A DNA stretch of 64,000 bases. Source: Bryopsis sp. KO-2023 (Eukaryota; Chlorophyta; Ulvophyceae; Bryopsidales; Bryopsidaceae). Position 1 is the stretch's first letter. Each line of letters opens with the position of its first letter. The stretch is from positions 1,488,001 to 1,552,000 of the forward strand of contig BSYQ01000013.1 in assembly GCA_030272585.1 (NCBI GenBank), in the 5' to 3' direction. A program made the translations under genes and the position numbers. The notes under the pieces were generated by a model that searched no databases, had not been told where the DNA came from, and saw nothing but the letters and a program-made list of their open reading frames with translations. Positions 1-64,000 of the stretch are shown here, one piece after another.

Positions 1-376
1 GCCATGCTGGAGCAATGAGGAGATCATGTTGGTGGTGCCAAACATATTCCAAAAGCTACATGCGCAACAAACAAAATAATGAATGGATGGTAAAGCTCAT
101 TCAAGCTCTTTTGTGATTCCTGGGAATATTCCATCTGTGGAATGTTACATGAATTACATGAATTTAATTTCGTTTTGGGGGAAAAAAACGAAATTAAGTT
201 CCAACGAAATTAAATTCCAACGAAATTTAATTCCAACGAAATTTAATTCAACAATATTTTCTTCCAACGAAATTTTCTTCTTTTAGAGTGTGAAATGTGT
301 TTGATCCAGAGATGCAACTCCAACACATCCAAGCAATCAAAAATCTAAATGCTGACCATACGTGATACATATATAT
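1..376. other. AT-rich flank, no gene seen
   Basis: No convincing coding region. Between about 178 and 284 a short AT-rich unit, roughly TTCCAACGAAATTTAA, is repeated four to five times in tandem with small changes. The retroelement that follows begins at 377, so this is the left flank of that insertion. Confidence 0.5.
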
Positions 377-577
377 GTGTTATTAACTTTTAGTTCATGA
401 GTTTATGGACTGGATCGGTGCTGGGCGGGTTTTGCTGGCACAGTCAGCCGCGGCTGACGCATTTGTGGCAGCGCTTGCATTTTGTGTTTGGGGCAGCGTT
501 CGCCTTGTTCTCGATTGTGGCTACTTCTGTGGCTTTAAAAGGCGTTGTCCTTATGTTCTCGCCACCTTTTTGCTTTT
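377..577 (+). repeat. Split direct repeat A1 of the YR retroelement
   Basis: A 201-bp segment repeated at 4528-4728. It begins GTGTTATTAAC in both copies and ends at a shared TTTTGCTTTT, after which the copies diverge. It also contains a small ORF that is duplicated simply because the repeat is. Confidence 0.9.
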
Positions 578-640
578 TGCAAAAACCGACCTTCACTCCC
601 GTGAACGGATCGGCTCCTTGAAGGAGATCTTTACCCCCGA

Positions 641-1324
641 ATGGAAAACGCTTTGCTAGAAGCTTTGCGACATATACTAGGCCAGGACCTAGGAAATTTT
701 GACGAAGCCTACGTGAGGCAGTCTTTTGTTACCGCGATCGAAAAAATACCCCACGTTACGACTAACCCGGTTGATCGTCCGAGTGGAACTACGTTAGGAG
801 ACTACTTCCCTATCGAAGGGACAGTTCAGGGTTTTCGTTTGTTAGAAAAACTCGGGCCTGGGGGATTCGCGAGCGAGCTCCGAACCTGGTCGCCGGTTGT
901 TTCAGCTTTGTTCGACCTCACTAGTGGTTTTTTGACTATTCTTTGCAGTCCGCACACGCCATTTGCAGTGCGCCAAGTGCTAGGCCCTTACGCTCAAGGC
1001 TTTTACAGAACTCTAGTTCTTTCCGTCGAAAGTTTAGAAGTGTTGAGGTTGAAGGCGGATAGTGGTGATAGTCACCCTGGGGCATGGAAACTTTTGCAAG
1101 AAAAAATACGCCTTTCATTTGCGGCGAAACAGTTTAGTGGAACGAGAACGGTCAACACACTAGAGAGTTTGAGCGAGGATTATCTGAAATCGCTTTCTAA
1201 GTCCCTAGGACAACAGCGCGCTCAGGGCTCTCGACCTCAGGGACGAAAACGAAACGAAAACGGCGCAGGAAGCAGTGGAGGCTTTCGTGATCGCAGTAAG
1301 GAGAAAACGACAAAAACAGAGTAA
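641..1324 (+). CDS. Gag-like ORF1 of the YR retroelement
   Basis: A 227-aa protein with no recognisable zinc knuckle. The first 170 residues look globular and mixed in composition. The last 40 are rich in Arg, Lys, Gly, Gln and Ser, as expected for a nucleic-acid-binding tail. Its place at the 5' end just before the RT ORF is where DIRS-order elements carry gag, so a structural RNA-binding role is inferred from position and composition, not from a domain match. The stop codon (1322-1324) overlaps the ATG of the next ORF in the arrangement TAATG, which suggests termination-reinitiation. Confidence 0.65.
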   Translation: MENALLEALRHILGQDLGNFDEAYVRQSFVTAIEKIPHVTTNPVDRPSGTTLGDYFPIEGTVQGFRLLEKLGPGGFASELRTWSPVVSALFDLTSGFLTILCSPHTPFAVRQVLGPYAQGFYRTLVLSVESLEVLRLKADSGDSHPGAWKLLQEKIRLSFAAKQFSGTRTVNTLESLSEDYLKSLSKSLGQQRAQGSRPQGRKRNENGAGSSGGFRDRSKEKTTKTE

Positions 1325-3342
1325 TGGATCCGTACCAGGCGTGGACTTCGCTCCAGGTACGAGCTCGCTATCAGGAATGGGTTCGAGTGGGGACGAGCCA
1401 AAGGGTGCTCAACCGTATCAGAAACGGTATTCGCGCCAGGTTCGTCGGCGTACCCGACCCTGTTTTTCCGAAAAAAAGAGTGAGATCAGTCGAAAAGAAC
1501 GACGAATGGGAAAAAATTAAACAGGATTATCTCAAAAAAGGGGCGATTCAGAAAATCGCAGCGCCTAGCGCGAATGGGATTTGCAGTCACGCTTTTTTAG
1601 TGGATAAACGAAATGAGAACGGAGAGGTTAGTGGGAAGCGATTGATAATCGACTTGCGACCGTTGAATCGCCAGGTCGAACCTCACCCAGTTCAATATGA
1701 GGATCTTAGGTTTCTTTCTTCGCATCTCACACCTAATGATTACCTCATCAAATGGGATCTTAAAGATGCATTTTTTCATTTGGGTATAGACCCCATGCAT
1801 CAACAGTTTTTCGAATTTGAGATGGAAGGGGAGTTTTTTCGTTGTACTTCCCTTCCTTTCGGTTATCGGGGCTCTCCCCTTCTTTTTTGCGAACTTATAC
1901 AACAGTTCGTTCGATTTTTACGGAACCCCGGAGGGGTTGCACATCTTGAATCCCAAGGGGATCATGATTTTATTTTCAAGTTTTGGGAGAGATATCGGAA
2001 TTCGTCCGATCCAGTCAGAATCACATGGTATTTAGACGATTTTATGGGGATGCATGGAGACCCCACAGAATTAGAAATTTTTGGATCATTAGTCAGAGGC
2101 ATGATGGGACAATTGGGATTACAGTGGAAGGAAGAAAAATCTTCCTGGAAACCACAGCGACGACTTCAGCACCTCGGTTTTCTAATCGATACCGAGTCGT
2201 GCTTATTTGTTTTGCCACCACACAGGCTCGCGAAGCTGAAGAAGCTCGCTCGCCGCGTGCGAGTTTCGGCTCTGCAGAAGGGACGGCGATTGCCCGCTCG
2301 GGATCTCGCCCAGTTCACAGGCTATGCGCAGTCGTGTCGCCTCGCCATTCCAGGAACGCGCTACTGGCTCCACCACCTCTATCGATGTCTCCACGGGCTG
2401 CGTTCTTGGAGCAGTCGGGTACAGGTTTCGCGTCCAGCTTTGGCGGAGCTTCGACACTGGCAGAAGCTCGACCCCAACAAAGTTTCCATGGCACTGTGGC
2501 CACCACTTCCGACTCACACCTTGAGCGTCGACGCGAGTACAACAGGATGGGGAGCGAAGTTGGAAACCCCTGGACAGAGGGTCCCCGCGCTCGCCGCGGG
2601 TTTTTGGCAACACACGGAGAAGCAACACATCAACGGCCTGGAGATTACGGCGGTTCGCAAAGCCGTCGAACACTTCAAATCGGAGCTGCGCAATCATCGC
2701 ATCACCCTGGTGACAGACAGTTTGGTCACTCGCTGGGTGCTGAGTCGACAGAATTCCAGATCGAGCGCGTTGCAACGCACGTACAGTCACGTGTATCGCC
2801 TCCTGGATTCTTTGGGAATCGATATGGACCTCAAGTGGATCCCTTCCAAGGACAACACCATGCCCGACATCCTGTCCCGACTTACGTCAGCCGAGGAGTA
2901 CAGACTACACCCGTCCTTATTCACGACTATCCAACGCCAGTACCACTGCACGTGCGACCGGTACGCATCCTTGGGAACTCGTCAGCTGGGGCGGTACCAC
3001 TCCTTACAGGAGGAGCCGGGCACGGAGGGGGGCGACTGCTTACGTCATCCCCTAGCGAGCTGGCGCAGGGAACGCAACTGGGTGTTTCCCCCGATTTCGG
3101 AGTTGCCGACGACTATCGAGTTTCTACTCCGCAATCGTCTGCCAGCCTTGTGCCTAGTTCCCCACTGGGGACACCGAGCGTGGTTCCAACGAATAGCAGC
3201 TTCGGCCAAGCGGATAGTGACCTTTCCTCCGAGCGCGAGCACGATCATTCCAGGACGTTTCGGAGGGACCGTACCACCGAACGCCTCAAGTTGGCGCTGG
3301 ACTGTTTATCAAACGGAGACTGGGTCGCCCGTTTGGTGCTGA
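1324..3342 (+). CDS. Reverse transcriptase / RNase H polyprotein of the YR retroelement
   Basis: 672 aa. The RT domain (about residues 60-330) copies element RNA into DNA; its catalytic box is YLDDFMG near residue 236. RNase H follows (about 395-525) with the expected acidic residues: the Asp in SVDAS, the Glu in NGLEIT, the Asp in VTDSL and the Asp in PDILSR. The last 140 residues resemble the C-terminal region of DIRS-like Pol where an adenine-methyltransferase motif NPPF is usual. Here the corresponding stretch reads WVFPPIS, so that activity may be lost. The start ATG overlaps the gag stop. The 3' end overlaps the recombinase reading frame. Confidence 0.9.
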   Translation: MDPYQAWTSLQVRARYQEWVRVGTSQRVLNRIRNGIRARFVGVPDPVFPKKRVRSVEKNDEWEKIKQDYLKKGAIQKIAAPSANGICSHAFLVDKRNENGEVSGKRLIIDLRPLNRQVEPHPVQYEDLRFLSSHLTPNDYLIKWDLKDAFFHLGIDPMHQQFFEFEMEGEFFRCTSLPFGYRGSPLLFCELIQQFVRFLRNPGGVAHLESQGDHDFIFKFWERYRNSSDPVRITWYLDDFMGMHGDPTELEIFGSLVRGMMGQLGLQWKEEKSSWKPQRRLQHLGFLIDTESCLFVLPPHRLAKLKKLARRVRVSALQKGRRLPARDLAQFTGYAQSCRLAIPGTRYWLHHLYRCLHGLRSWSSRVQVSRPALAELRHWQKLDPNKVSMALWPPLPTHTLSVDASTTGWGAKLETPGQRVPALAAGFWQHTEKQHINGLEITAVRKAVEHFKSELRNHRITLVTDSLVTRWVLSRQNSRSSALQRTYSHVYRLLDSLGIDMDLKWIPSKDNTMPDILSRLTSAEEYRLHPSLFTTIQRQYHCTCDRYASLGTRQLGRYHSLQEEPGTEGGDCLRHPLASWRRERNWVFPPISELPTTIEFLLRNRLPALCLVPHWGHRAWFQRIAASAKRIVTFPPSASTIIPGRFGGTVPPNASSWRWTVYQTETGSPVWC

Positions 3343-4382
3343 ACGATTTTTCGGAGTTTTGGTCCCATCAGTTGGCTACGTTGGGCGAGGAGAGAGGTTT
3401 GGCTTTGTTGCAACAGCGTTTGAATGCATTGGCGCCCAGTACACAGAAGGGGTTGCGCCCCCAGTTTTCTCGGTTTTTATTGTTTTGTCTTGGCGAACTT
3501 TTCGAAGCTTTTCCTCCAGCCGAGTCTACATTACTGGCTTACGTTCATGCCATGAAAGCCTCCGGCTCAGTGGTTGTGACGACCGCCACCACCTACCTTT
3601 CTGGAGTTGCGAGTGTGATGAAACTTCTCGACTGGGAGCTTTTAACTTTTACCAGCATGATCAACGGCGTGCTAAGCGGTTGGGGGAAGGAGGGCCCACG
3701 CGCCGACGCCATTCAAGCGTTTTCGCCTAGCGTTCTGGAACGCATTCTGGCGACTGTGACGCCGGAGCTGGCATTGGCGCCTTTCCGTGACGTCTTACTC
3801 GTGACCACCCTCTACCTGTTTTTCTCCCGATCCTGCAGCGGCGCCGGGGTTTTGGAAGGAGACCTGGAGGTTTTACTGGCCGACCAAGCTCTCTTTTTTC
3901 GAGAGAGGTATACCAAGGGCGTCGGCTCCCAAAGTTCGCAGCGGTTGCGACTGCGCACCCTCAGGGATCTCCCCTCCTTTCTCCTGGACCTGTACCTGCT
4001 CTATTTTTCCCGGCGTCGTGAAGCTTGGATCGCTGCTGGCACTGAATCGTCCTACATCTGGCAGTTACCTGATGACCCTCCCCCCACCACTGGTGCCTCC
4101 GTTCGCGCCAGGTTTCAAGCTTTCTGTGAGTTCTACCAGCCCTTGCTGCCCCCAGGTGACTGGACTTCGCACTCGCTGCGTCGTGGTGGCGCTACAGCGG
4201 CTCTCCATTCCGGAGTCTCAGTTTGGAAGCTGCGCATTTGGGGTGGATGGTCTGCCCGCTCTAACGCAATCTGGCGTTATTTGGACTTGGCAGCTTCGGC
4301 AGCCCCCTTTGGTGCTACCCTGTTCGCGGGCTTGTCTGCGCCTCCTGCGTCTTTTCCCGATGATACTTCTGTCTTCGAGTGA
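3183..4382 (+). CDS. Tyrosine recombinase of the YR retroelement
   Basis: This frame is open from 1983, but the part upstream of about 3180 merely shadows the RT ORF, so the entry covers the recombinase-like part. An N-terminal helical region (AESTLLAYVHAMKASG and following) is typical of the core-binding domain. The catalytic half contains an Arg in FFSRSC (about 3830), HSLRRG supplying the H-x-x-R pair (about 4168-4185) and a Tyr in IWRYLDL (about 4276), the expected nucleophile. The enzyme would insert the circular DNA copy. No start codon is obvious; translation could come from frameshifting or internal initiation within the overlap with the RT ORF. It ends 18 nt before repeat B1. Confidence 0.82.
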   Translation, partial: VPTNSSFGQADSDLSSEREHDHSRTFRRDRTTERLKLALDCLSNGDWVARLVLNDFSEFWSHQLATLGEERGLALLQQRLNALAPSTQKGLRPQFSRFLLFCLGELFEAFPPAESTLLAYVHAMKASGSVVVTTATTYLSGVASVMKLLDWELLTFTSMINGVLSGWGKEGPRADAIQAFSPSVLERILATVTPELALAPFRDVLLVTTLYLFFSRSCSGAGVLEGDLEVLLADQALFFRERYTKGVGSQSSQRLRLRTLRDLPSFLLDLYLLYFSRRREAWIAAGTESSYIWQLPDDPPPTTGASVRARFQAFCEFYQPLLPPGDWTSHSLRRGGATAALHSGVSVWKLRIWGGWSARSNAIWRYLDLAASAAPFGATLFAGLSAPPASFPDDTSVFE

Positions 4383-4400
4383 CGCGGTGGCGGTTCGGTG

Positions 4401-4982
4401 GGCATATTTGATTTTTCGAACATATGGGACAGTTTTTTAAAGGTTGAATGAATGTTTTCTACAGTTTTCTTGGAGTGTCTGTGTGGTTGTGTTGGGGTGG
4501 GTACTTCGAGCCAGTTTTTTTCCATAAGTGTTATTAACTTTTAGTTCATGAGTTTATGGACTGGATCGGTGCTGGGCGGGTTTTGCTGGCACAGTCAGCC
4601 GCGGCTGACGCATTTGTGGCAGCGCTTGCATTTTGTGTTTGGGGCAGCGTTCGCCTTGTTCTCGATTGTGGCTACTTCTGTGGCTTTAAAAGGCGTTGTC
4701 CTTATGTTCTCGCCACCTTTTTGCTTTTCCCGCCCACCCGACCCGTTTTTCTTTGGTTTATTGTGCAGTTTTTTGTGTAAGTCCTGCACGGGGAAAAGAG
4801 AGTTACAGGGAAATGAATGAGGATTTTGTATAGGGGGTAATCTCTTTCGGACAAAGGCATATTTGATTTTTCGAACATATGGGACAGTTTTTTAAAGGTT
4901 GAATGAATGTTTTCTACAGTTTTCTTGGAGTGTCTGTGTGGTTGTGTTGGGGTGGGTACTTCGAGCCAGTTTTTTTCCATAA
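4401..4982 (+). repeat. B1-A2-B2 terminal block of the YR retroelement
   Basis: B1 (4401-4527) and A2 (4528-4728) abut exactly. A unique 127-bp stretch (4729-4855) follows, then B2 (4856-4982), a copy of B1 ending in CCATAA. This is the 3' half of the split-repeat system used for circularisation in PAT/Ngaro elements. Confidence 0.88.
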
Positions 4983-6190
4983 ATACGTCATACCCGAAAG
5001 CCTCTCTCTGAAATTAAAAGGAAAAGGCCGCCCACAGCCACTCAAACACTGGTAAAATCTTATGTAGAGTCGACAAGACCTCACAACTTTGAACAGCTTC
5101 CACTGTCAAAAGCCTCCAAAAAATCAGTCGAGAGTGGGTGCATCTCGACACAACACCCACTGCATGTCGGATTGAAAATTGCACTACCGCCGCCGTTTTT
5201 GCCCAGTAGCCCCCTTCCCCTCTTTCTATTCCAGTCCGCATCGACAGAAATTGAGATCCACGCAGCCGCGCCGTGTTGACAGGATGGATTCGCTTCTTGT
5301 TGTCACCTCGACCCGAGGTTTCATGCCGCTCCAAATGCCATGAGTTCGTTTTCAAGTATGAACCCTCTGCGGCCGCTTGTGGGATGCGTCGATCTAGTGC
5401 ATGCAGATGTGCCGTCACAGGATGGTTTCGAGATACCAAGACGCAGCCGTCGAACGATGCGTCGCCACGACGCATTTATCAAGGCTTCTTTTTATGGTCC
5501 ACTGCGTCGCTGCTGCTGCTGGAATGCCATATTCGGTTATTCGATTATTCGCTCGGTTTCTAAACTGGAGGGTAAAATTTTTGCTTTTTCACCTATGGAA
5601 TGTAGTGGGTTTCTTTCGTCATTGCTATCGAACCCATTTTTTTCGTCGAGTTGGAAAATTCAGGGTGGCGCGGCAGCCCGGTTCGGGTTCAACCCCTGAG
5701 CGCTCTGATGTTGGTTATTTTGACAGTATCAAAGGAGTTAATTAACTGACCGTAACCGTAGAATTCCCGCCCTCCTTACTTACTGGCGCCTTTGACGCTT
5801 TTTCTTCACGCGCGCATATTGTCTACAGTTCACCTGCACGCGTTATAAGTTCACAGATATCGACAAGGAGCAAAGATGCACTCGTTCGCTTCAACGCTCG
5901 GGGATGCAATCATGTAGGGATGCATACAAAGTCGTCACCGCATTTGATGTTTTTCTTGCCCCTTGACGCTTTTATGTTTTTATTCTTTTATTTTTTCTAC
6001 AGGGAGGACTGGCTGCACCTCATCCTCATACTTCTGGGGATATGTTTTCTGGAATTTGGCTTCGGTTGGGCGTCGAAGGTACAGTCTCTGGAGTCAAATA
6101 TCCTCACAGTTGCAATCTCTAGAAATGTTGTCCAGTCCATTGATGATCAAGGTTTCAAATTCTAATTTTCGTTTGCAATTTTCGATACAG
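4983..6190. other. Gene-poor stretch upstream of a spliced gene
   Basis: No protein I can support. Several overlapping small ORFs (for example 5014-5475 minus and 5340-5699 plus) have no recognisable motif. Upstream exons of the gene at 6191-7948 may lie here. One candidate, 6003-6078, has good AG and GT borders, but its reading phase could not be settled. Confidence 0.35.
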
Positions 6191-7948
6191 ATGGTTACAA
6201 AGACCAAGGCGGACCACCGTGTTTTGGCACTCGAGGTAAGCAATACGAATTTCAATTTCTCGACCCTCCGCATTCTTCTTGCACCCCTGTTTCTAATTCT
6301 TTTTGCCGGCACTGAACATTGCTGGAATCATCTCTTGCAAAGCCTGAATGAAAAAGCACTCCAAACTGTTCCCTTGGGCAGCACCTCTCAATTTCTGAAT
6401 TCGTTCATTCAACGACACGTACAATTCAGCAGCGATCATTTGTTGCGACTGTAGCTCACTCTCAAGTGCAATTGAAACCCTGTTCAGCACCTCCAATTCG
6501 ATACGCATGTCTGGATCCATGGATCCATGGATGTTTTGGACTGGAATCTTAACCACCAATTTTCTGTATTTGACATTCAATAGAAACGGATCGGGGACCT
6601 GCAGAGGACCGTGGATGAGCTGCGAAAGGAAAAGGTAAAACCTCTCAGTCTGGTTGAAAATAAGAAGCAAGCAATACACAACTGTGAAATTGTGAAAGAC
6701 TTCGACTTCTTGTTCAACAGGTTTTCAAATCATGCTTTAAAAAAACATTGTGCTATTTTTTCTTGAAAAAGTTTTTTTGTTTTTTTTTGGTTCGAATCTT
6801 TGCCAAGAACCTTGTACCTCTTTCATGGCTGACATGGTGCAATCAAGTTTCTCTGTTGAGTCATTCTTATTGTTGCTGTTCCTCAGGAGGAGATGCTGGC
6901 CTCGGAGCTTGCTGCCACCAAGACTGTGCTCTCATCGTTCGTGAAAGAGCAAGAAGAGCTGCTGCAAAAATGGTAAGGGGAAAAGGAAACAAAAAGAAAA
7001 GGGGGCCCATTGAAGCAACCCAGAATCATTAAGAACAGCAAATATTGGAAACCCGGTTTACTTGTTTTTCACACTGAATGATTGAGATGACAGTCCCTCA
7101 TTCTAACTCAGTAACAAGTATAGTTATGGAAAAGAAAAAGCTGGTTCCCTGATGGGGGGTTGGGGTTTTCTTTTTTCTAAATGTGTGTCTTGATTGTTTT
7201 TGTTGTTTGCTTTGATTCTCCACAGGCAAAACCTGCTCGTGGCTCAGGAAACCAAGCACAGGGAAAGTGTGGAGAGGAAGTCATTCCCCCACGAGACTAA
7301 AGTGCCCCAGTTCATTCCGGTGAACCATCAACAGGGCTTCAATCAATCAATCAATCAAAAGGGCTTCAACTTCGGTGCCCAGGTACAAATAGATGGCAAT
7401 CATTTCTGCTGCATGTGCATGCGTGGGAAAAAAAGGAAGCCTACACGATTGCTGGGTTTTTTTTAATCTTTTCTCTCGATGTTTTTTAATTGTATACTTA
7501 ATCGTGTGTATCCTTTCAGCCTTCCACCTCCAGCCAATCGCCAAGCCCTTTCACCTTTGCTGCGGTAATGTGAACGATGAATTAGAAAAAAAAAGTTGAT
7601 TTTTGAAGAATCAAACAAATGAACTCTGTTTGGAAAAGGGGCTGGAAAATGGGTGCTATATTGTGTTGATTTGAATGTTGTTGGCAATGCAGGAAGCCGA
7701 AGGCGATCCTTGTGGAGAAGAGCAGGTTGCGAATCGTCCTGTGGACCGGGAATGGCTGCAGGCAAGCTTCGCCCAGTACATGGAAACTGTTGGGGAGGAT
7801 GATGTGGAGTCTGGGGGCTGCCCTAGTCCAGACTATGGAGTGAGTTATGTGGTTGGTAAAATTTTTGTGCATTCTGCCAGATGGGTTCTTGTACTGACAT
7901 TGTCATGTGTCTCGTTTCTTTCAGGTGTGTGATCGCTCCTGCGACTAA
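6191..7948 (+). CDS. Unknown coiled-coil protein, 3' exons of a cellular gene
   Basis: Seven exons with GT-AG borders keep one frame to a TAA stop: 6191-6235, 6584-6634, 6887-6972, 7226-7382, 7520-7564, 7693-7839, 7925-7948. The first four encode a charged heptad-type helix (KRIGDLQRTVDELRKEK and following, about 85 residues), a probable coiled coil. The next part is Gln/Asn-rich with aromatic-Gly or Phe-rich spots (GFNFGAQ, SPFTFAA). The end is acidic, and the last exon encodes VCDRSCD. The family is not recognised and the 5' exons are missing or unresolved; the YR retroelement lies upstream and may sit in an intron. It is the only candidate cellular gene in the window. The evidence is phase-consistent splicing plus non-repetitive coding sequence. 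Confidence 0.6.
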
Positions 7949-9132
7949 ATCTGGCAAAAAAAATAGACTTGAGAAAAAAATTAACAAAACAAACAAAAAG
8001 AATCAGTTTTTGAAGGGAGTGCATGTTTTTTCTTTCTTTCTTGGGGTGGGGCGTATTATTAAAAAAAAAACACCTCACAGGGGTGCAAAAAAAAAAGAAA
8101 AAAGAAAAAAAAATACCTCACTGGGGTATAAAAAAAGAAAAAAGAGGGGTATTGGGGTGGGTTTTTTCTTGGAGTTTTTTCAACCACAAGGTTTTTCTCC
8201 GTCAACAAAAAAAATAGCATTTGTGTCAGGAAGGGGCACAGAAAAGGGTTCGAGTCCCAAATGCTCATTGGAAACAGTCCTGCATAATGAACAAGCAGAT
8301 GCTCTTCTCTTAATTTAGGAGAGAGATTTAATATGTGATCAACAATCGAGGTTGTAGACTTTCCTGTTCATTTTTGCAAGGGTGGCACGTGGAGCCTCAT
8401 TGATTCATGGATTCAAAACGCCAGAATTACGTTACCCAATACAATGCCGTCGACTTCAATAAAATCCATTGAGGGGAGATCAGGCTTGGCGATCGGCAAA
8501 GCGCCGCCAGTTGGAGGCCTAGGGATTTCCGTGTCCCTGAGTTTATCATTTTTGACGAATGAAAACAAGATCTTCGGAGTTGCTTGGATGCATTCCATCA
8601 TGAATCTGGGTGGTGTTCGGCCCCATGATTGCTGGATTTTTTGGGGAAGTGTCTGGGTCCTATGAGTCAGCGATTTGGGTGGTTGGGGGAATGTCTATGG
8701 TAGGGGGCATCATAACTTTGTTTTTGAAAGATAGTGTCAGGGAGGAGGCGAGAAGAAAGCGGCTGGAGTATATTGCCCTTCAGGATTAGGTTGGATTATG
8801 ATGTGGAGTGGATGGTGTTGGTTTTTTGTGCTTGAAAAGTTTCCCCAGATGATAGACACCAACCCTTGGTTTGCTTGTCCAATACTGATATCAGTAGAGA
8901 AGACATCAATTAAATTAGAAAGATTCAATAAATTTTTTAGGTGGGTTGCTTGTCATGAGTGCTGAAGAAACGTTTGCAGTTCCCATTGTGTTTGTGTCTT
9001 TTTTTCCTTTGCCCCTTAATGTTTCTTTTCCGCGTGGATCATTCTGTGGGGAATGGCTGCACAGTCGCACACCCCCGGTAGCCTCTACAAACGATTTCGT
9101 GGCTGTCCATGCTTTCTCAACACCTCGGCAGT
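7949..9132. other. Non-coding region with A-rich and G/T-rich tracts
   Basis: Purine-rich A-tract microsatellites lie at 8055-8150, within two imperfect copies of a unit containing ACCTCAC(A/T)GGGGT. Small ORFs here are low-complexity and unsupported. Confidence 0.4.
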
Positions 9133-9743
9133 GACCAGTTGTACAACTCTCGTGACCAAAATCGCCTGATTTCGGACACGCAAAATCATTGTCACAGTCA
9201 TTGCATCAAAAGAGGACTTGAATCGATGTCTTTCGATTTGAAAATTTGGCAGCAATTTTTTCAAGTGTTTTCCAACACGTCTCCAAATGTTTATGATTTT
9301 TGGATTGTTTGGTGTGTGTTTGTTAGGGGCCTAGATTTTTCCCCTCTTTTGCGGTGGGGGTTCCAAATCTAGCCTCATTTTTCATTCACTTCCTGAATCA
9401 AATTTCACTCAAAAACATGCCCACGGGGTTGTGGTTCTTTCAAATAAATTGGCGCACTTCAAAAATACCAAAAACAATACCCAGCATGGCGGCAACAGAC
9501 ACGAATTAATGGCGAAAAATCGACGATTCAGACGATTTTTCGCCTAAATTAAGTCACGATTCGTCGATTACTCACAATTTACGCAGGCAATCGAAACGAA
9601 ACTTTGAAGGTGGCAGTGCAATGTTTTTACCATACTACAGTTAAAATTTCGAGGCGTGTCAGAAAGTGGTTGCCTAAAAATTTGGGATAGAAAAATAGTC
9701 TCTTATTGGCCACTTTTTGGTCACGAGAGTTGTACAACTGGTC
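9133..9743. mobile_element. 611-bp MITE with 29-bp terminal inverted repeats
   Basis: The left end begins GACCAGTTGTACAACTC and the right end is its exact reverse complement over 29 bp. A 4-bp direct repeat, CAGT, flanks it (9129-9132 and 9744-9747). No internal ORF encodes a transposase, so it is non-autonomous. The superfamily is not assigned; a 4-bp duplication is not decisive. Confidence 0.75.
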
Positions 9744-10467
9744 CAGTATCGATCCATGGGGCATTCCCGTCGTTTCAATAATTGTTGGAACCCACTCGAT
9801 CGACATGTCGAGGTTATAACCTATCAGTTGCAGAGAATTCCGGCCCGAGCAGCCGTTTGCCGCATCCCGATTTAATGCGCGGGCGGAAAAACGGACGAGC
9901 AGGTCTTTCCCCCTTCGTACGACGCGTCATGCTTTCTTGGCGCCGCCACCAGCTCGTCTGCTCCGAGCACGAACGCCCTCTAGGCCTCTCCTTCGTGATC
10001 TTTCTGGTAGCTCTGTCTGCTATCTATCCATGCTCCACTTCGAAACGAATTCGTTTTCAAGAGGACAGGATTGAGTAAGCTAAGTAGCATGGACCAGTTT
10101 TTCTCAACAGAAAGCAACAACCAAGGGTATGACACCCTTTAATTTCTTAAATGCACTGGACATTGCAATTGCTCTGAATCCCTGCTGCCATGTCCTGTGC
10201 AGGTCTCACACCGCTGGGGTTGGCTTGCGTGAGGGGCCGATCAGAAACGGTGGAAACTCTGCTTGATGAGTGAATAGAATGGATGGTGTCACACACTCTT
10301 GATAATCATCTGTGTGTAAAAAAAACGGTGCAAATGGGGCGATCGATCGAATAGGTGGTTACAGAAAATTTATTGCAGCGTCAAAATCTGTGGCTCATTG
10401 GTGTGCTGCCATTCGTTGTTAATTAACGTGGTTCATGTGTAGATTTTCAGAGCTGAGGAAACAACAA
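9744..10467. other. No gene recognised
   Basis: An ORF at 9782-10078 (98 aa, basic) has no motif I recognise. The stretch otherwise looks like ordinary intergenic DNA up to the CACTA terminus at 10468. Confidence 0.35.
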
Positions 10468-10697
10468 CACTATGGGAAAACCCGCTCTGTGCGGGGTTGG
10501 TCGAATCTCCGCCAAATATCGAAGAACGTCGAACTGACGAATTAAGACCCGAAACAGAACAGAAACGTATCAGGAACGGTCGGATGTACCTGGGTTCGAC
10601 TCCCAGGCGTTCCAATCCCCTTACAACTGGGGTCGCGAAAAAGTCGTCAGCGACTGGAATTCGCGACCCCGCACAGATGTCTGTGCGGGGTTATAAA
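10468..10697 (+). repeat. Left terminal region of T1 with palindromes and a tRNA-like hairpin
   Basis: It contains the CACTA terminus (10468), one T1 motif (10485-10498), a hairpin of two nested stems resembling a tRNA acceptor plus T-arm (10573-10613, loop TTCGACT), an 11-bp inverted pair GGGGTCGCGAA / TTCGCGACCCC (10629-10639 and 10660-10670) and a palindrome made of two head-to-head T1 motifs (10667-10690). G0 is inserted immediately afterwards. Confidence 0.65.
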
Positions 10698-10729
10698 TGA
10701 TAAGGGGGTCTAGGACCCCGAGACACAAG

Positions 10730-10766
<37 letters not shown>

Positions 10767-10869
10767 TCACTGGGAAGATTAATTTTTACAGGAGGGCCCC
10801 CCTGCCCTATAAACCCTGTCGTACTCCCAATTGTACTACATAACACCCCAAACCCGAGTACTACTATCA
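10698..10869 (-). repeat. G0 3' LTR
   Basis: 172 bp, TG...CA ends. It differs from the partner at 29891-30070 mainly by the length of an internal (AC)n(AG)n microsatellite and one visible T/C change. Confidence 0.92.
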
Positions 10870-10870
10870 A

Positions 10871-10887
10871 TTTGTCCCCCCCCCCAC
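10871..10887 (-). promoter_or_regulatory. G0 polypurine tract
   Basis: A C-run on the plus strand (G-run on the element sense strand) directly inside the 3' LTR, in the place expected for the plus-strand primer. Confidence 0.75.
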
Positions 10888-10971
10888 GAGAGGGTGTCCA
10901 CACCCGTCACAACCCTAGAAAGAAAGAAAGAAAACGGTCGAACTAGAAGAAAAAGAAACCCCAAACAAACC
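10888..10971 (+). repeat. 84-bp inverted repeat, left copy (G0)
   Basis: An exact reverse complement of 29682-29765. This copy sits next to the polypurine tract, while the other covers the apparent start of gag. It includes GGGTGTCCACACCC and an (AGAA)n run. Confidence 0.9.
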
Positions 10972-11153
10972 CATAACAAAAACCCCAACTAAACGTCAAA
11001 CTAAACCCCAAACAAACCGATGAAAAACTCCAAACCAAACCCATGATCAACCCCACAGAAAAACTCCGTTCTGTCTTGAGGCTTGGTCTCTGGCTTGGAC
11101 GGTAGCTTGGTCTCCGGCTTGGTCTGCTTTTCGTTGTCACGCCAGAAGCCATC

Positions 11154-14100
11154 TCAGCCGCCAGCTGGTTGTTCAGCTGGTTCGGCAGCTGGATCATCGA
11201 CTGGTTCTGCCACCAAGTCGATCGGAGGCTCGTCGTCCTCATCCACATCCAAAGGAGGGAAATCCTCATCCAAAGGTGGAGGAAGAGGTCCCAAAGACGA
11301 GGGCTCCGAGGATGGACTCCTGCTGGACACGGAAGGACTTTTTCCTTCGTCCTGTTCTGGGTCCTGTTCTCCTTTTGTTTCTGGTTCGGGTGTTCTCTCT
11401 TTTTCCTGCTTCTCATACTCCTCCGCCCACTTTTTCACCAACGGACCCAAGCGCTTCAGGGCAAGGCCTTTCGGAAAGCCCATGTCCCTTCTCAAGCACT
11501 GATAGCACTCAGTTAGAGTCTGGGTCGTGGGTGGAGCCTGAAGGAGGGGCTGGAAGTCTGGCTCCCGCATGTCCAAATGTAGGTCCTTCAGCTGAACCTG
11601 TGGCGGGTCGATTCGCTGTTCCTGCCACACCCCGTATAAGCGCACGAGGATAATCATGAGGTTCCAGTGGGTTCGGCACACCGTGTGGCTCGTGCATGTG
11701 GTGATCACGTAGCTATCCGCCAGCGCCGGCGGCGAATAGCACCACAAACAGATCGGTGGCTTTTCCCCACGCCTGTCCTTGAACCTCTTGGACATGTCGG
11801 CGAGCGCCTCCTCTTCCTCTCTCTCCTTCCTTTTCTTGGGCGCCGACTTTTCGTCGGTCTTTCCACCGGTCTGTCCCCCGGTCAGGTCGCGGATTCTCCT
11901 TGGTTGTGGCTCTGAGATCATATCGTCGGCTACGTCGGGAATTTCGAAATGTCCCGGTGCACGATTTCTGATTCTCTCCAGCGTTTTGTCCACCTGCGTA
12001 TAGTCATACCCGGCTAGCCGGTGGTTAACCGGAACGTTCCCTTTGCCGTAGTAGACAGGCTCCTCTCCGTCTCTGATCGCAGCAGCAGCTCCAGCACCCT
12101 GCTCGATGATGTCGTCCATCGTCGCCCGACAAAGGTTCTCCACATAGTCCCCAAGACGTGCGGGAACGCTGTGGAGCAACCGGCTCATCAACCCGGACTG
12201 TGCCTCAGACGAGTACACAGCCGTTTGCCAGGCCGACCTTTCGTCTGTGGACGTCAGGTGCGGCTGCTGTTTCGTTAACTGCGATTGCAGCTTTTTCTGC
12301 GTCTGGTTCGCAGTGTCGAGTTCCTTTTGAAGCTGCCTCAGCTCCTGTTCGGCTGTTCCCCTCGCTTGTTGAGCGATTTTCAGATCGTGTTCAAGTTGGC
12401 TCACTTGATTGCAGAGTCGTTGAGCTACACCCTCGAACTTTGTCAGGTGCTTCTCTGCTTGATCCGCCCGCGCGCGTTGTGCGTCGCGTTCTGCACGGAG
12501 TTCCAACACATCGTCTTGCAACCGTTGACACCTAGCTTGGAGAGTAGCTGGGTCGGCGTCACGGTCGTGATACGAACGTCCGTCGTATGACACGCGGTTC
12601 GGCCCACTCACCCAACACGTGGTTCGGCCTGACAGTAGTCGGACCGAACCAGCTCACCATCATCATAGCCACACATTAAGGGAGAGGGCCAGGCCGCCTC
12701 TGAGGTGGCAACCCTCAGTTCGGCCTGGAGCCTCACATTCAGCTTAGGGTCCATTAGGACACGGCCAAGGGGCCATTAGGACGCTGAGTTGGATGAAAGG
12801 GTTGGACAGGCTGTCGGCCCGGCCGAATACTTATTCGGCCCGGACCACAGCCTTATTGTAACTTGGACTATTGTAAAGTTCCTTGTTTGAAAGTGTTTCC
12901 GTGCTCTAGACGTAAGTCCACTCGACTAGTCTATTTTGTTCCAACGTTTGTATCAACTGGTTTCGGAGCCGAAGCCGGAACCAAGACCCATACCACCCGT
13001 ATGTCGAACAGCCACCCTACCTCGCCCCAGTCCTCCGCCGGCACACACGAACACCCGACTTCCCGTTATCTCACGGTGCCAGAGGAGCTGGTCGCACCAC
13101 ATTGGAGAAGATTCTATATCGACCAACTGGCCTTTTGCTACGGCGGCCCAAGCGTTATCGAGGGCGTACCTCCCGGACTTGAGGGACCACCTATTCGAAG
13201 GCCGAGCCCCGTACCACCGCCTACCGGGCCGAACGACAACGACGACACAGAAAGTGTCGGAAGCTGTGACTCCTGCTTCACCGAAGAGGAAAGGAACGAC
13301 CCGGAGTTTCTGCGTTTCTACGCTGAAGTCCAGGAGCACCTACGCAACCGGCGGGCAAACTCGGCCGAGGAACCTCTTCGCAATCGGGACCCACGGCTTG
13401 CACACGGAGTCCAACCATGGACCTCATACCGTACGAGCCAGCCGAAGCCATCGCCTATCCCGACGGAGTGGAGGAGATGAGCGCTGGGGACAGTATGAGC
13501 CTGGGGACCGAAGAAGATCCCCCTCCGGTGCAAGGCGTATTTGTGCAAAACAACATCCAGCACAACGTGCAGAACGTGCACCACGTGGAGGTGAACCAGG
13601 ACGAAACATCTATCACTGTGGCCCAGCTGGCGGCCAACACCGAAGAATGGGCGGGACGTACTCAGGCCGAGCTGTACCAAGCACTCAACGAAGTGCGAGG
13701 AGAACTCCATCATACCCGCGAAGAAGCCGAAGCTCGACAATGGCAAGTGGCCAACGAGCAGGCCGAAGCCATGAACACGGCCCTCGAGAACCAGAGAGCC
13801 GAACTGGAGGACCATCACTGGGAGGACCGCGTTCGGTTGGAAGAGGAGTTCATCCGACGGCTCGAGCACCTCAAAGCCGAGAACGGGCACCTTGTGGCCG
13901 AAATGGAAGAACGAATGCACCTGGCCCAAGAACGTGCGGCCGCCAAGGCAGCTCAAGATTTCCAAGACCTTGGAGCCCGGACCGAAAGGCTCACGTTGCA
14001 AGTGGCAGACCAGCGGGCCGCTGTCGAGACGCTCGGGGTCGAAACAAAGTGTCTACGGGAAGACTACCCATCCGTGGACGAGCTCGTGAAGTTATGGTCC

Positions 14101-17100
14101 AAGCAAGTTCCAGCGCAGCCCCAAGTCATTCCTGTGTACATGGCCGGAGCCGGAACCCAAACTGTGACCCAAACTACACAAGCGCCATCCGGACCACCCC
14201 CGTCTTCCAGTTTTCAAGACGTGCCCCTTGTTTCTCCTATCGTCAGCAACGCACCCGCGGTACCGATTCTCGTGCCACCCAGTGGATTACCCAGCCAACG
14301 GCGAGCCGGACCACCACCAGGACCTGTCATTCGAGAGCCCGGTTCTGTACCGACGGGCGGGCCGAGGCCGAGCCGAAGAGACCCAGCGGCCGCCGCAAGG
14401 CCACCCAGCGGCCAGAACCAAGCCACCAATCCTACACCGCCATCCGGCCAAGGACCTCCTATGGCACCACGTCAAGAACCACCCCCTGGACCCAGTCAAC
14501 CACAGGGAGTTGGAGCTGTCGGATTCAATTCGGGAACGGACCCGTTTGCGGGCCTGGGTTCCTATGCCTCAGTTGGACAGCAAGACCCCAACTCCGGATT
14601 CCGAGACGCTCCAAGAAGACGGCGGCCAGGAGGAGGAGGCGGGGACGATGGTGATGGAGGTGGCGGGCCGAATGGACCAGGAGGATCTGGTGGGCCGAAT
14701 GGACCTGGTGGGCCGAATGGACCGGGAGGAGGACCAAATGGACCTGGCGGCGGGCCGAACGGACCTGGAGGTCCCGGAGGACCTGGCGGACCGGGAGGAC
14801 CATTTGGACCACAATTACCCGGAGGGCCACCAGCAGCCGGAGGCAACGGATTGAGACAAGTCAAGATACCAATGCCACGAGCTTTCAACGGCACCGCGAA
14901 TGTCACGGACTGGCTGATGCGCATGGGCCGATGGTTTCGCGCCCAGGCCATTCCAGAAGAGCTATGGCTTCAGGTCATCTGTGCTAACACGGAGGGCCCT
15001 GCAGCCGAATGGATGAATTTGACCGAGCTCAAAGTAATGGAGGGCCGAAGACAGCCATTTGCCGACTGGCGCTCGTGGGCCGAGGAGGCTCGAAAACTGT
15101 TCCAACCGACGACAACCTCTGAACACGCCCGAGTCGAGTTACGAACCCTGAGGCAGACGACCTCAGTAAAGGACTACATCAAGCGCTACAACAGCGTTTG
15201 TTTCAGGATCCCGGATATGAGTGAAGCGGAGGCATATAGCGCATTCACCGCAGGCTTGCGTGAACCGATCCGAAGTCAAGTTGTTGGCTTCATTCGTGAC
15301 GACGTGCAAGCCGCTATCGAAATGGCCGAACGGCTCGATGGTATCCGTGGACTTCATAACTCGAGTGGAGGCCGGGGTGGAGGAGGTCATCAGCGTTGGA
15401 ATCGAAGATCGAGAGTTAACAGTATTGGCGACAAAGCCGGAGATGATCGTCTCAACTACATTGGTGGAAACCGCGGCCGGGGAGGTTCAAGCCGAGGCCG
15501 AGGCCGAGGCCGTGGCCGCAGTGGGGGAAGATTTGGAGGACGAGGAGGTGGAGGCCGATCTACCACACCAAGTGGAAGAGGAGGCCGGGGTGGAATATCA
15601 TGCTACTTGTGCGGAGGAGATCATGGGATCAGGAATTGTCCCAAGCTCTCGGCCGCAAAGCGTTCGATAAACTGAAGGTCCGGGGCGCGAGGCCACCTAC
15701 CCTGGACACAAATGCGGGTGGTATCAGGGCCGAGGTTCCGGAAGATTTTGGGGAGGAGCAAGCAGAAGGAATAGATGATAGAAAAATGACCAAGAGAGTT
15801 ACTTGGCCGGACAAGGCGGAAGAGCATGAAAAACGGATAGACACTAGCTCCGGCTCGCATAGTTCCAATACTGCAGCGCGAGCCGAGTCCCATGGAACAG
15901 GACTCAATGAAGGAGCGGATGATACTGGCCACGCACGGCCTGGGGTATCATCAGGGGAACCACCATCCACTGTACAGCTCGGCCCGCAAGGCAACCGAGG
16001 GATGGACGGTTCAAATTTTTCTCAAGTGCCGGGGGCACTCAGTCGCGCCGACTCTGCAGTGGCCGACAATTTTTCTTACATCGCCAGGACAGGAAACACC
16101 TGTTCCAAAGGGCGGTTTACTGGCTTCGAGATAGCCATTCAAGTTGGAGACCGACCGGTGAAGGCGTATGTGGATAGCGGAAGTTGGGAAAACTACATCT
16201 CAACGGCAACTCAAGCACGACTGGAATTGGAGGCAACCGGAGAGCACCGCACCCTGGTCATGGCGGATGGTTCCAAGGGCTCAACCCGGGGCCGAGCCGA
16301 ACAAGTTCGATTTCGATCGGGCCGAGCCACTTTTGTCGCGGATTTCCATATCTTTCCCGACATGGCATACGAGATGATTTTGGGCATCCCGTGGCTTGTG
16401 GCCGAAAACCCCGATCTCTGCTTTCGGACACGAACAATCTCGGTTCAGCGGGGGAAGACAAGGATTTCTCTTCCTCTAGCTATCTCGGGCAAGCCTCGAC
16501 CCACCGAGACTATGAGCGTGGGCGACATGGAACAGACATCCGCGGCCAAGCTTTTAAAGGATGCGCGTGCTGGACAGGGAGACGTTGTGATGGTAGTGGT
16601 TACCGAAGCCGAGGCCGAACAAAACGATGAACATACCAAAGATGATATCAGCAAGTTGGTTCGGCCCGAGCTCTCAAAAGCGATCACGCAGCTCTTAACG
16701 GACTACAAGCGAGTCTTCGCATCTGACCTTCCTAAAGGACCACCACCGGTCAGGAACGGTCATGAATTCGAGATCGAACTGGAGGAAGGAACGAAGCCGA
16801 TCTTTCGGCCTATGTACAAGCTCTCTCCAGCCGAACTCGCGGAGGTCCGAAAACAGCTCGACTACATGTTGGACCGGGAGCTGATTCGACCCTCAAAGAG
16901 CCCGTGGGGCGCCCCCATCCTTTTCGCCAACAAAAAGGATGGTGGGCTTCGCTTTTGCATTGACTACCGGTGGATCAACCAGCGGACGGTCAAGAACCGC
17001 TACCCCCTCCCTCTCCCTGAAGAGTTATTGGACCGCCTCCAGGGAGCCAAAATCTTCACTCGGCTGGACTTGCGCTCGGGGTATTGGCAGATGCCCATCC

Positions 17101-20100
17101 GGGCCGAAGATCAGGAGAAGACCGCTTTTCGGACCCGTTATGGGCACTACGAATACAAAGTAGTGCCCTTCGGCCTAACGAACGCACCCCCGCAGTTCAT
17201 GGCGATGGTGAACGACCTCTTCCGGGATTTCCACGATAAGTTTCTGGTGGTCTTCCTGGACGACATCATCGTCTACAGTAAAACGGAGGAGGAACACGCG
17301 GAGCACCCTCGGCTCGTGCTGGACAAACTGGCCGAGCATCAGCTCTACGCGAAGGCGTCAAAGTGTTCCATCGCCGTCAAAGAACTGGATTTCGTGGGGC
17401 ATTGGATTTCGGCCGACGGCATCTCCCCTCATCGCAGCAAGACCCAAGCCATTCAAGATTGGAAGCCCCTACAGTCTGTGCCGGAAGTGCGGAGTTTTCT
17501 GGGCATGGTGTCCTACTACCGACGCTTCATCAGGGAGTTTTCAAGGATTGCTGCTCCCATCCAGAAGCTCGTCAAGAAGGACCAAGCCTGGGAATGGGGT
17601 CCGGCCCAGACAGCAGCGTTTCAAGAGCTCAAGGACCGACTCACTTCGGCCCCAGTACTCTTGATCCCGGACCCGGCCAAGCCGTATGTTGTTGCCACGG
17701 ATGCATCGGACTTCGCATTAGGAGCTACCTTAATGCAGGGCAGCAAGGAGGAAGGTTATCAGCCCATTGCATTTTTGAGCCGTTCCCTGAACTCAGCTGA
17801 GCAGAAGTATTCGGCCTACGAAAGGGAACTATTGGGCATCTCCTATGCTCTCGCCCAATGGCGTCACTACCTGGAAGGAGCTCCTGGTGGAACTACGGTG
17901 TATACGGATCACCTCCCAGCTACCCATTTTCTACAGCAACGCGTCCTTTCACGGACTCAAACGCGTTGGTTGAAGTCTGGATCGTTCCAGTCTATCAAGC
18001 CGAAGATTTTATATCTTCCGGGCCGAGCCAATTTTGTGGCCGATGCGCTTTCTCGCAAGCCACAACTCCGGCTCAATGCGATTTTGGGGGCCAAAATCTC
18101 GCCCGGGGAGGCACAAGACTGGCAAGCCGCCATAAAGGAGGACCCTATTCTTCGACCAATCGTGACCCAACTTGAAGAGGGACGAGCAGTGCAGGGGTAC
18201 ACCCTGACCCCAGATGGACTGCTCATGTATCAAGCCAAGGACGTTGGAGCCGAGCCGAAACTCGTTGTGCCGGTTTCTAAACGCCAGGTGGTATTGCACG
18301 ACCACCACGATGTGCCGATGGCGGGACATCCAGGGAAAGCTCGGACAGCCGAGCTTGTGAGCCGAAGACATTGGTGGAGAGGCTGGCGCCGAGCCGTGAA
18401 CCACTATGTCGAATCGTGCCCCACTTGCCAAATGATGAAGACCGAGAATTCTAAGCAGAAAGGGTTGCTACACCCTCTGCCAGTTCCGGCCTACAAGTGG
18501 GAGCAGCTGACGACCGACCTCGTTACTGACTTACCGAAGTCTAACGGGTACACGGCCGTGGCTGTCTTTGTGGATCGGCTCACGAAGATGTGCAAGTTCG
18601 TCCCGTGCACCAAGGAGGTTTCGGCGAAAGGATATGCCGAGCTCTTTCTCTCCAAAGTATTCCCCACCTCAGGGATACCGGAAGTTATCGTGTCTGATCG
18701 AGACCCAAGATTTACGAGCCAGTTCTACAAGGAGTTGTTTCGGCTCGTGGGCACCGATCTAAGGATGTCGACCGCTCACCATCCGCAATCTGATGGACAG
18801 AGCGAAGTTACAATCCGAACACTGGAGAACTTCCTTCGGCCCTACATTGAAGCAAGGCCGGAGACATGGAGCGAATACCTCAGCACGGCCGAATTTGCTG
18901 CAAACAATTCGGTCAACGCCAGCACCAAATACACCCCTTTCTACCTGATGTATGGGCAACACCCAAGAGGCCTGGAGGCCGACCGGCCGAGTACCAACGT
19001 GGAGGCGGCCGAGGCCATGGTGAGCCGAATGAACCGAGACCTGGAGGAGGCCAAAGCAAACTACGCTTCGGCCCAGGAGACCATGTGTGAGAGCGCCAAC
19101 AAAAAGAGGCGACATGTGGAATTCGCAGTGGGACAGGAGGTTTGCCTCCGAAGTGCCCACCTCCCTCTGGCCGTAACCAAGCACATTCCGGCCAAGGTCA
19201 GGCGACGGTTCATCGGGCCGTTCAAGGTTGAGGCCGTAATATCACCAGTGGCCTATAGGCTCGACCTCCCACCAGGCTGGAGGCTTCACCCTACATTCCA
19301 CGTCTCCAAGCTCAAGGAATACAAGCGGTCCGAGGAGTTCGTGCGGGATGCACCTCCCGGCCCGGCTCTTATCGATGAGCTGGATGGAGAAGAGGAATAC
19401 GAAGTGGAGGCTATTGTCAGGGAGAAAGGAAAGGGAAGAGGAAAACGTTATTTGGTTTGCTGGAAAGGATACCAACCCCATGAGGCAACATGGGAGCCGA
19501 AGGAGAGTCTGACACATTGTTCAGATCTGCTGGCCGAGTTCGTTGCACGAACGGGCCGAGCATGACTGGAGGAAGCTTCTGATGCAACTGACGAGGGTGA
19601 TGGGGGAGTTGGAAGTCATGATGACGAACTGATGAGGTCAACCTCGGCCGGTATGGGACGGTACCTCAAACGAGGCGGTACCTCGGAAGTTCGGAGGGAA
19701 TTCCCATCCCTCGTCACATCAGAGTGTACCTTTCAGTTGCGCACTGTGTCTGACCGGTACCTCATCGGCGAATTTAAGGAGAAGTAACGAAGGCGCTACA
19801 GAAAGCCTTTGTTTGATTGAGTCAGAGAAAAAAAAAGGAGAGAGAGCCCACACGGCCGAACACAGAAAAGAAAGGAAAGAGGAGCCATGGATCTGACAGC
19901 GGCCAACTTGGAGCGTTTTCTGCAGGACGCGCGACAGTCCACTGAGCAGAAGAACAAGCTCGAGGCCGAACTTGCCGAATGGCAAAATAGGGCCAACGAG
20001 GCGGAGAAGCGGGCAAAAGCCGCTGAGGAGAAAGTGGCTCAGTTGGAGGAACAGCTGAAAACGCAGCGCTTGGATGCGTTTCGACAAGCAGCAGTATGGG

Positions 20101-22542
20101 GGCAGGAAAGGGAAAGGCTGGCGAAAACAGCCATGACCGAGGCTATCGACACCCTGAACCGTGGACTGCAGCGTATGGAAATGGACCAACCTCTGGCCGA
20201 GGAAAAAGAAAAGGAAAAAGAGCACGTGGAAACCGAAACAGTGGAAGACTCGGTACAAGAAGAAGTCGCTGCGGAAAGGCCACCAGAGGGACCATCGTCA
20301 ACCCCACTGAAGGTGGTGGTCCCGCGACGAAAAAGGTCGAGGAAGCTCAAAGGCCGAGGGGTGGGGAGGTTCATCCTGGACGAGGCCATGGAGGTGGACC
20401 AGGCTGAGGCCGAGGGGGAAGACGAGCAGCAGCTCTGGGATTACACGGAAGATCCCTACGCAGATTTGGAGGACGCCCTTCCCCCGAGGCCGAAGCCTGG
20501 TCCCGTCCTGCTCTCAGGGAGTGAGGATGACCCCATCTCGGAGGAGCCTCCGAAAGCGTCGTCTCTACCTCCACCACCACCTCCAGCGACCGTTCCGACC
20601 ACCTTCACATGCGCGGCTTGCGCATACCCGAGGGAAGCTCCCCGCCCAGGATTGGATCGCGTGCTCTGCGAAAAAGGGCACCTTTTGTGCAAAAAACACA
20701 ATGTGGGGTTGAGGATCGCGGCCAGGGCGGGAGCCCTCATCTCGGCCGACGAAGCAGGAGGACCTTACCTCCCGCGCATACAGGACCTCATCGGCGAGGG
20801 AACCCAAGGCGTCAAGCCGATCCTCCCCTTCGACGCCCCACTCCCGGACTGTCCAAGCTGTACCAAGGCAGCGCTGAAGGGTCGTTGGCCTGGCAAGCTT
20901 AAAGAACAGGTCGGAACCTGGAACGACCAGTATTTCCAGGCTCTCGGCTTGGAACTCCCAGGAGCAGCAAGATCGCACCGCCAGCCGAGCCACCCACCAC
21001 CATCACCAGACCAACCATCGGCACCTTCCTCGGCGACTCGTCTTCCGCTCCCTCCACACAGCCCAGCAACGTCCAAGAGGCATGGGCCGAGAACCAGGTC
21101 GCAGAAATAAGCGAACTGGGATCGGGAACGAAAGAGAGACAAAAAGGGAAGGGCAAGGGATGTTTGGGTGTGTTTTACAGTGACATGGTGGGAGCCCTTG
21201 GATTGGGCTGAGTTTTTCCTATGTTGATTTTCTGCAGTATGTTTTTCTGAGGGTTATACAAGGGCCAGACTGATTTTTATGATTTTTACTGTTTTGATTC
21301 CTGAGGGAGGACAGTAGGGGTAAACAATGCTTAGACCAACCCTGGGAGGGTTATTGGGTTATTTTCTGGATAAGGGACATTCAGGTCCAGAACTGGGTTA
21401 TTTTGTTTTGAGTTCTGACCCAATGGTTTTTATACAAGTGGATTGGCCAGGCTGGGTCAATCACCTGCTTTCTGGATACTTATAAGGGAATCTGAATTTG
21501 GACCTTATGGGTTGCTTTGTGCAAACAGTTAGCTGGTTTACAGTACATGATTCGGCCTGCAGGTGGCAGCCTTATCATTTGGTTGATTTTTGTTGATAAT
21601 TCGCTTAGAGTTTTTGAACACTCTTTTAATTTCAGCGAAGGTTAAACATTATTTGACTCCCTTAAAAGCTACAGGCTTGTTGGATGCCTTGAAAGCGTTT
21701 TGTGTGTGTCTATGCGTATGTGTGAGTGTAACCCCCAAATTTCGGTTACTTGGGTACGCGAGGCGCGTACTTGCGTGGGGGGGAAGTGGTTGATACGAAC
21801 GTCCGTCGTATGACACGCGGTTCGGCCCACTCACCCAACACGTGGTTCGGCCTGACAGTAGTCGGACCGAACCAGCTCACCATCATCATAGCCACACATT
21901 AAGGGAGAGGGCCAGGCCGCCTCTGAGGTGGCAACCCTCAGTTCGGCCTGGAGCCTCACATTCAGCTTAGGGTCCATTAGGACACGGCCAAGGGGCCATT
22001 AGGACGCTGAGTTGGATGAAAGGGTTGGACAGGCTGTCGGCCCGGCCGAATACTTATTCGGCCCGGACCACAGCCTTATTGTAACTTGGACTATTGTAAA
22101 GTTCCTTGTTTGAAAGTGTTTCCGTGCTCTAGACGTAAGTCCACTCGACTAGTCTATTTTGTTCCAACGTTTGTATCAGGTCGAGTGTTTTTCCTGTTCT
22201 GGAACTAGGTTTTTCCGGCAGTTTTTCCGGCAACTCTGTCGGTGGGCGAATAACGATCTTGGAGGTGCCTTTCAGCAACGATGTTTCGAAGTTCCGAAGT
22301 TTCGAAAGCACCGAAGGAGCTGGGAGAGTTTTCATGATTTTCGCCTTAGGTGGGGTGATAAGTGGTTTGGGTTCCCCTCTGGGTGGGCAAGCGTCGGCGA
22401 GAGTTCCACTCTGCCCTTTTCCGCCTTTCTCGCCGCCACTGCCTTTTGTTTTTCCGCTGCCACCCAGCTGTTTTCCACTCGACTCCTTTCCCTGAACCGC
22501 TTTTTCACCACTGCGCCACATGATCGGGCTGTGCTTTGGCAT
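11154..22542 (-). CDS. G0 ORF3: coiled-coil / RING-like protein, split by G1
   Basis: Coding pieces are 22542-22179 and 12562-11154 (counting the 5-bp duplication once). Together they make 1773 nt, exactly 591 codons, so the ORF was intact before G1 landed. The order is a basic/Lys-Gly-Ser N-terminus, a Pro-rich part, a coiled coil (Arg/Glu/Gln-rich, coded around 12550-12290), a variable part, then a Cys/His domain coded near 11755-11500. Its ligands follow C-x2-C-x14-C-x2-H-x2-C-x2-H, about 52 residues, then C-x2-C. An acidic, proline-rich tail follows. The same domain ends ORF3 of G1, G2 and G3. It resembles a RING-type zinc fold, so a ubiquitin-ligase or adaptor role is possible but unproven. 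There is no membrane segment, so it is not an env gene. Confidence 0.8.
12568..12955 (+). repeat. G1 5' LTR
   Basis: 388 bp, starting TGATACGAACG and ending TTTGTATCA. It appears identical to the 3' LTR at 21791-22178. Confidence 0.95.
12958..12969 (+). promoter_or_regulatory. G1 primer-binding site
   Basis: TGGTTTCGGAGC begins two bases after the 5' LTR. The same 12-mer (reverse complement on plus) follows the 5' LTRs of G0 (29877-29888) and G2 (51895-51906), so a shared tRNA ending GCTCCGAAACCA is the likely primer. Confidence 0.7.
13001..13480 (+). CDS. G1 leader ORF of unknown function
   Basis: 159 aa starting at an ATG in the leader and overlapping the start of gag by 64 nt in another frame. 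It is Pro/Ser/Thr-rich, then acidic (TGPNDNDDTESVGSCDS), then charged. No domain is recognised. It could be a regulatory upstream ORF or chance; no equivalent was found in G0 or G2. Confidence 0.35.
   Translation: MSNSHPTSPQSSAGTHEHPTSRYLTVPEELVAPHWRRFYIDQLAFCYGGPSVIEGVPPGLEGPPIRRPSPVPPPTGPNDNDDTESVGSCDSCFTEEERNDPEFLRFYAEVQEHLRNRRANSAEEPLRNRDPRLAHGVQPWTSYRTSQPKPSPIPTEWRR
13417..15675 (+). CDS. gag: G1 Gag
   Basis: 752 aa, the virus-like particle protein. Residues about 60-210 form a long coiled coil rich in Glu, Gln and Ala. A Pro/Ser linker includes YMAGAGTQTV, a short motif conserved in all four gypsy Gags here. A Gly/Pro/Asn tract of PNGPGG-type repeats covers about 410-475. The capsid-type Gag domain follows (about 490-640, MPRAFNGTANVTDWL onward). 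The C-terminal RG-rich region ends in one CCHC knuckle, CYLCGGDHGIRNC. The ATG at 13417 is the first in frame. The last codons hold the sequence GATAAAC (15666-15672), the likely -1 shift point into pol. Confidence 0.9.
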   Translation: MDLIPYEPAEAIAYPDGVEEMSAGDSMSLGTEEDPPPVQGVFVQNNIQHNVQNVHHVEVNQDETSITVAQLAANTEEWAGRTQAELYQALNEVRGELHHTREEAEARQWQVANEQAEAMNTALENQRAELEDHHWEDRVRLEEEFIRRLEHLKAENGHLVAEMEERMHLAQERAAAKAAQDFQDLGARTERLTLQVADQRAAVETLGVETKCLREDYPSVDELVKLWSKQVPAQPQVIPVYMAGAGTQTVTQTTQAPSGPPPSSSFQDVPLVSPIVSNAPAVPILVPPSGLPSQRRAGPPPGPVIREPGSVPTGGPRPSRRDPAAAARPPSGQNQATNPTPPSGQGPPMAPRQEPPPGPSQPQGVGAVGFNSGTDPFAGLGSYASVGQQDPNSGFRDAPRRRRPGGGGGDDGDGGGGPNGPGGSGGPNGPGGPNGPGGGPNGPGGGPNGPGGPGGPGGPGGPFGPQLPGGPPAAGGNGLRQVKIPMPRAFNGTANVTDWLMRMGRWFRAQAIPEELWLQVICANTEGPAAEWMNLTELKVMEGRRQPFADWRSWAEEARKLFQPTTTSEHARVELRTLRQTTSVKDYIKRYNSVCFRIPDMSEAEAYSAFTAGLREPIRSQVVGFIRDDVQAAIEMAERLDGIRGLHNSSGGRGGGGHQRWNRRSRVNSIGDKAGDDRLNYIGGNRGRGGSSRGRGRGRGRSGGRFGGRGGGGRSTTPSGRGGRGGISCYLCGGDHGIRNCPKLSAAKRSIN
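15600..19565 (+). CDS. pol: G1 Pol polyprotein with chromodomain
   Basis: The frame is open from 15600; as a frameshift product it would effectively begin near 15666. The protease has the Asp in VDSGSWENYI (about residue 190). The RT box is FLDDIIVYS (about 550). RNase H starts at VATDASDFALG (about 697), with AYEREL, VYTDH and FVADALSR supplying later acidic residues. The integrase has an HHCC zinc domain (ending CPTCQMMK) and a DDE core: Asp in TTDLVTDL or VFVDRLT, Asp in VSDRDPRF, Glu in SDGQSEV. A chromodomain ends the protein (YLVCWKGYQPHEATWEP), which would steer insertion to methylated chromatin. Order RT-RNaseH-IN is Ty3/gypsy. No break seen. Confidence 0.95.
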   Translation: MLLVRRRSWDQELSQALGRKAFDKLKVRGARPPTLDTNAGGIRAEVPEDFGEEQAEGIDDRKMTKRVTWPDKAEEHEKRIDTSSGSHSSNTAARAESHGTGLNEGADDTGHARPGVSSGEPPSTVQLGPQGNRGMDGSNFSQVPGALSRADSAVADNFSYIARTGNTCSKGRFTGFEIAIQVGDRPVKAYVDSGSWENYISTATQARLELEATGEHRTLVMADGSKGSTRGRAEQVRFRSGRATFVADFHIFPDMAYEMILGIPWLVAENPDLCFRTRTISVQRGKTRISLPLAISGKPRPTETMSVGDMEQTSAAKLLKDARAGQGDVVMVVVTEAEAEQNDEHTKDDISKLVRPELSKAITQLLTDYKRVFASDLPKGPPPVRNGHEFEIELEEGTKPIFRPMYKLSPAELAEVRKQLDYMLDRELIRPSKSPWGAPILFANKKDGGLRFCIDYRWINQRTVKNRYPLPLPEELLDRLQGAKIFTRLDLRSGYWQMPIRAEDQEKTAFRTRYGHYEYKVVPFGLTNAPPQFMAMVNDLFRDFHDKFLVVFLDDIIVYSKTEEEHAEHPRLVLDKLAEHQLYAKASKCSIAVKELDFVGHWISADGISPHRSKTQAIQDWKPLQSVPEVRSFLGMVSYYRRFIREFSRIAAPIQKLVKKDQAWEWGPAQTAAFQELKDRLTSAPVLLIPDPAKPYVVATDASDFALGATLMQGSKEEGYQPIAFLSRSLNSAEQKYSAYERELLGISYALAQWRHYLEGAPGGTTVYTDHLPATHFLQQRVLSRTQTRWLKSGSFQSIKPKILYLPGRANFVADALSRKPQLRLNAILGAKISPGEAQDWQAAIKEDPILRPIVTQLEEGRAVQGYTLTPDGLLMYQAKDVGAEPKLVVPVSKRQVVLHDHHDVPMAGHPGKARTAELVSRRHWWRGWRRAVNHYVESCPTCQMMKTENSKQKGLLHPLPVPAYKWEQLTTDLVTDLPKSNGYTAVAVFVDRLTKMCKFVPCTKEVSAKGYAELFLSKVFPTSGIPEVIVSDRDPRFTSQFYKELFRLVGTDLRMSTAHHPQSDGQSEVTIRTLENFLRPYIEARPETWSEYLSTAEFAANNSVNASTKYTPFYLMYGQHPRGLEADRPSTNVEAAEAMVSRMNRDLEEAKANYASAQETMCESANKKRRHVEFAVGQEVCLRSAHLPLAVTKHIPAKVRRRFIGPFKVEAVISPVAYRLDLPPGWRLHPTFHVSKLKEYKRSEEFVRDAPPGPALIDELDGEEEYEVEAIVREKGKGRGKRYLVCWKGYQPHEATWEPKESLTHCSDLLAEFVARTGRA
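19566..19886 (+). other. Spacer between G1 pol and ORF3
   Basis: 321 nt with no ORF of interest, ending in a purine-rich leader before the ORF3 ATG. A similar 0.3-0.6-kb gap separates pol from ORF3 in G0, G2 and G3 and could hold a subgenomic promoter or splice acceptor. Confidence 0.5.
19887..21110 (+). CDS. G1 ORF3: coiled-coil / RING-like protein
   Basis: 407 aa, shortest of the four ORF3 proteins. Residues about 1-90 form a heptad-rich coiled coil (AEEKVAQLEEQLKTQRL). An acidic and Pro-rich linker follows, with a basic patch RRKRSRKLKGRG that could be a nuclear signal. From about residue 242 comes the conserved Cys/His domain: C-x2-C-x15-C-x3-H-x2-C-x2-H, about 50 residues, then C-x2-C (CPSC). 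The tail is Ser/Pro-rich and basic. There is no signal peptide or membrane segment. Position after pol is where env sits in retroviruses, but the content is different. Function unknown; a RING-like E3 or scaffold role is inferred from ligand spacing only. Confidence 0.85.
   Translation: MDLTAANLERFLQDARQSTEQKNKLEAELAEWQNRANEAEKRAKAAEEKVAQLEEQLKTQRLDAFRQAAVWGQERERLAKTAMTEAIDTLNRGLQRMEMDQPLAEEKEKEKEHVETETVEDSVQEEVAAERPPEGPSSTPLKVVVPRRKRSRKLKGRGVGRFILDEAMEVDQAEAEGEDEQQLWDYTEDPYADLEDALPPRPKPGPVLLSGSEDDPISEEPPKASSLPPPPPPATVPTTFTCAACAYPREAPRPGLDRVLCEKGHLLCKKHNVGLRIAARAGALISADEAGGPYLPRIQDLIGEGTQGVKPILPFDAPLPDCPSCTKAALKGRWPGKLKEQVGTWNDQYFQALGLELPGAARSHRQPSHPPPSPDQPSAPSSATRLPLPPHSPATSKRHGPRTRSQK
21111..21790 (+). 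other. G1 3' untranslated region and polypurine tract
   Basis: No coding sequence. It ends in a G-rich purine stretch (about 21773-21788) directly before the 3' LTR, the expected polypurine tract. Confidence 0.65.
21791..22178 (+). repeat. G1 3' LTR
   Basis: 388 bp, identical by eye to the 5' LTR. The target duplication GGTCG follows. Confidence 0.95.
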
Positions 22543-23142
22543 TCTCTTTTTGTGTTGGCTGCGCTTAGTTCTCCGACTAGTCTCCGACTTTTCTGTATGC
22601 GCGCCGAGAATAACCAGGACAAAATGATCGCAAGTCCGCTTTAAGATACGCTAGGCGTATTAGCTAACGTACCTTGGTAACGTGACACTCTATGGAGGTC
22701 GCCGTCACCACACGGGTTTGTGCCTATTTGATTTTACCCTAACTTGCTTATGTCAACTCAGTTCCACCTGCGGCGCAATCACGTGACCTCCAGGTCGGAC
22801 ATTAACCCATCACTTGATCCAATGTCCCCATCACCTGTTGTCAGTCGCTATGAGCGTGTGAGTTGTGCGTTAGGTAAACCTCCCCGGAAAGAAAACTGAC
22901 CCCTAGCCCGTCCTGCGAACCGTTCACAGTTCTGTCACGGGAAAAGATAGCAACCCGTTCGCCGGAAAAGATGGAAACTTTCCCTAGGCTTTTCCGGGAG
23001 TTCTACTTGGTGCTCTTTTCCTAAGTCTTTCTGGTATCCCATCTGGATAGCGTTCCAAATCGACTTTCTCGGCTTAATATTTTTCCCCCAGCTGGAAGGA
23101 TAGTATTAAGTCGAGCGTGAACAGAGTGGTAATGATCCCTGT
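22543..23142 (-). other. Spacer between G0 pol and ORF3
   Basis: About 600 nt without a supported ORF, the longest of the four pol-ORF3 spacers. Confidence 0.45.
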
Positions 23143-26100
23143 TTAGGTTCGAGTTCTGCGTTGGGCCCTAGTCTTTTTCTTAGACTGGGTCACTTGTTTA
23201 TTCTCCGGTTTGTTGGCTAAGTACTCCTTAAGCAAGTCCTGGGCATTGGCCAGGTGGCTTTCTGGCTCCCAGGTGGATTCCATCAAATCGTAGCCCTTCC
23301 AAAGGATCAGGTACTCCTTGCGGGTAGTGCCCCGATCTCTAAGGATGCGCTCGACCTCGAATTCGATGGTTCCATCCACTAGCTCCCCCTCTGGAGCGTC
23401 TATCTCTCGCTGATCGTCATCAAGCCGAGAGTAAGCCTTCAGTTTCGACACATGGAAAGTTGGGTGGATTTTCCAGTGGTCGGGAAGGTCAAGACGGTAG
23501 GCGACAGCCCCAATTCGGCTAGCCACCCGGAAAGGTCCAACAAATCGTCAGCGGATTTTCGGTGGGATTTTCTGAAGTGAAGCAAGGGGAATATACTTGC
23601 TTTGTACCAGCACTTCATCGCCAACCTGAAAATCCACTTTCCTTCGACGTTTGTTTGCTGAGGTGCACATGCGGTTCTGTGCCTCTGCGTATTTCGCCTT
23701 AGCGTTTCGCATTTGGTCGTCCATTCGACGTACCATCTCAGCCGCCATTTCCGATTCATCGCCCGTCCGAACTCCCTTCCTGGCAACAACTATCTGCCCC
23801 ATGTTCTGGCCATACAGAAGATGGGCTGGCGCGTAGCCTGTGGAGACATTCCGTGAATTATTTGCGGCAAATTCCGCGGTCGGCAAATAATCCACCCAAC
23901 GGTCTGGGTACCGTTCTACATACGGACGCAGGAAATCCTCCAGCACCCGGATGATGACTTCCGACTGCCCATCCGTTTGAGGATGGTATGCAGTACTCAT
24001 CCGGAGCTGGGTACCTAAAAGTTTGAAAAGGGAGGTCCAGAACAAACTTGTGAACCTTGGATCCCGATCCGAAACTATGATTTTAGGCAGCCCGTAGTGT
24101 TTGTATATGTTCTCCACGAACAGCTTTGCGTATTCTGGCGCCGTGATAGTTTTGTTACAGGGTACGAACCTCGCATACTTCGTCAATCGGTCTACAAAGA
24201 CAGCGATTGCTGTGAAGCCATGGGAAGACGGTAGGTCAGTAACCAAGTCCGTCGTGATCTGTTCCCATTTCTGGTCTGGGATAGGCAACGGCTGCAAAAG
24301 ACCTTTCTGTCTTTGCAAGTCCGATTTGTTTAGTTGACAAGTTGGGCACGTTTTCACGTATGCCTTTACGGCTAACCCAACGCCTTTCCACCAGTAACTG
24401 CGGGTAAGTACTTCGGTCATGCGGTCTGCTCCAACATGACCGGCACTGGGAACGTCGTGATGCTCTTCCAGAATCCGTTTCTGGAAAGAAGCAGGGACCA
24501 CAAGCAAACTAGGACCTGGGTCTGTCTTGGTATAATACAAGAACCCGTCGTCCAGCTTGTATTGCGGAGAAACTCCTCGTTCCATCCTTTCAAAGATAGG
24601 CTTGAGTTGTTCATCACTTCTCAAAGCCTCTTTCCATGCCTCCTTCTCTGCCACTTCCCAAGTGGAGAGGTTATTGAGCTGGTCTGGCGGACCAGGAAGG
24701 CTCCGGGATAACGCATCAGCCAAGACATTGGCTTTCCCCTGGATATAGACGATTTTTGGACCTATGGATTGGAAAAACCCTGAGTTTAACCACCGGGTTT
24801 GGGTCCGCGACAACGTGCTCTGGTTCATGAAGTGGGTGATCGGTTTGTGGTCCGTCAACACCTTCACACCCCCATCGCATCCTTCAAGGTAGTGTCGCCA
24901 CTGGGCTAAAGCATATGCTATTGCCCCCAGCTCCCGCTCATATGCGGAGTATCGCGTTTCAGCTGGTTTTAATCGTCTGGAAAGGTATGCAATTGGTTGC
25001 AAACCTTTCCCATGATCCTGGGTAAGAACCGCTCCATATGCAGTTCCAGATGCATCCGTTATTACGGTGTACTCCTTAGCCGGATCAGGAAGGAGTAAGA
25101 TCGGTGCGCGGCTAATCCGATCCTTAAGTTCGTTGTAGGCATTGTGTTGGTTCAGCCCCCATTCCCAGACAGTATCCTTCTTGGTTAGATCTGTCAAGGG
25201 ACTCGCAATCCTAGCGAACTCAGGAATGAACTTACGATAGTAAGACACCATTCCCAGGAAACTTCGCACATCAGTGACCGAAGTTAACTCCTTCCATTGT
25301 TGAATAGCCTTAACCTTATCCTGCATCGGTTGAAGGCCTTTTTCCGACAAATGATACCCCAGGTAGTCCGTCTCTGCTACCCCTACTTCGCACTTACTGG
25401 CTTTTGCGTACAACTTATGTTTCCGCAACCGTTCAAAGACCAGTTTTAGGTGCTCGACGTGCTCTTCCACCGAATTGGAAAAGACCAGAATGTCGTCGAT
25501 AAACACCACTACAAATTCGTCAAGGAACTCCCCCAGCAAATCCTGAACCATGGTCTGGAACTGGGCTGGGCAGTTGGTCATTCCGAACGGACACACGAGA
25601 AACTCGAAATGTCCGTATCTCGTTCGGAATGCCGTCTTGGGAGTATCCTTGGGTCGAACGGGAAACTGCCAGTAGCCTGAGCGGAGGTCGATCTTCGTAT
25701 AGATCTTCGCTCTGGCGAGACGGTCCATTAACTCCTCAGGAAGAGGGAGTGGATACCTATTCTTTACCGTGAATTTGTTTATCCATCGGTAATCCACACA
25801 CATTCTCAACCCTCCGTCTTTCTTGGGAACAAAGAGTATGGGTGCGCCCCAGGGACTCTCGGAGGGTCGGATCTTCCTTTGTTCGAGGAGGTAATCCACC
25901 TGTGTCCTAACTTCGTCCAGCTCGGCTGGAGAGAGTTTGTACAAGGGACGGTGGATTGGGGTCATTTGTTCGTCCTCCAGGTCCACCTTAAATTCGTGGC
26001 CTTTTCTGACTGGAGGAACGCCGGGTGGTAAGTCTTTCGGGAACACATCCTTGAAACTTGTGAGGACAGCCTTGATCCTTGGGTCGAGACCCGAATGCAT

Positions 26101-27261
26101 TACCTTTTCCACATCGGGCTGGAGATAAGCGGGTGTGGTTCCAGTAGCGTTTAAACGCTCTTCTGGAATTCCCGGATATGGATACTGCATGAGATGTGCC
26201 ATATCTTCCGGGGTGGTTGGTCGCACAACCACAAGGTATGCCTGATTAACTTCTGGACTGTTCTTCACGAGCGAGAATAACTTCTTCGCTGAGACTGTAT
26301 CAATAGCCGGTGCTAGGTGCTGTAAGTAATCTGATGGTCGTTCCTTCATAGGAACAGTTGTCCATCCAGCACCCACTGGAACTTTGAGCGTGCCTGTTGC
26401 AAAGTCCAGTTTGGGATTGGTCTGCATCAACCAAGGAAGCCCTAGTATCATGTCATATGAAAGGTTTGGGAAGACGTCTGCGGAAAGGGTTGTGGTATAA
26501 GTACCCATCCTGAGCTGCAAGTCTTCGCATCGCCGATCAAGTGAACATAGGGTTCCGTCCGCCAAAGTGACTCCCTTTTTACACTCGGTTGTTTCGAGTT
26601 TCAGTCTCGTGACTAGTTTCTTGGTAATGTAGTTCTCCGTTGCACCACAATCAACATAGGCGGAGATCGGTACTCCTCCTAATCTGGCTCGGATCTCATA
26701 TCCCATAAATTTCAAATGGTTAGGACCTCCTAGTGGTAACATACGCTCAGAAGGTGAATACTGACCTTCATCCACTTTTTGTCCTCTACCTGTTCCCTGA
26801 ACAGGGGCTGCTGACTCGTCAGTTGGTGGTGAACGAGTGGCAGGCTTATTTGATTCCCTTGCGGGTTCCCTTCCTTCCGGACTTCGTTTCGTTCCTTGAG
26901 GCGGGAACGATACCGAATTCTCAGTTCCTTCAGGACTACCAAGGTCTCCATGAACAGAGTCGACAGGTTCCGAACTTGATTCTGAACTTGTCCTAGTAAG
27001 CGTGCTGCACTTACTGGATCGAGTTTCCAACTTAGCACTCATAATCGATCCCTCTGCACCTTGGGTAGCATTCTTTTCTATTTCCCCTTGTGCTCTTTTA
27101 TTCACTTCTGCATTTCGAGCTAACCTTTCTTTTCTAAGAAGTTTCTGGCGCTGCTTATATCTGTGAAGGCGTGCCCTTCTGCGTTTCGCCGAACGAGTCT
27201 GGGCTCTGTTCATCCGGCTTTTTCGTTTAACCATTTCTTGAACTTTTCGCCCTCTGGACAC
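23143..27261 (-). pseudogene. pol: G0 Pol with one premature stop before the chromodomain
   Basis: The frame runs from 27261 (no ATG until 27233) to 23143 with one TGA at 23548-23550. Domains in order: basic Arg/Lys-rich N-terminus, protease with IDs YVDCGATENYI (about residue 199), RT with VFIDDILVF (about 587), RNase H with VITDASGTAYG (about 737), integrase with HHCC zinc domain and DDE core (TTDLVTDL, VSDRDPRF, TDGQSEV), then the IN C-terminal part FVGPF and a chromodomain (YLILWKGYDLMESTWEP). The stop replaces an Arg codon found at the same place in G2 and G3 (PPKIRRRF, PKLRRRF), so this is a nonsense change that would remove the chromodomain. Otherwise the frame is open. Confidence 0.88.
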
Positions 27262-29759
27262 TTACTTTGAATATGTCCAGTTTTTCCACACATATAGCAT
27301 TTAGGATTTGCGCCTCCACCTCCACGTCCTTGATTCCTGCCACCACCTCGTCCGCGACCTCGGCCACCACCCCTTCCCCGACCTCGACCTTGGCCAATGT
27401 TTTGTGCCTGGTCTGGCTGAGGTTGCTGTTGGCCACCCATCTGGTTTGCCTTATCAGTCTGGGGTTGGTTTTGCTTTTTATTTTGGCCTCGGCCTTTACC
27501 TCCGCGCCACCGTCCGCGGCCACGAAAGTTTCCTCCTCCGGATGAGGCAATAGCATCAAGACGAGCCGCCGTCTGGATCGCCAACTCAATGCCGTGCGGC
27601 ACTTGAGCCACAGTTTGTTGTTTGATATGGAACTTTAACCCGTCCACGAAGAAGAAGTATTGTTCTTCATCTGTCATGTTGGGAATCCTCAGCACTTGTT
27701 CTCGGAAAGCAACAATGTACTGATGCACTGACCCAGTCTGTTTCAGGTTCCGTAAGGAGCGCCTGGCTACATCAGACATTCTGGTGGGTTCAAATGCTTG
27801 GACCAGTTCCTCAACAAACTCAATCCAATTTGTGATTGGATGTCTTTTTCCTTCCCTTGTACGCAGATCCTGGACGTTTCGCCACTGAGCAGTAGCTCCG
27901 GTCAGGTTACTGCGGAAGAGCCTGAACCATACGCTCTCATCGATGTCCAAAGTCTGGCAATAGACCGTCATTTCTAGTTGCCAATCTCTGATCCATCGCT
28001 GACCATCACCTGAGAAGGCCTTTGGGAAAGGAATACGAACGGATGACGGAATCCGTCCGTGGCGATCTTGCGGAGCAGCAAAGCCTTGGTTAGGGTCTGG
28101 AGGACCCCCACCTCCACCTCCGCCACCTCCACCTGGGTGGTACGGCCATCCACCACCCCCACCTCCACCTGGTCCGGAAAGGAAAGATCCCCCTCCACTT
28201 CCAGGTGGTCCTCCTCCGCCTCCGCCTCCACCCCCAGGTCCACCTCCGGGTCCCCCTCCACCACCACCAGATCGATTTCCACCCTGTGGCTGGCTTGATG
28301 GAGTTGAGGGATAAGAACCCCACCCGTAATACGGGTTGCTCGCGGAAGGTGCTCCGTATTGGTTTACGGATTGTCCCAAACTTGGTTGGGTGCCTGGTTG
28401 GTTTCCTGGTTGCATACCAGGTTGGGTGTTAAGAGCCGGGATTGGATAGAAGACAGACAGCGGAACTGTCGTCAGTGGTTGTGTTAACATGGATGTCGTT
28501 GGTGGTAACACACTCGTTACAGGGGCACTAAGTATGGGTCTGGCTGTGCCAAGTTGACCCGCTTGGCCGAATGGTGCGCCCATTGCCATAGTTTGTGGCG
28601 GCGCAAGACTCCATGCCGTCCGTGTTCTTGGGGATGTAAATAAACCCCAGGAAGATGGAGAACCTCCACCCACGGAGTCTGCGACAGTTGTCGATGGGCT
28701 GCGACCACCCAATCCTCCTAATGTGGTTAGACCAGTAAAAGTACTCAGATCCGGAACAGGTGGTACCGGAAATGGGATACTGGTGAGAGGAGTGGATGAC
28801 ACAAAAGGAACGCTTGTGGCTGCAGCTGTCGTGGCCGGCAAAGTGACCGTGCCAGTTCCTGCTCCCATCATACCCACTACAGGGTCCTGAGCCGGGACTC
28901 GAACTTTCTCCCGTTTTTTCCACGCACTCAGTGTTTCTTTGAACTTAGAATCAACATACTTGGATAGATTACTTTCCAAAGTCTGCTGTTTCTCTGTCGC
29001 GTCTGATAGAAATTTCTCCATCAGTTGCATCGACCTGTGTCCTCCTGCAGTGTCATCAGAACTCACACTGCCTCGTTCCGCTCTTCTTTGTTTGCGTTGT
29101 TCTTCGGCTTGGTGTAAGTCCCGCAACACTTTTAGGCTCTGGCTTACCAAGCCTGAGAGTGTGTCTAGCTGGCCTTGGTGGTCGACTTGCTCGCACCGAG
29201 ACTCATCAGTAGTCCGAGCTAGGTTATCCAGCGTTGTCTGCTGTAGGCGCATACCTTCAGCAACTTTTGTCAGAGAGGCTTGCAGAGACAGAATTTGTTT
29301 CTCCCTGAGCGCATTGGTCTGATCAACAGCTTCAGCTTGGGTACGGGCTGATTCCTGCAGTCGATCGAGTCGCTCTTGCAGAATAGCCTCGTTATCATAT
29401 TTACCCAACAGATTTCTGTCGATCCGCTCTGTGGACTTTATATTCTGTTCCAGCAATTTGTGCTGGTGGTCTAACAATTTCTGTTGTCTTTCTATAGACT
29501 CAGTATTTTGTTTGACCAGCTTCTGGGCCTCCTTCCTGACATAGAGCACGAACTGCTCATATTCCTCTTTCAGGTCGCCTTTTAAGGTCGACCCTGCACG
29601 CTGAACCTGCTCGTGAACTTGTCCTTCCAGGTTTTGTGCGACCTCTTGCACATTCGAGGAGACAGCGGCATACACAGCGGCGGTTTGTTTGGGGTTTCTT
29701 TTTCTTCTAGTTCGACCGTTTTCTTTCTTTCTTTCTAGGGTTGTGACGGGTGTGGACAC
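27210..29759 (-). CDS. gag: G0 Gag, without a visible ATG
   Basis: An open frame of 849 codons. Long coiled-coil N-terminal half (about residues 30-260), the conserved MMGAGTGTV motif, NPYYGWGSYP, a Gly-rich/Pro linker, a capsid-type domain (FPKAFSGDGQRWIRDWQ onward), an RG-rich part and one CCHC knuckle, CYMCGKTGHIQSKC. The first codon listed is GTG, the frame upstream meets TAG before any ATG, and the apparent start lies inside an 84-bp inverted repeat. The original 5' end of gag was probably replaced by rearrangement. The shift heptamer GTTAAAC lies at 27231-27225, six codons before the stop. Confidence 0.85.
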   Translation of the reverse strand: MSTPVTTLERKKENGRTRRKRNPKQTAAVYAAVSSNVQEVAQNLEGQVHEQVQRAGSTLKGDLKEEYEQFVLYVRKEAQKLVKQNTESIERQQKLLDHQHKLLEQNIKSTERIDRNLLGKYDNEAILQERLDRLQESARTQAEAVDQTNALREKQILSLQASLTKVAEGMRLQQTTLDNLARTTDESRCEQVDHQGQLDTLSGLVSQSLKVLRDLHQAEEQRKQRRAERGSVSSDDTAGGHRSMQLMEKFLSDATEKQQTLESNLSKYVDSKFKETLSAWKKREKVRVPAQDPVVGMMGAGTGTVTLPATTAAATSVPFVSSTPLTSIPFPVPPVPDLSTFTGLTTLGGLGGRSPSTTVADSVGGGSPSSWGLFTSPRTRTAWSLAPPQTMAMGAPFGQAGQLGTARPILSAPVTSVLPPTTSMLTQPLTTVPLSVFYPIPALNTQPGMQPGNQPGTQPSLGQSVNQYGAPSASNPYYGWGSYPSTPSSQPQGGNRSGGGGGGPGGGPGGGGGGGGGPPGSGGGSFLSGPGGGGGGGWPYHPGGGGGGGGGGPPDPNQGFAAPQDRHGRIPSSVRIPFPKAFSGDGQRWIRDWQLEMTVYCQTLDIDESVWFRLFRSNLTGATAQWRNVQDLRTREGKRHPITNWIEFVEELVQAFEPTRMSDVARRSLRNLKQTGSVHQYIVAFREQVLRIPNMTDEEQYFFFVDGLKFHIKQQTVAQVPHGIELAIQTAARLDAIASSGGGNFRGRGRWRGGKGRGQNKKQNQPQTDKANQMGGQQQPQPDQAQNIGQGRGRGRGGGRGRGRGGGRNQGRGGGGANPKCYMCGKTGHIQSKCPEGEKFKKWLNEKAG
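27225..27231 (-). promoter_or_regulatory. G0 putative -1 frameshift site
   Basis: GTTAAAC in the gag frame as G TTA AAC, just before the gag stop, with pol open in the -1 frame. The same position holds GTTAAAC in G3 (61758-61752), GATAAAC in G1 (15666-15672) and GCTAAAA in G2 (48461-48455). Confidence 0.55.
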
Positions 29760-29765
29760 CCTCTC
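29682..29765 (-). repeat. 84-bp inverted repeat, right copy (G0)
   Basis: An exact reverse complement of 10888-10971. It overlies the first codons of the gag frame. Confidence 0.9.
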
Positions 29766-29876
29766 ACGCCCCTTGGAACTAACGAGTTCCAGATCTGTGG
29801 GATTTAGTAATCCCTAGGGTCAGATCTTTGGGGGGGTTGCGCGAGTTCGCCTGTGGAGTGCGCCTGGCCTCGACCA

Positions 29877-29888
29877 GCTCCGAAACCA
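29877..29888 (-). promoter_or_regulatory. G0 primer-binding site
   Basis: TGGTTTCGGAGC on the minus strand, two bases inside the 5' LTR, identical to the sites of G1 and G2. Confidence 0.7.
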
Positions 29889-29890
29889 AA

Positions 29891-29930
29891 TGATAAGGGG
29901 GTCTAGGACCCCGAGACACAAGCACACACA

Positions 29931-29967
<37 letters not shown>

Positions 29968-30070
29968 TCACTGGGAAGATTAATTTTTACAGGAGGGCCC
30001 CCCTGCCCTACAAACCCTGTCGTACTCCCAATTGTACTACATAACACCCCAAACCCGAGTACTACTATCA
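29891..30070 (-). repeat. G0 5' LTR
   Basis: 180 bp, partner of 10698-10869, followed by the target duplication ATAAA. Confidence 0.92.
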
Positions 30071-30891
30071 ATAAACACCGCACATGAGATCAACGCCGCA
30101 CAGAGATCTGTGCGGGGTGACCATAAAAAGAGGGAATTTTCTTAAAACAAAAACACACACAAGTGCCCACAGTCCCCGAATCCCAAGCAACCCATCTGTC
30201 CATCCAAACCCACAAGGTTTAATAGCCCAAACACCATCCACACAATGTACCCCGCACAGAAGTCCACAACCCCGGCCCACACAGCCACATGCCCCGCACA
30301 AACACCGCGAAGAAAAAGAAGGAAGATCTTTTTACTCTTTCACTTGCTCTTTCGAGCAGTTTTCGGGGTTTTGGGGGAAATTCATTCAAAAAAACACACA
30401 CAGAGTTGTGCCCACAGTCTCCGAATCCCAAGCAACTCATCCGTTCATTGAAACCCGCAAGGTTTAATAACCCACAATATCATCAGAAAAAACTATAAGT
30501 GCACGCACGTTAGTCGGAATAAAAAAAGGCCGCAGAGGGCTGTGTGCGGCGTTCCGACTCCGCACGATACGCATTCATAACAATACCAAACAAGAAAACC
30601 CAGTCCCCGAAGCTCAAAAAAACCTTGACGTTCATCCAAATCGATCAACTTCGGCTAATCTTGCCATGTCGAACCAAAAATGCCACACAAAAAAAAAACA
30701 GGAAAACCACCACCACCGCACAGAAACCTCAACAGCCACGCACACAAACCCATACACCCCGCACAGACCTACTTTCTTCGGAACGAGCGACGTTTTGGGG
30801 ACGGCGAACGTTCCTCCTCGGCCACAAAACAACAACCCCGCACACACGCACACGCACCCCGCACACACGCGCGTAAACCCCGCACCGCCGT
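30071..30891. repeat. T1 internal non-coding DNA with T1 motifs
   Basis: T1 sequence between G0 and the end of the accessory gene. It has about eight copies of CCCCGCACA and relatives, one palindromic pair (about 30091-30117) and two related blocks (about 30140-30220 and 30380-30470) sharing the phrase CCCACAGTC(C/T)CCGAATCCCAAGC. No gene seen. Confidence 0.6.
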
Positions 30892-33800
30892 TTACTTCTT
30901 GCGCGACGACCTGCGTTTTTTTGGTGAATCTTCCTTCGCCTTCTTGGACCTCCGCATTTTCTCGGCCTTTTCCAGAGCCTTCTGCCTGATGGACTTCTTC
31001 CCACTTTCGTACAACTGAGCCCTGTCCAGAGATAGGACTTGGGCCGATTTTTTGGTCCGGCTCCGGTCCGGTCCGGTTACGGTCGGGTTACGGTCACCGT
31101 ACTACGGCCGTAACTCCGTACCGTAACCGGACTTGTTTACTCCGGTTACGGTCCGGCTGATTTACGGTTGGTTACGGTCCTGGTTACGGTGGTTTTTTAT
31201 GGTTTACGGTTTTACGGGTTACGGTGTTACGGTCAGAATTTACGGTGGTCCGGTGGGTCAATTACGGTGTTACGGTCAGTCTTTTACGGTTGTTTTTACG
31301 GTCCGTAGTGCACCGTAGTTGCCAAAGTACGGTACGGGATGTACGGAGTCATTACGGGTCACTACGGTTGCTACGGTCACACCTGATACAGGGAGAAACA
31401 TCCACAGAGTGGTTGTAAAACCATTTATATTTGTTCCCACCCAGCCCAACATCCCACAGAGTCCCAACAGGTCATGAACCCACAGAGTCACAACCATTAA
31501 CTCAAATGATCCCACCCATCAACCCACAGAATCCCAACTGTTTATCAACCCACAGTATCCCAACAGCCCATCAACCCACATAATCCCAACAGCCCATAAA
31601 CCCACAGAGTCCCAACAGCCCAAAAACCCACAGAGTCCCAACAGGTCATGAACCCACAGAGTCACAACCATTAACTCACATGATCCCACCCATCAACCCA
31701 CAGAATCCCAACAGCCCATCAACCCACAGTATCCCAACAGCCCATCAACCCACAGAGTCCCAACAGCCCATCAACCCACAGAGTCACAACCATTAACTCA
31801 CATGATCCCACCCATCAACCCACAGAATCCCAACTGTTTATAAACCCACAGTATCCCAACAGCCCATCAACCCACATAATCCCAACAGCCCATCAACCCA
31901 CAGAGTCACAACCATTAACTCACATGATCCCACCCATCAACCCACAGAATCCCAACTGTTTATAAACCCACAGTATCCCAACAGCCCATCAACCCACATA
32001 ATCCCAACAGCCCATCAACCCACAGAGTCACAACCATTAACATCCCATCGGATGATTCATTTTGATTCTATTTTTTTTTTGGTTTTCCCCCCCCCTTCCC
32101 CCCCCTTCCCCCCCCTTCCCCCCCCTTCCCCCCCCTCCCCCCTTTCCCCATTGAATCACCCCCCCCCTCCAATCAACCCCGCTCTTCACACCAGCCCGAT
32201 AAAAGTGAAAGCTCGGTGACGTGATCATCGGATAACCGTGACCTTCTAGAACGCACTATGTGTCCCAGTTTTGAGAACGCACGCTCACTAGCAGCTGAGC
32301 TGCTTGGGACAGCAAGATACCGACGAGCCAACTCACTGACTATCGGAAGTCGACTTTTATTTTCCCGCCACCACACCAGGGGTTCACTACACTTGCCCAT
32401 ATTCTGTCTCTCACCCAGAAATCTGTCTATTTCATGCAAAGCCAAGGTCCTGTCACCCCCACCACCACCGTCATCGCTGTCATCGCTGCACAAGACTGTG
32501 CTTATGTTCCCTTTTCTTTTTTTGGTTTGTGTGGCTTGGACGGTGATCTCCCCCTTCTCGATCAGATCACGTGCATGATCCGAAAGCAGTATCCTGAGGT
32601 GCCTCAGCATGGAGGACTTGTGGAAGAGGAGTCTCTCAGGGCCAAACCGGAGCATCCCCTGGGGAGCAGGAAAATCAGCTTGGTTGTCGGGCAGCAGTTG
32701 CAAAAACAGGTACGCTTCTTCGAGGGATCGCCACCGCACTGACACATCCATAAGAGCGCACAACATCCAGGCCAGCCCGAGCTGCGGGTCGCTCCATTCC
32801 TTCTCCAGCTTGTCCACCATGGCATACACAATTGGCGACAGCGCCTGGATGTTCGGTGGGGGGGATCTCCCCTCCTTCACGGCCTCCACATTTGTTCTGA
32901 TCCAGTCTTTCCAAAAACTGTGGATCCTCGCGAACGTCAGGACCACCCTCCCGCTTGTCACTGTTTTCGATGCCTCCAATCTAAAACAAGACATCACATT
33001 GAATGAATACTTGATAAATAACGGGCTGCAGTTCAGTTTGTTATTCCCTGTTTTTTCTTTTCTCGTTTTGTTCACACTACTTGAAAAATCATACATCTTC
33101 TCAATAATCAAGTTTTTTGTTTGGTTTTTTTTCTGCAATGTTGTACTTACAGGTGTGTGGCATCCCTCGCAACTTTCAGCAACTCCAACAGGCTCTCCAG
33201 CAGCGTCCACTGCCGTGGTGTTATTTCACGGTGCTCATCCCCCTCCCCATGTTGCTCAGCTAGCAATCGATCGATTGCTGGCCTGAGCCTCACGGCTCTC
33301 TGGAGCATGATGAAGGTGCTGTTCCACCGTGTGCTCACGATCGTGGGGAGTTGCAGCACCCTAGGTTTTCTTGGTGGGGGTGCCGGCTGCGATGATGGTG
33401 CACCAGACTGTTGCGAAGGGCCACCAGCCTGTTGAGAAGGGCCAACCACTTCCACATCCATGGTCTCTGCCGTGCCCTCTCCCTGCAGATCACACAACAC
33501 TTGTCACCTCACAGACATGCATTGAAATCGATTGGAACACAACATGTCAATGATAGTGAAAATTTGTTGGACCGTAAAAAACCGTAAAAAACCGTAAACA
33601 CCGTAAAACACCGTAAACACCGTAAACACCGTAAAAAAACCGTAGAAAACCGTAAAAAACCCGTAAAACACCCGTAAAACACCCGTAAAAAACCGTAAAA
33701 CACCGTAAAACACCGTAAAAAACCGGAAAAAACCGGAACCGGACCAAAATTTTGGAAAAAAAAATACAACTCAATAATCACCTGTGATGTCAGATCTTCC

Positions 33801-36800
33801 ACAGCAGCAGCAGCAGCAGCAGCTGCAGCAATATCATCAAGATCCTGACTGGTGGGACCCTGCAGCCAAACAACACCCAAAACAAGCCATTTAGATGTCA
33901 GAAAAAATTCAACTTATAACAAGAAGCAAGCAGCAACACAGAAAAAGGGAAGTGAATGGAAGCAACAGAAAATAAAGGAGAGTTTATCCACCTGTGGCGC
34001 CATATCCTGTGCATCCTCCAGCGAGTCCTCGCTTTCCTCCTCCCCGAGGTCCGCCGGCATGTACTCCACCTCCCCCCCCTCCCCCCCTTCCCCCCCTTCC
34101 CCCCTTTCCCACATCTCTACCTGAGCCTGACTGAACTTAGTTTTAAAAGTAGAGGAGCGCCGTACATGGGCTGCTACCCCTTTCAACACATCTATTGCCT
34201 CTAGTAGTAAGGCCGTGTGTTTATTGACCCTCCCAATAACGCCTATATGCCCTAAGCCCAGCTGCACCACATTGTGGAGCATGTGCAAGGAGCACCTGAG
34301 CCAGTCAAATTCTAATTCTTCTTGAAGGGCCTTCCTAATATTCGATCCACAATCTGAAATTATGGTCGGCCTCATTTCTCCTAACTGAGCTGACCCCCCA
34401 AAGTACCCCTGAAGCAGTTTTGGAATTTCCACCGAAAGAACCTCTGCGGTTATGCTTGTATACTCTAACCTATGCGATCCTAATGTCCTAGTCTGCAAAA
34501 CCCACTCTGTATCTACCCAGCTGCATGTGAATGTTATATATTCACATGAAGTCCTACTCTTCCACAGGTCGGTCGTAAAAGCGGTTACCTTCCATGGGAC
34601 GGACCTCGTCAACCTTTCCATCTCGCTCTTGTAGACAGAACTGATCTCGCGCTTTATGGTTTTGGGATCCACTTTTGGGCATTTGGGTTCAAGCACCCTG
34701 GCGAACTCGAGGAAGGCTGGAGTGCATGGAGTCCCAAAAGGAAGGGAGTCCCTCGCCACCCACTTTGCCGCTTCCCTGACGAACCTCTTGTATCCGGCAC
34801 TGCCGGCTTGGTAGCGCACATTCTGTACATCACACATGCACATCAGCACCACATGCAGTCCCCCAAAATTCAGGCTGGAAATTCCAGCATCCAGCAACAC
34901 AACAACACATGCAGTCCCCCAAAATTCAGGCTGGAAATTCCAGCATCCAGCAACACAACAACACATGCAGTCCCCCAAAATTCAGGCTGGAAATTCCAGC
35001 ATCCAGCAACACAACAACACATGCAGTCCCCCAAAAATCAGGCTGGAAATTCCAGCATCCAACAACACAACAACACATGCATTAACATCACAAGCAATCA
35101 CAAACCTACCCGGTGTAGAGACTTGGATATCAGCGTCTCGGATGGGTCCTCGCTTGACTTCCCCCCCTTTCCTGGCTTCAAATGGCCTGCTGCTGCCATT
35201 TTCGACGTCCATTCTTCTAATGGGAAGTCCTTCCCATCCTTCGCAGCATCATCGATCCACCCCTTGGCAGTGGTGAGGACATCATGGTCTTTCACACCAT
35301 GCCTCCCAGAGCAGTGGGACTTGAGGCCACTGTAGGACCCCTTGGCTGCAGACATCCACACCAAAATAAAAAACTACTCCAGAAATATTAACCCAGAAAA
35401 AGAAAAAAAAAAAAAATACAAAATACTTACACCAAGAGCACATGTGTCCGCACAGCAAACACTTCAGCTTGACCAGCCTGTCCTCTTTTTTCTTCCCCTT
35501 TTCTCCTTTTACATAGGCCTCCCACGAGCCGTCGTCGAGCTGCACCACCAGGGTCGCCAGCGGTGCGTAGTCGACAGGACGCAACCCCGCATCCTTTCTG
35601 ACCTCGCCCATCAACTGAACATCCGACGTCGCCGACATACTGAACACACTCCGGAAAAAAACGAAAACACACCGCGAGACAGTAGAAAACCAAAGGAGAA
35701 ACTAGCGATGGGAGAGTGGCTAGGTTATAAGGGAGGTTGCGTACGACGGGACAGCTTCCCACCGTAACTCCTCTTTACGGTGGAACGGACTCCGGTTTGC
35801 GGTTTACGGTGTTACGGTCACGTGATTACGGCGCTACGGTGGATGATTTACGGTGCTACGGTTGTTGATTTACGGTGAGTTTACGGCATGCTCCGGTGTA
35901 CGGTGATAACCGAACCGTAAATCCGTCATTTCATGCTCCGGACCGCCGTAATGACGCCGTAGTACTACGGATAACATTTACGGTGGTCCGGTTCCGAGCA
36001 CGAAAACCACTCCGGTCCGGACCGGAGTGACCGTAACCGTAAGTGACCGGAGTGAGGTTACGGTACGGTTTACGGTACCGTAACCGTAAAGTCCTATCTC
36101 TGGCCCTGTCCCTCTTTTTTTTGGGCGGTTCATCCTCCCCCGCACTTGACTCGTAGTCGGGTTCGACATCGTCATCGACGTCCTGTGCGGGGTCCATGGG
36201 ATCTTGTGCGGGGCTGTCGTCATCGTCTTCAGCGCCGGATCCTGTGGGCGCATCCTCGGCAACTGGTGCTGGAAGACCGGAAAGCGCTGCCTGGGCACTG
36301 TCGGAGAAAGGTCCTGAGGCACCGGAGGCACCGGAGGGACCACCGGTGTCATGACTTCCGGATACCTCTTCTGGGTCGCACACACTAGTTTTAGCCCCGC
36401 ACACACACAGATGAACCCCGCACACCAGAACATCAACAAACAGGTTAAAAACACTGACTTTTTGAACCACGCACAGAAGTCCTTGGACCCCGCACAACAC
36501 AGGAAAATAAAATATTTCAAAACCCAATGAATTCCTCACCTGGAGCCAGTGGAGGCGGCTGCAGTACACGGGGCACGGTTCGCTCCATCGGCTGCTTCCC
36601 ACGGGCGATGTCCTCCGGGGTCTCCTCGGGTGGTGGTTGACGGACCTGCGCGCACACGAGAAATCAGTCAGCGCACGGAGTATCTTAAGCCCCGCACAGA
36701 AGACCTTACACCCCGCACAGATACCGAAACAGCAACACTTAACGGAACACGCACAAAGACAATCGAGGCCCGCACAGACGAATTACTAAAAACCACGCAC

Positions 36801-38641
36801 AGAAGTTCCACAACCCCGCACAGAGGCGTTTGGGACACGCACACATGTTGTTTCACTCACCACACTGTCTTGAAGCAGCGTTCCCGTCTCGTCAAACCTT
36901 CGCTTCATGGCCTTCACCTCGTCCACCCACGCTCCTTCTGTTGTGAACCACTCGTCGTTAGGGACGAGGGCGGAGCGCAGGTGGACGGTATCCGTGATCT
37001 TCTCACTCCGGGTGGCATTTTCTGTCTCGAGGGCGTCTATTCGCTTCTTATGCGCCTTAATATTGCGCCTGCTGTCCTGTATCCTGCAACCCCGCACAGA
37101 ATCCAGTGAGCCACGCACACACTAAACCGAACCCCGCACACAGAGACCACCCCACAGACCCGCACACACTAAACCCCACCCCGCACAGAGCAGAAAAAGG
37201 GTACTTACCTGTCGACCACTCTTTGGGAAAGAGTGCGGTGCCCGATGTAGAATCCCATACGGCCCCCAACCACGCCCGATTGATTTTGGGCGTGGAAGAG
37301 GATCCTGAACACTGTTCAGTGAACAGCGTCATCCTCATCAATTCGAGAAGGCGCGGGCGGGTGCTTGCCGATACCACATTTCCTCCAACCTGCATACCAC
37401 GCACAAACAACCGTCAGCCCCGCACACAGTATTACAAACCCCGCACACACGCACAAACACCGCACACACACACACACCAACACCCCGCACACACGCAAAC
37501 CCACCCCGCACAGAATGGACATCGCTGGTTGTACTTACCGTTATCCCGTCAGGCATGTTTTGCCTTGAGGCGAGCATCCTCATCGGGTTGCGGAGCGTCG
37601 GAACGATTTCTTGTGGCCAGTACTGGTTGATCAGCTGCGAGATAAACACACATCAGGAAAAAAGTTAATTAACGAACTGGAATCCCCGCACGAAGGGCGT
37701 GGAGCCCCGCACAGACGTTTTTTAGCAAACCATTGAAGGAAGTGGTGCATGGAATTTTGTGCACCGCACCAAACCATCCGGACCCCGCACAGGGCTTGAA
37801 TTACCTTATTTAGCCACCCAAACTCTTTTTCGTTTGGGTAGTGGCGCCTGGTTTTCCCGCCCTTCACCCGCTTCTCGATGAGCCTCCCGTCGAGTGTGCC
37901 CGTGATGCTCTCTGCCATGGTATTCTTTCCCGAGGGCAAATGAGCAGGCATGGGAGTCGCCATAGCAACGAGCATCTCCTTCGCCGCCTCGACCACAGCC
38001 TGTACACCGCACAAAGGCGTTACAACCCCGCACCGCAATGTTGAAACCCCGCACAGATTCACAAAGAACAGGAAACACCAAACACCGCACAGAAGCACAA
38101 CAGCATCGCATACGACAACATCCACCCCGCACACACTCACCATATCGATGGGCTCTATCACTGCATAGCCAATGGATTCCACCACATGCAGGTAGCTCTC
38201 CATATTTTGGATGGTGGAGGCGAGGGCATCATCGATGACGTTGAATATGGGCTTGTTTATCGTCTTTGTCGACCAGAAGTGTATTTTTCTGCCAGCGAAA
38301 GTCTGAACAAAAAGACAACATAGAATTTAGAGACAACCCCGCACACGGCCCCTGTGGCCCCGCACAAATCGAGACAGAATTCCCTGTACCCCCGCACAAC
38401 AATTCGTAAAGCCCGCACGAATATATGGACACCCCGCACAAAAACCCTGTACCCCGCACAGCGAAAAACGTTTTACCCCACAGATCACAAGTTGTCAAAC
38501 CGAGCCGCCTTTGCGAATAACAGTCGTCTTCGTGGAACCAGATTTTTTCCTCACCGCCATAAGAGCCGACGCCGTAAAAGGCCTCAGTTCGCCGTACTCC
38601 TCGAGGATCTCGCGCTCCCTCCCCTCGTTGTCGCCAGTCAT
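30892..38641 (-). CDS. T1 accessory (TnpA-like) gene, split by the hAT element
   Basis: Eight minus-strand exons with GT-AG borders: 38641-38501, 38302-38141, 37999-37805, 37634-37539, 37389-37209, 37083-36861, 36645-36540, and 36370-36103 joined to 31018-30892 once the hAT insertion is discounted. About 500 aa. Conserved-looking globular exons (FAGRKIHFWSTKTINKP) lead to a helical segment, a Pro-rich part, an acidic DPAQ-containing stretch and a strongly basic tail ending KKRRSSRKK, likely nuclear and DNA-binding. It is divergent from the transposase across a 260-nt promoter, as expected for a CACTA accessory protein that binds subterminal repeats. No known domain recognised. The phases of exons 5 and 6 conflict by 1 nt: a frameshift, or a splice site I misplaced. 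Confidence 0.68.
31070..31390. repeat. hAT left subterminal TTACGG array
   Basis: Dense copies of TTACGGT and its variants. The right subterminal zone (about 35770-36088) has a matching array. hAT transposases are known to bind short subterminal repeats (AAACGG in maize Ac), so these are probable binding sites. Confidence 0.75.
31430..32040. repeat. Minisatellite in the hAT element
   Basis: Tandem units built from CAACCCACAGAGTCCCAACA and variants (about 26 bp), with larger composite units of roughly 110-140 bp repeated several times. It lies between the left subterminal array and the 3' end of the transposase gene. A C/T microsatellite follows (about 32085-32170). Confidence 0.85.
32173..35638 (-). 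CDS. hAT transposase
   Basis: Six exons: 35638-35431, 35345-35110, 34822-33992, 33859-33782, 33482-33151, 32980-32173. They total 2493 nt in one frame (830 aa). Exons 1-2 encode a BED-type zinc finger (CLLC ... HCSGRH) for DNA binding. Exon 3 has catalytic Asp residues in AFTTDLWKS and IISDCGSN, plus RCSLHMLHN, the usual C-x3-H-type signature. Exon 4 encodes a nine-residue polyalanine from a CAG-type repeat. Exon 5 has STRWNSTFIML. Exon 6 ends in the hAT dimerisation domain (YLAVPSSSAASERAFSKLG). No stop or frameshift was seen, so the element may be autonomous. Confidence 0.92.
33560..33740. repeat. ACCGTAAA array inside hAT intron 4
   Basis: About twenty head-to-tail copies of (A)CCGTAAA(A)nC, the complement of the subterminal TTACGG motif, filling most of the intron 33483-33781. 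Confidence 0.85.
34848..35083. repeat. 56-bp tandem repeat in hAT intron 2
   Basis: Four successive units starting ACATGCAGTCCCCCAAAA and ending in CAACACAACAAC, nearly identical, within the intron 34823-35109. Confidence 0.9.
35770..36088. repeat. hAT right subterminal TTACGG array
   Basis: Many TTACGGT copies in both orientations up to the right terminal inverted repeat. Confidence 0.75.
36375..38470. repeat. CCCCGCACAGA arrays filling the introns of the T1 accessory gene
   Basis: Each intron of the minus-strand gene contains several copies of AACCCCGCACAGA or a close variant, spaced about 20 nt apart; roughly forty in all by eye. The same motif follows the CACTA terminus at 10468 and forms the palindromes at 10667-10690 and 30091-30117. 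Confidence 0.85.
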
Positions 38642-38901
38642 TTTGTTAAGCACTTCCTCAAGTGCTCCGATCTCGTTAAGGGTAAGCACAAGAAAGAAAA
38701 CAATCATTTTTGCAAAACGATAGAAAGGTAGGCCGCACACACCCAGTTCACCAGGGTTCTCGAGCTCGATTGCCCCGCATGAAGCGCCAGGGGTGGGTTA
38801 CATTATTTATAAACTAATTAGTGTGACTTGCGTAATGTGGGCTGCTTTAGTTTCTGTCCCTTTCCGTCTCACTTGTTGTTTCCTTGCCGTTAGCGTTAAA
38901 G
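38642..38901. promoter_or_regulatory. Bidirectional promoter of T1
   Basis: 260 nt between the divergent start codons. A TATA-like TATTTATAAA at 38804-38813 lies about 90 nt upstream of the transposase ATG. One T1 motif (CCGCACAC near 38733) and a related CCCCGCATG lie toward the accessory gene. Confidence 0.55.
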
Positions 38902-41900
38902 ATGCCCAAGCCCGTGGGCTACGCCGCCTTGAAGAGACACCTGCAAACTGAAGACCCCTGCTGCCCAGCATGTGGACAGCGAATCGGCAGCATCACTTCC
39001 TGGAAGAGACATAAGCGCGACGGTGGAACTTGCCCGAACGAGGATCGGCTTGAAAGGGAGCTGCTCGAGATGGCTGCAGGTAAGTTTTAACCTGGAAATA
39101 TGTTTTTTTCGCTTCCTTTCCACACCTGACGCGCGTGCGGTGCCCCGACAGCGCTTGACGGCGGCACAGACCCGGCACAGACCCCGGTGAACCTCGCACA
39201 GAATACGATGGACCCCGCAGGAGTATCCGTGGTGCCCGTACAGAATACGGTGGACCCCGCAGGACCATCCGTAGTGCACGCACAGAATACGGTGGACCCC
39301 GCAGGACCATCCGTGGTGCACGCACAGGATGGGGATGCGGCTCTTTCCGAAGACGGCTTTGCTGATGACATTCCTGATGAATTTGTTGATGAACATGTTG
39401 AGGAGGTGGATGAAGAGGAGGTGGATGAAGAGGAGGAGGAGGAAGAGGAAGAGGAGGAGGAGGAAGAGGAAGAGGAGGAGGAGGAAGAGGAAGAGGAGGA
39501 GGAGGAGGAGGGAGAGGAGGAGGAGGGAGAGGAAGGGGATCAGGGAGACGAGGAGGAGGAGTTTGACGTACAGGGAAACGCCACCCTCAGGCAGCCCCTG
39601 TACGCCACATGCAGCATGTCCCTTGTCCAGGTACGTGTGCGGCGCATTGTGACTTCTGTGCGGGGTTGTCAAACAACCCCGCACAGAGGAACTGAGACCC
39701 CTCCACAGGAAACCAGAAACCCCGCACAGAAGTCATTTTACCTTATTCCCTTCTCATTGCTCTTCTAACCCTTCTGACCTTCTGTTTCAGGTGATGATAG
39801 TCCTTTGGCATCTGAAAGTCCACTCGGGAATGACACGGGAGACATTCGAGACCCTTCTGAGGTTGATGGCCGCGGTACTTCCGAAGCCCAACTCCTTACC
39901 GACGACATTCGCATCGTTCAAGGGGATGATGAAGGTGCGCCACCTGAAGAAACAAACCTACCTGATGTGTCAGAAGGGTTGCCGAGCCTACAAGGAGAAC
40001 AGGTAAGAGAAATCTCTGTGCGGTGTGAACGTACCTCTGTGCGGGGTTGTGTTGTCATTGTGCCGGGTGAGGCTGATTAGGTTGACGAATGTGTTTGTGG
40101 GCCAGGGGGCTTCTGTGCGGGGTAAACGAAGTCCTGTGCGGGGTATAATGGCTGTTGTGCCAGGTCAGGCTGTAGCAGGAAAACAATAGAGAAAAAAAAG
40201 AAAAAAAAGCAAACCCACAAAATTCAGAGTATAGCGGGACTCGAACCCACCACCAGCAAAGCTACAGTCATGCACTCTAACAACGCAAACCAAGCGAACA
40301 CGATATCCTTGAATCTGAACGCTTCCTATCACCCCCTTTAGCGTTATAACGCCTGATTAGGGGTTAACTCACAAACACTTACCCCACACACACACACCAA
40401 TTGTGCTCTAGGGGAATCGAACCCTCGACCACACCGCCTAAGGTTATTCACCTTATCGATGGAGCACCCTAAACCACGATACTTCACCGATGTTAAGTTA
40501 TTTTGTAACACTCTTTTAATCTTAATTTTATAGAATTGCAAAAAAATTAAGGTATATTATTGCAACAGCCAAGACTCCATCGTGGTCTGCTTGGATTAGT
40601 GCTCAGTATAGTATGACTTGACACCGTGTGGGACGGTGTTCGAACCCTACTCGGTGCCCTTGGGTTTGGGTTTTGTATTCGTACAAGAGAACCCGTTTTA
40701 ACCCGTTTCAACCCGTTTTCGGTTTTATTACGGTTTAGTAGAGTATAGCCACAGAAGCCCCTAAACAATTGTGGTGTGGTGGCCTAGACTCTAGGCCCTA
40801 GAGTATCAAAGCGCATGGTCATAGTCTTAAAGGTTGTAGGTTCGAATCTCAATAGGTTCTTATGAGTTTGGGGGTAGAATTGTGTGTCGTTGCAACGGTT
40901 TTCCGTGATCTGATCGGGGATCGGAACAGTCGGTCTCCGGTGTTGGTATGGAAAGAGTTGCCATATTGAATTCTTTGTTGTTCTCAATCGATTTTACTCT
41001 TCAGGACCACCGCCACTCCCCAGAGCGTTTGCGAGTGTGGCCTTCCTTTGTTCCATCTCTCCGGGACCGTCCTCACGCCGGTGAGAAGGATCTTCTACTT
41101 CGGCGTGAAGTCCGTCCTTCGCATCATGCATGGTAGCTATGCATTTTGCGAAGCGAGGATTCACGCCGCGATGAGATCCTTCTCGGTGAAGTCCACCCCT
41201 GTCATGCAGATATTGGGAGATTTGCTTCCCGACGGGGTGGATCTTCAGGATATCACCACCGGCCTCTATGAGGTCGGTGGTGACTATTTCGGCCTGGGGA
41301 CAGGGAGGCGCCGCAATTACTCGATCGGCGCCTTCTTTATCAGATGTGGTGAGCTGATATATATGTATATATTGGTTGTTTCTCGTTCCTATTGAGGTGA
41401 TTGATGTGAAAAAACACCGGTGTACTGAAGGTTTTCACGTGTGTTCGAATTTTTTCAGACGACCTCCATGACTCCGTCCGGATGCAGGTGGAGAACCACT
41501 ACCCTATTGCCCTCATCCCCGGTCCAAAGGAGCCCGAGAGCTTACAGGGAGTCCTGCGGTTGATTGTGCAGGACTTCCTGAAGCTCATACCTGGTGGGCC
41601 GGGGATGAGGTTGAGGGGATGGTCGCCCTCCGCCTCCGGATCTGGTGGACCCTTGACGCGCTCCGACAGTGTGGACCACTGGGCGTTGCTGTCCAGTGTG
41701 ACCGGTGATACGCCTTGGCTTGCGAAAGTCGAGTTAGCACGCGGTCACACTGGACGCAACGCCTGTCCCGACTGTCATGGGACTACGAGCGTCGTCACCA
41801 CTCGCTCCGGGGTCACTGTTAGGCCCCTGTAGGTTTAGTGAAGTCGTTGCTGAGTCTGAGACTGGGGTCACACACACTACAAACCAGAGAATTAATTTTA

Positions 41901-44900
41901 CAAGGTGTTCTCTCTGAACTTAACCCCCTAGAACCCGTACTAACCCGTACTACACACTCGTACTGCAAAATGAGTGCGACAACGTAGTGCGACAACGTAT
42001 CAACTACTCCCCCCCCCCCCCCCAAAGGGTGTCCACACCCGTAGAAGAACCCAAAAAGAAAGAAAAATAAAAGAAAAGAAAAGAAAAGAAAACCCCCAAG
42101 GAAAAACTGTCTCTGTCCGGCTCTGACTCTCTGGCTCTGGCTCCGCTCTCGCTCACTCTGTCTCCGAGTCCAAGCCCTCGAGATCCCACATCGTTCGTAG
42201 GATGTATGTCAGCCGGGATCCAAGCTCCTTGACACCGGTTTTTGAAGGGAAGGCTGCGGATTTGACCCGACACACCTGACATGGTAAGGTGAGCTGATCA
42301 GTGGTATCCGGGGATGGAAGCGATGGGAGCGGAAGAAAATCCTCCGCACGTTTCCCGAGGCGAAGATGCTCCGCGGTCATATCGAGCGGCCGGATAGTTT
42401 TATCCGCGAGCCACCGATTGATGACCCGATCCATTACATGATGATGGGGCCAGTGTGTAGGGCAAACGTAGTGTGCCCCACAACTGGTTTTTACCCCGAC
42501 ACCATGTTGCGTTCCCGCGCAGTAATAGCACTTCGTTCCCGCGAGTGCTGGATCGTGCGTGCCTTTGATCTTCTTGAGCGCTGCACGCAGCTCTTTCGCG
42601 TCCTTCGCGCGTGTGCGTTTCTTCCCCCGCTTGGTGCTTTTCTCCGCGCCCTTTTTTTCCGCTTCCTTCACTTTTTCCGCATCCGCCTGAGTCGACGGCT
42701 CCCCTTTCTTGGTTTCGGCGGTTGTCTTTTTCTCCGCGTCCGCCTTCTTTTGTTTTCCCGCGTCCGCGTGTGTTTTTCCCGCGTCCGCCTTTTGTTTTTC
42801 CGCAGCCGCCTTTTTCTCCGCGTGTGTTTTCTCCGCGTCCGCTTTTTGTTTTTCCGCGGCCGCCTTTTTCTCCGCGGCTGCTTTCTTTTTCTCCGCATCC
42901 GCCTCCGCGAGTGCTTTGAGCATTGCTGCTTTGACGAGTGCTTTTGTTTGTGTGTCCTCCGCGCTCAGCGGTGGTTTTGAACCTGTCGGTTCTTCCGCTA
43001 TGACGTCTTCGTTGTCGTCATCGTCAAGGGAACTCTGGGGTGGTTTCGCCAATTGCTTTGAGATATTCTCCGCTGCCCCGTCTATCCGGCTCAACCAGTC
43101 GTTCACTTGGTCCAAATTGTGCGCCTTCGTAAGGTCCACGTTCGTGATGGTGATCTCCTTGACCTTATGCATATCGACCTGATCTTTTATCCGGCCGTCT
43201 CGCACCAACTGCGCCTGCGCCTTCGCGGTATCCAGCCGTACTCCCACGAGTCCGTGTGAGAAACTCGCGAGTGACTGCGGGATGTCCATGAGGTTGGCCC
43301 GAAGCCGGTTGACCTCAACTTTGGACGCGACGAGTTCTGACATCAACACCCGGGCGGTCGTGCTGCTGCAGAAGTCGTCTCCCTTTTCCGCCTTGGCGAG
43401 AGCGGCTTTTGTGGCTGCCAACTCTTTTTGGACCGTGACGAGGTTGCGGTAGCGTTTCTCCGCCTCACTGATGAGCTGCTTATTCTCCTTGTGATACCAT
43501 TCGGTATCCGCCTGAGCTTTGGTGGCTGTTTTCCGGGACAGGGCCAGATCGGTGGTCAGCTGGGTAATTTCCTTGGCTTTCGCGGAAATTTCTTGATTCC
43601 GCGCGGAAATTACTTGATCCTTTGCGGAATTTTCTTCCTCTTGCGCGGATAACTCTCTTTTGATAGTCTTGAGTTCCGCTTCCGCACCGCGGGCTTTCAC
43701 TTGAGCATCACTCAACTGCTGTTGAAGAGCCCGGTATCGATTGGTCCAATCCGCCTCCAGCTTAGTTTTTTCCGCCGCCCTTTCCTCTTTTGCTTCCCGG
43801 AGTTCCGCCGCCAGCTCACAGATTTCCGCCTCCTGCTCATCTCTTTTTGTCACACCCTCCTGAAGCTTCTTGTGTAATTTTTCGTAATCCGCCGCCACAT
43901 TTGCATGTGATTCCACCGCCTCAGTTCCAGATTCTAAGGCTTCCGCGAGCTCCGTTTCCAAGGCCTCTGCCTTTGCTTTCCACTCATCCCTCTGCTGACG
44001 GAGTCGCTCCAAATGCTCGGATGTTCCAGACATTTTTATGCAAATGCTTTGAATGTGTTGCTCTGGTGGCGGTTGCTTCTGAAGGTTCAGTGCGCTCGGC
44101 GTAAACTTTTGACGAAATAGGGCTGGAGGGTTGCAGCCTAGCTAGTTTATACAAGTGATAGAGTCACTCACTTGTCACTGATGGAAGACTTCCTCTATTG
44201 AGTGTCGTCTCATCCAAGGTTCTAGCCCGCTTTGATATTACCCTCGCTATCTTGACTCAGCTCTCTGTAGCTCGCTCTTAGATGTATTTGATTATGGGTG
44301 AACTGATACCAACACATCAACCATCGTTCCCTTCCCCATATCAACCTGTATCATCTAAAGAGGTTGTTTCCGCCGCCTTGTCCGCCTTTCTTCCCGCTTA
44401 GAGCGGATTTCCTCTTTGGTCGGCAAGCGCGTGCGGTTTCTGAGATACTCTGCCAAGATATCGCTGGCATTGGCCAGGTGGGCTTCTGGCTCCCAGGTGG
44501 CTTCCATCAAATCATAGCCCTTCCACAGAATCAAGTACTCCCGACGGTTGGGTGTGCCTCGATCCCGCAGAATACGCTCGACCTCATATTCAATGGCGCC
44601 ATCCACCAACTCCCCTTCGGGAGGTTCCACCTCCCGCTCATCATCTTCTGACAAGCGGTTGTATGCCTTCAGCTTGGAGACATGGAAGGTAGAATGAATA
44701 GTCCAATGGGGTGGTAGTTGCAGGCGATAAGCGACTGTGGATATCGCTTTGTCCACTTTGAATGGCCCGACAAACCTCCGGCGGATTTTTGGTGGGATCT
44801 TTTGTAAGGATTGCAGCGGAATAAATGTACTCCGCACCAAAACTTCATCCCCTTCTTTGAAGATTACTTCCCGCCGCCGTTTGTTCGCTTGGACACACAT

Positions 44901-47900
44901 CCGCTCTTGTGCGGTTGCATACTGCTGCTTTGCCTGCTGCAGTTGCTCGTCCATTCGTTTCACCATTTCGGTTGCCATTTCGGACTCTTCTTTCGCCGTT
45001 AACTTTTTCTGCACGGTAATTTGTCCCATATGCTGCCCATACAACAAGTGTGCTGGGGCATAGCCGGTTGACACATTGCGGGAGTTGTTGGCAGCAAATT
45101 CCGCTGTCGCCAAGAAATCAACCCAGCGGTCTGGATACCGCTCCACATAAGGCCGCAAAAAGTCTTCCAACACCCGAATAGTAACCTCTGACTGCCCATC
45201 TGTTTGTGGGTGGTAGGCTGTGCTCATTCGGAGTTGGGTTCCCAGAAGTGAAAATAAAGACCGCCAGAAGGAACTTGTGAATCTGGGGTCTCGATCGGAA
45301 ATTATCACTTTGGGGAGGCCGTAGTGTTTGTATATTTTGTCCACAAACAACTGAGCATATTCCGGGGCGGTTATTTCCTTGGTGCAGGGTGCGAAGCGAA
45401 CGTACTTGGTTAACCGATCAACAAATACCGCGATGGCGGTGAACCCACGTGACTTTGGTAAATCAGTCACGAGGTCAGTGGTGATCTGTTCCCACTTTGT
45501 TGTCGGTATCGGGAGTGGATGCAGAAGCCCTTTCTGCTTCGTCGTATCAGCTTTTGTCCGCTGACAGACAGGACATGTCCGCACATATGCTTGGACATCC
45601 TTTCCTACTCCTTTCCACCAGTAGTATCGCTGTAGCACATCCGATGTCCGGGCGGCACCTGCGTGTCCAGCACTCGGAACATCATGGAACTCCCCCATAA
45701 CCTTTTTCCGGTATCCATTTGGAACCACTAGTACTTTGTCTGAGGTGGGAGTTGCTTGATAATACAACCAGCCATCCTCGAACGAAAGTTTCGTGGGTTT
45801 ACCCTCTTGGATTTTCGCGACTTCCGCTTGCAGTTTTGGATCTGCTGCAATAGCGGTCTTCCATGCATCCGCTTCATCCACCACCCAGGCGGACAAAGCA
45901 TGAATTTGATCCTGTGAATCAGGAAGGCTTCGGGATAACGCATCCGCCAGTACATTGGCTTTACCAGGCACATAGACGATTTTTGGATCTATGGAATCAA
46001 AATACCCTGACGTGTACCATCGGGATTGTGTCCGCGACATTTTAGCTTGGGTCATGAAGTGGGTTATCGGCTGATGGTCTGTCAGAACCGTAACCTCCCC
46101 AGGCGCTCCTTCGAGGTAATGCCGCCATTGGCTGAGCGCATATGCTACAGCCCCCAGCTCCCGCTCATATGCGGAATATCGTGTCTCAGCTGGTTTTAAT
46201 CGTCTTGAAAGGTAGGCTATTGGCTGTAGCCCCTTTCCATGGTCCTGACACAGAACTGCTCCATATGCAGTTCCTGATGCGTCCGTTATTACGGTGTACC
46301 TAAGAAGCGGATCGGGTAGGAGAAGTATGGGGGTGCGGGTGATCTTTTGCTTGAGTTTGCTGAAGGCTTCGCGCTGAATAGGCCCCCATGTCCACACATG
46401 ATTCTTTTTGATCAGATCATGTAAGGGTCCTGCAATCCGCGCAAACTCTGGTATAAACTTACGATAGTAAGATACCATGCCCAGAAAACTTCGCACATCC
46501 CCAACTGAGCTCAACTCCTTCCATTCTTGAATAGCCCGCACTTTATCACTCATTGGTTGCAGGCCTTTTCCTGACAAATGATATCCCAGATAATCGGTCT
46601 CGCTGACCCCCACTTCACACTTGCTCGCTTTCGCGTAGAGCTTGTGTTTGTGTAACCGCTCGAATACCTGTTTCAAATGATCGACATGTTCTTCCACTGA
46701 ATTGGAAAACACCAGAATGTCGTCAATGAAAACAACCACAAAGTGGTCCAAAAACTCCCCCAACAAATCCTGCACCATAGTTTGAAACTGGGCCGGACAG
46801 TTGGACATTCCGAAGGGACAAACGAGGAACTCGAAATGCCCGTATCGTGTGCGGAATGCAGTTTTTGGGGTATCCTTTGGCCGGACTGGAAATTGCCAGT
46901 AGCCCGAGCGGAGGTCGATCTTGGTGTAGATCTTTGCTTTAGCGAGCCGGTCCATTAACTCTTCGGGGAGCGGAAGTGGATAGCGGTTTTTAATGGTGTA
47001 GTGGTTGATCCATCTGTAATCAACACACATCCGCAGTCCGCCGTCTTTCTTAGGGACAAAGAGTATGGGAGCTCCCCAGGGACTCTCTGACGGCCTAATC
47101 TTCCGTTGCTCGAGGAGATAATCCACTTGTGTCCGAACTTCATCCAATTCAGCCGGAGAAAGTTTGTACAGGGGACGGTGGATTGGGCTCATACTCTCAT
47201 CCTCAAGGTCGATCTTAAATTCATGACCCTTGCGGACGGGAGGTATGCCAGGCGGGAGATCTTTTGGAAAAATGTGGCTATATTCCTCCACCACAGAGCG
47301 GATATCCGGGTGCATCTGATCATGCAGCAACTTCGGTACCTCCGTCTCTTGTGGTGTGTTGGTGCCCGCTGAAGTTTGAAGGCTATCAACGGTTACCCCC
47401 TCATACGGATATTGCATCAAGTGATTGCTATCCGTGGGGTCAGATTCACGCACCACCACCAAGTAAGCCAAACTATCTGTGGCTTCAGTTTGCTTCTTGA
47501 TGTAGCGGAATATCTTCTTGTGGGTGATGAGAGGTGTGGTTTCATTCGCAAGTTGAAGATAATCAGTCGGTCTTTCCTTTACCGGTACTGTTATCCAACC
47601 TTGACCTTGGCGAATGTTGATAGTTCCCTGTGCAAAGTCTATGGACGGGTTATTGGCGATGAGCCACGGTAACCCTAACACGATGTCATACGTGAGATGA
47701 GGAAAAACATCCGCAGAAAACTGGGTTTTGTATCCGCCCAACTGCATGTTGATGTTTCCGCATCGTTTGTCCACATTGCAAACAGATCCGTTGGCTAATG
47801 AAACGGTCTTATTACACGAGGAGAACTCTAACCCCAAACGATCCACAAGTTTCTGCGCTACATAATTTTCCGTAGCTCCACAGTCCAAATAAGCGGAGAT

Positions 47901-50900
47901 TGAAACTCCCCCTATCCGCCCCTTAAGCTCATACCCCATGAACTTAAGGTGGTGATTATTTACCAGCGGGTTAAAACTGTCTTGAAGGTAATCCCCACCT
48001 TCAACCCCCGGTTGTTTCTTTCTGTCCGATGCCTCCCTTGCATCGGCGTCAGACGGAACCCTTGGGCTGGTCCGGTCTAAACTTTTTACACTTCCTTCCG
48101 AAGCCTGTTTCTCTCCACAAGGCGGGACAGATTCCAGGTTGCTATCTCCGGAGGAACTTCCAGAGTCTTCATGTACTGAACCAACACTTTCCGCCAACTC
48201 TCTGCCGGAAGTGCTTAGGATGACCGTACTTGAATCATCCATCCGCTCTTTGTCACCAAGTTTTGTACTCATCAGCGGATTTTCAGCCCTCTGGGCGGGA
48301 TTTCTTTTTGACTCTTTCTCGGTCTTTTTATTCCCCTCTCGTTCTCTTGCTCGTGACTCCCGGAGCTTCTGACGTCTGCGATGTCTATATCTTCGGCGTC
48401 TGGCTCTTTTTCTTCTGGCCGCATGGAGTGAAGTCTCCTCTATGCGGCGTGATCTTTTAGCCATTTTTGAAAAGTTGGGCCTTTAGGACATTTTCCAAAG
48501 CCATGACCCACTTCACCGCAGATGTAACATGCGCCTCCGCCTCTAGCTCCGCCTTGTTGCTGCCTTCCGCCACCACCTCGATTTCGTCCGCCACCTCGTC
48601 GTCCGCCTCTTCCGCGGCCACGGCCGCCTCCACCTCTGTTGCCTCCTCCCATTTGCTGATTTTGATCTTGGGGTGGAGGTGGTGGTTGCGGTTGCTGACC
48701 TTGCATTTGCTGGTTCTGATCAGCTTTGGGCTTGTTTTTCCAATTCCAGTTCCATCGCCCTCGTCCGCGACCACGTCCGCGGTTGTTTTGAGATTGGCCA
48801 CCCAACGAATCGATTCTTTCGGCAGTGACTATCGCCGCTTCCACTCCTTCTGTCACCATTGTAACAACTTGATGTCGGATCTGGGGCCGTAATCCGTCAA
48901 CAAACGTCAAGTACTGCTCCTCCTCCGTCATATTCGGAATTCTGAGTATGAGATCCCGAAATGCGTTAATGTAGGAACGAACAGTCCCCGTTTGTTGAAG
49001 TTTCCGCAGCTTCCTACGCGAAACATCGGACATTCTTGTTGGTTCGAAAGCAATAGCTAACTCTTCCACAAGTTGTACCCAGTCCTGGAACATCGGACGA
49101 ACTCCTTCCCGAATCCGCATCTCTTGCATATTCCGCCATGTGGCGGCTGAACCAGAGAGATTTGTGCGGAATACTTTAAGCCAAACAGACTCATCCAAAT
49201 CATAAACTTTACAGAAGTTGGTGAGTTCTGCCTGCCAATCCCGAATCCAGCGATCTCCAGCGCCAGTATACGGTTTCGGCATCGGGAATTTGACCGCATT
49301 TGGAATGTGAAGCAAACGATTTTCTGGACGTGCATAACCCATAAAATCGGGACCCCCGCCTGGGGGACCAGGAGGTCCGCCTCCTCCGCCACCTCCACCA
49401 CCACCATCTCCAGGACCGCCTCCTGGGTTCCTAGATGGTCCTTCTCTTCCTCCACCAATATGTGGTCCAGGTGCAGACCCACGGCCACTTCTGTCCGATG
49501 GGCCTCCGCCACTTCCATCACCGGAACCATCATCATCTCCACCTCCGCCTCCTCCGCCTCCTCCGCCTGCGCGTTGAGGAATACGCGGATAGGATCCCCA
49601 TCCAACATAGGGGTTTCCGGATGATGGAGCTCCGTATACATTCACGGAGTGACCTAAGATAGAAGGCCGAATGTATGATGCTCCCATGGCATAATAGCCG
49701 GGTGGTGAAATCATTGATGGATGTGATAACACTGGCTGAGAAACTGGTGGTGGCATGGGTAATGTTCTAGGTGGCTCGGGTGACGTGGTTGTTGGAGTTG
49801 TCAGCGGAACAGTTTGTACCACGGGAGAAGCCTGCGTACGCTGTGGCGGTTGTGCTTGCTGTAATACCGCTGGTGGTCTTGTATTTGGTGTTTGTCCAAA
49901 CACAGCGCTAGGCCTCACGATCGGCCTAGGTACATTTCCCTGTCCGCTGATTGCACTGCCTCGCCCCACTCCAGGAATAATGACTGGGGGTGATGCAGGT
50001 CGGGTAATCGGTCTATTTGCCCGCGGGAATACTGGTGGTATTGGCGGGAAACCTACTGAATCCGGGGCAAAGCCGGATGAGGTTTGGGGAGGTTGCCCAA
50101 ATGAAACTTGTACTTCGGACAACCTTGGTGGTTGTGCCACCGTTCTGGTTCCCGCTCCCGCCATAGCAGCCACAAGAGGTGTTTGTTGAGCAGCGGATGC
50201 CATTTGTGTGGCAACTGCTGCAGCATCTTTCTTCCGCCAAAACTCAAAATTCGACGTGAACTTTGTGTCCGCTACATCCTCAAACACCTTCTTTAGCTCC
50301 TGCGCTGTTTCCGGATCTTGTAGCATTTCTTGTAACATTTCCCGCGGCTCTTTGCTCCTTGTTGAGCTTCTCGATCTGCTTCTCCTTGAAGACCGACTCT
50401 GACTTCTTTTCAACTCCTCCATTTCCATTTGTAATCTAGCCGCCGCTTCTTTCGCAGCCGCTGCCTCCTTTAACAAATAGGCTACTTCCGCATGATGCTG
50501 TGTTTGAAAACTTTCCGCTCTGTCTTTAGTCGCTTCAAGATCATGCTTAACACGAATGAGTTCTTTGAACTGTTTACTCTGACCCGCATCCACTAGTGCT
50601 TGGGTCTCTCTCAGTTCTTGTTGAACCGTATCCAACCCCCAAAGGGCGTCGGCATGTTGCCGGTCAAACTCTTCTTCGAGTTTCCTTCTTTGCTCATCCG
50701 TGTCCGCTACTTGTTCGGCCAATATCCGCTGAGCCTCTTTGGCTTCGTCCACCTCTTTCTGGGCGACATCACGGATATTCGCCAAGCCAGCTTCCATTTG
50801 GCTGAGCCTCCCCTTGGCTGCAGCATCCAGATCTTGTATCCGCTCATCCAACCTTTCACTGAGCTGTCCTTCGATCTGGTGATGGCGGGACTGTAGAGTA

Positions 50901-53900
50901 GAGTCCAACACATCATGTACTTGGGAAGCCATGCTTGAACAAGCTCCCTCCATCCGACTATCAAGGTGCTCGGCGACCTGGGCTGTCCGCTGGGCAGCCT
51001 CCTCGGACAATTGGCTGTATAACCGCTCTTGCGATTCATGGAGATCGCGCTCCTGCAGGCCGTCATTGTGCACGTGCAAGGTCTGGTTATGCACGTTCAC
51101 TTGGCTCTGTTGCAGGTGCTGCGTTTGTTGATTGATGAAGACTCCCGGCTCTTCCTCCATCTCCTCATCAAACTCCGGGCCAATGTCCGCTTCCTCATCG
51201 CCTGCTTCCTCCACCATGTCCGGGTGCGCGGGGATACCGTATGCCTGTAATGGCCGGTCCATTTCTGCCTGTATTGGCAGTCCGACAGCAGGTAATTCCT
51301 GGGCGACGATCAGCGGATATAGCGGCGGGCCATCTGGGGCGTCGCGCTCTTGCTGATTGTCTTCGATACCGTATTCCAGGTATAGCTGCTCGTCGTTTCC
51401 GCTCATGGTGGATGTCTTGATTCGTCGGCGGTAAAATCACGTGTCCGTTTGGTGGATTCCGTTGGCGGATAATCCACGTGACTAATTGGTCACTCTTTGT
51501 CAGCGGTTTCTGGCAGCGGTTTCTGGCACGTAATTCCTGGCGGAAACGTATTCGTCCGCAGAAACGTCCGCTGGCAGACTCGTTTTGTCCGCTCTGCGGT
51601 AACCGCGTTCAGTGTCGACAACTCTCCGACAAACGGAAGTACTACTACGCCGTGCTGTGGTCGTAGCGTCCAAGGATCTATAGATCCTGTGATTTTGGGA
51701 GGGATGATCGAGCGCAGCAACGTGCGTTCTCTTTCGTCCAGCGTTTGGTTGGTGCGCAGCAACACGAAGTAGGTTCCAGACACGAGGGGAAACCTTCTTC
51801 GACCTAGCCGACCCTGATCTTTTGCACCTCGACTGCAAAATCTCCTGTCGATCTCTTCCACTAAGTAGACTCGACTTGCAGGTAGGGTGCTTCGGCTCCG
51901 AAACCAGTTGTTAGGCCCCTGTAGGTTTTAGTGAAGTCGTTGCTGAGTCTGAGACTGGGGTCACACACACTACAAACCAGAGAATTAATTTTACAAGGTG
52001 TTCTCTCTGAACTTAACCCCCTAGAACCCGTACTAACCCGTACTACACACTCGTACTGCAAAATGAGTGCGACAACGTAGTGCGACAACGTATCAGTCAC
52101 TAGTCACAGGTGTGAAGCTACGTGATGTTGATCCAGTTGCCTTGGTGAACCTGATACACAGTTACGTGGAAACTGACGTGTTCGTCATTTATGTAGGTAC
52201 ATGGGGTATCTTGCGCCAACCAGGCGTTCCGAGGAGGACATGAGCGAGCTTCTGACACTCCGGCCGGGGCAGGTGTGTCCTTGTTGTCCTTGTTTTTATT
52301 ATTGTTTTTGCGACTTCTTCGTTATTCTCTCTTCTTAGCATAAAGTGATCTCATGTTTTTTTTTAAGTCATGATTTTCTCGGTAATTTGATCCTATTTGG
52401 TGTTTTTATAGGACCCCAACTGGACGCCCATCGATCGTGACACGCACAGGACACGTGAGGAGTATCTGCACTTTGCAGCGCTCGCGGACACGTCTGCCTT
52501 GGACCCCGTCGCTGCGCATGTCCGCGGACGATCGGTTCTCCACGACCTTCCGTACTTCGCACCGGAAGTACTGAAGGTCGTGGGGGCCTCTCATTTGATG
52601 CTCTTTGGCCTCGTCAAAGACTTCTTATACGAGGTATGTGTGTTTCTCTTGCTTGTGTTTGATATATACTATGAATGCAAAAGGCTATTAATTGTGTTGT
52701 TGAAACCATAGTTTTTATAGAGTAAAGTTGTTCCCCACTCACTTCCTAAATACACAAACTCAAACTCGACTAACATCCCTCAGCCAAGCGGCGCTTTGAC
52801 TTGCGCGATCCACATGTGTGACTAAACCGCCCCATCCGATACTAATGGGTTTTATAGTGTGTTGATCGATAGTAACATATGTGTGATTGCCAAGATCCGG
52901 AGCCGTCTCCTTGGAGCTTCGCGGCGTGCAGACCTCGCCCAGTACCGGAGGGCACTTGCCGGCGTCCGACTCCCAACAGATTTTGGGGGTCTGGTGATCG
53001 ACATCTGTGCTGACAGGAAACAGCACACGATGTACGATTACGCGTTGCTGGTTCGGTGAGTTCATTCTTCAATAAGGAAGCAAAATGTGTCTGAAACGAA
53101 ACAGGAATACCAAAGGTCTCACTTTCATGTACGCTATACGTGTAGGAGTTATGGGGCTTTCGTGTTCCATTCCTGCCTGCATAGAGACGAGTTCGTGGCC
53201 TGGGACCAGCTCTGCACTGCCGCCACCCACTATACCTCCCACCGAGCCATGGCTGGAGCTACCATGGATGACTGCATCGAGAGAGGCCGTGTGATTCGGG
53301 ACACGATGTACCAGTATGCTCGGTGAGCGACGTTGTGCGGGTGAAAACATTGGCGATTTCGTTTACTGTCATGAGGTTTTCCTTGTTCTTTCGATTGCGA
53401 CAATACAAAGGCGACGATTATTCAGTGAATAATATTCACGTCTTAATTTTCACGTTTACAGGAACGTCCAAACCCTTTTTGGGGCGGGGATGTGTACCTT
53501 TAACCTCCACAAAATCATTTGTGTGGGTTATCGGCAAGAGAGCGTACGTGGGGCGATTTCACGTTCGGGGGAGTCGTGGGTCGAGCGAGCGGTTGGACAC
53601 ATCAAGCGTGTTTCCGCGGGACGTGTCAAGAGATGTGCGGGAGAAATGATTGCAAACGATGTTCTCTCCGACATGTGAGAACTACAGCCAAGTCTCCACC
53701 ACTTTCGTATGCTCAAACTAAGTGAACCCAAGAAAAGCAGATAAACATGTTTGTACTATTCCTTTCTTTATGTTTTCGAAGTGTTGAACGATTCAATTTG
53801 TGGTTTTAAAGGGCGTTGAGGGCAAACGCAAACATGCTTTCGCAAGACGAGCAAAGTGTGGTGGACGCTATCATTACTCCCCCGCCGAGGAAGCCGTTGG

Positions 53901-54665
53901 ACACCATCACCACCCTGGAGTACACGTTTTCCTTCCTCCCGCGACCTGTATCGGCATCGGACATTCGGACATTCGTGGACGCCATTCGGGAGGCGATTAG
54001 GACGTACGTGATTCCGCGGAAGCTTGTTGAGTTATAATTGATTGATTCCAAACGGGACGATGCACTAAGCTACCATTGATGTGTTCGTAGGTGGGGCTTC
54101 TCTCTTCCGGGGTGGACTGTGGGCGACCTGCTGCCATACGCCATCCACCGGACTTTCCGGGTCACTCGAGACACGATCCAGGGACGCGAGGAGTTTTTTG
54201 CGACTGGGTGGTCCTCCACGGAGCGAGGTATTAACCTCAAACTGTGTTGCACACTTAAATTTTGGTAAAGGGAATCTCCCCAAGAGTGGTATATTACCGG
54301 TTATGAGCTATTGTTTTAAAATGTTGTGTTTTGCAGGTGACGACTCGACGTGTCTTTACGTCGAGTACGAGGACGACGAGGGCAGGAAGACGATGTATGG
54401 GGGACACGTCCGTGCCTTGTACACTGTCCGGGATGCTGGGTTCGGACGGTGTCCCCCTCGGGTCGTTGCGATGGTGGACCTGTACCAGCTCGTCTACGTG
54501 GATGCTCGATTCAGGCAGGGTCGTCCGGTGAGGCTCACAAACTTGTTCAAGACGAGGGGGAGAAAGCTTGAGGGTTATCCGGTGCTCTTGGAGGACGCCT
54601 TGTCGAAGCTGATGTGTTTGAGGGAGGGCCAATCGAGATATTATTGCTTTTACACAGGGGTCTGA
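38902..54665 (+). CDS. T1 TNP2-type transposase, 13 exons, split by G2
   Basis: Exons: 38902-39079, 39152-39630, 39791-40002, 41005-41348, 41459-41816 joined to 52101-52109, 52197-52272, 52412-52633, 52895-53055, 53146-53322, 53462-53674, 53812-54003, 54091-54227, 54337-54665. All phases agree and give 1028 aa. Exon 1 has a CPACG...C zinc-type motif. Exon 2 is repetitive and acidic with a Glu run. Exon 3 (LWHLKVHSGMTRETFETLL) and exon 5 (IALIPGPKEPES, SSVTGDTPWLAKV, ACPDCH) match the TNP2/CACTA transposase pattern. Exon 10 holds TFNLHKIICVGY ... SWVERAVGHIK, the usual place of the last catalytic acid. The protein would cut T1 ends. A KDZ-type relative is the alternative, but CACTA ends favour TNP2. 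Confidence 0.85.
39400..39540 (+). repeat. GAGGAA repeat coding a Glu run
   Basis: In transposase exon 2, a purine microsatellite encodes roughly forty Glu residues with a few Asp and Gly. Just before it, four copies of a short unit encode NTxDPAGxSVVxxQ. Confidence 0.85.
39640..40160. repeat. T1 motifs in transposase introns 2 and 3
   Basis: Copies of TCTGTGCGGGGTT and CCCCGCACAGA in both orientations within the introns on each side of exon 3 (39791-40002). Confidence 0.75.
40230..40860. repeat. Cluster of four tRNA-like (SINE-type) sequences
   Basis: In transposase intron 3, four box-B/T-arm signals occur: GGTTCGAGTCC (minus, near 40240), GGTTCGATTCC (minus, near 40415), GTGTTCGAACCC (plus, near 40637) and GGTTCGAATCT (plus, near 40840). 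Each has a box-A-like TGG-type sequence 45-65 nt upstream. The second pairs GTGCTC with GAGCAC at its ends but lacks a D-arm. None folds as a full cloverleaf by eye, so they look like tRNA-derived SINEs or relics rather than working tRNA genes. Confidence 0.4.
41817..42002 (-). repeat. G2 3' LTR
   Basis: 186 bp, TG...CA. It differs from the 5' LTR by one T in a T-run. Confidence 0.93.
42003..42027 (-). promoter_or_regulatory. G2 polypurine tract
   Basis: A C-run of about 15 on the plus strand next to the 3' LTR, followed by AAAGGGTGTCCACACCC, the same hairpin sequence found by the G0 tract. Confidence 0.75.
42153..44033 (-). CDS. G2 ORF3: coiled-coil / RING-like protein
   Basis: 626 aa. About residues 1-220 are a long coiled coil (Glu/Lys/Ala/Leu). 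A middle helical region follows, then a striking repeat region (about 390-480) made of AEKKAAAEKQKADAEKTHA-type units and a basic patch KRGKKRTRAKDAKE. The C-terminal Cys/His domain starts near residue 500: C-x2-C-x12-C-x2-H-x2-C-x2-H-W, about 56 residues, then C-x2-C (CQVC). The layout matches ORF3 of G0, G1 and G3 although the N-terminal two thirds barely align by eye. No membrane segment. The function is unknown; the spacing is RING-like, with His replacing Cys at the sixth ligand. Confidence 0.86.
   Translation of the reverse strand: MSGTSEHLERLRQQRDEWKAKAEALETELAEALESGTEAVESHANVAADYEKLHKKLQEGVTKRDEQEAEICELAAELREAKEERAAEKTKLEADWTNRYRALQQQLSDAQVKARGAEAELKTIKRELSAQEEENSAKDQVISARNQEISAKAKEITQLTTDLALSRKTATKAQADTEWYHKENKQLISEAEKRYRNLVTVQKELAATKAALAKAEKGDDFCSSTTARVLMSELVASKVEVNRLRANLMDIPQSLASFSHGLVGVRLDTAKAQAQLVRDGRIKDQVDMHKVKEITITNVDLTKAHNLDQVNDWLSRIDGAAENISKQLAKPPQSSLDDDDNEDVIAEEPTGSKPPLSAEDTQTKALVKAAMLKALAEADAEKKKAAAEKKAAAEKQKADAEKTHAEKKAAAEKQKADAGKTHADAGKQKKADAEKKTTAETKKGEPSTQADAEKVKEAEKKGAEKSTKRGKKRTRAKDAKELRAALKKIKGTHDPALAGTKCYYCAGTQHGVGVKTSCGAHYVCPTHWPHHHVMDRVINRWLADKTIRPLDMTAEHLRLGKRAEDFLPLPSLPSPDTTDQLTLPCQVCRVKSAAFPSKTGVKELGSRLTYILRTMWDLEGLDSETE
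44034..44354 (-). other. Spacer between G2 pol and ORF3
   Basis: 321 nt without a supported ORF, the same length as the pol-ORF3 spacer of G1 despite unrelated sequence. Confidence 0.45.
44355..48464 (-). CDS. pol: G2 Pol polyprotein with chromodomain
   Basis: 1369 aa from an ATG at 48464 that overlaps the gag end, in the -1 frame. A very basic N-terminus (RRKRARRRRYRHRRRQK) may bind RNA or act as a nuclear signal. The protease has YLDCGATENYV (about residue 195), RT VFIDDILVF (about 581), RNase H VITDASGTAYG (about 725). The integrase zinc domain ends CPVCQRTK, its core has TTDLVTDL, ISDRDPRF and TDGQSEV, then PPKIRRRFVGPF and a chromodomain (YLILWKGYDLMEATWEP) near 1290-1340. It is complete and very similar to G0 pol, which supplies the comparison showing G0's premature stop. 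Confidence 0.95.
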   Translation of the reverse strand: MAKRSRRIEETSLHAARRKRARRRRYRHRRRQKLRESRAREREGNKKTEKESKRNPAQRAENPLMSTKLGDKERMDDSSTVILSTSGRELAESVGSVHEDSGSSSGDSNLESVPPCGEKQASEGSVKSLDRTSPRVPSDADAREASDRKKQPGVEGGDYLQDSFNPLVNNHHLKFMGYELKGRIGGVSISAYLDCGATENYVAQKLVDRLGLEFSSCNKTVSLANGSVCNVDKRCGNINMQLGGYKTQFSADVFPHLTYDIVLGLPWLIANNPSIDFAQGTINIRQGQGWITVPVKERPTDYLQLANETTPLITHKKIFRYIKKQTEATDSLAYLVVVRESDPTDSNHLMQYPYEGVTVDSLQTSAGTNTPQETEVPKLLHDQMHPDIRSVVEEYSHIFPKDLPPGIPPVRKGHEFKIDLEDESMSPIHRPLYKLSPAELDEVRTQVDYLLEQRKIRPSESPWGAPILFVPKKDGGLRMCVDYRWINHYTIKNRYPLPLPEELMDRLAKAKIYTKIDLRSGYWQFPVRPKDTPKTAFRTRYGHFEFLVCPFGMSNCPAQFQTMVQDLLGEFLDHFVVVFIDDILVFSNSVEEHVDHLKQVFERLHKHKLYAKASKCEVGVSETDYLGYHLSGKGLQPMSDKVRAIQEWKELSSVGDVRSFLGMVSYYRKFIPEFARIAGPLHDLIKKNHVWTWGPIQREAFSKLKQKITRTPILLLPDPLLRYTVITDASGTAYGAVLCQDHGKGLQPIAYLSRRLKPAETRYSAYERELGAVAYALSQWRHYLEGAPGEVTVLTDHQPITHFMTQAKMSRTQSRWYTSGYFDSIDPKIVYVPGKANVLADALSRSLPDSQDQIHALSAWVVDEADAWKTAIAADPKLQAEVAKIQEGKPTKLSFEDGWLYYQATPTSDKVLVVPNGYRKKVMGEFHDVPSAGHAGAARTSDVLQRYYWWKGVGKDVQAYVRTCPVCQRTKADTTKQKGLLHPLPIPTTKWEQITTDLVTDLPKSRGFTAIAVFVDRLTKYVRFAPCTKEITAPEYAQLFVDKIYKHYGLPKVIISDRDPRFTSSFWRSLFSLLGTQLRMSTAYHPQTDGQSEVTIRVLEDFLRPYVERYPDRWVDFLATAEFAANNSRNVSTGYAPAHLLYGQHMGQITVQKKLTAKEESEMATEMVKRMDEQLQQAKQQYATAQERMCVQANKRRREVIFKEGDEVLVRSTFIPLQSLQKIPPKIRRRFVGPFKVDKAISTVAYRLQLPPHWTIHSTFHVSKLKAYNRLSEDDEREVEPPEGELVDGAIEYEVERILRDRGTPNRREYLILWKGYDLMEATWEPEAHLANASDILAEYLRNRTRLPTKEEIRSKREERRTRRRKQPL
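48440..51406 (-). CDS. gag: G2 Gag
   Basis: 988 aa, the largest Gag here. An acidic N-terminus (DEEADIGPEFDEEMEEEPG) leads into a coiled coil of about 270 residues ending in an RS-rich patch (SRSSRRSRSRSSTRS), unusual for Gag. The MAGAGTRTV and NPYVGWGSYP motifs follow, then a Gly/Asp-rich linker, the capsid-type domain (FPMPKPYTGAGDRWIRDWQ onward), RG-rich region and one CCHC knuckle CYICGEVGHGFGKC. It ends nine residues after the pol ATG overlap. The ATG at 51406 lies about 500 nt inside the 5' LTR. Confidence 0.92.
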   Translation of the reverse strand: MSGNDEQLYLEYGIEDNQQERDAPDGPPLYPLIVAQELPAVGLPIQAEMDRPLQAYGIPAHPDMVEEAGDEEADIGPEFDEEMEEEPGVFINQQTQHLQQSQVNVHNQTLHVHNDGLQERDLHESQERLYSQLSEEAAQRTAQVAEHLDSRMEGACSSMASQVHDVLDSTLQSRHHQIEGQLSERLDERIQDLDAAAKGRLSQMEAGLANIRDVAQKEVDEAKEAQRILAEQVADTDEQRRKLEEEFDRQHADALWGLDTVQQELRETQALVDAGQSKQFKELIRVKHDLEATKDRAESFQTQHHAEVAYLLKEAAAAKEAAARLQMEMEELKRSQSRSSRRSRSRSSTRSKEPREMLQEMLQDPETAQELKKVFEDVADTKFTSNFEFWRKKDAAAVATQMASAAQQTPLVAAMAGAGTRTVAQPPRLSEVQVSFGQPPQTSSGFAPDSVGFPPIPPVFPRANRPITRPASPPVIIPGVGRGSAISGQGNVPRPIVRPSAVFGQTPNTRPPAVLQQAQPPQRTQASPVVQTVPLTTPTTTSPEPPRTLPMPPPVSQPVLSHPSMISPPGYYAMGASYIRPSILGHSVNVYGAPSSGNPYVGWGSYPRIPQRAGGGGGGGGGGDDDGSGDGSGGGPSDRSGRGSAPGPHIGGGREGPSRNPGGGPGDGGGGGGGGGGPPGPPGGGPDFMGYARPENRLLHIPNAVKFPMPKPYTGAGDRWIRDWQAELTNFCKVYDLDESVWLKVFRTNLSGSAATWRNMQEMRIREGVRPMFQDWVQLVEELAIAFEPTRMSDVSRRKLRKLQQTGTVRSYINAFRDLILRIPNMTEEEQYLTFVDGLRPQIRHQVVTMVTEGVEAAIVTAERIDSLGGQSQNNRGRGRGRGRWNWNWKNKPKADQNQQMQGQQPQPPPPPQDQNQQMGGGNRGGGGRGRGRGGRRGGGRNRGGGGRQQQGGARGGGACYICGEVGHGFGKCPKGPTFQKWLKDHAA
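51407..51908 (-). other. G2 leader and primer-binding site
   Basis: An untranslated leader with no supported ORF. The primer site (TGGTTTCGGAGC on minus) is at 51906-51895, two bases inside the 5' LTR. Confidence 0.65.
51909..52095 (-). repeat. G2 5' LTR
   Basis: 187 bp, followed by the target duplication GTCAC and the remaining nine bases of transposase exon 5. Confidence 0.93.
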
Positions 54666-54871
54666 TGTTGGGTGTTTCGTTCTTTCTTTATTTTCATTTT
54701 TGTCCTTTTTTGTGTTATGAATTGGCGGCCGTAACATTTTGTCTATGTTCTTCAACATAACGGTATATTGCGAGTTCTTTTGTATTAACGGTCACGAAGC
54801 TACACTTGAAGCCCAACACTCGGATAAACTTAGAATCGCAAGGATGAAGCCCAATTAGTAAGGAGATCAAC
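54666..54871 (+). other. T1 3' region after the transposase stop
   Basis: AT-rich sequence with no gene and no CACTA terminus or T1 motif recognised. It ends where G3 is thought to begin. Confidence 0.4.
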
Positions 54872-55291
54872 TGATAGTGAAGCTTGTGGGTGACGCAATA
54901 GTGGTCGGCTGTGTTGGTTGGATTCGTGATAACTTGCTGGTTAACGCAAGTATACTTGTGGGGTTTGTTGGTTTAGACAACTCTCTAGCTAGCGCGGTTG
55001 TGAACGCTACTAGAGCACTTGGGTTGGGAAGTGATTGCGTCAGGCAAACACTTAACACACACACACACAAACACACACACAAGCGGGAACACACCAATCC
55101 CACGAATCCCGAGTTCTTACAAAATAAAGTGAACGTCAAAACAACGAGTGGGCCTCTTAAGTACCCCTAAGTGTAGTACGCTGACGCATGCCCCAAACTC
55201 TGGGTCTAATCTGTCTTACTCGCGAACCCACATGCGTCAGCCACCCTCGGCTCTATCCCAAACTACCTCGTATAGCGCTAAAAGACTAACA
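54872..55291 (-). repeat. G3 3' LTR (left limit provisional)
   Basis: It ends at CTAACA (55291) next to a purine tract. It contains an (AC)n microsatellite in the middle, as the G0 LTR does. Confidence 0.5.
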
Positions 55292-55310
55292 TACGCCCCC
55301 CCCGCAAAAA
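55292..55310 (-). promoter_or_regulatory. G3 polypurine tract
   Basis: A C8 run plus GCAAAAA on the plus strand, next to the inferred LTR. Confidence 0.6.
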
Positions 55311-55486
55311 GTGGGCGCCCACGCACACCAAAACACAAAGAAAAACAAAAACACAAAAACACAAACACAAAACTCACCCACTCCCATACCCACACCCAAC
55401 TGTCTTGGACCTGTCTCTTGCTCTGACGTCTCTGACAGCTGCTGCACGCACACACTTGGTCGACGATAACTCCTTCTCCCTCCTCC

Positions 55487-57301
55487 TTAACGCTGTTCCT
55501 GCGCTTGCGCTTGCTGGATAGCACGCTGCTCCTGCGCATGCGCTTGCTGCACTGCACGATACCGGACACAGGGATCAAATGCGGCAGCCACCCTCTTGGA
55601 CTTTAGGAATGGCAGATCCCTTGTGATGCCGGACACCTTGAGCTGCCGCTTCACACACATGTTGCAGTGTGGCAACTTCTCGTGCTCAGCCGGGAACGGA
55701 GGGATTTCTTCGAACGTCGAGCGTGTCAGCTTCAACATATGGGCAGGTAGAGAGAATGGGGAGACGGTGGCGATGAACTTGTTGTCCACTTCCGCGACTT
55801 TTTGGACCGCCGTGACGATACGCCCCAGCATCGAGTATGCCAACCAATGAGCATCACACACGAGGTGATACCCACAAGGAAGGACGGAATACTTCTTCTG
55901 CGTCAGCCGCTGAGCACTTGCTTGCATTGGGCTTCTCCCGCACCAAATGCACATGGGCAACTCGTGAAAGTGCCGGTTGCCGCGGTAATTTTGCAAGGCT
56001 CGGTCCCTGGGGTTAGTATATTGGACCTTCGGCCATTTCTCTGACGCAGTGATGGGGTTGCAAGCCTCCTCGATATCCTCCCGTGACAGGTTCACTTCGC
56101 TGGGTGCAGCATCCACTTTGTCCTGAGCAGCCGCCCTTAGTCTTTTGAGCTTAACCTTTTCTCGGAAAGCCCGAAGTGCTGCTTCTGTTGGAGCTAACTC
56201 CAACGGTGGATGGACCACACGCTGAACCTCTGTCACCTGGCTTGGCCCTTCATCATTCCTTATTTCCCCGTCCTCCAGTTCAGAACTAGGACCTTCGAGC
56301 CTAGGAGGTGGACGGCCGAAGTCAATTTCTTCGTTAAAATCCAAGTCCAAAAGCTCCTCCTCTCTCATGTCGAATAAGTCCTCCCCCGGTGCTATTGCGG
56401 TAGCCTCATCTCCGGGAGTCTGAACTGTTGGCGCTGGTTGTGAGGGTGCTGGAGTCTTTAATGCGGCAGCCTTTAACTTGAGTAACAAGTTGGCTCTTGC
56501 TGCATCTCCAGGCATACGATCCCTCGGTGGCTCACCACCTTCATCGTCACCGTCCTCTCGCCTTCTCTTTCCGTGTGGATCTTCATCCCTACACGGCGAG
56601 CTTGGGCGTTTGTTTTTCCCTTTCCCCTTGCCCTTGCTTGAGCCTCCCGCATCATCGTCCTTAGACGGTTCCAGATCAAGTGTTGCGTTTGACAACAGAA
56701 CTTGGACTTGGCGATCCAGTTCTTCGCGTACCCGTGGTGCTGGTACCGCCGGGTTCAAACGCAGCATCTTGTCCGTTGTTTCGCTCTGCACTTGAAGTTT
56801 TTCAGAGCCGTCTCTGAGGGACTCTCCCAGCAAATCGATCTGCAGCTCTTGTTCTGCCAATTCCTTCTTAAGGTTGTTGGCTGCTGCACTCCACGCGGTT
56901 GCTACAGCTCGCTGCAGCGTTTCCTCTACCGCGGTAAATCGATCCACTATTCCCCCGAGAGCTTGTTTACGGAGGTCATTCTCACGATGGTTAGCCATCA
57001 TGTGAGATTGGAACCTTTGCTTTTTCAGCTTCATGGCTTCCAATTTTTCTTCCAAGACCTTGGTCTTGTCCTCCGCTTCTTTCTTTTCCGCCTCCGCCTT
57101 ATCCTTGGCTTTCTCCGCTGCCTCCTTCGCAGCCTCAGCTGCTTTCGTCCGGTCACTCAACTCTGCGAGCTGCCGGGTTAAGGCCTCATTGTTCTGCAGC
57201 ACCTCCTCTGCGGTCGTAACAAAGTGCTGCAGCTCCTCTTCTTTTTGTGCTACCTCCGCTTCCAACCTCGCAATAATTGCGGCGGGTGTATCGGCAGCCA
57301 T
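55487..57301 (-). CDS. G3 ORF3: coiled-coil / RING-like protein
   Basis: 604 aa from the ATG at 57301; the frame is open further upstream but without an ATG. About residues 10-110 form a coiled coil very rich in Ala, Glu and Lys (AKEAAEKAKDKAEAEKKEAE). A basic patch KGKGKGKNKRPSS and a long acidic/Pro linker follow. The conserved domain starts near residue 449: C-x2-C-x21-C-x2-H-x2-C-x2-H-W, about 58 residues, then C-x2-C (CNMC). The tail is a Gln/Ala/Glu repeat (QQAQAQEQRA). No signal peptide or membrane segment. Same gene position and layout as in the other three elements. Confidence 0.85.
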   Translation of the reverse strand: MAADTPAAIIARLEAEVAQKEEELQHFVTTAEEVLQNNEALTRQLAELSDRTKAAEAAKEAAEKAKDKAEAEKKEAEDKTKVLEEKLEAMKLKKQRFQSHMMANHRENDLRKQALGGIVDRFTAVEETLQRAVATAWSAAANNLKKELAEQELQIDLLGESLRDGSEKLQVQSETTDKMLRLNPAVPAPRVREELDRQVQVLLSNATLDLEPSKDDDAGGSSKGKGKGKNKRPSSPCRDEDPHGKRRREDGDDEGGEPPRDRMPGDAARANLLLKLKAAALKTPAPSQPAPTVQTPGDEATAIAPGEDLFDMREEELLDLDFNEEIDFGRPPPRLEGPSSELEDGEIRNDEGPSQVTEVQRVVHPPLELAPTEAALRAFREKVKLKRLRAAAQDKVDAAPSEVNLSREDIEEACNPITASEKWPKVQYTNPRDRALQNYRGNRHFHELPMCIWCGRSPMQASAQRLTQKKYSVLPCGYHLVCDAHWLAYSMLGRIVTAVQKVAEVDNKFIATVSPFSLPAHMLKLTRSTFEEIPPFPAEHEKLPHCNMCVKRQLKVSGITRDLPFLKSKRVAAAFDPCVRYRAVQQAHAQEQRAIQQAQAQEQR

Positions 57302-57750
57302 TATGTTCGTCGGAAAGAAAGAAATAACAACGGTTTGTGCGTCTTTAGACTTTTTTTCACTCAGGAGCTCGCTCCGTTTACACAAACACTAGGGCAAAAT
57401 GGTTCGAGGGCTGCGCTTATAAGGCTGGGTGACTCGTACACTTTCCTCGTTGGGTTATTGGGGTGAGACACCAACGTTTCGCTCGGTTGGAGTCTCGTCA
57501 AGACCACCTCAACACGTCACTTGATAGGGGTTTTCTCGGAACAACCACACTATCTCGAATGTGACATCGTTTGCCCGGTTTCTAAAGTACTACTGAAGCT
57601 ACACTTACTGCGCCAGCCAAATAACTTAGGCACCTAACGCATTAAAGATAAAGAGTTGGTTTGGAAGTCGACAGAGTTTTTCTAAGGTATCCTTTTTCGC
57701 GCCCCCTTGCTATAAGGAGTTCCACCTTAGCCATCAAACACTCTGCTTCC
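57302..57750 (-). other. Spacer between G3 pol and ORF3
   Basis: About 450 nt without a supported ORF of its own; the upstream extension of the ORF3 frame overlaps its first 84 nt. Confidence 0.45.
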
Positions 57751-60700
57751 CTATTCTCTTCCTTTCTGCAACTCTTTTCTTTCTTTCTCTTTAAATGCGC
57801 GAAGTATATCTGGTGCGTTAACCAGATTAGCTTCAGGTTCCCAAGTAGCGTCAAGTAGATCGTATCCTTTCCACAGCACTAGGTATTCACGATTGCGTTT
57901 ACCTCTAGCCCTTAGGATATTTTCGACCTCATACTCTACTTCGCTACCAATCAACTCTCCTTCTGGAGGTTGTATCTGCCTGCTGTTATCACTCGAGGCG
58001 TGATAACGCTTGAACTTAGAAACATGAAACACTGGGTGAATGAGCCATGTTTCCGGAAGTTGAACTCTGTAAGCCACCTTTGATATTTTCTCCACAATTT
58101 CAAAGGGACCCACAAATCGACGGCGCAGTTTGGGACTCACTTTGTTCAAAGCAGCCAACGGAATAAAACGGCTTTTTATCAGGACTTTATCCCCTTTCTC
58201 AAAAGCAATATCTTTCCTCTTTTTGTTTGCACTCACACACATTCTGTGTTGTGCTCTAGAGTAATATGCTTTTGCGGTATCTAAGTCCTGTGCCATCCGT
58301 GCTACCATAGTCTTAACTGCTTCCACCTGAAATTGCGTTGCCGTCCCACCAATGTTTGGTGTTTCTGGATGGTACCCATACATCAAGTATGCAGGTGCGA
58401 ACCCTGTACTCGCATTCACTGCATTGTTTGCTGCAAACTCTGCTGTAGGTAAATACTCAACCCACTTATGGGGATACCTCTCAGCATATGGCCTCAGGAA
58501 ATTTTCCAGAGTACGTATGGTAACCTCACTCTGCCCATCCGTTTGAGGGTGGTAAGCTGTACTCATACGAATCTCTGTACCCAGAGCTTTAAAAAGCGTC
58601 TGCCAGAACTTGCTGGTAAAGCGAGGGTCTCTATCAGACACAATCACTTTAGGTAGGCCATGGTTGCGGTAAACATGTTCGATAAAAAGTTGGGTGTATC
58701 CTGCAGCGGTAATTTCTTTCGTACATGGGGCGAAATGCACAAACTTGGTAAGTCTATCGACAAAGACAGCTACAGCACTAAACCCATTGGATGCTGGTAG
58801 ATCTGTCACCAAGTCAGTGGTAATCTGCTCCCACTTCCGCTCAGGTATTGGCAGGGGTTGAAGTAAGCCCATAGGCTTCTGTGTGTCAGCCTTTATTTGT
58901 TGGCACACAGGGCATTCGCGCACAAATGCCTTCAACTCATTCATCCACCCCTTCCACCAATATCGCCGCGCTAGGATTTCTCCTGTTCGCGCTGGTCCTG
59001 TATGGCCTGCTGAAGGTGTCTCATGGCACTCCTTCATAATCTTATTGCGCTGGCCTTTAGGAACCACCACTTTCTCGACTAATCCTCTCTTTGGGACCGT
59101 CCAGAGTATTCCCTCTCTGAGGAAATATCCCTCAACTTCCTCGCCACTCTCAAGCTTCCGCAATATCTTCACCAAGGAGTTATCAGCTTGGAGGGCTTGT
59201 TTCCACTCGTCTTGGCTTGCTTGATGCACGTGCCAAGTGGAAATGTTCATCGCAGTTTCCACGGGCTTAGGAACACTGCGGGAGAGAGCATCTGCTAACA
59301 CATTAGCCTTGCCTTTGATATAGGAGATCTTGGGGTTGATCGAGGTCAGGTACCCCGCCTCAAGCCATCTTGCTTGGGTTCTAGAAAGGTTCCTCTGCGA
59401 CAGAATATGCGTCAGAGGTTGGTGGTCAGTGAACACTGTTACTCCACCCGCACAACCTTCTAGATAATGTCTCCACTGCACCATCGCATAACATATTGCA
59501 CACAACTCTTTATCGTATGGTGCATAGTTAAGCTCGGCAGGCTTGAATCTACGTGAGAGGTAAGCTATTGGCTGTAGCCCTTCTCCGTGATCCTGTGTTA
59601 ACACGGCACCGATGGCCTCATTCGACGCATCAGTGATCACAGTGTAAGGCAGTGACGCATCTGGAAAAATAAGGACGGGAGCTTGACTTAAACGCTTTTT
59701 CAGTTCATTGAATGCGCCACGCTCAACCTGTCCCCATCTCCAGGGATGGTCTTTTTTCACTAAGTCATGGAGTGGTCCAGCAACATGTGCAAACTGGGGA
59801 ATGAATTTCCTGTAGTATGAAACCATTCCAAGGAAACTACGTACATCACTAACACTCTGTAGTTCCTTCCACTCCTTCACTGCCTTCACTTTTTGTTCCT
59901 GTGGTTTTAACCCACTTCCGCTAATGCGGTAGCCAAGATAGTCTACTGTTGCGACAGCCAGCTCACTTTTACTTGCCTTAGCAAAAAGCTGATATTCTGC
60001 TAGTCGCGACAGGACTTTCTCTAAGTGTTCGGCATGCTGTTCCATGTTTTCAGAGAAGATGAGTATGTCATCGATAAAGACAACAACAAAATCATCTAAA
60101 AACTCTGTGAGTAGGTCTTGCACTAGAGTTTGGAATTGCGCTGGGCAATTGGTTAGCCCAAAAGGCGCTACCAAAAACTCAAAGTGACCGTATCTCGTGC
60201 GGAACGCTGTTTTATCTGTATCAGATGGCCTTACTGGAAATTGCCAGTAGCCTGATCGCAGATCTAACTTTGAGAACACTTTGGCTTTGAACACTCTATC
60301 CATCAATTCTTCTGGCAGGGGTAAAGGATACCGGTTTTTCACCGTCACCTTATTGATCCACCTGTAATCCACACACATCCTTAAGCCTCCATCCTTTTTC
60401 GGTACAAACAGGATTGGCGCGCCCCAAGGGGACTCGGATGGTTTGATTTTCTTCTGTTCCAGAAGGTAGTCCACTTGTGCTTTCACTTCATCCAGCTCTG
60501 CTGGTGAAAGCTTGTATATTGGACGATGGATAGGTGTTGGATCCTCCAGGTCTATCTTAAATTCATGACCTTTTCTCTTCGGAGGGATCCCTGGGGGTAA
60601 ATCACGAGGGAACACACCACGGTGTGTTTCTACCACCTTTTTAATTTCGGCAGGGGTGTCTGAACGAATAAGTTTGCCAATCTCATCCTCAGTGTTGAAT

Positions 60701-61758
60701 GGCTGTGTTCGCTCTATTGCGTCAGGCAATTCATGTTGGCCTAAAGCTTTCTCTTCAGATTCTTGCACTACAACCATGAATGCTGTCTCTGTTTTGAGAT
60801 GACGCATCATTCTCTTAGCTGAACACTCAGTCACTGGCACTTCTTGCAGTATCGACTGTACTTTTCGTTCAGGTTCAATACTCTCTTGGGTTGGATGACG
60901 CAACGGGAGATGAAACACTTGGCTGTTTTTGCAAACTGAAATCTCATTTTGCTGAAAGTCTATGCGGGGGTTTTCTTTCTGCAACCAAGGCATGCCCAAT
61001 ATTAGGTCATAACCAAGGTCTGGGAACAGATCCGCTTTCATTTTGCACTTCAGCCCTCCTATCCTTACTCGGAGGTTGTTACAGCTGCCAGCCAGTTCTT
61101 TAATATCTCCGTTTGCCAACATTGCTCTCTTTGAGCTTGGTGTAATCGACAACCCGAGATCACGCGCTACCTTATCATTGATATAGTTTGCGGTACTTCC
61201 GCAATCAATGAATGCATAAAGGTCCGTGGTCTTGATCCGTGCTTTTACTTCGTACCCTCTCACAGGCACTTCTTGAATTTTTAACAGAGGGCATGTGTCA
61301 CCCTTGGTTGACGAAGTTGATCGAACTTCTGACACATTAACTCGCTCTGTGGTAGACCGCTGGGTTGTTTCTGACCCACTATCGTCTACGTCTGCAGGCA
61401 GGGACTCCTGTAGACTACTCTGCGACTCCAATGAGCCCACAGATTCACTAACAGAGGGAAGAGATGCAGATGACGCATGAGGCGCGTCCATCTCATCCGG
61501 TGTGCTTTCCTTCTGTTCATTTTTCCAATCGCAGTTGTCATGTGCCGATTGGGTAGATGTGGAGAGTGTCTCTGTTCTCTCTTCACGCGGTGTACTAGTC
61601 CGCGCCCCAGGTTTTCCGCTGTGAGTACTTTTAACCTTTTTCGAGGCACCTACTTTTGATCTATGCTTCCTACGCCGCCTACGAACTCTGTTTCGCTTAC
61701 GACGTTTGCGTCGGCCAGGCTCAGACGAAGCAGTTTCCTGCCTGGCGGTCAGTTTAAC
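57751..61758 (-). CDS. pol: G3 Pol polyprotein with chromodomain
   Basis: The first ATG is at 61491, but the frame is open without a stop back to the gag end and that part encodes a basic stretch (RRKRRKRNRVRRRRKHRSK) like the N-termini of G0 and G2 pol. So translation through a -1 shift near 61758-61752 is likely. Relative to 61491 the protease FIDCGSTANYI is near residue 97, RT VFIDDILIF near 470, RNase H VITDASNEAIG near 615. The integrase follows with a zinc domain ending CPVCQQIK and a core of TTDLVTDL, VSDRDPRF and TDGQSEV, then PKLRRRFVGPF and a chromodomain (YLVLWKGYDLLDATWEP). Intact within the window. Confidence 0.94.
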   Translation of the reverse strand, partial: VKLTARQETASSEPGRRKRRKRNRVRRRRRKHRSKVGASKKVKSTHSGKPGARTSTPREERTETLSTSTQSAHDNCDWKNEQKESTPDEMDAPHASSASLPSVSESVGSLESQSSLQESLPADVDDSGSETTQRSTTERVNVSEVRSTSSTKGDTCPLLKIQEVPVRGYEVKARIKTTDLYAFIDCGSTANYINDKVARDLGLSITPSSKRAMLANGDIKELAGSCNNLRVRIGGLKCKMKADLFPDLGYDLILGMPWLQKENPRIDFQQNEISVCKNSQVFHLPLRHPTQESIEPERKVQSILQEVPVTECSAKRMMRHLKTETAFMVVVQESEEKALGQHELPDAIERTQPFNTEDEIGKLIRSDTPAEIKKVVETHRGVFPRDLPPGIPPKRKGHEFKIDLEDPTPIHRPIYKLSPAELDEVKAQVDYLLEQKKIKPSESPWGAPILFVPKKDGGLRMCVDYRWINKVTVKNRYPLPLPEELMDRVFKAKVFSKLDLRSGYWQFPVRPSDTDKTAFRTRYGHFEFLVAPFGLTNCPAQFQTLVQDLLTEFLDDFVVVFIDDILIFSENMEQHAEHLEKVLSRLAEYQLFAKASKSELAVATVDYLGYRISGSGLKPQEQKVKAVKEWKELQSVSDVRSFLGMVSYYRKFIPQFAHVAGPLHDLVKKDHPWRWGQVERGAFNELKKRLSQAPVLIFPDASLPYTVITDASNEAIGAVLTQDHGEGLQPIAYLSRRFKPAELNYAPYDKELCAICYAMVQWRHYLEGCAGGVTVFTDHQPLTHILSQRNLSRTQARWLEAGYLTSINPKISYIKGKANVLADALSRSVPKPVETAMNISTWHVHQASQDEWKQALQADNSLVKILRKLESGEEVEGYFLREGILWTVPKRGLVEKVVVPKGQRNKIMKECHETPSAGHTGPARTGEILARRYWWKGWMNELKAFVRECPVCQQIKADTQKPMGLLQPLPIPERKWEQITTDLVTDLPASNGFSAVAVFVDRLTKFVHFAPCTKEITAAGYTQLFIEHVYRNHGLPKVIVSDRDPRFTSKFWQTLFKALGTEIRMSTAYHPQTDGQSEVTIRTLENFLRPYAERYPHKWVEYLPTAEFAANNAVNASTGFAPAYLMYGYHPETPNIGGTATQFQVEAVKTMVARMAQDLDTAKAYYSRAQHRMCVSANKKRKDIAFEKGDKVLIKSRFIPLAALNKVSPKLRRRFVGPFEIVEKISKVAYRVQLPETWLIHPVFHVSKFKRYHASSDNSRQIQPPEGELIGSEVEYEVENILRARGKRNREYLVLWKGYDLLDATWEPEANLVNAPDILRAFKEKERKELQKGRE

Positions 61759-63998
61759 ATTTTTTTTACATCGGGGAGGTTTTTCACCTCCTCCAATCTA
61801 GGACATTGCCTCACAGGATGACCCTTCTTTCCACAAAGATAACAATGATATCCCCCTCCCCCCTGGGGGTTCTGTCTTCCCTGATTGGCTTGTCCTCTTC
61901 CACGGTTACCACCACCACGTCCACGTCCACCACCACCACGTCCTCCTCCTCGTCCTTGTTGCTGTTGCTGCTGCTGTTGCACTCCTGCGGCAGCTTGTGG
62001 TGGTGTTTGGGCTGGTGGTGTAGGGTTCTGCTGCTGCTGACCCTGATTCTGGCCTTTCTTCTTTCTTCCACCACGCCAGACTCCTTTCTTTTTCTGATTG
62101 GTTTGCCCTCCTTGGCCTTGTGTTCCAACTCCAAGGGCTTCCAATCGTTCGGCGGATATGATGGCAGCCTCGACATCTCGAGGTACCGTTGCAGCGACTA
62201 ACTTCTGAACTTCACTCTTAAGTCCATCCACGAAGAGCAAATACTGGTGATCCTCTTCGAGGTCTGGAATCCTCAAGACTAACCGCTGAAACTCTTTAAC
62301 GAACTGTTTCATGGTTCCAGTCTGCTTGAGTTTGTGGAGGTCACGCCACGCTTCATCTCGATCACTAGAGAATTCGAAAGCTGTAGCTAAGCCATCCATG
62401 AAGTCCATCCAGTCACGGAAGGGTGGTCTTTCACCTCGGTGAATTTTCAACTCTTGCATCGTTAACCAATCCGAGGCAGCCCCATAAAGGTTAGTGGCCA
62501 TAATCGATTGCCACTGTGCTTCATGCACTCCGCAGGTTCTCAAGTACCGCGTCATGAGCACTTGCCATTTACGGGCTTTTGGTTCTCCACTTCCGTTAAA
62601 TGCGCGAGGCATTTGCAACTTGACGGTGCTAGGCAACCACTGTCCTTGCCTAGGAGGTCCTGGCCCTGCTGGTCCAGCGCCACCTCCACCTCCACCTCCA
62701 TCAGGAGGTCCACCGGGAGGTCCACCGCCTCCACCATCTCCACCGCCGCCACCACCTCCTCCGCCATCAGGCGCACCTGGAATGCGGGAAGGTGGGCGGT
62801 TTCGTCTGTCGCGGTAATCATCACCGCCATCATCATCTGGGTCGTCATCACCAGGGTCTCCAAAGTTACCTCGCATGCGAGGAACTCGACTGGGTCCACC
62901 AGTAGACTCATATGAACCAAGTGCAGCAAAGGGATTATTTTCTACCCTTGCTCCCAAAGCACTTAACCCAAGTCCCAATCTTCCAGTACGTGTGGGGATC
63001 TGCATGGGTTCTTTTCCTTTCTCTTCTCTGACCTGTGCCTTAGCACGCTCAAGGTCAATTTGATATAACACTTCTGCTGAGGAGAGAACTCTTGGGTTAG
63101 TTCGTGTGGGTCTACGTGATCCATCGGCAGAGTCGGGTTCTGAGATGCGTACTCCAGGCTGAGCTCTTGTACTTGGAGGTATCAATTGAGGGAATGTGAA
63201 ATCAGCGTCTGGTGCGCTGTCCACTGCAGTGCATGGTGGTGCTTCTGCAGCAACAATTTCACCCTCCTCGACCTGTACTGCTGGAGGAGCCGGTATTGTT
63301 GAGGTTCCTGCCCCAACCATTCCTACCGCGAAGCTCTGATCTAGTGGCGGCCATGATGCAGCCAACTGCTTTACTGATTTCTTCGGCAGCGGCATCCCAA
63401 AGGCTGAGTCCTCAGGCTCAGGGGAAGTTGATTCTTCACGCTCTGGTGATACTGCACGAGCATCACTTCCACTTTGGGCACTCTGACTTCCGCCACTCAC
63501 ATCCTCCATGCTTCGTTCCAGGCCAGATAATCTTAAGGCAACCACATCAGCTGCATCTTGCTGCTGATCCCAGGTTTTGGATGCCTTTTTCTCCAAAGCA
63601 ATCAAATCTTTTTGAATTGCTACTCTTGAGCTCTGCAAACGCTTCACCTCAGCACCTTGTTTGTGCAAGGACTCCCGAAACAATTCTAGAGTCCGTTCGA
63701 CTTTTTCGTTGGAATCCGCAACAGTTCCTAATAAGCCTTCAATTCTCCGCCCTTGAACAAGGGATAACTCGGAGAGTTGTTTTAACTGAAGTGCTGATGC
63801 TTCAGTTGCTTCTTTTAGGTCAGCAAAACGAGAGTCCGCTAGAATGTCTGCGGCATCCATTCTCCTCGTTATTGCATCCACAGAAGCTTTGATCTCGGCT
63901 CTTTCTTTCCTATGGTCGATATCTTGGCGTAATAGCCTCTGCTCGTATCGACTATGTTGAGCCGCTACTGAATCCAGCTTCTGCTGTTGCGACACCAC
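61749..63998 (-). CDS. gag: G3 Gag, 5' end outside the window
   Basis: At least 749 residues; the N-terminus is cut by the window edge. Long coiled coil (first 200 residues), the conserved MVGAGTSTI and NPFAALGSYES motifs, Asp-rich then Gly/Pro-rich linker, the capsid-type domain (LQMPRAFNGSGEPKARKWQ onward), polyglutamine runs from CAG-type repeats, RG-rich region and one CCHC knuckle CYLCGKKGHPVRQC. Ends VKKMLN, with an A8 run just before the heptamer GTTAAAC in the last codons. Confidence 0.9.
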   Translation of the reverse strand: MVSQQQKLDSVAAQHSRYEQRLLRQDIDHRKERAEIKASVDAITRRMDAADILADSRFADLKEATEASALQLKQLSELSLVQGRRIEGLLGTVADSNEKVERTLELFRESLHKQGAEVKRLQSSRVAIQKDLIALEKKASKTWDQQQDAADVVALRLSGLERSMEDVSGGSQSAQSGSDARAVSPEREESTSPEPEDSAFGMPLPKKSVKQLAASWPPLDQSFAVGMVGAGTSTIPAPPAVQVEEGEIVAAEAPPCTAVDSAPDADFTFPQLIPPSTRAQPGVRISEPDSADGSRRPTRTNPRVLSSAEVLYQIDLERAKAQVREEKGKEPMQIPTRTGRLGLGLSALGARVENNPFAALGSYESTGGPSRVPRMRGNFGDPGDDDPDDDGGDDYRDRRNRPPSRIPGAPDGGGGGGGGGDGGGGGPPGGPPDGGGGGGGAGPAGPGPPRQGQWLPSTVKLQMPRAFNGSGEPKARKWQVLMTRYLRTCGVHEAQWQSIMATNLYGAASDWLTMQELKIHRGERPPFRDWMDFMDGLATAFEFSSDRDEAWRDLHKLKQTGTMKQFVKEFQRLVLRIPDLEEDHQYLLFVDGLKSEVQKLVAATVPRDVEAAIISAERLEALGVGTQGQGGQTNQKKKGVWRGGRKKKGQNQGQQQQNPTPPAQTPPQAAAGVQQQQQQQQGRGGGRGGGGRGRGGGNRGRGQANQGRQNPQGGGGYHCYLCGKKGHPVRQCPRLEEVKNLPDVKKMLN

Positions 63999-64000
63999 CG

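What the first reader, a model, noticed from the sequence alone, without database searches (positions are those of the whole stretch)
11154..57301. A third ORF with a RING-like Cys/His domain after pol in four divergent gypsy elements
Seen directly: G0, G1, G2 and G3 each carry, after pol and in the same sense, an ORF with an N-terminal coiled coil, a basic patch and acidic/Pro linker, and a C-terminal domain with ligands C-x2-C-x(12-21)-C-x(2-3)-H-x2-C-x2-H-x(about 50-58)-C-x2-C. The N-terminal parts have diverged almost beyond alignment while all eight putative ligands stay, which suggests selection. Known: RING fingers have C-x2-C-x(9-39)-C-x(1-3)-H-x(2-3)-C-x2-C-x(4-48)-C-x2-C, so this is RING-like with His at ligand six and a long last gap. 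Inference: an element-encoded ubiquitin-ligase-like or TRIM-like protein acting on host silencing factors, integrase or particle assembly. I know of no chromovirus lineage described with such an ORF, and there is no membrane segment to make it an env.
Basis: partly seen in the sequence, partly recalled or inferred. Interest (0 to 1): 0.88.

Follow-up and report, generated by a model that had tools for sequence, protein, structure and literature searches.

The report
RING-like third gene in gypsy retrotransposons
Many families of gypsy-type jumping genes in this genome carry, after their usual two genes, a third, selectively maintained gene whose product ends in a zinc-binding-type domain resembling the RING domains that steer protein degradation; what it does is not known and can now be tested.

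Summary
G0-G3 each carry an ORF3 after pol whose C-terminus has eight Cys/His ligands (C-x2-C-x12-21-C-x2-3-H-x2-C-x2-H-x50-60-C-x2-C): four places in the window, all ORF3, and 0 of 20,000 shuffled ORF3s. G0's ORF3 is cut by G1; its quoted first ~15 residues are G1 LTR. The genome holds many open copies and at least ten further families. A second group, after the pol of other chromovirus types, has C3HC4 order, Leu/Val before C2 and Trp after C6. dN/dS for whole ORF3 is 0.15-0.24 in seven locus pairs. At six of nine other sampled loci no ORF3 was seen. AlphaFold2 gives one layout for two domains 15-16% identical. RING kinship is suggestive, not proven: no Pfam hit over cut-off, weak structure matches, group I lacks usual E2-contact residues, and groups I and II do not align beyond chance. 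Group I has a TATA-like element about 115 nt upstream, not reproduced in group II. Ubiquitin-ligase activity is unproven.

The parts
11154..12567 (-).
   Evidence: 47 of 92 own-genome matches cover >=460 of 470 residues without a stop
11496..11750 (-). G0 eight-ligand Cys/His motif
22179..22542 (-). stretch on the other side of G1 whose open frame is the probable N-terminal part of G0 ORF3 (the pieces were not joined)
   Evidence: inference
10698..30070 (-). G0 outer element; LTRs about 10698-10871 and 29888-30070, 95% alike, flanked by ATAAA
23143..27261 (-). G0 pol in two open pieces: PR, RT, RH, INT (23548-27261) and chromodomain (23143-23526)
12568..22178 (+). G1 element; LTRs 12568-12955 and 21791-22178 (388 bp, 100%), flanked by GGTCG
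13417..15675 (+). G1 gag (Retrotrans_gag)
15600..19565 (+). G1 pol: PR, RT, RH, INT, chromodomain
19566..19886 (+). G1 pol-ORF3 gap, 321 nt; TATA-like AATTTAAG at -116 (weak)
19887..21110 (+). G1 ORF3, 407 aa
   Evidence: 27 of 99 own-genome matches are full length, 89-100%, without a stop
20610..20861 (+). G1 eight-ligand Cys/His motif
   Evidence: AlphaFold2 of 20574-20996, pLDDT 87.8, pTM 0.81
41817..52095 (-). G2 element; LTRs 41817-42002 and 51909-52095 (99.5%), flanked by GTCAC
42153..44033 (-). G2 ORF3, 626 aa
   Evidence: 36 of 77 own-genome matches cover >=600 residues at >=94% without a stop
42270..42530 (-). G2 eight-ligand Cys/His motif
   Evidence: AlphaFold2 of 42156-42566, pLDDT 82.4, pTM 0.79; all eight ligands in 29 of 29 copies examined
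44034..44354 (-). G2 pol-ORF3 gap, 321 nt; TATA-like TATAAACT at -118
44355..48464 (-). G2 pol: PR, RT, RH, INT, chromodomain
48440..51406 (-). G2 gag
54868..55292 (-). G3 3' LTR, 425 bp, 99.5% to its partner beyond the window end
55487..57301 (-). G3 ORF3, 604 aa from the ATG at 57301
   Evidence: 73 of 73 scored own-genome matches full length or one residue short, 98-100%, without a stop (242 candidates, 73 scored)
55655..55951 (-). G3 eight-ligand Cys/His motif
57302..57750 (-). G3 pol-ORF3 gap, 449 nt; TATA-like CTTATAAG at -122
57751..61491 (-). G3 pol: PR, RT, RH, INT, chromodomain
61749..64000 (-). G3 gag, running beyond the window end (not tested against Pfam)
   Evidence: by eye

Best explanation
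ORF3 is a genuine third gene of a broad, recently active chromovirus (chromodomain Ty3/gypsy) assemblage. It encodes a soluble protein: usually a coiled-coil-like N-terminus, then a variable basic/acidic/Pro linker, then a C-terminal cross-brace zinc domain of RING type with an enlarged stretch between ligands 6 and 7. Shown by computation: the gene, its place after pol, its copy number, purifying selection, the conserved ligands and, for two domains, a shared predicted layout. Inferred: the coiled coil makes it an oligomer, the basic patches take it to the nucleus, and in group I it is transcribed from its own TATA-type promoter between pol and ORF3, so it is made without Gag-Pol processing. 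Most likely function (inference): a RING-type adaptor or E3-like factor that brings host ubiquitin-pathway or chromatin proteins to the element, to relieve silencing or to protect or guide Gag or integrase. Group II, with the C3HC4 order, would be nearest the ancestral E3-like form; group I has altered its E2-facing residues and may work as a scaffold.
For: Gene: motif 4 of 4, 0 of 20,000 shuffles; open full-length or nearly full-length copies 36 of 77, 27 of 99, 73 of 73 and 47 of 92 scored matches. pN/pS 0.152 over 29 stop-free G2 copies, domain 0.145; dN/dS 0.15-0.24 for whole ORF3 in seven unsaturated pairs of loci from four families, domain 0.06-0.16 in the six pairs that differ there. 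Position after pol: 14 of 17 group I rows, 232-449 nt, and five group II loci. RING-like: ligand order; same layout in two models 15-16% identical; 17 of 31 weak Foldseek rows for the G2 model are RING, RBR, U-box or PHD proteins; group II profile vs host RINGs 54.5%, 1 of 100 nulls as high, PHD 0.2%; group I core with the loop left out 39-69%, nulls 1, 2 and 4 of 60; group II has L/V before C2 and W at C6+5 in 5 of 5. Own promoter: best TATA-like match of 10 of 13 group I rows in one 50-nt window, reached by 1 of 400 shuffles.
Confidence: 0.4

Rival explanations
1. ORF3 is a nuclear regulator without ligase activity: an oligomeric zinc protein that binds histones, chromatin proteins or element DNA/RNA and works as a transactivator or anti-silencing factor, in the manner of an accessory regulator with its own internal promoter.
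For: Basic clusters by a loose pattern in 13 of 13 ORF3s; acidic-aromatic, activation-domain-like segments in G1, G3, L039 and L061 (at most 2 of 200 shuffles each); own TATA-like site in group I; top VIA-align rows for the G2 model are PHD fingers; usual E2-contact residues not kept in group I.
Against: The acidic-aromatic segment is weak or absent in the other 12 of 16 ORF3s scored, or lies in the folded domain (L045). PHD profile similarity is nil. No DNA- or histone-binding residues identified. Localisation untested.
Confidence: 0.3
2. ORF3 is a particle or assembly factor: coiled-coil oligomer that joins Gag, genomic RNA or integrase through its zinc domain.
For: Coiled-coil-like N-termini (coiled-coil-type profile matches below cut-off; N-terminal heptad period in 7 of 13); gag of G2 and G3 also looks coiled (by eye).
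Against: It is not part of the Gag-Pol frames and lies 232-449 nt after pol in group I, so it would need separate expression in the right amount; no CCHC knuckle. An earlier argument that it occurs only with separate gag and pol frames was dropped because gag fusion was not checked; the odds were lowered from 0.2 for that reason.
Confidence: 0.17
3. ORF3 is an env-like gene.
For: Position after pol is that of env in retroviruses and errantiviruses (recalled).
Against: No hydrophobic segment: maximum 19-residue Kyte-Doolittle mean 1.42 over 20 ORF3s (of G0 only the C-terminal part).
Confidence: 0.02
4. ORF3 is a captured host fragment that hitch-hikes without function.
For: A gene-like frame with the same motif lies away from any pol seen (L053, two copies in a segmental duplication), so such a domain can exist without the element.
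Against: dN/dS 0.06-0.35 in whole ORF3s, N-parts and domains of seven locus pairs, pN/pS 0.152 in the G2 family and ligands kept across many families.
Confidence: 0.03

Closest known systems
[quoted passage not shown] section 5 and passages read)
   Same: Survey of gypsy elements of fungi, mostly chromoviruses, whose Figure 3 legend lists an extra ORF of unknown function
   Different: The text read names neither the element nor the product; figure and supplementary tables were not seen. No zinc domain is described in the text read; the majority of full-length elements there have one or two ORFs.
Burro giant gypsy elements of planarians (described in PMC6431247; passages seen)
   Same: Gypsy-type elements with extra motifs tied to ubiquitination and apoptosis, including a protein with RING Zn-finger motif, proposed to meddle with host systems
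   Different: Giant elements of animals; the passages seen do not describe a small separate ORF3 with a C-terminal domain of this kind
RING-HC (C3HC4) E3 ligase domains
   Same: Group II has the C3HC4 order, L/V before C2 and a Trp after C6; group I has a predicted beta-beta-alpha layout and Pro after C7 in 15 of 20
   Different: C5-x4-C6 in group II, His as ligand six in group I, 39-60 residues between ligands 6 and 7, no Pfam match over cut-off
Accessory domains of other LTR elements: orchid gypsy m6A demethylase (PMC9289625, search listing with start of abstract only), dUTPase in basidiomycete gypsy elements (PMC2864245, section 5)
   Same: Extra domain fixed in a Ty3/gypsy lineage
   Different: Enzyme domains of other kinds (recalled)
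Foamy virus Tas with its internal promoter (recalled, no call)
   Same: Accessory regulator expressed from a promoter inside the element
   Different: Unrelated protein; here the promoter is only a TATA-like match in group I

Membership tests
Chromovirus (chromodomain Ty3/gypsy) | PR-RT-RH-INT order in pol | tested here: met
   G1, G2, G3 and G0 pol, Pfam
Chromovirus (chromodomain Ty3/gypsy) | C-terminal chromodomain | tested here: met
   PF00385 E 2.2e-13 to 3.5e-12 in all four window elements; in the other loci judged by eye
   Group I has His as ligand six and 39-60 residues before ligand seven; group II has C3HC4 but C5-x4-C6
RING domain | Match to a curated RING profile | tested here: not met
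   Best zf-RING_5 E 0.039 and Prok-RING_4 E 0.03, not over cut-off; none in group II at E <= 1
RING domain | Profile similarity to host RINGs above controls | tested here: inconclusive
   Group II 54.5%, 1 of 100 nulls; group I whole domain 3.5%, loop left out 39-69%, 1-4 of 60 nulls
RING domain | Cross-brace fold | tested here: inconclusive
   Layout fits in both models; structure matches weak; coordinates and zinc geometry not available
RING E3 ligase | E2-contact residues | tested here: inconclusive
   Group II L/V before C2 and W at C6+5 in 5 of 5; group I I/L/V before C2 in 2 of 20 and R after C8 in 3 of 20. Which residues contact the E2 is recalled
RING E3 ligase | Ubiquitin transfer | not testable with these tools
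   bench assay needed
PHD finger | C4HC3 order and spacing (recalled) | tested here: not met
   ligand 4 is His and only two residues separate ligands 4 and 5
PHD finger | Profile similarity to host PHD fingers | tested here: not met
   2.8-3.0%, 0.2% and 92 of 100 nulls as high
PHD finger | Structure match | tested here: inconclusive
TRIM protein | N-terminal RING, then B-box, then coiled coil (recalled) | tested here: not met
   Cys/His domain lies at the C-terminus; no B-box in Pfam scans at E <= 1
Env protein | Transmembrane segment | tested here: not met
   maximum Kyte-Doolittle mean 1.42 over 20 ORF3s

The most novel reading that the evidence does not exclude
An ancient accessory gene of chromoviruses, present before the split of deep pol branches, encodes a RING-family E3-like factor expressed from its own promoter that disarms host silencing; the elements thus carry an equivalent of retroviral accessory proteins, but with their own RING domain, and one copy (L053) may have been taken over by the host.
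Probability: 0.2. Interest if true: 0.87.

Novelty: new variant of a known kind. Interest (0 to 1): 0.64.

Why it matters
Extra genes beyond gag and pol are described in only some LTR retrotransposon groups. Here one kind of third gene is found across many families in a single genome, kept by selection, and not seen at six sampled loci of another chromovirus branch. If it acts on ubiquitin or chromatin, it would give a countable, testable system for an arms race between retrotransposons and their host. Even without that, it gives an annotation rule: frames with this motif after pol are element genes, not host zinc-finger genes.

Tried and rejected
Homologues elsewhere: two searches of the 5.8-billion-protein set with ORF3 domains found none (242 and 1,227 candidates). 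A control with G2 pol found 7,881 relatives among the 7,954 candidates scored; the 120 listed are mostly plant, alga, animal and environmental entries, with relatives of 66-75% identity on short contigs, and none is named as a basidiomycete. The empty ORF3 searches therefore say little about other fungi. Four scans of viral contigs (G2 pol, L099 ORF3, G1 pol, L045 domain) gave no relative. PDB sequence searches were empty or chance.

One search was wrong: the script took the first C-P-x-C for ligands 7-8; its group I scores are not used and one search replaces it.

Activation-domain idea: holds for four of 16 ORF3s, not general. Heptad test: the best window lay in the N-terminal part in 7 of 13 ORF3s, in the C-terminal domain in 5 (G1, G2 and G3 among them) and in the linker in 1, so the coiled coil rests on sequence character and sub-threshold profile matches. 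Internal promoter: not reproduced in group II. The -135 to -85 window was chosen after looking; the scan statistic does not use it, but the 13 rows are related to each other. The TATA matrix is approximate and recalled.

ORF3 lack: nine loci were sampled from the 150 scored RT matches. At six (L094-L097, L100, L101) no frame of ORF3 type was seen in 3 kb that begins near the end of pol. This was judged by eye on sense-strand frames of 100 aa or more, of which those under about 140 aa were shown only in part, and the script's motif would not have caught the group II pattern. In four of the six (L096, L097, L100, L101) the stretch runs into coding sequence of another element; LTR ends were not mapped. 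Their open pol frames are longer (1432-1781 aa against 1387-1400 for the three loci with ORF3), but whether gag is fused was not checked.

pol tree: 22 rows, 16 with and 6 without ORF3, 138 columns, unrooted, long branches flagged; L050, L104, L105 and L106 not included. One origin is consistent, not shown.

Judged by titles, starts of abstracts and passages of PMC2774666, PMC2864245, PMC6338049, PMC10799480 and PMC6431247, none described a chromovirus ORF with a RING-like domain. The library holds only open-licence papers.


Full report
WHAT IS THERE. I take it to be a fungus, probably a mushroom-forming basidiomycete, from the character of the elements (inference, not tested). Four Ty3/gypsy elements are seen. 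G1 (+) has 388-bp LTRs that are 100% identical and is flanked by GGTCG. It sits inside G0 (-), whose LTRs are 95% alike and flanked by ATAAA. G2 (-) has LTRs 99.5% alike, flanked by GTCAC. G3 (-) has a 425-bp LTR pair, 99.5% alike, of which one lies just beyond the window. All four pols carry protease, RT, RNase H, integrase and a chromodomain, so they are chromoviruses.

THE THIRD GENE. Each has an ORF after pol with the eight-ligand motif. The motif occurs in 4 places in 35,977 residues of six-frame stretches of 100 aa or more, all in ORF3, and in 0 of 20,000 shuffled ORF3s. Intact relatives exist: full-length or nearly full-length matches without a stop are 36 of 77 for G2, 27 of 99 for G1, 73 of 73 for G3 and 47 of 92 for the G0 part. 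These counts are lower bounds by the tool's own note.

MORE FAMILIES. G1's ORF3 also matched families at 28-56% identity. I fetched 11 further loci; all carry the motif. Six more were then fetched and all carry it, two of them more copies of families already seen (L054, L055). Still more distant are L060 and L061 and L106. In 14 of 17 group I rows the end of pol is seen 232-449 nt before the ORF3 ATG; in the other three it was not found in the stretch held. L053 has the motif without a pol nearby.

A SECOND GROUP. To see which families lack ORF3, I took 3 kb from near the end of pol onward for nine loci of the RT search. Three (L098, L099, L102) have a different ORF3 with C-x2-C-x12-15-C-x2-H-x2-C-x4-C-x40-41-C-x2-C; at six (L094-L097, L100, L101) none was seen, by eye and with the limits given under Tried and rejected. 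Two more of the second kind, L104 and L105, follow yet another pol type. Over these five, exactly eight Cys/His columns are invariant and they spell C3HC4; Leu or Val precedes C2 and Trp lies at C6+5 in 5 of 5. The L099 search gave 127 matches. In a tree of pol C-termini, the 16 rows with ORF3 form one side of a branch with 100/100 support against the 6 without; the tree is short, unrooted and has long branches.

SELECTION. Over 29 stop-free G2 copies pN/pS is 0.152, and 0.145 in the Cys/His domain; the end of pol in the same copies gives 0.411 at very low divergence. Choosing stop-free copies biases this downward. Seven unsaturated pairs of loci, from four families, give dN/dS 0.15-0.24 for the whole ORF3; the domain gives 0.06-0.16 in the six pairs that differ there, the N-part 0.15-0.35. 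Two more distant pairs (G1-L039, G2-L049) are saturated at synonymous sites over the whole ORF. All eight ligands are kept in 29 of 29 G2 copies. So the gene is maintained. Diversity along the G2 copies changes sharply, from 0.004 per site in pol to 0.073 in ORF3, which suggests exchange between subfamilies.

PROFILES. Twenty host RINGs and twelve host PHD fingers from the same genome served as yardsticks. Group II against RING: 83.7% with three sequences, 54.5% with five, 1 of 100 column-shuffled nulls as high; against PHD 0.2%, 92 of 100 nulls as high. Group I as a whole does not align to RING (3.5%); with the long loop left out it reaches 39-69%, with 1, 2 and 4 of 60 nulls as high, against about 3% for PHD. 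Group I against group II gives only 9.5%, with 21 of 100 nulls as high. RING-likeness is therefore fair for group II, suggestive for group I, and common origin of the two is an inference from position and ligand order.

FUNCTION. Of 18 host RINGs parsed, 16 have I, L or V before C2, 18 have Pro after C7 and 13 have R or K after C8; of 20 group I domains, 2, 15 and 3 do. That speaks against a standard E2 contact in group I; group II keeps more of it. There is no membrane segment in 20 ORF3s. Basic clusters are common. In group I the best TATA-like match of 10 of 13 rows falls in one 50-nt window around -115 of the ATG; 1 of 400 dinucleotide shuffles did as well. In six further ORF3s, five of them group II, only two best matches fall there and both are weak. 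I therefore favour an oligomeric RING-type adaptor or E3-like accessory factor, separately transcribed in group I; rivals are a nuclear regulator without ligase activity and a particle factor. None has bench support.

NOVELTY. [quoted passage not shown] ubiquitin-related motifs in planarian Burro (PMC6431247, passages). The ten literature searches listed under Tried and rejected showed no chromovirus ORF with a RING-like domain; subscription papers are outside that library. I file it as a new variant of a known kind.

The claim that families without ORF3 have fused gag-pol was withdrawn (not tested), and the particle-factor rival was lowered from 0.20 to 0.17 because that was one of its supports. 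No other odds changed.

Noticed in passing
window 373-4982: Element with split direct repeats (373-577 with 4524-4728; 4401-4527 with 4856-4982), an RT-RNase H frame (1324-3342) and an overlapping 799-aa frame without a Pfam match: looks like a Ngaro/DIRS-type element (name recalled).
   Followed up: partly
window 32173-33210: hAT transposase C-terminal dimerisation region on the minus strand.
   Followed up: no
window 31393-32067 and 34788-35123: Two minisatellite arrays, one with alternating 26- and 70-nt spacing, one of 56-nt units.
   Followed up: no
L053 (C12:1363631-1364416) and L058 (C8:2549019-2549801): Gene-like frame with coiled-coil-like stretch and the same Cys/His motif, with no pol seen by eye in the 8.4 kb read around it; two copies in a segmental duplication of at least 5.5 kb, 99.4% alike. 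Host ancestor or domesticated ORF3. A tRNA-like stretch lies in its putative intron (by eye).
   Followed up: partly
L009-L036 and L038, pol end to ORF3: Diversity between 29 copies of the G2 family varies along the element from 0.004 to 0.073 per site, which suggests recombination between subfamilies.
   Followed up: partly
ORF3 of G1, L039, L040, L041, L044, L052: The C-terminal ends share a short basic motif of the type G/P-P-x-T-R-S/L, and a basic patch followed by an acidic-hydrophobic stretch with E-A-x-E recurs in the linker of several (by eye).
   Followed up: no
gaps of G1 and G2 between pol and ORF3: Both gaps are exactly 321 nt long although their sequences differ; probably coincidence.
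   Followed up: no
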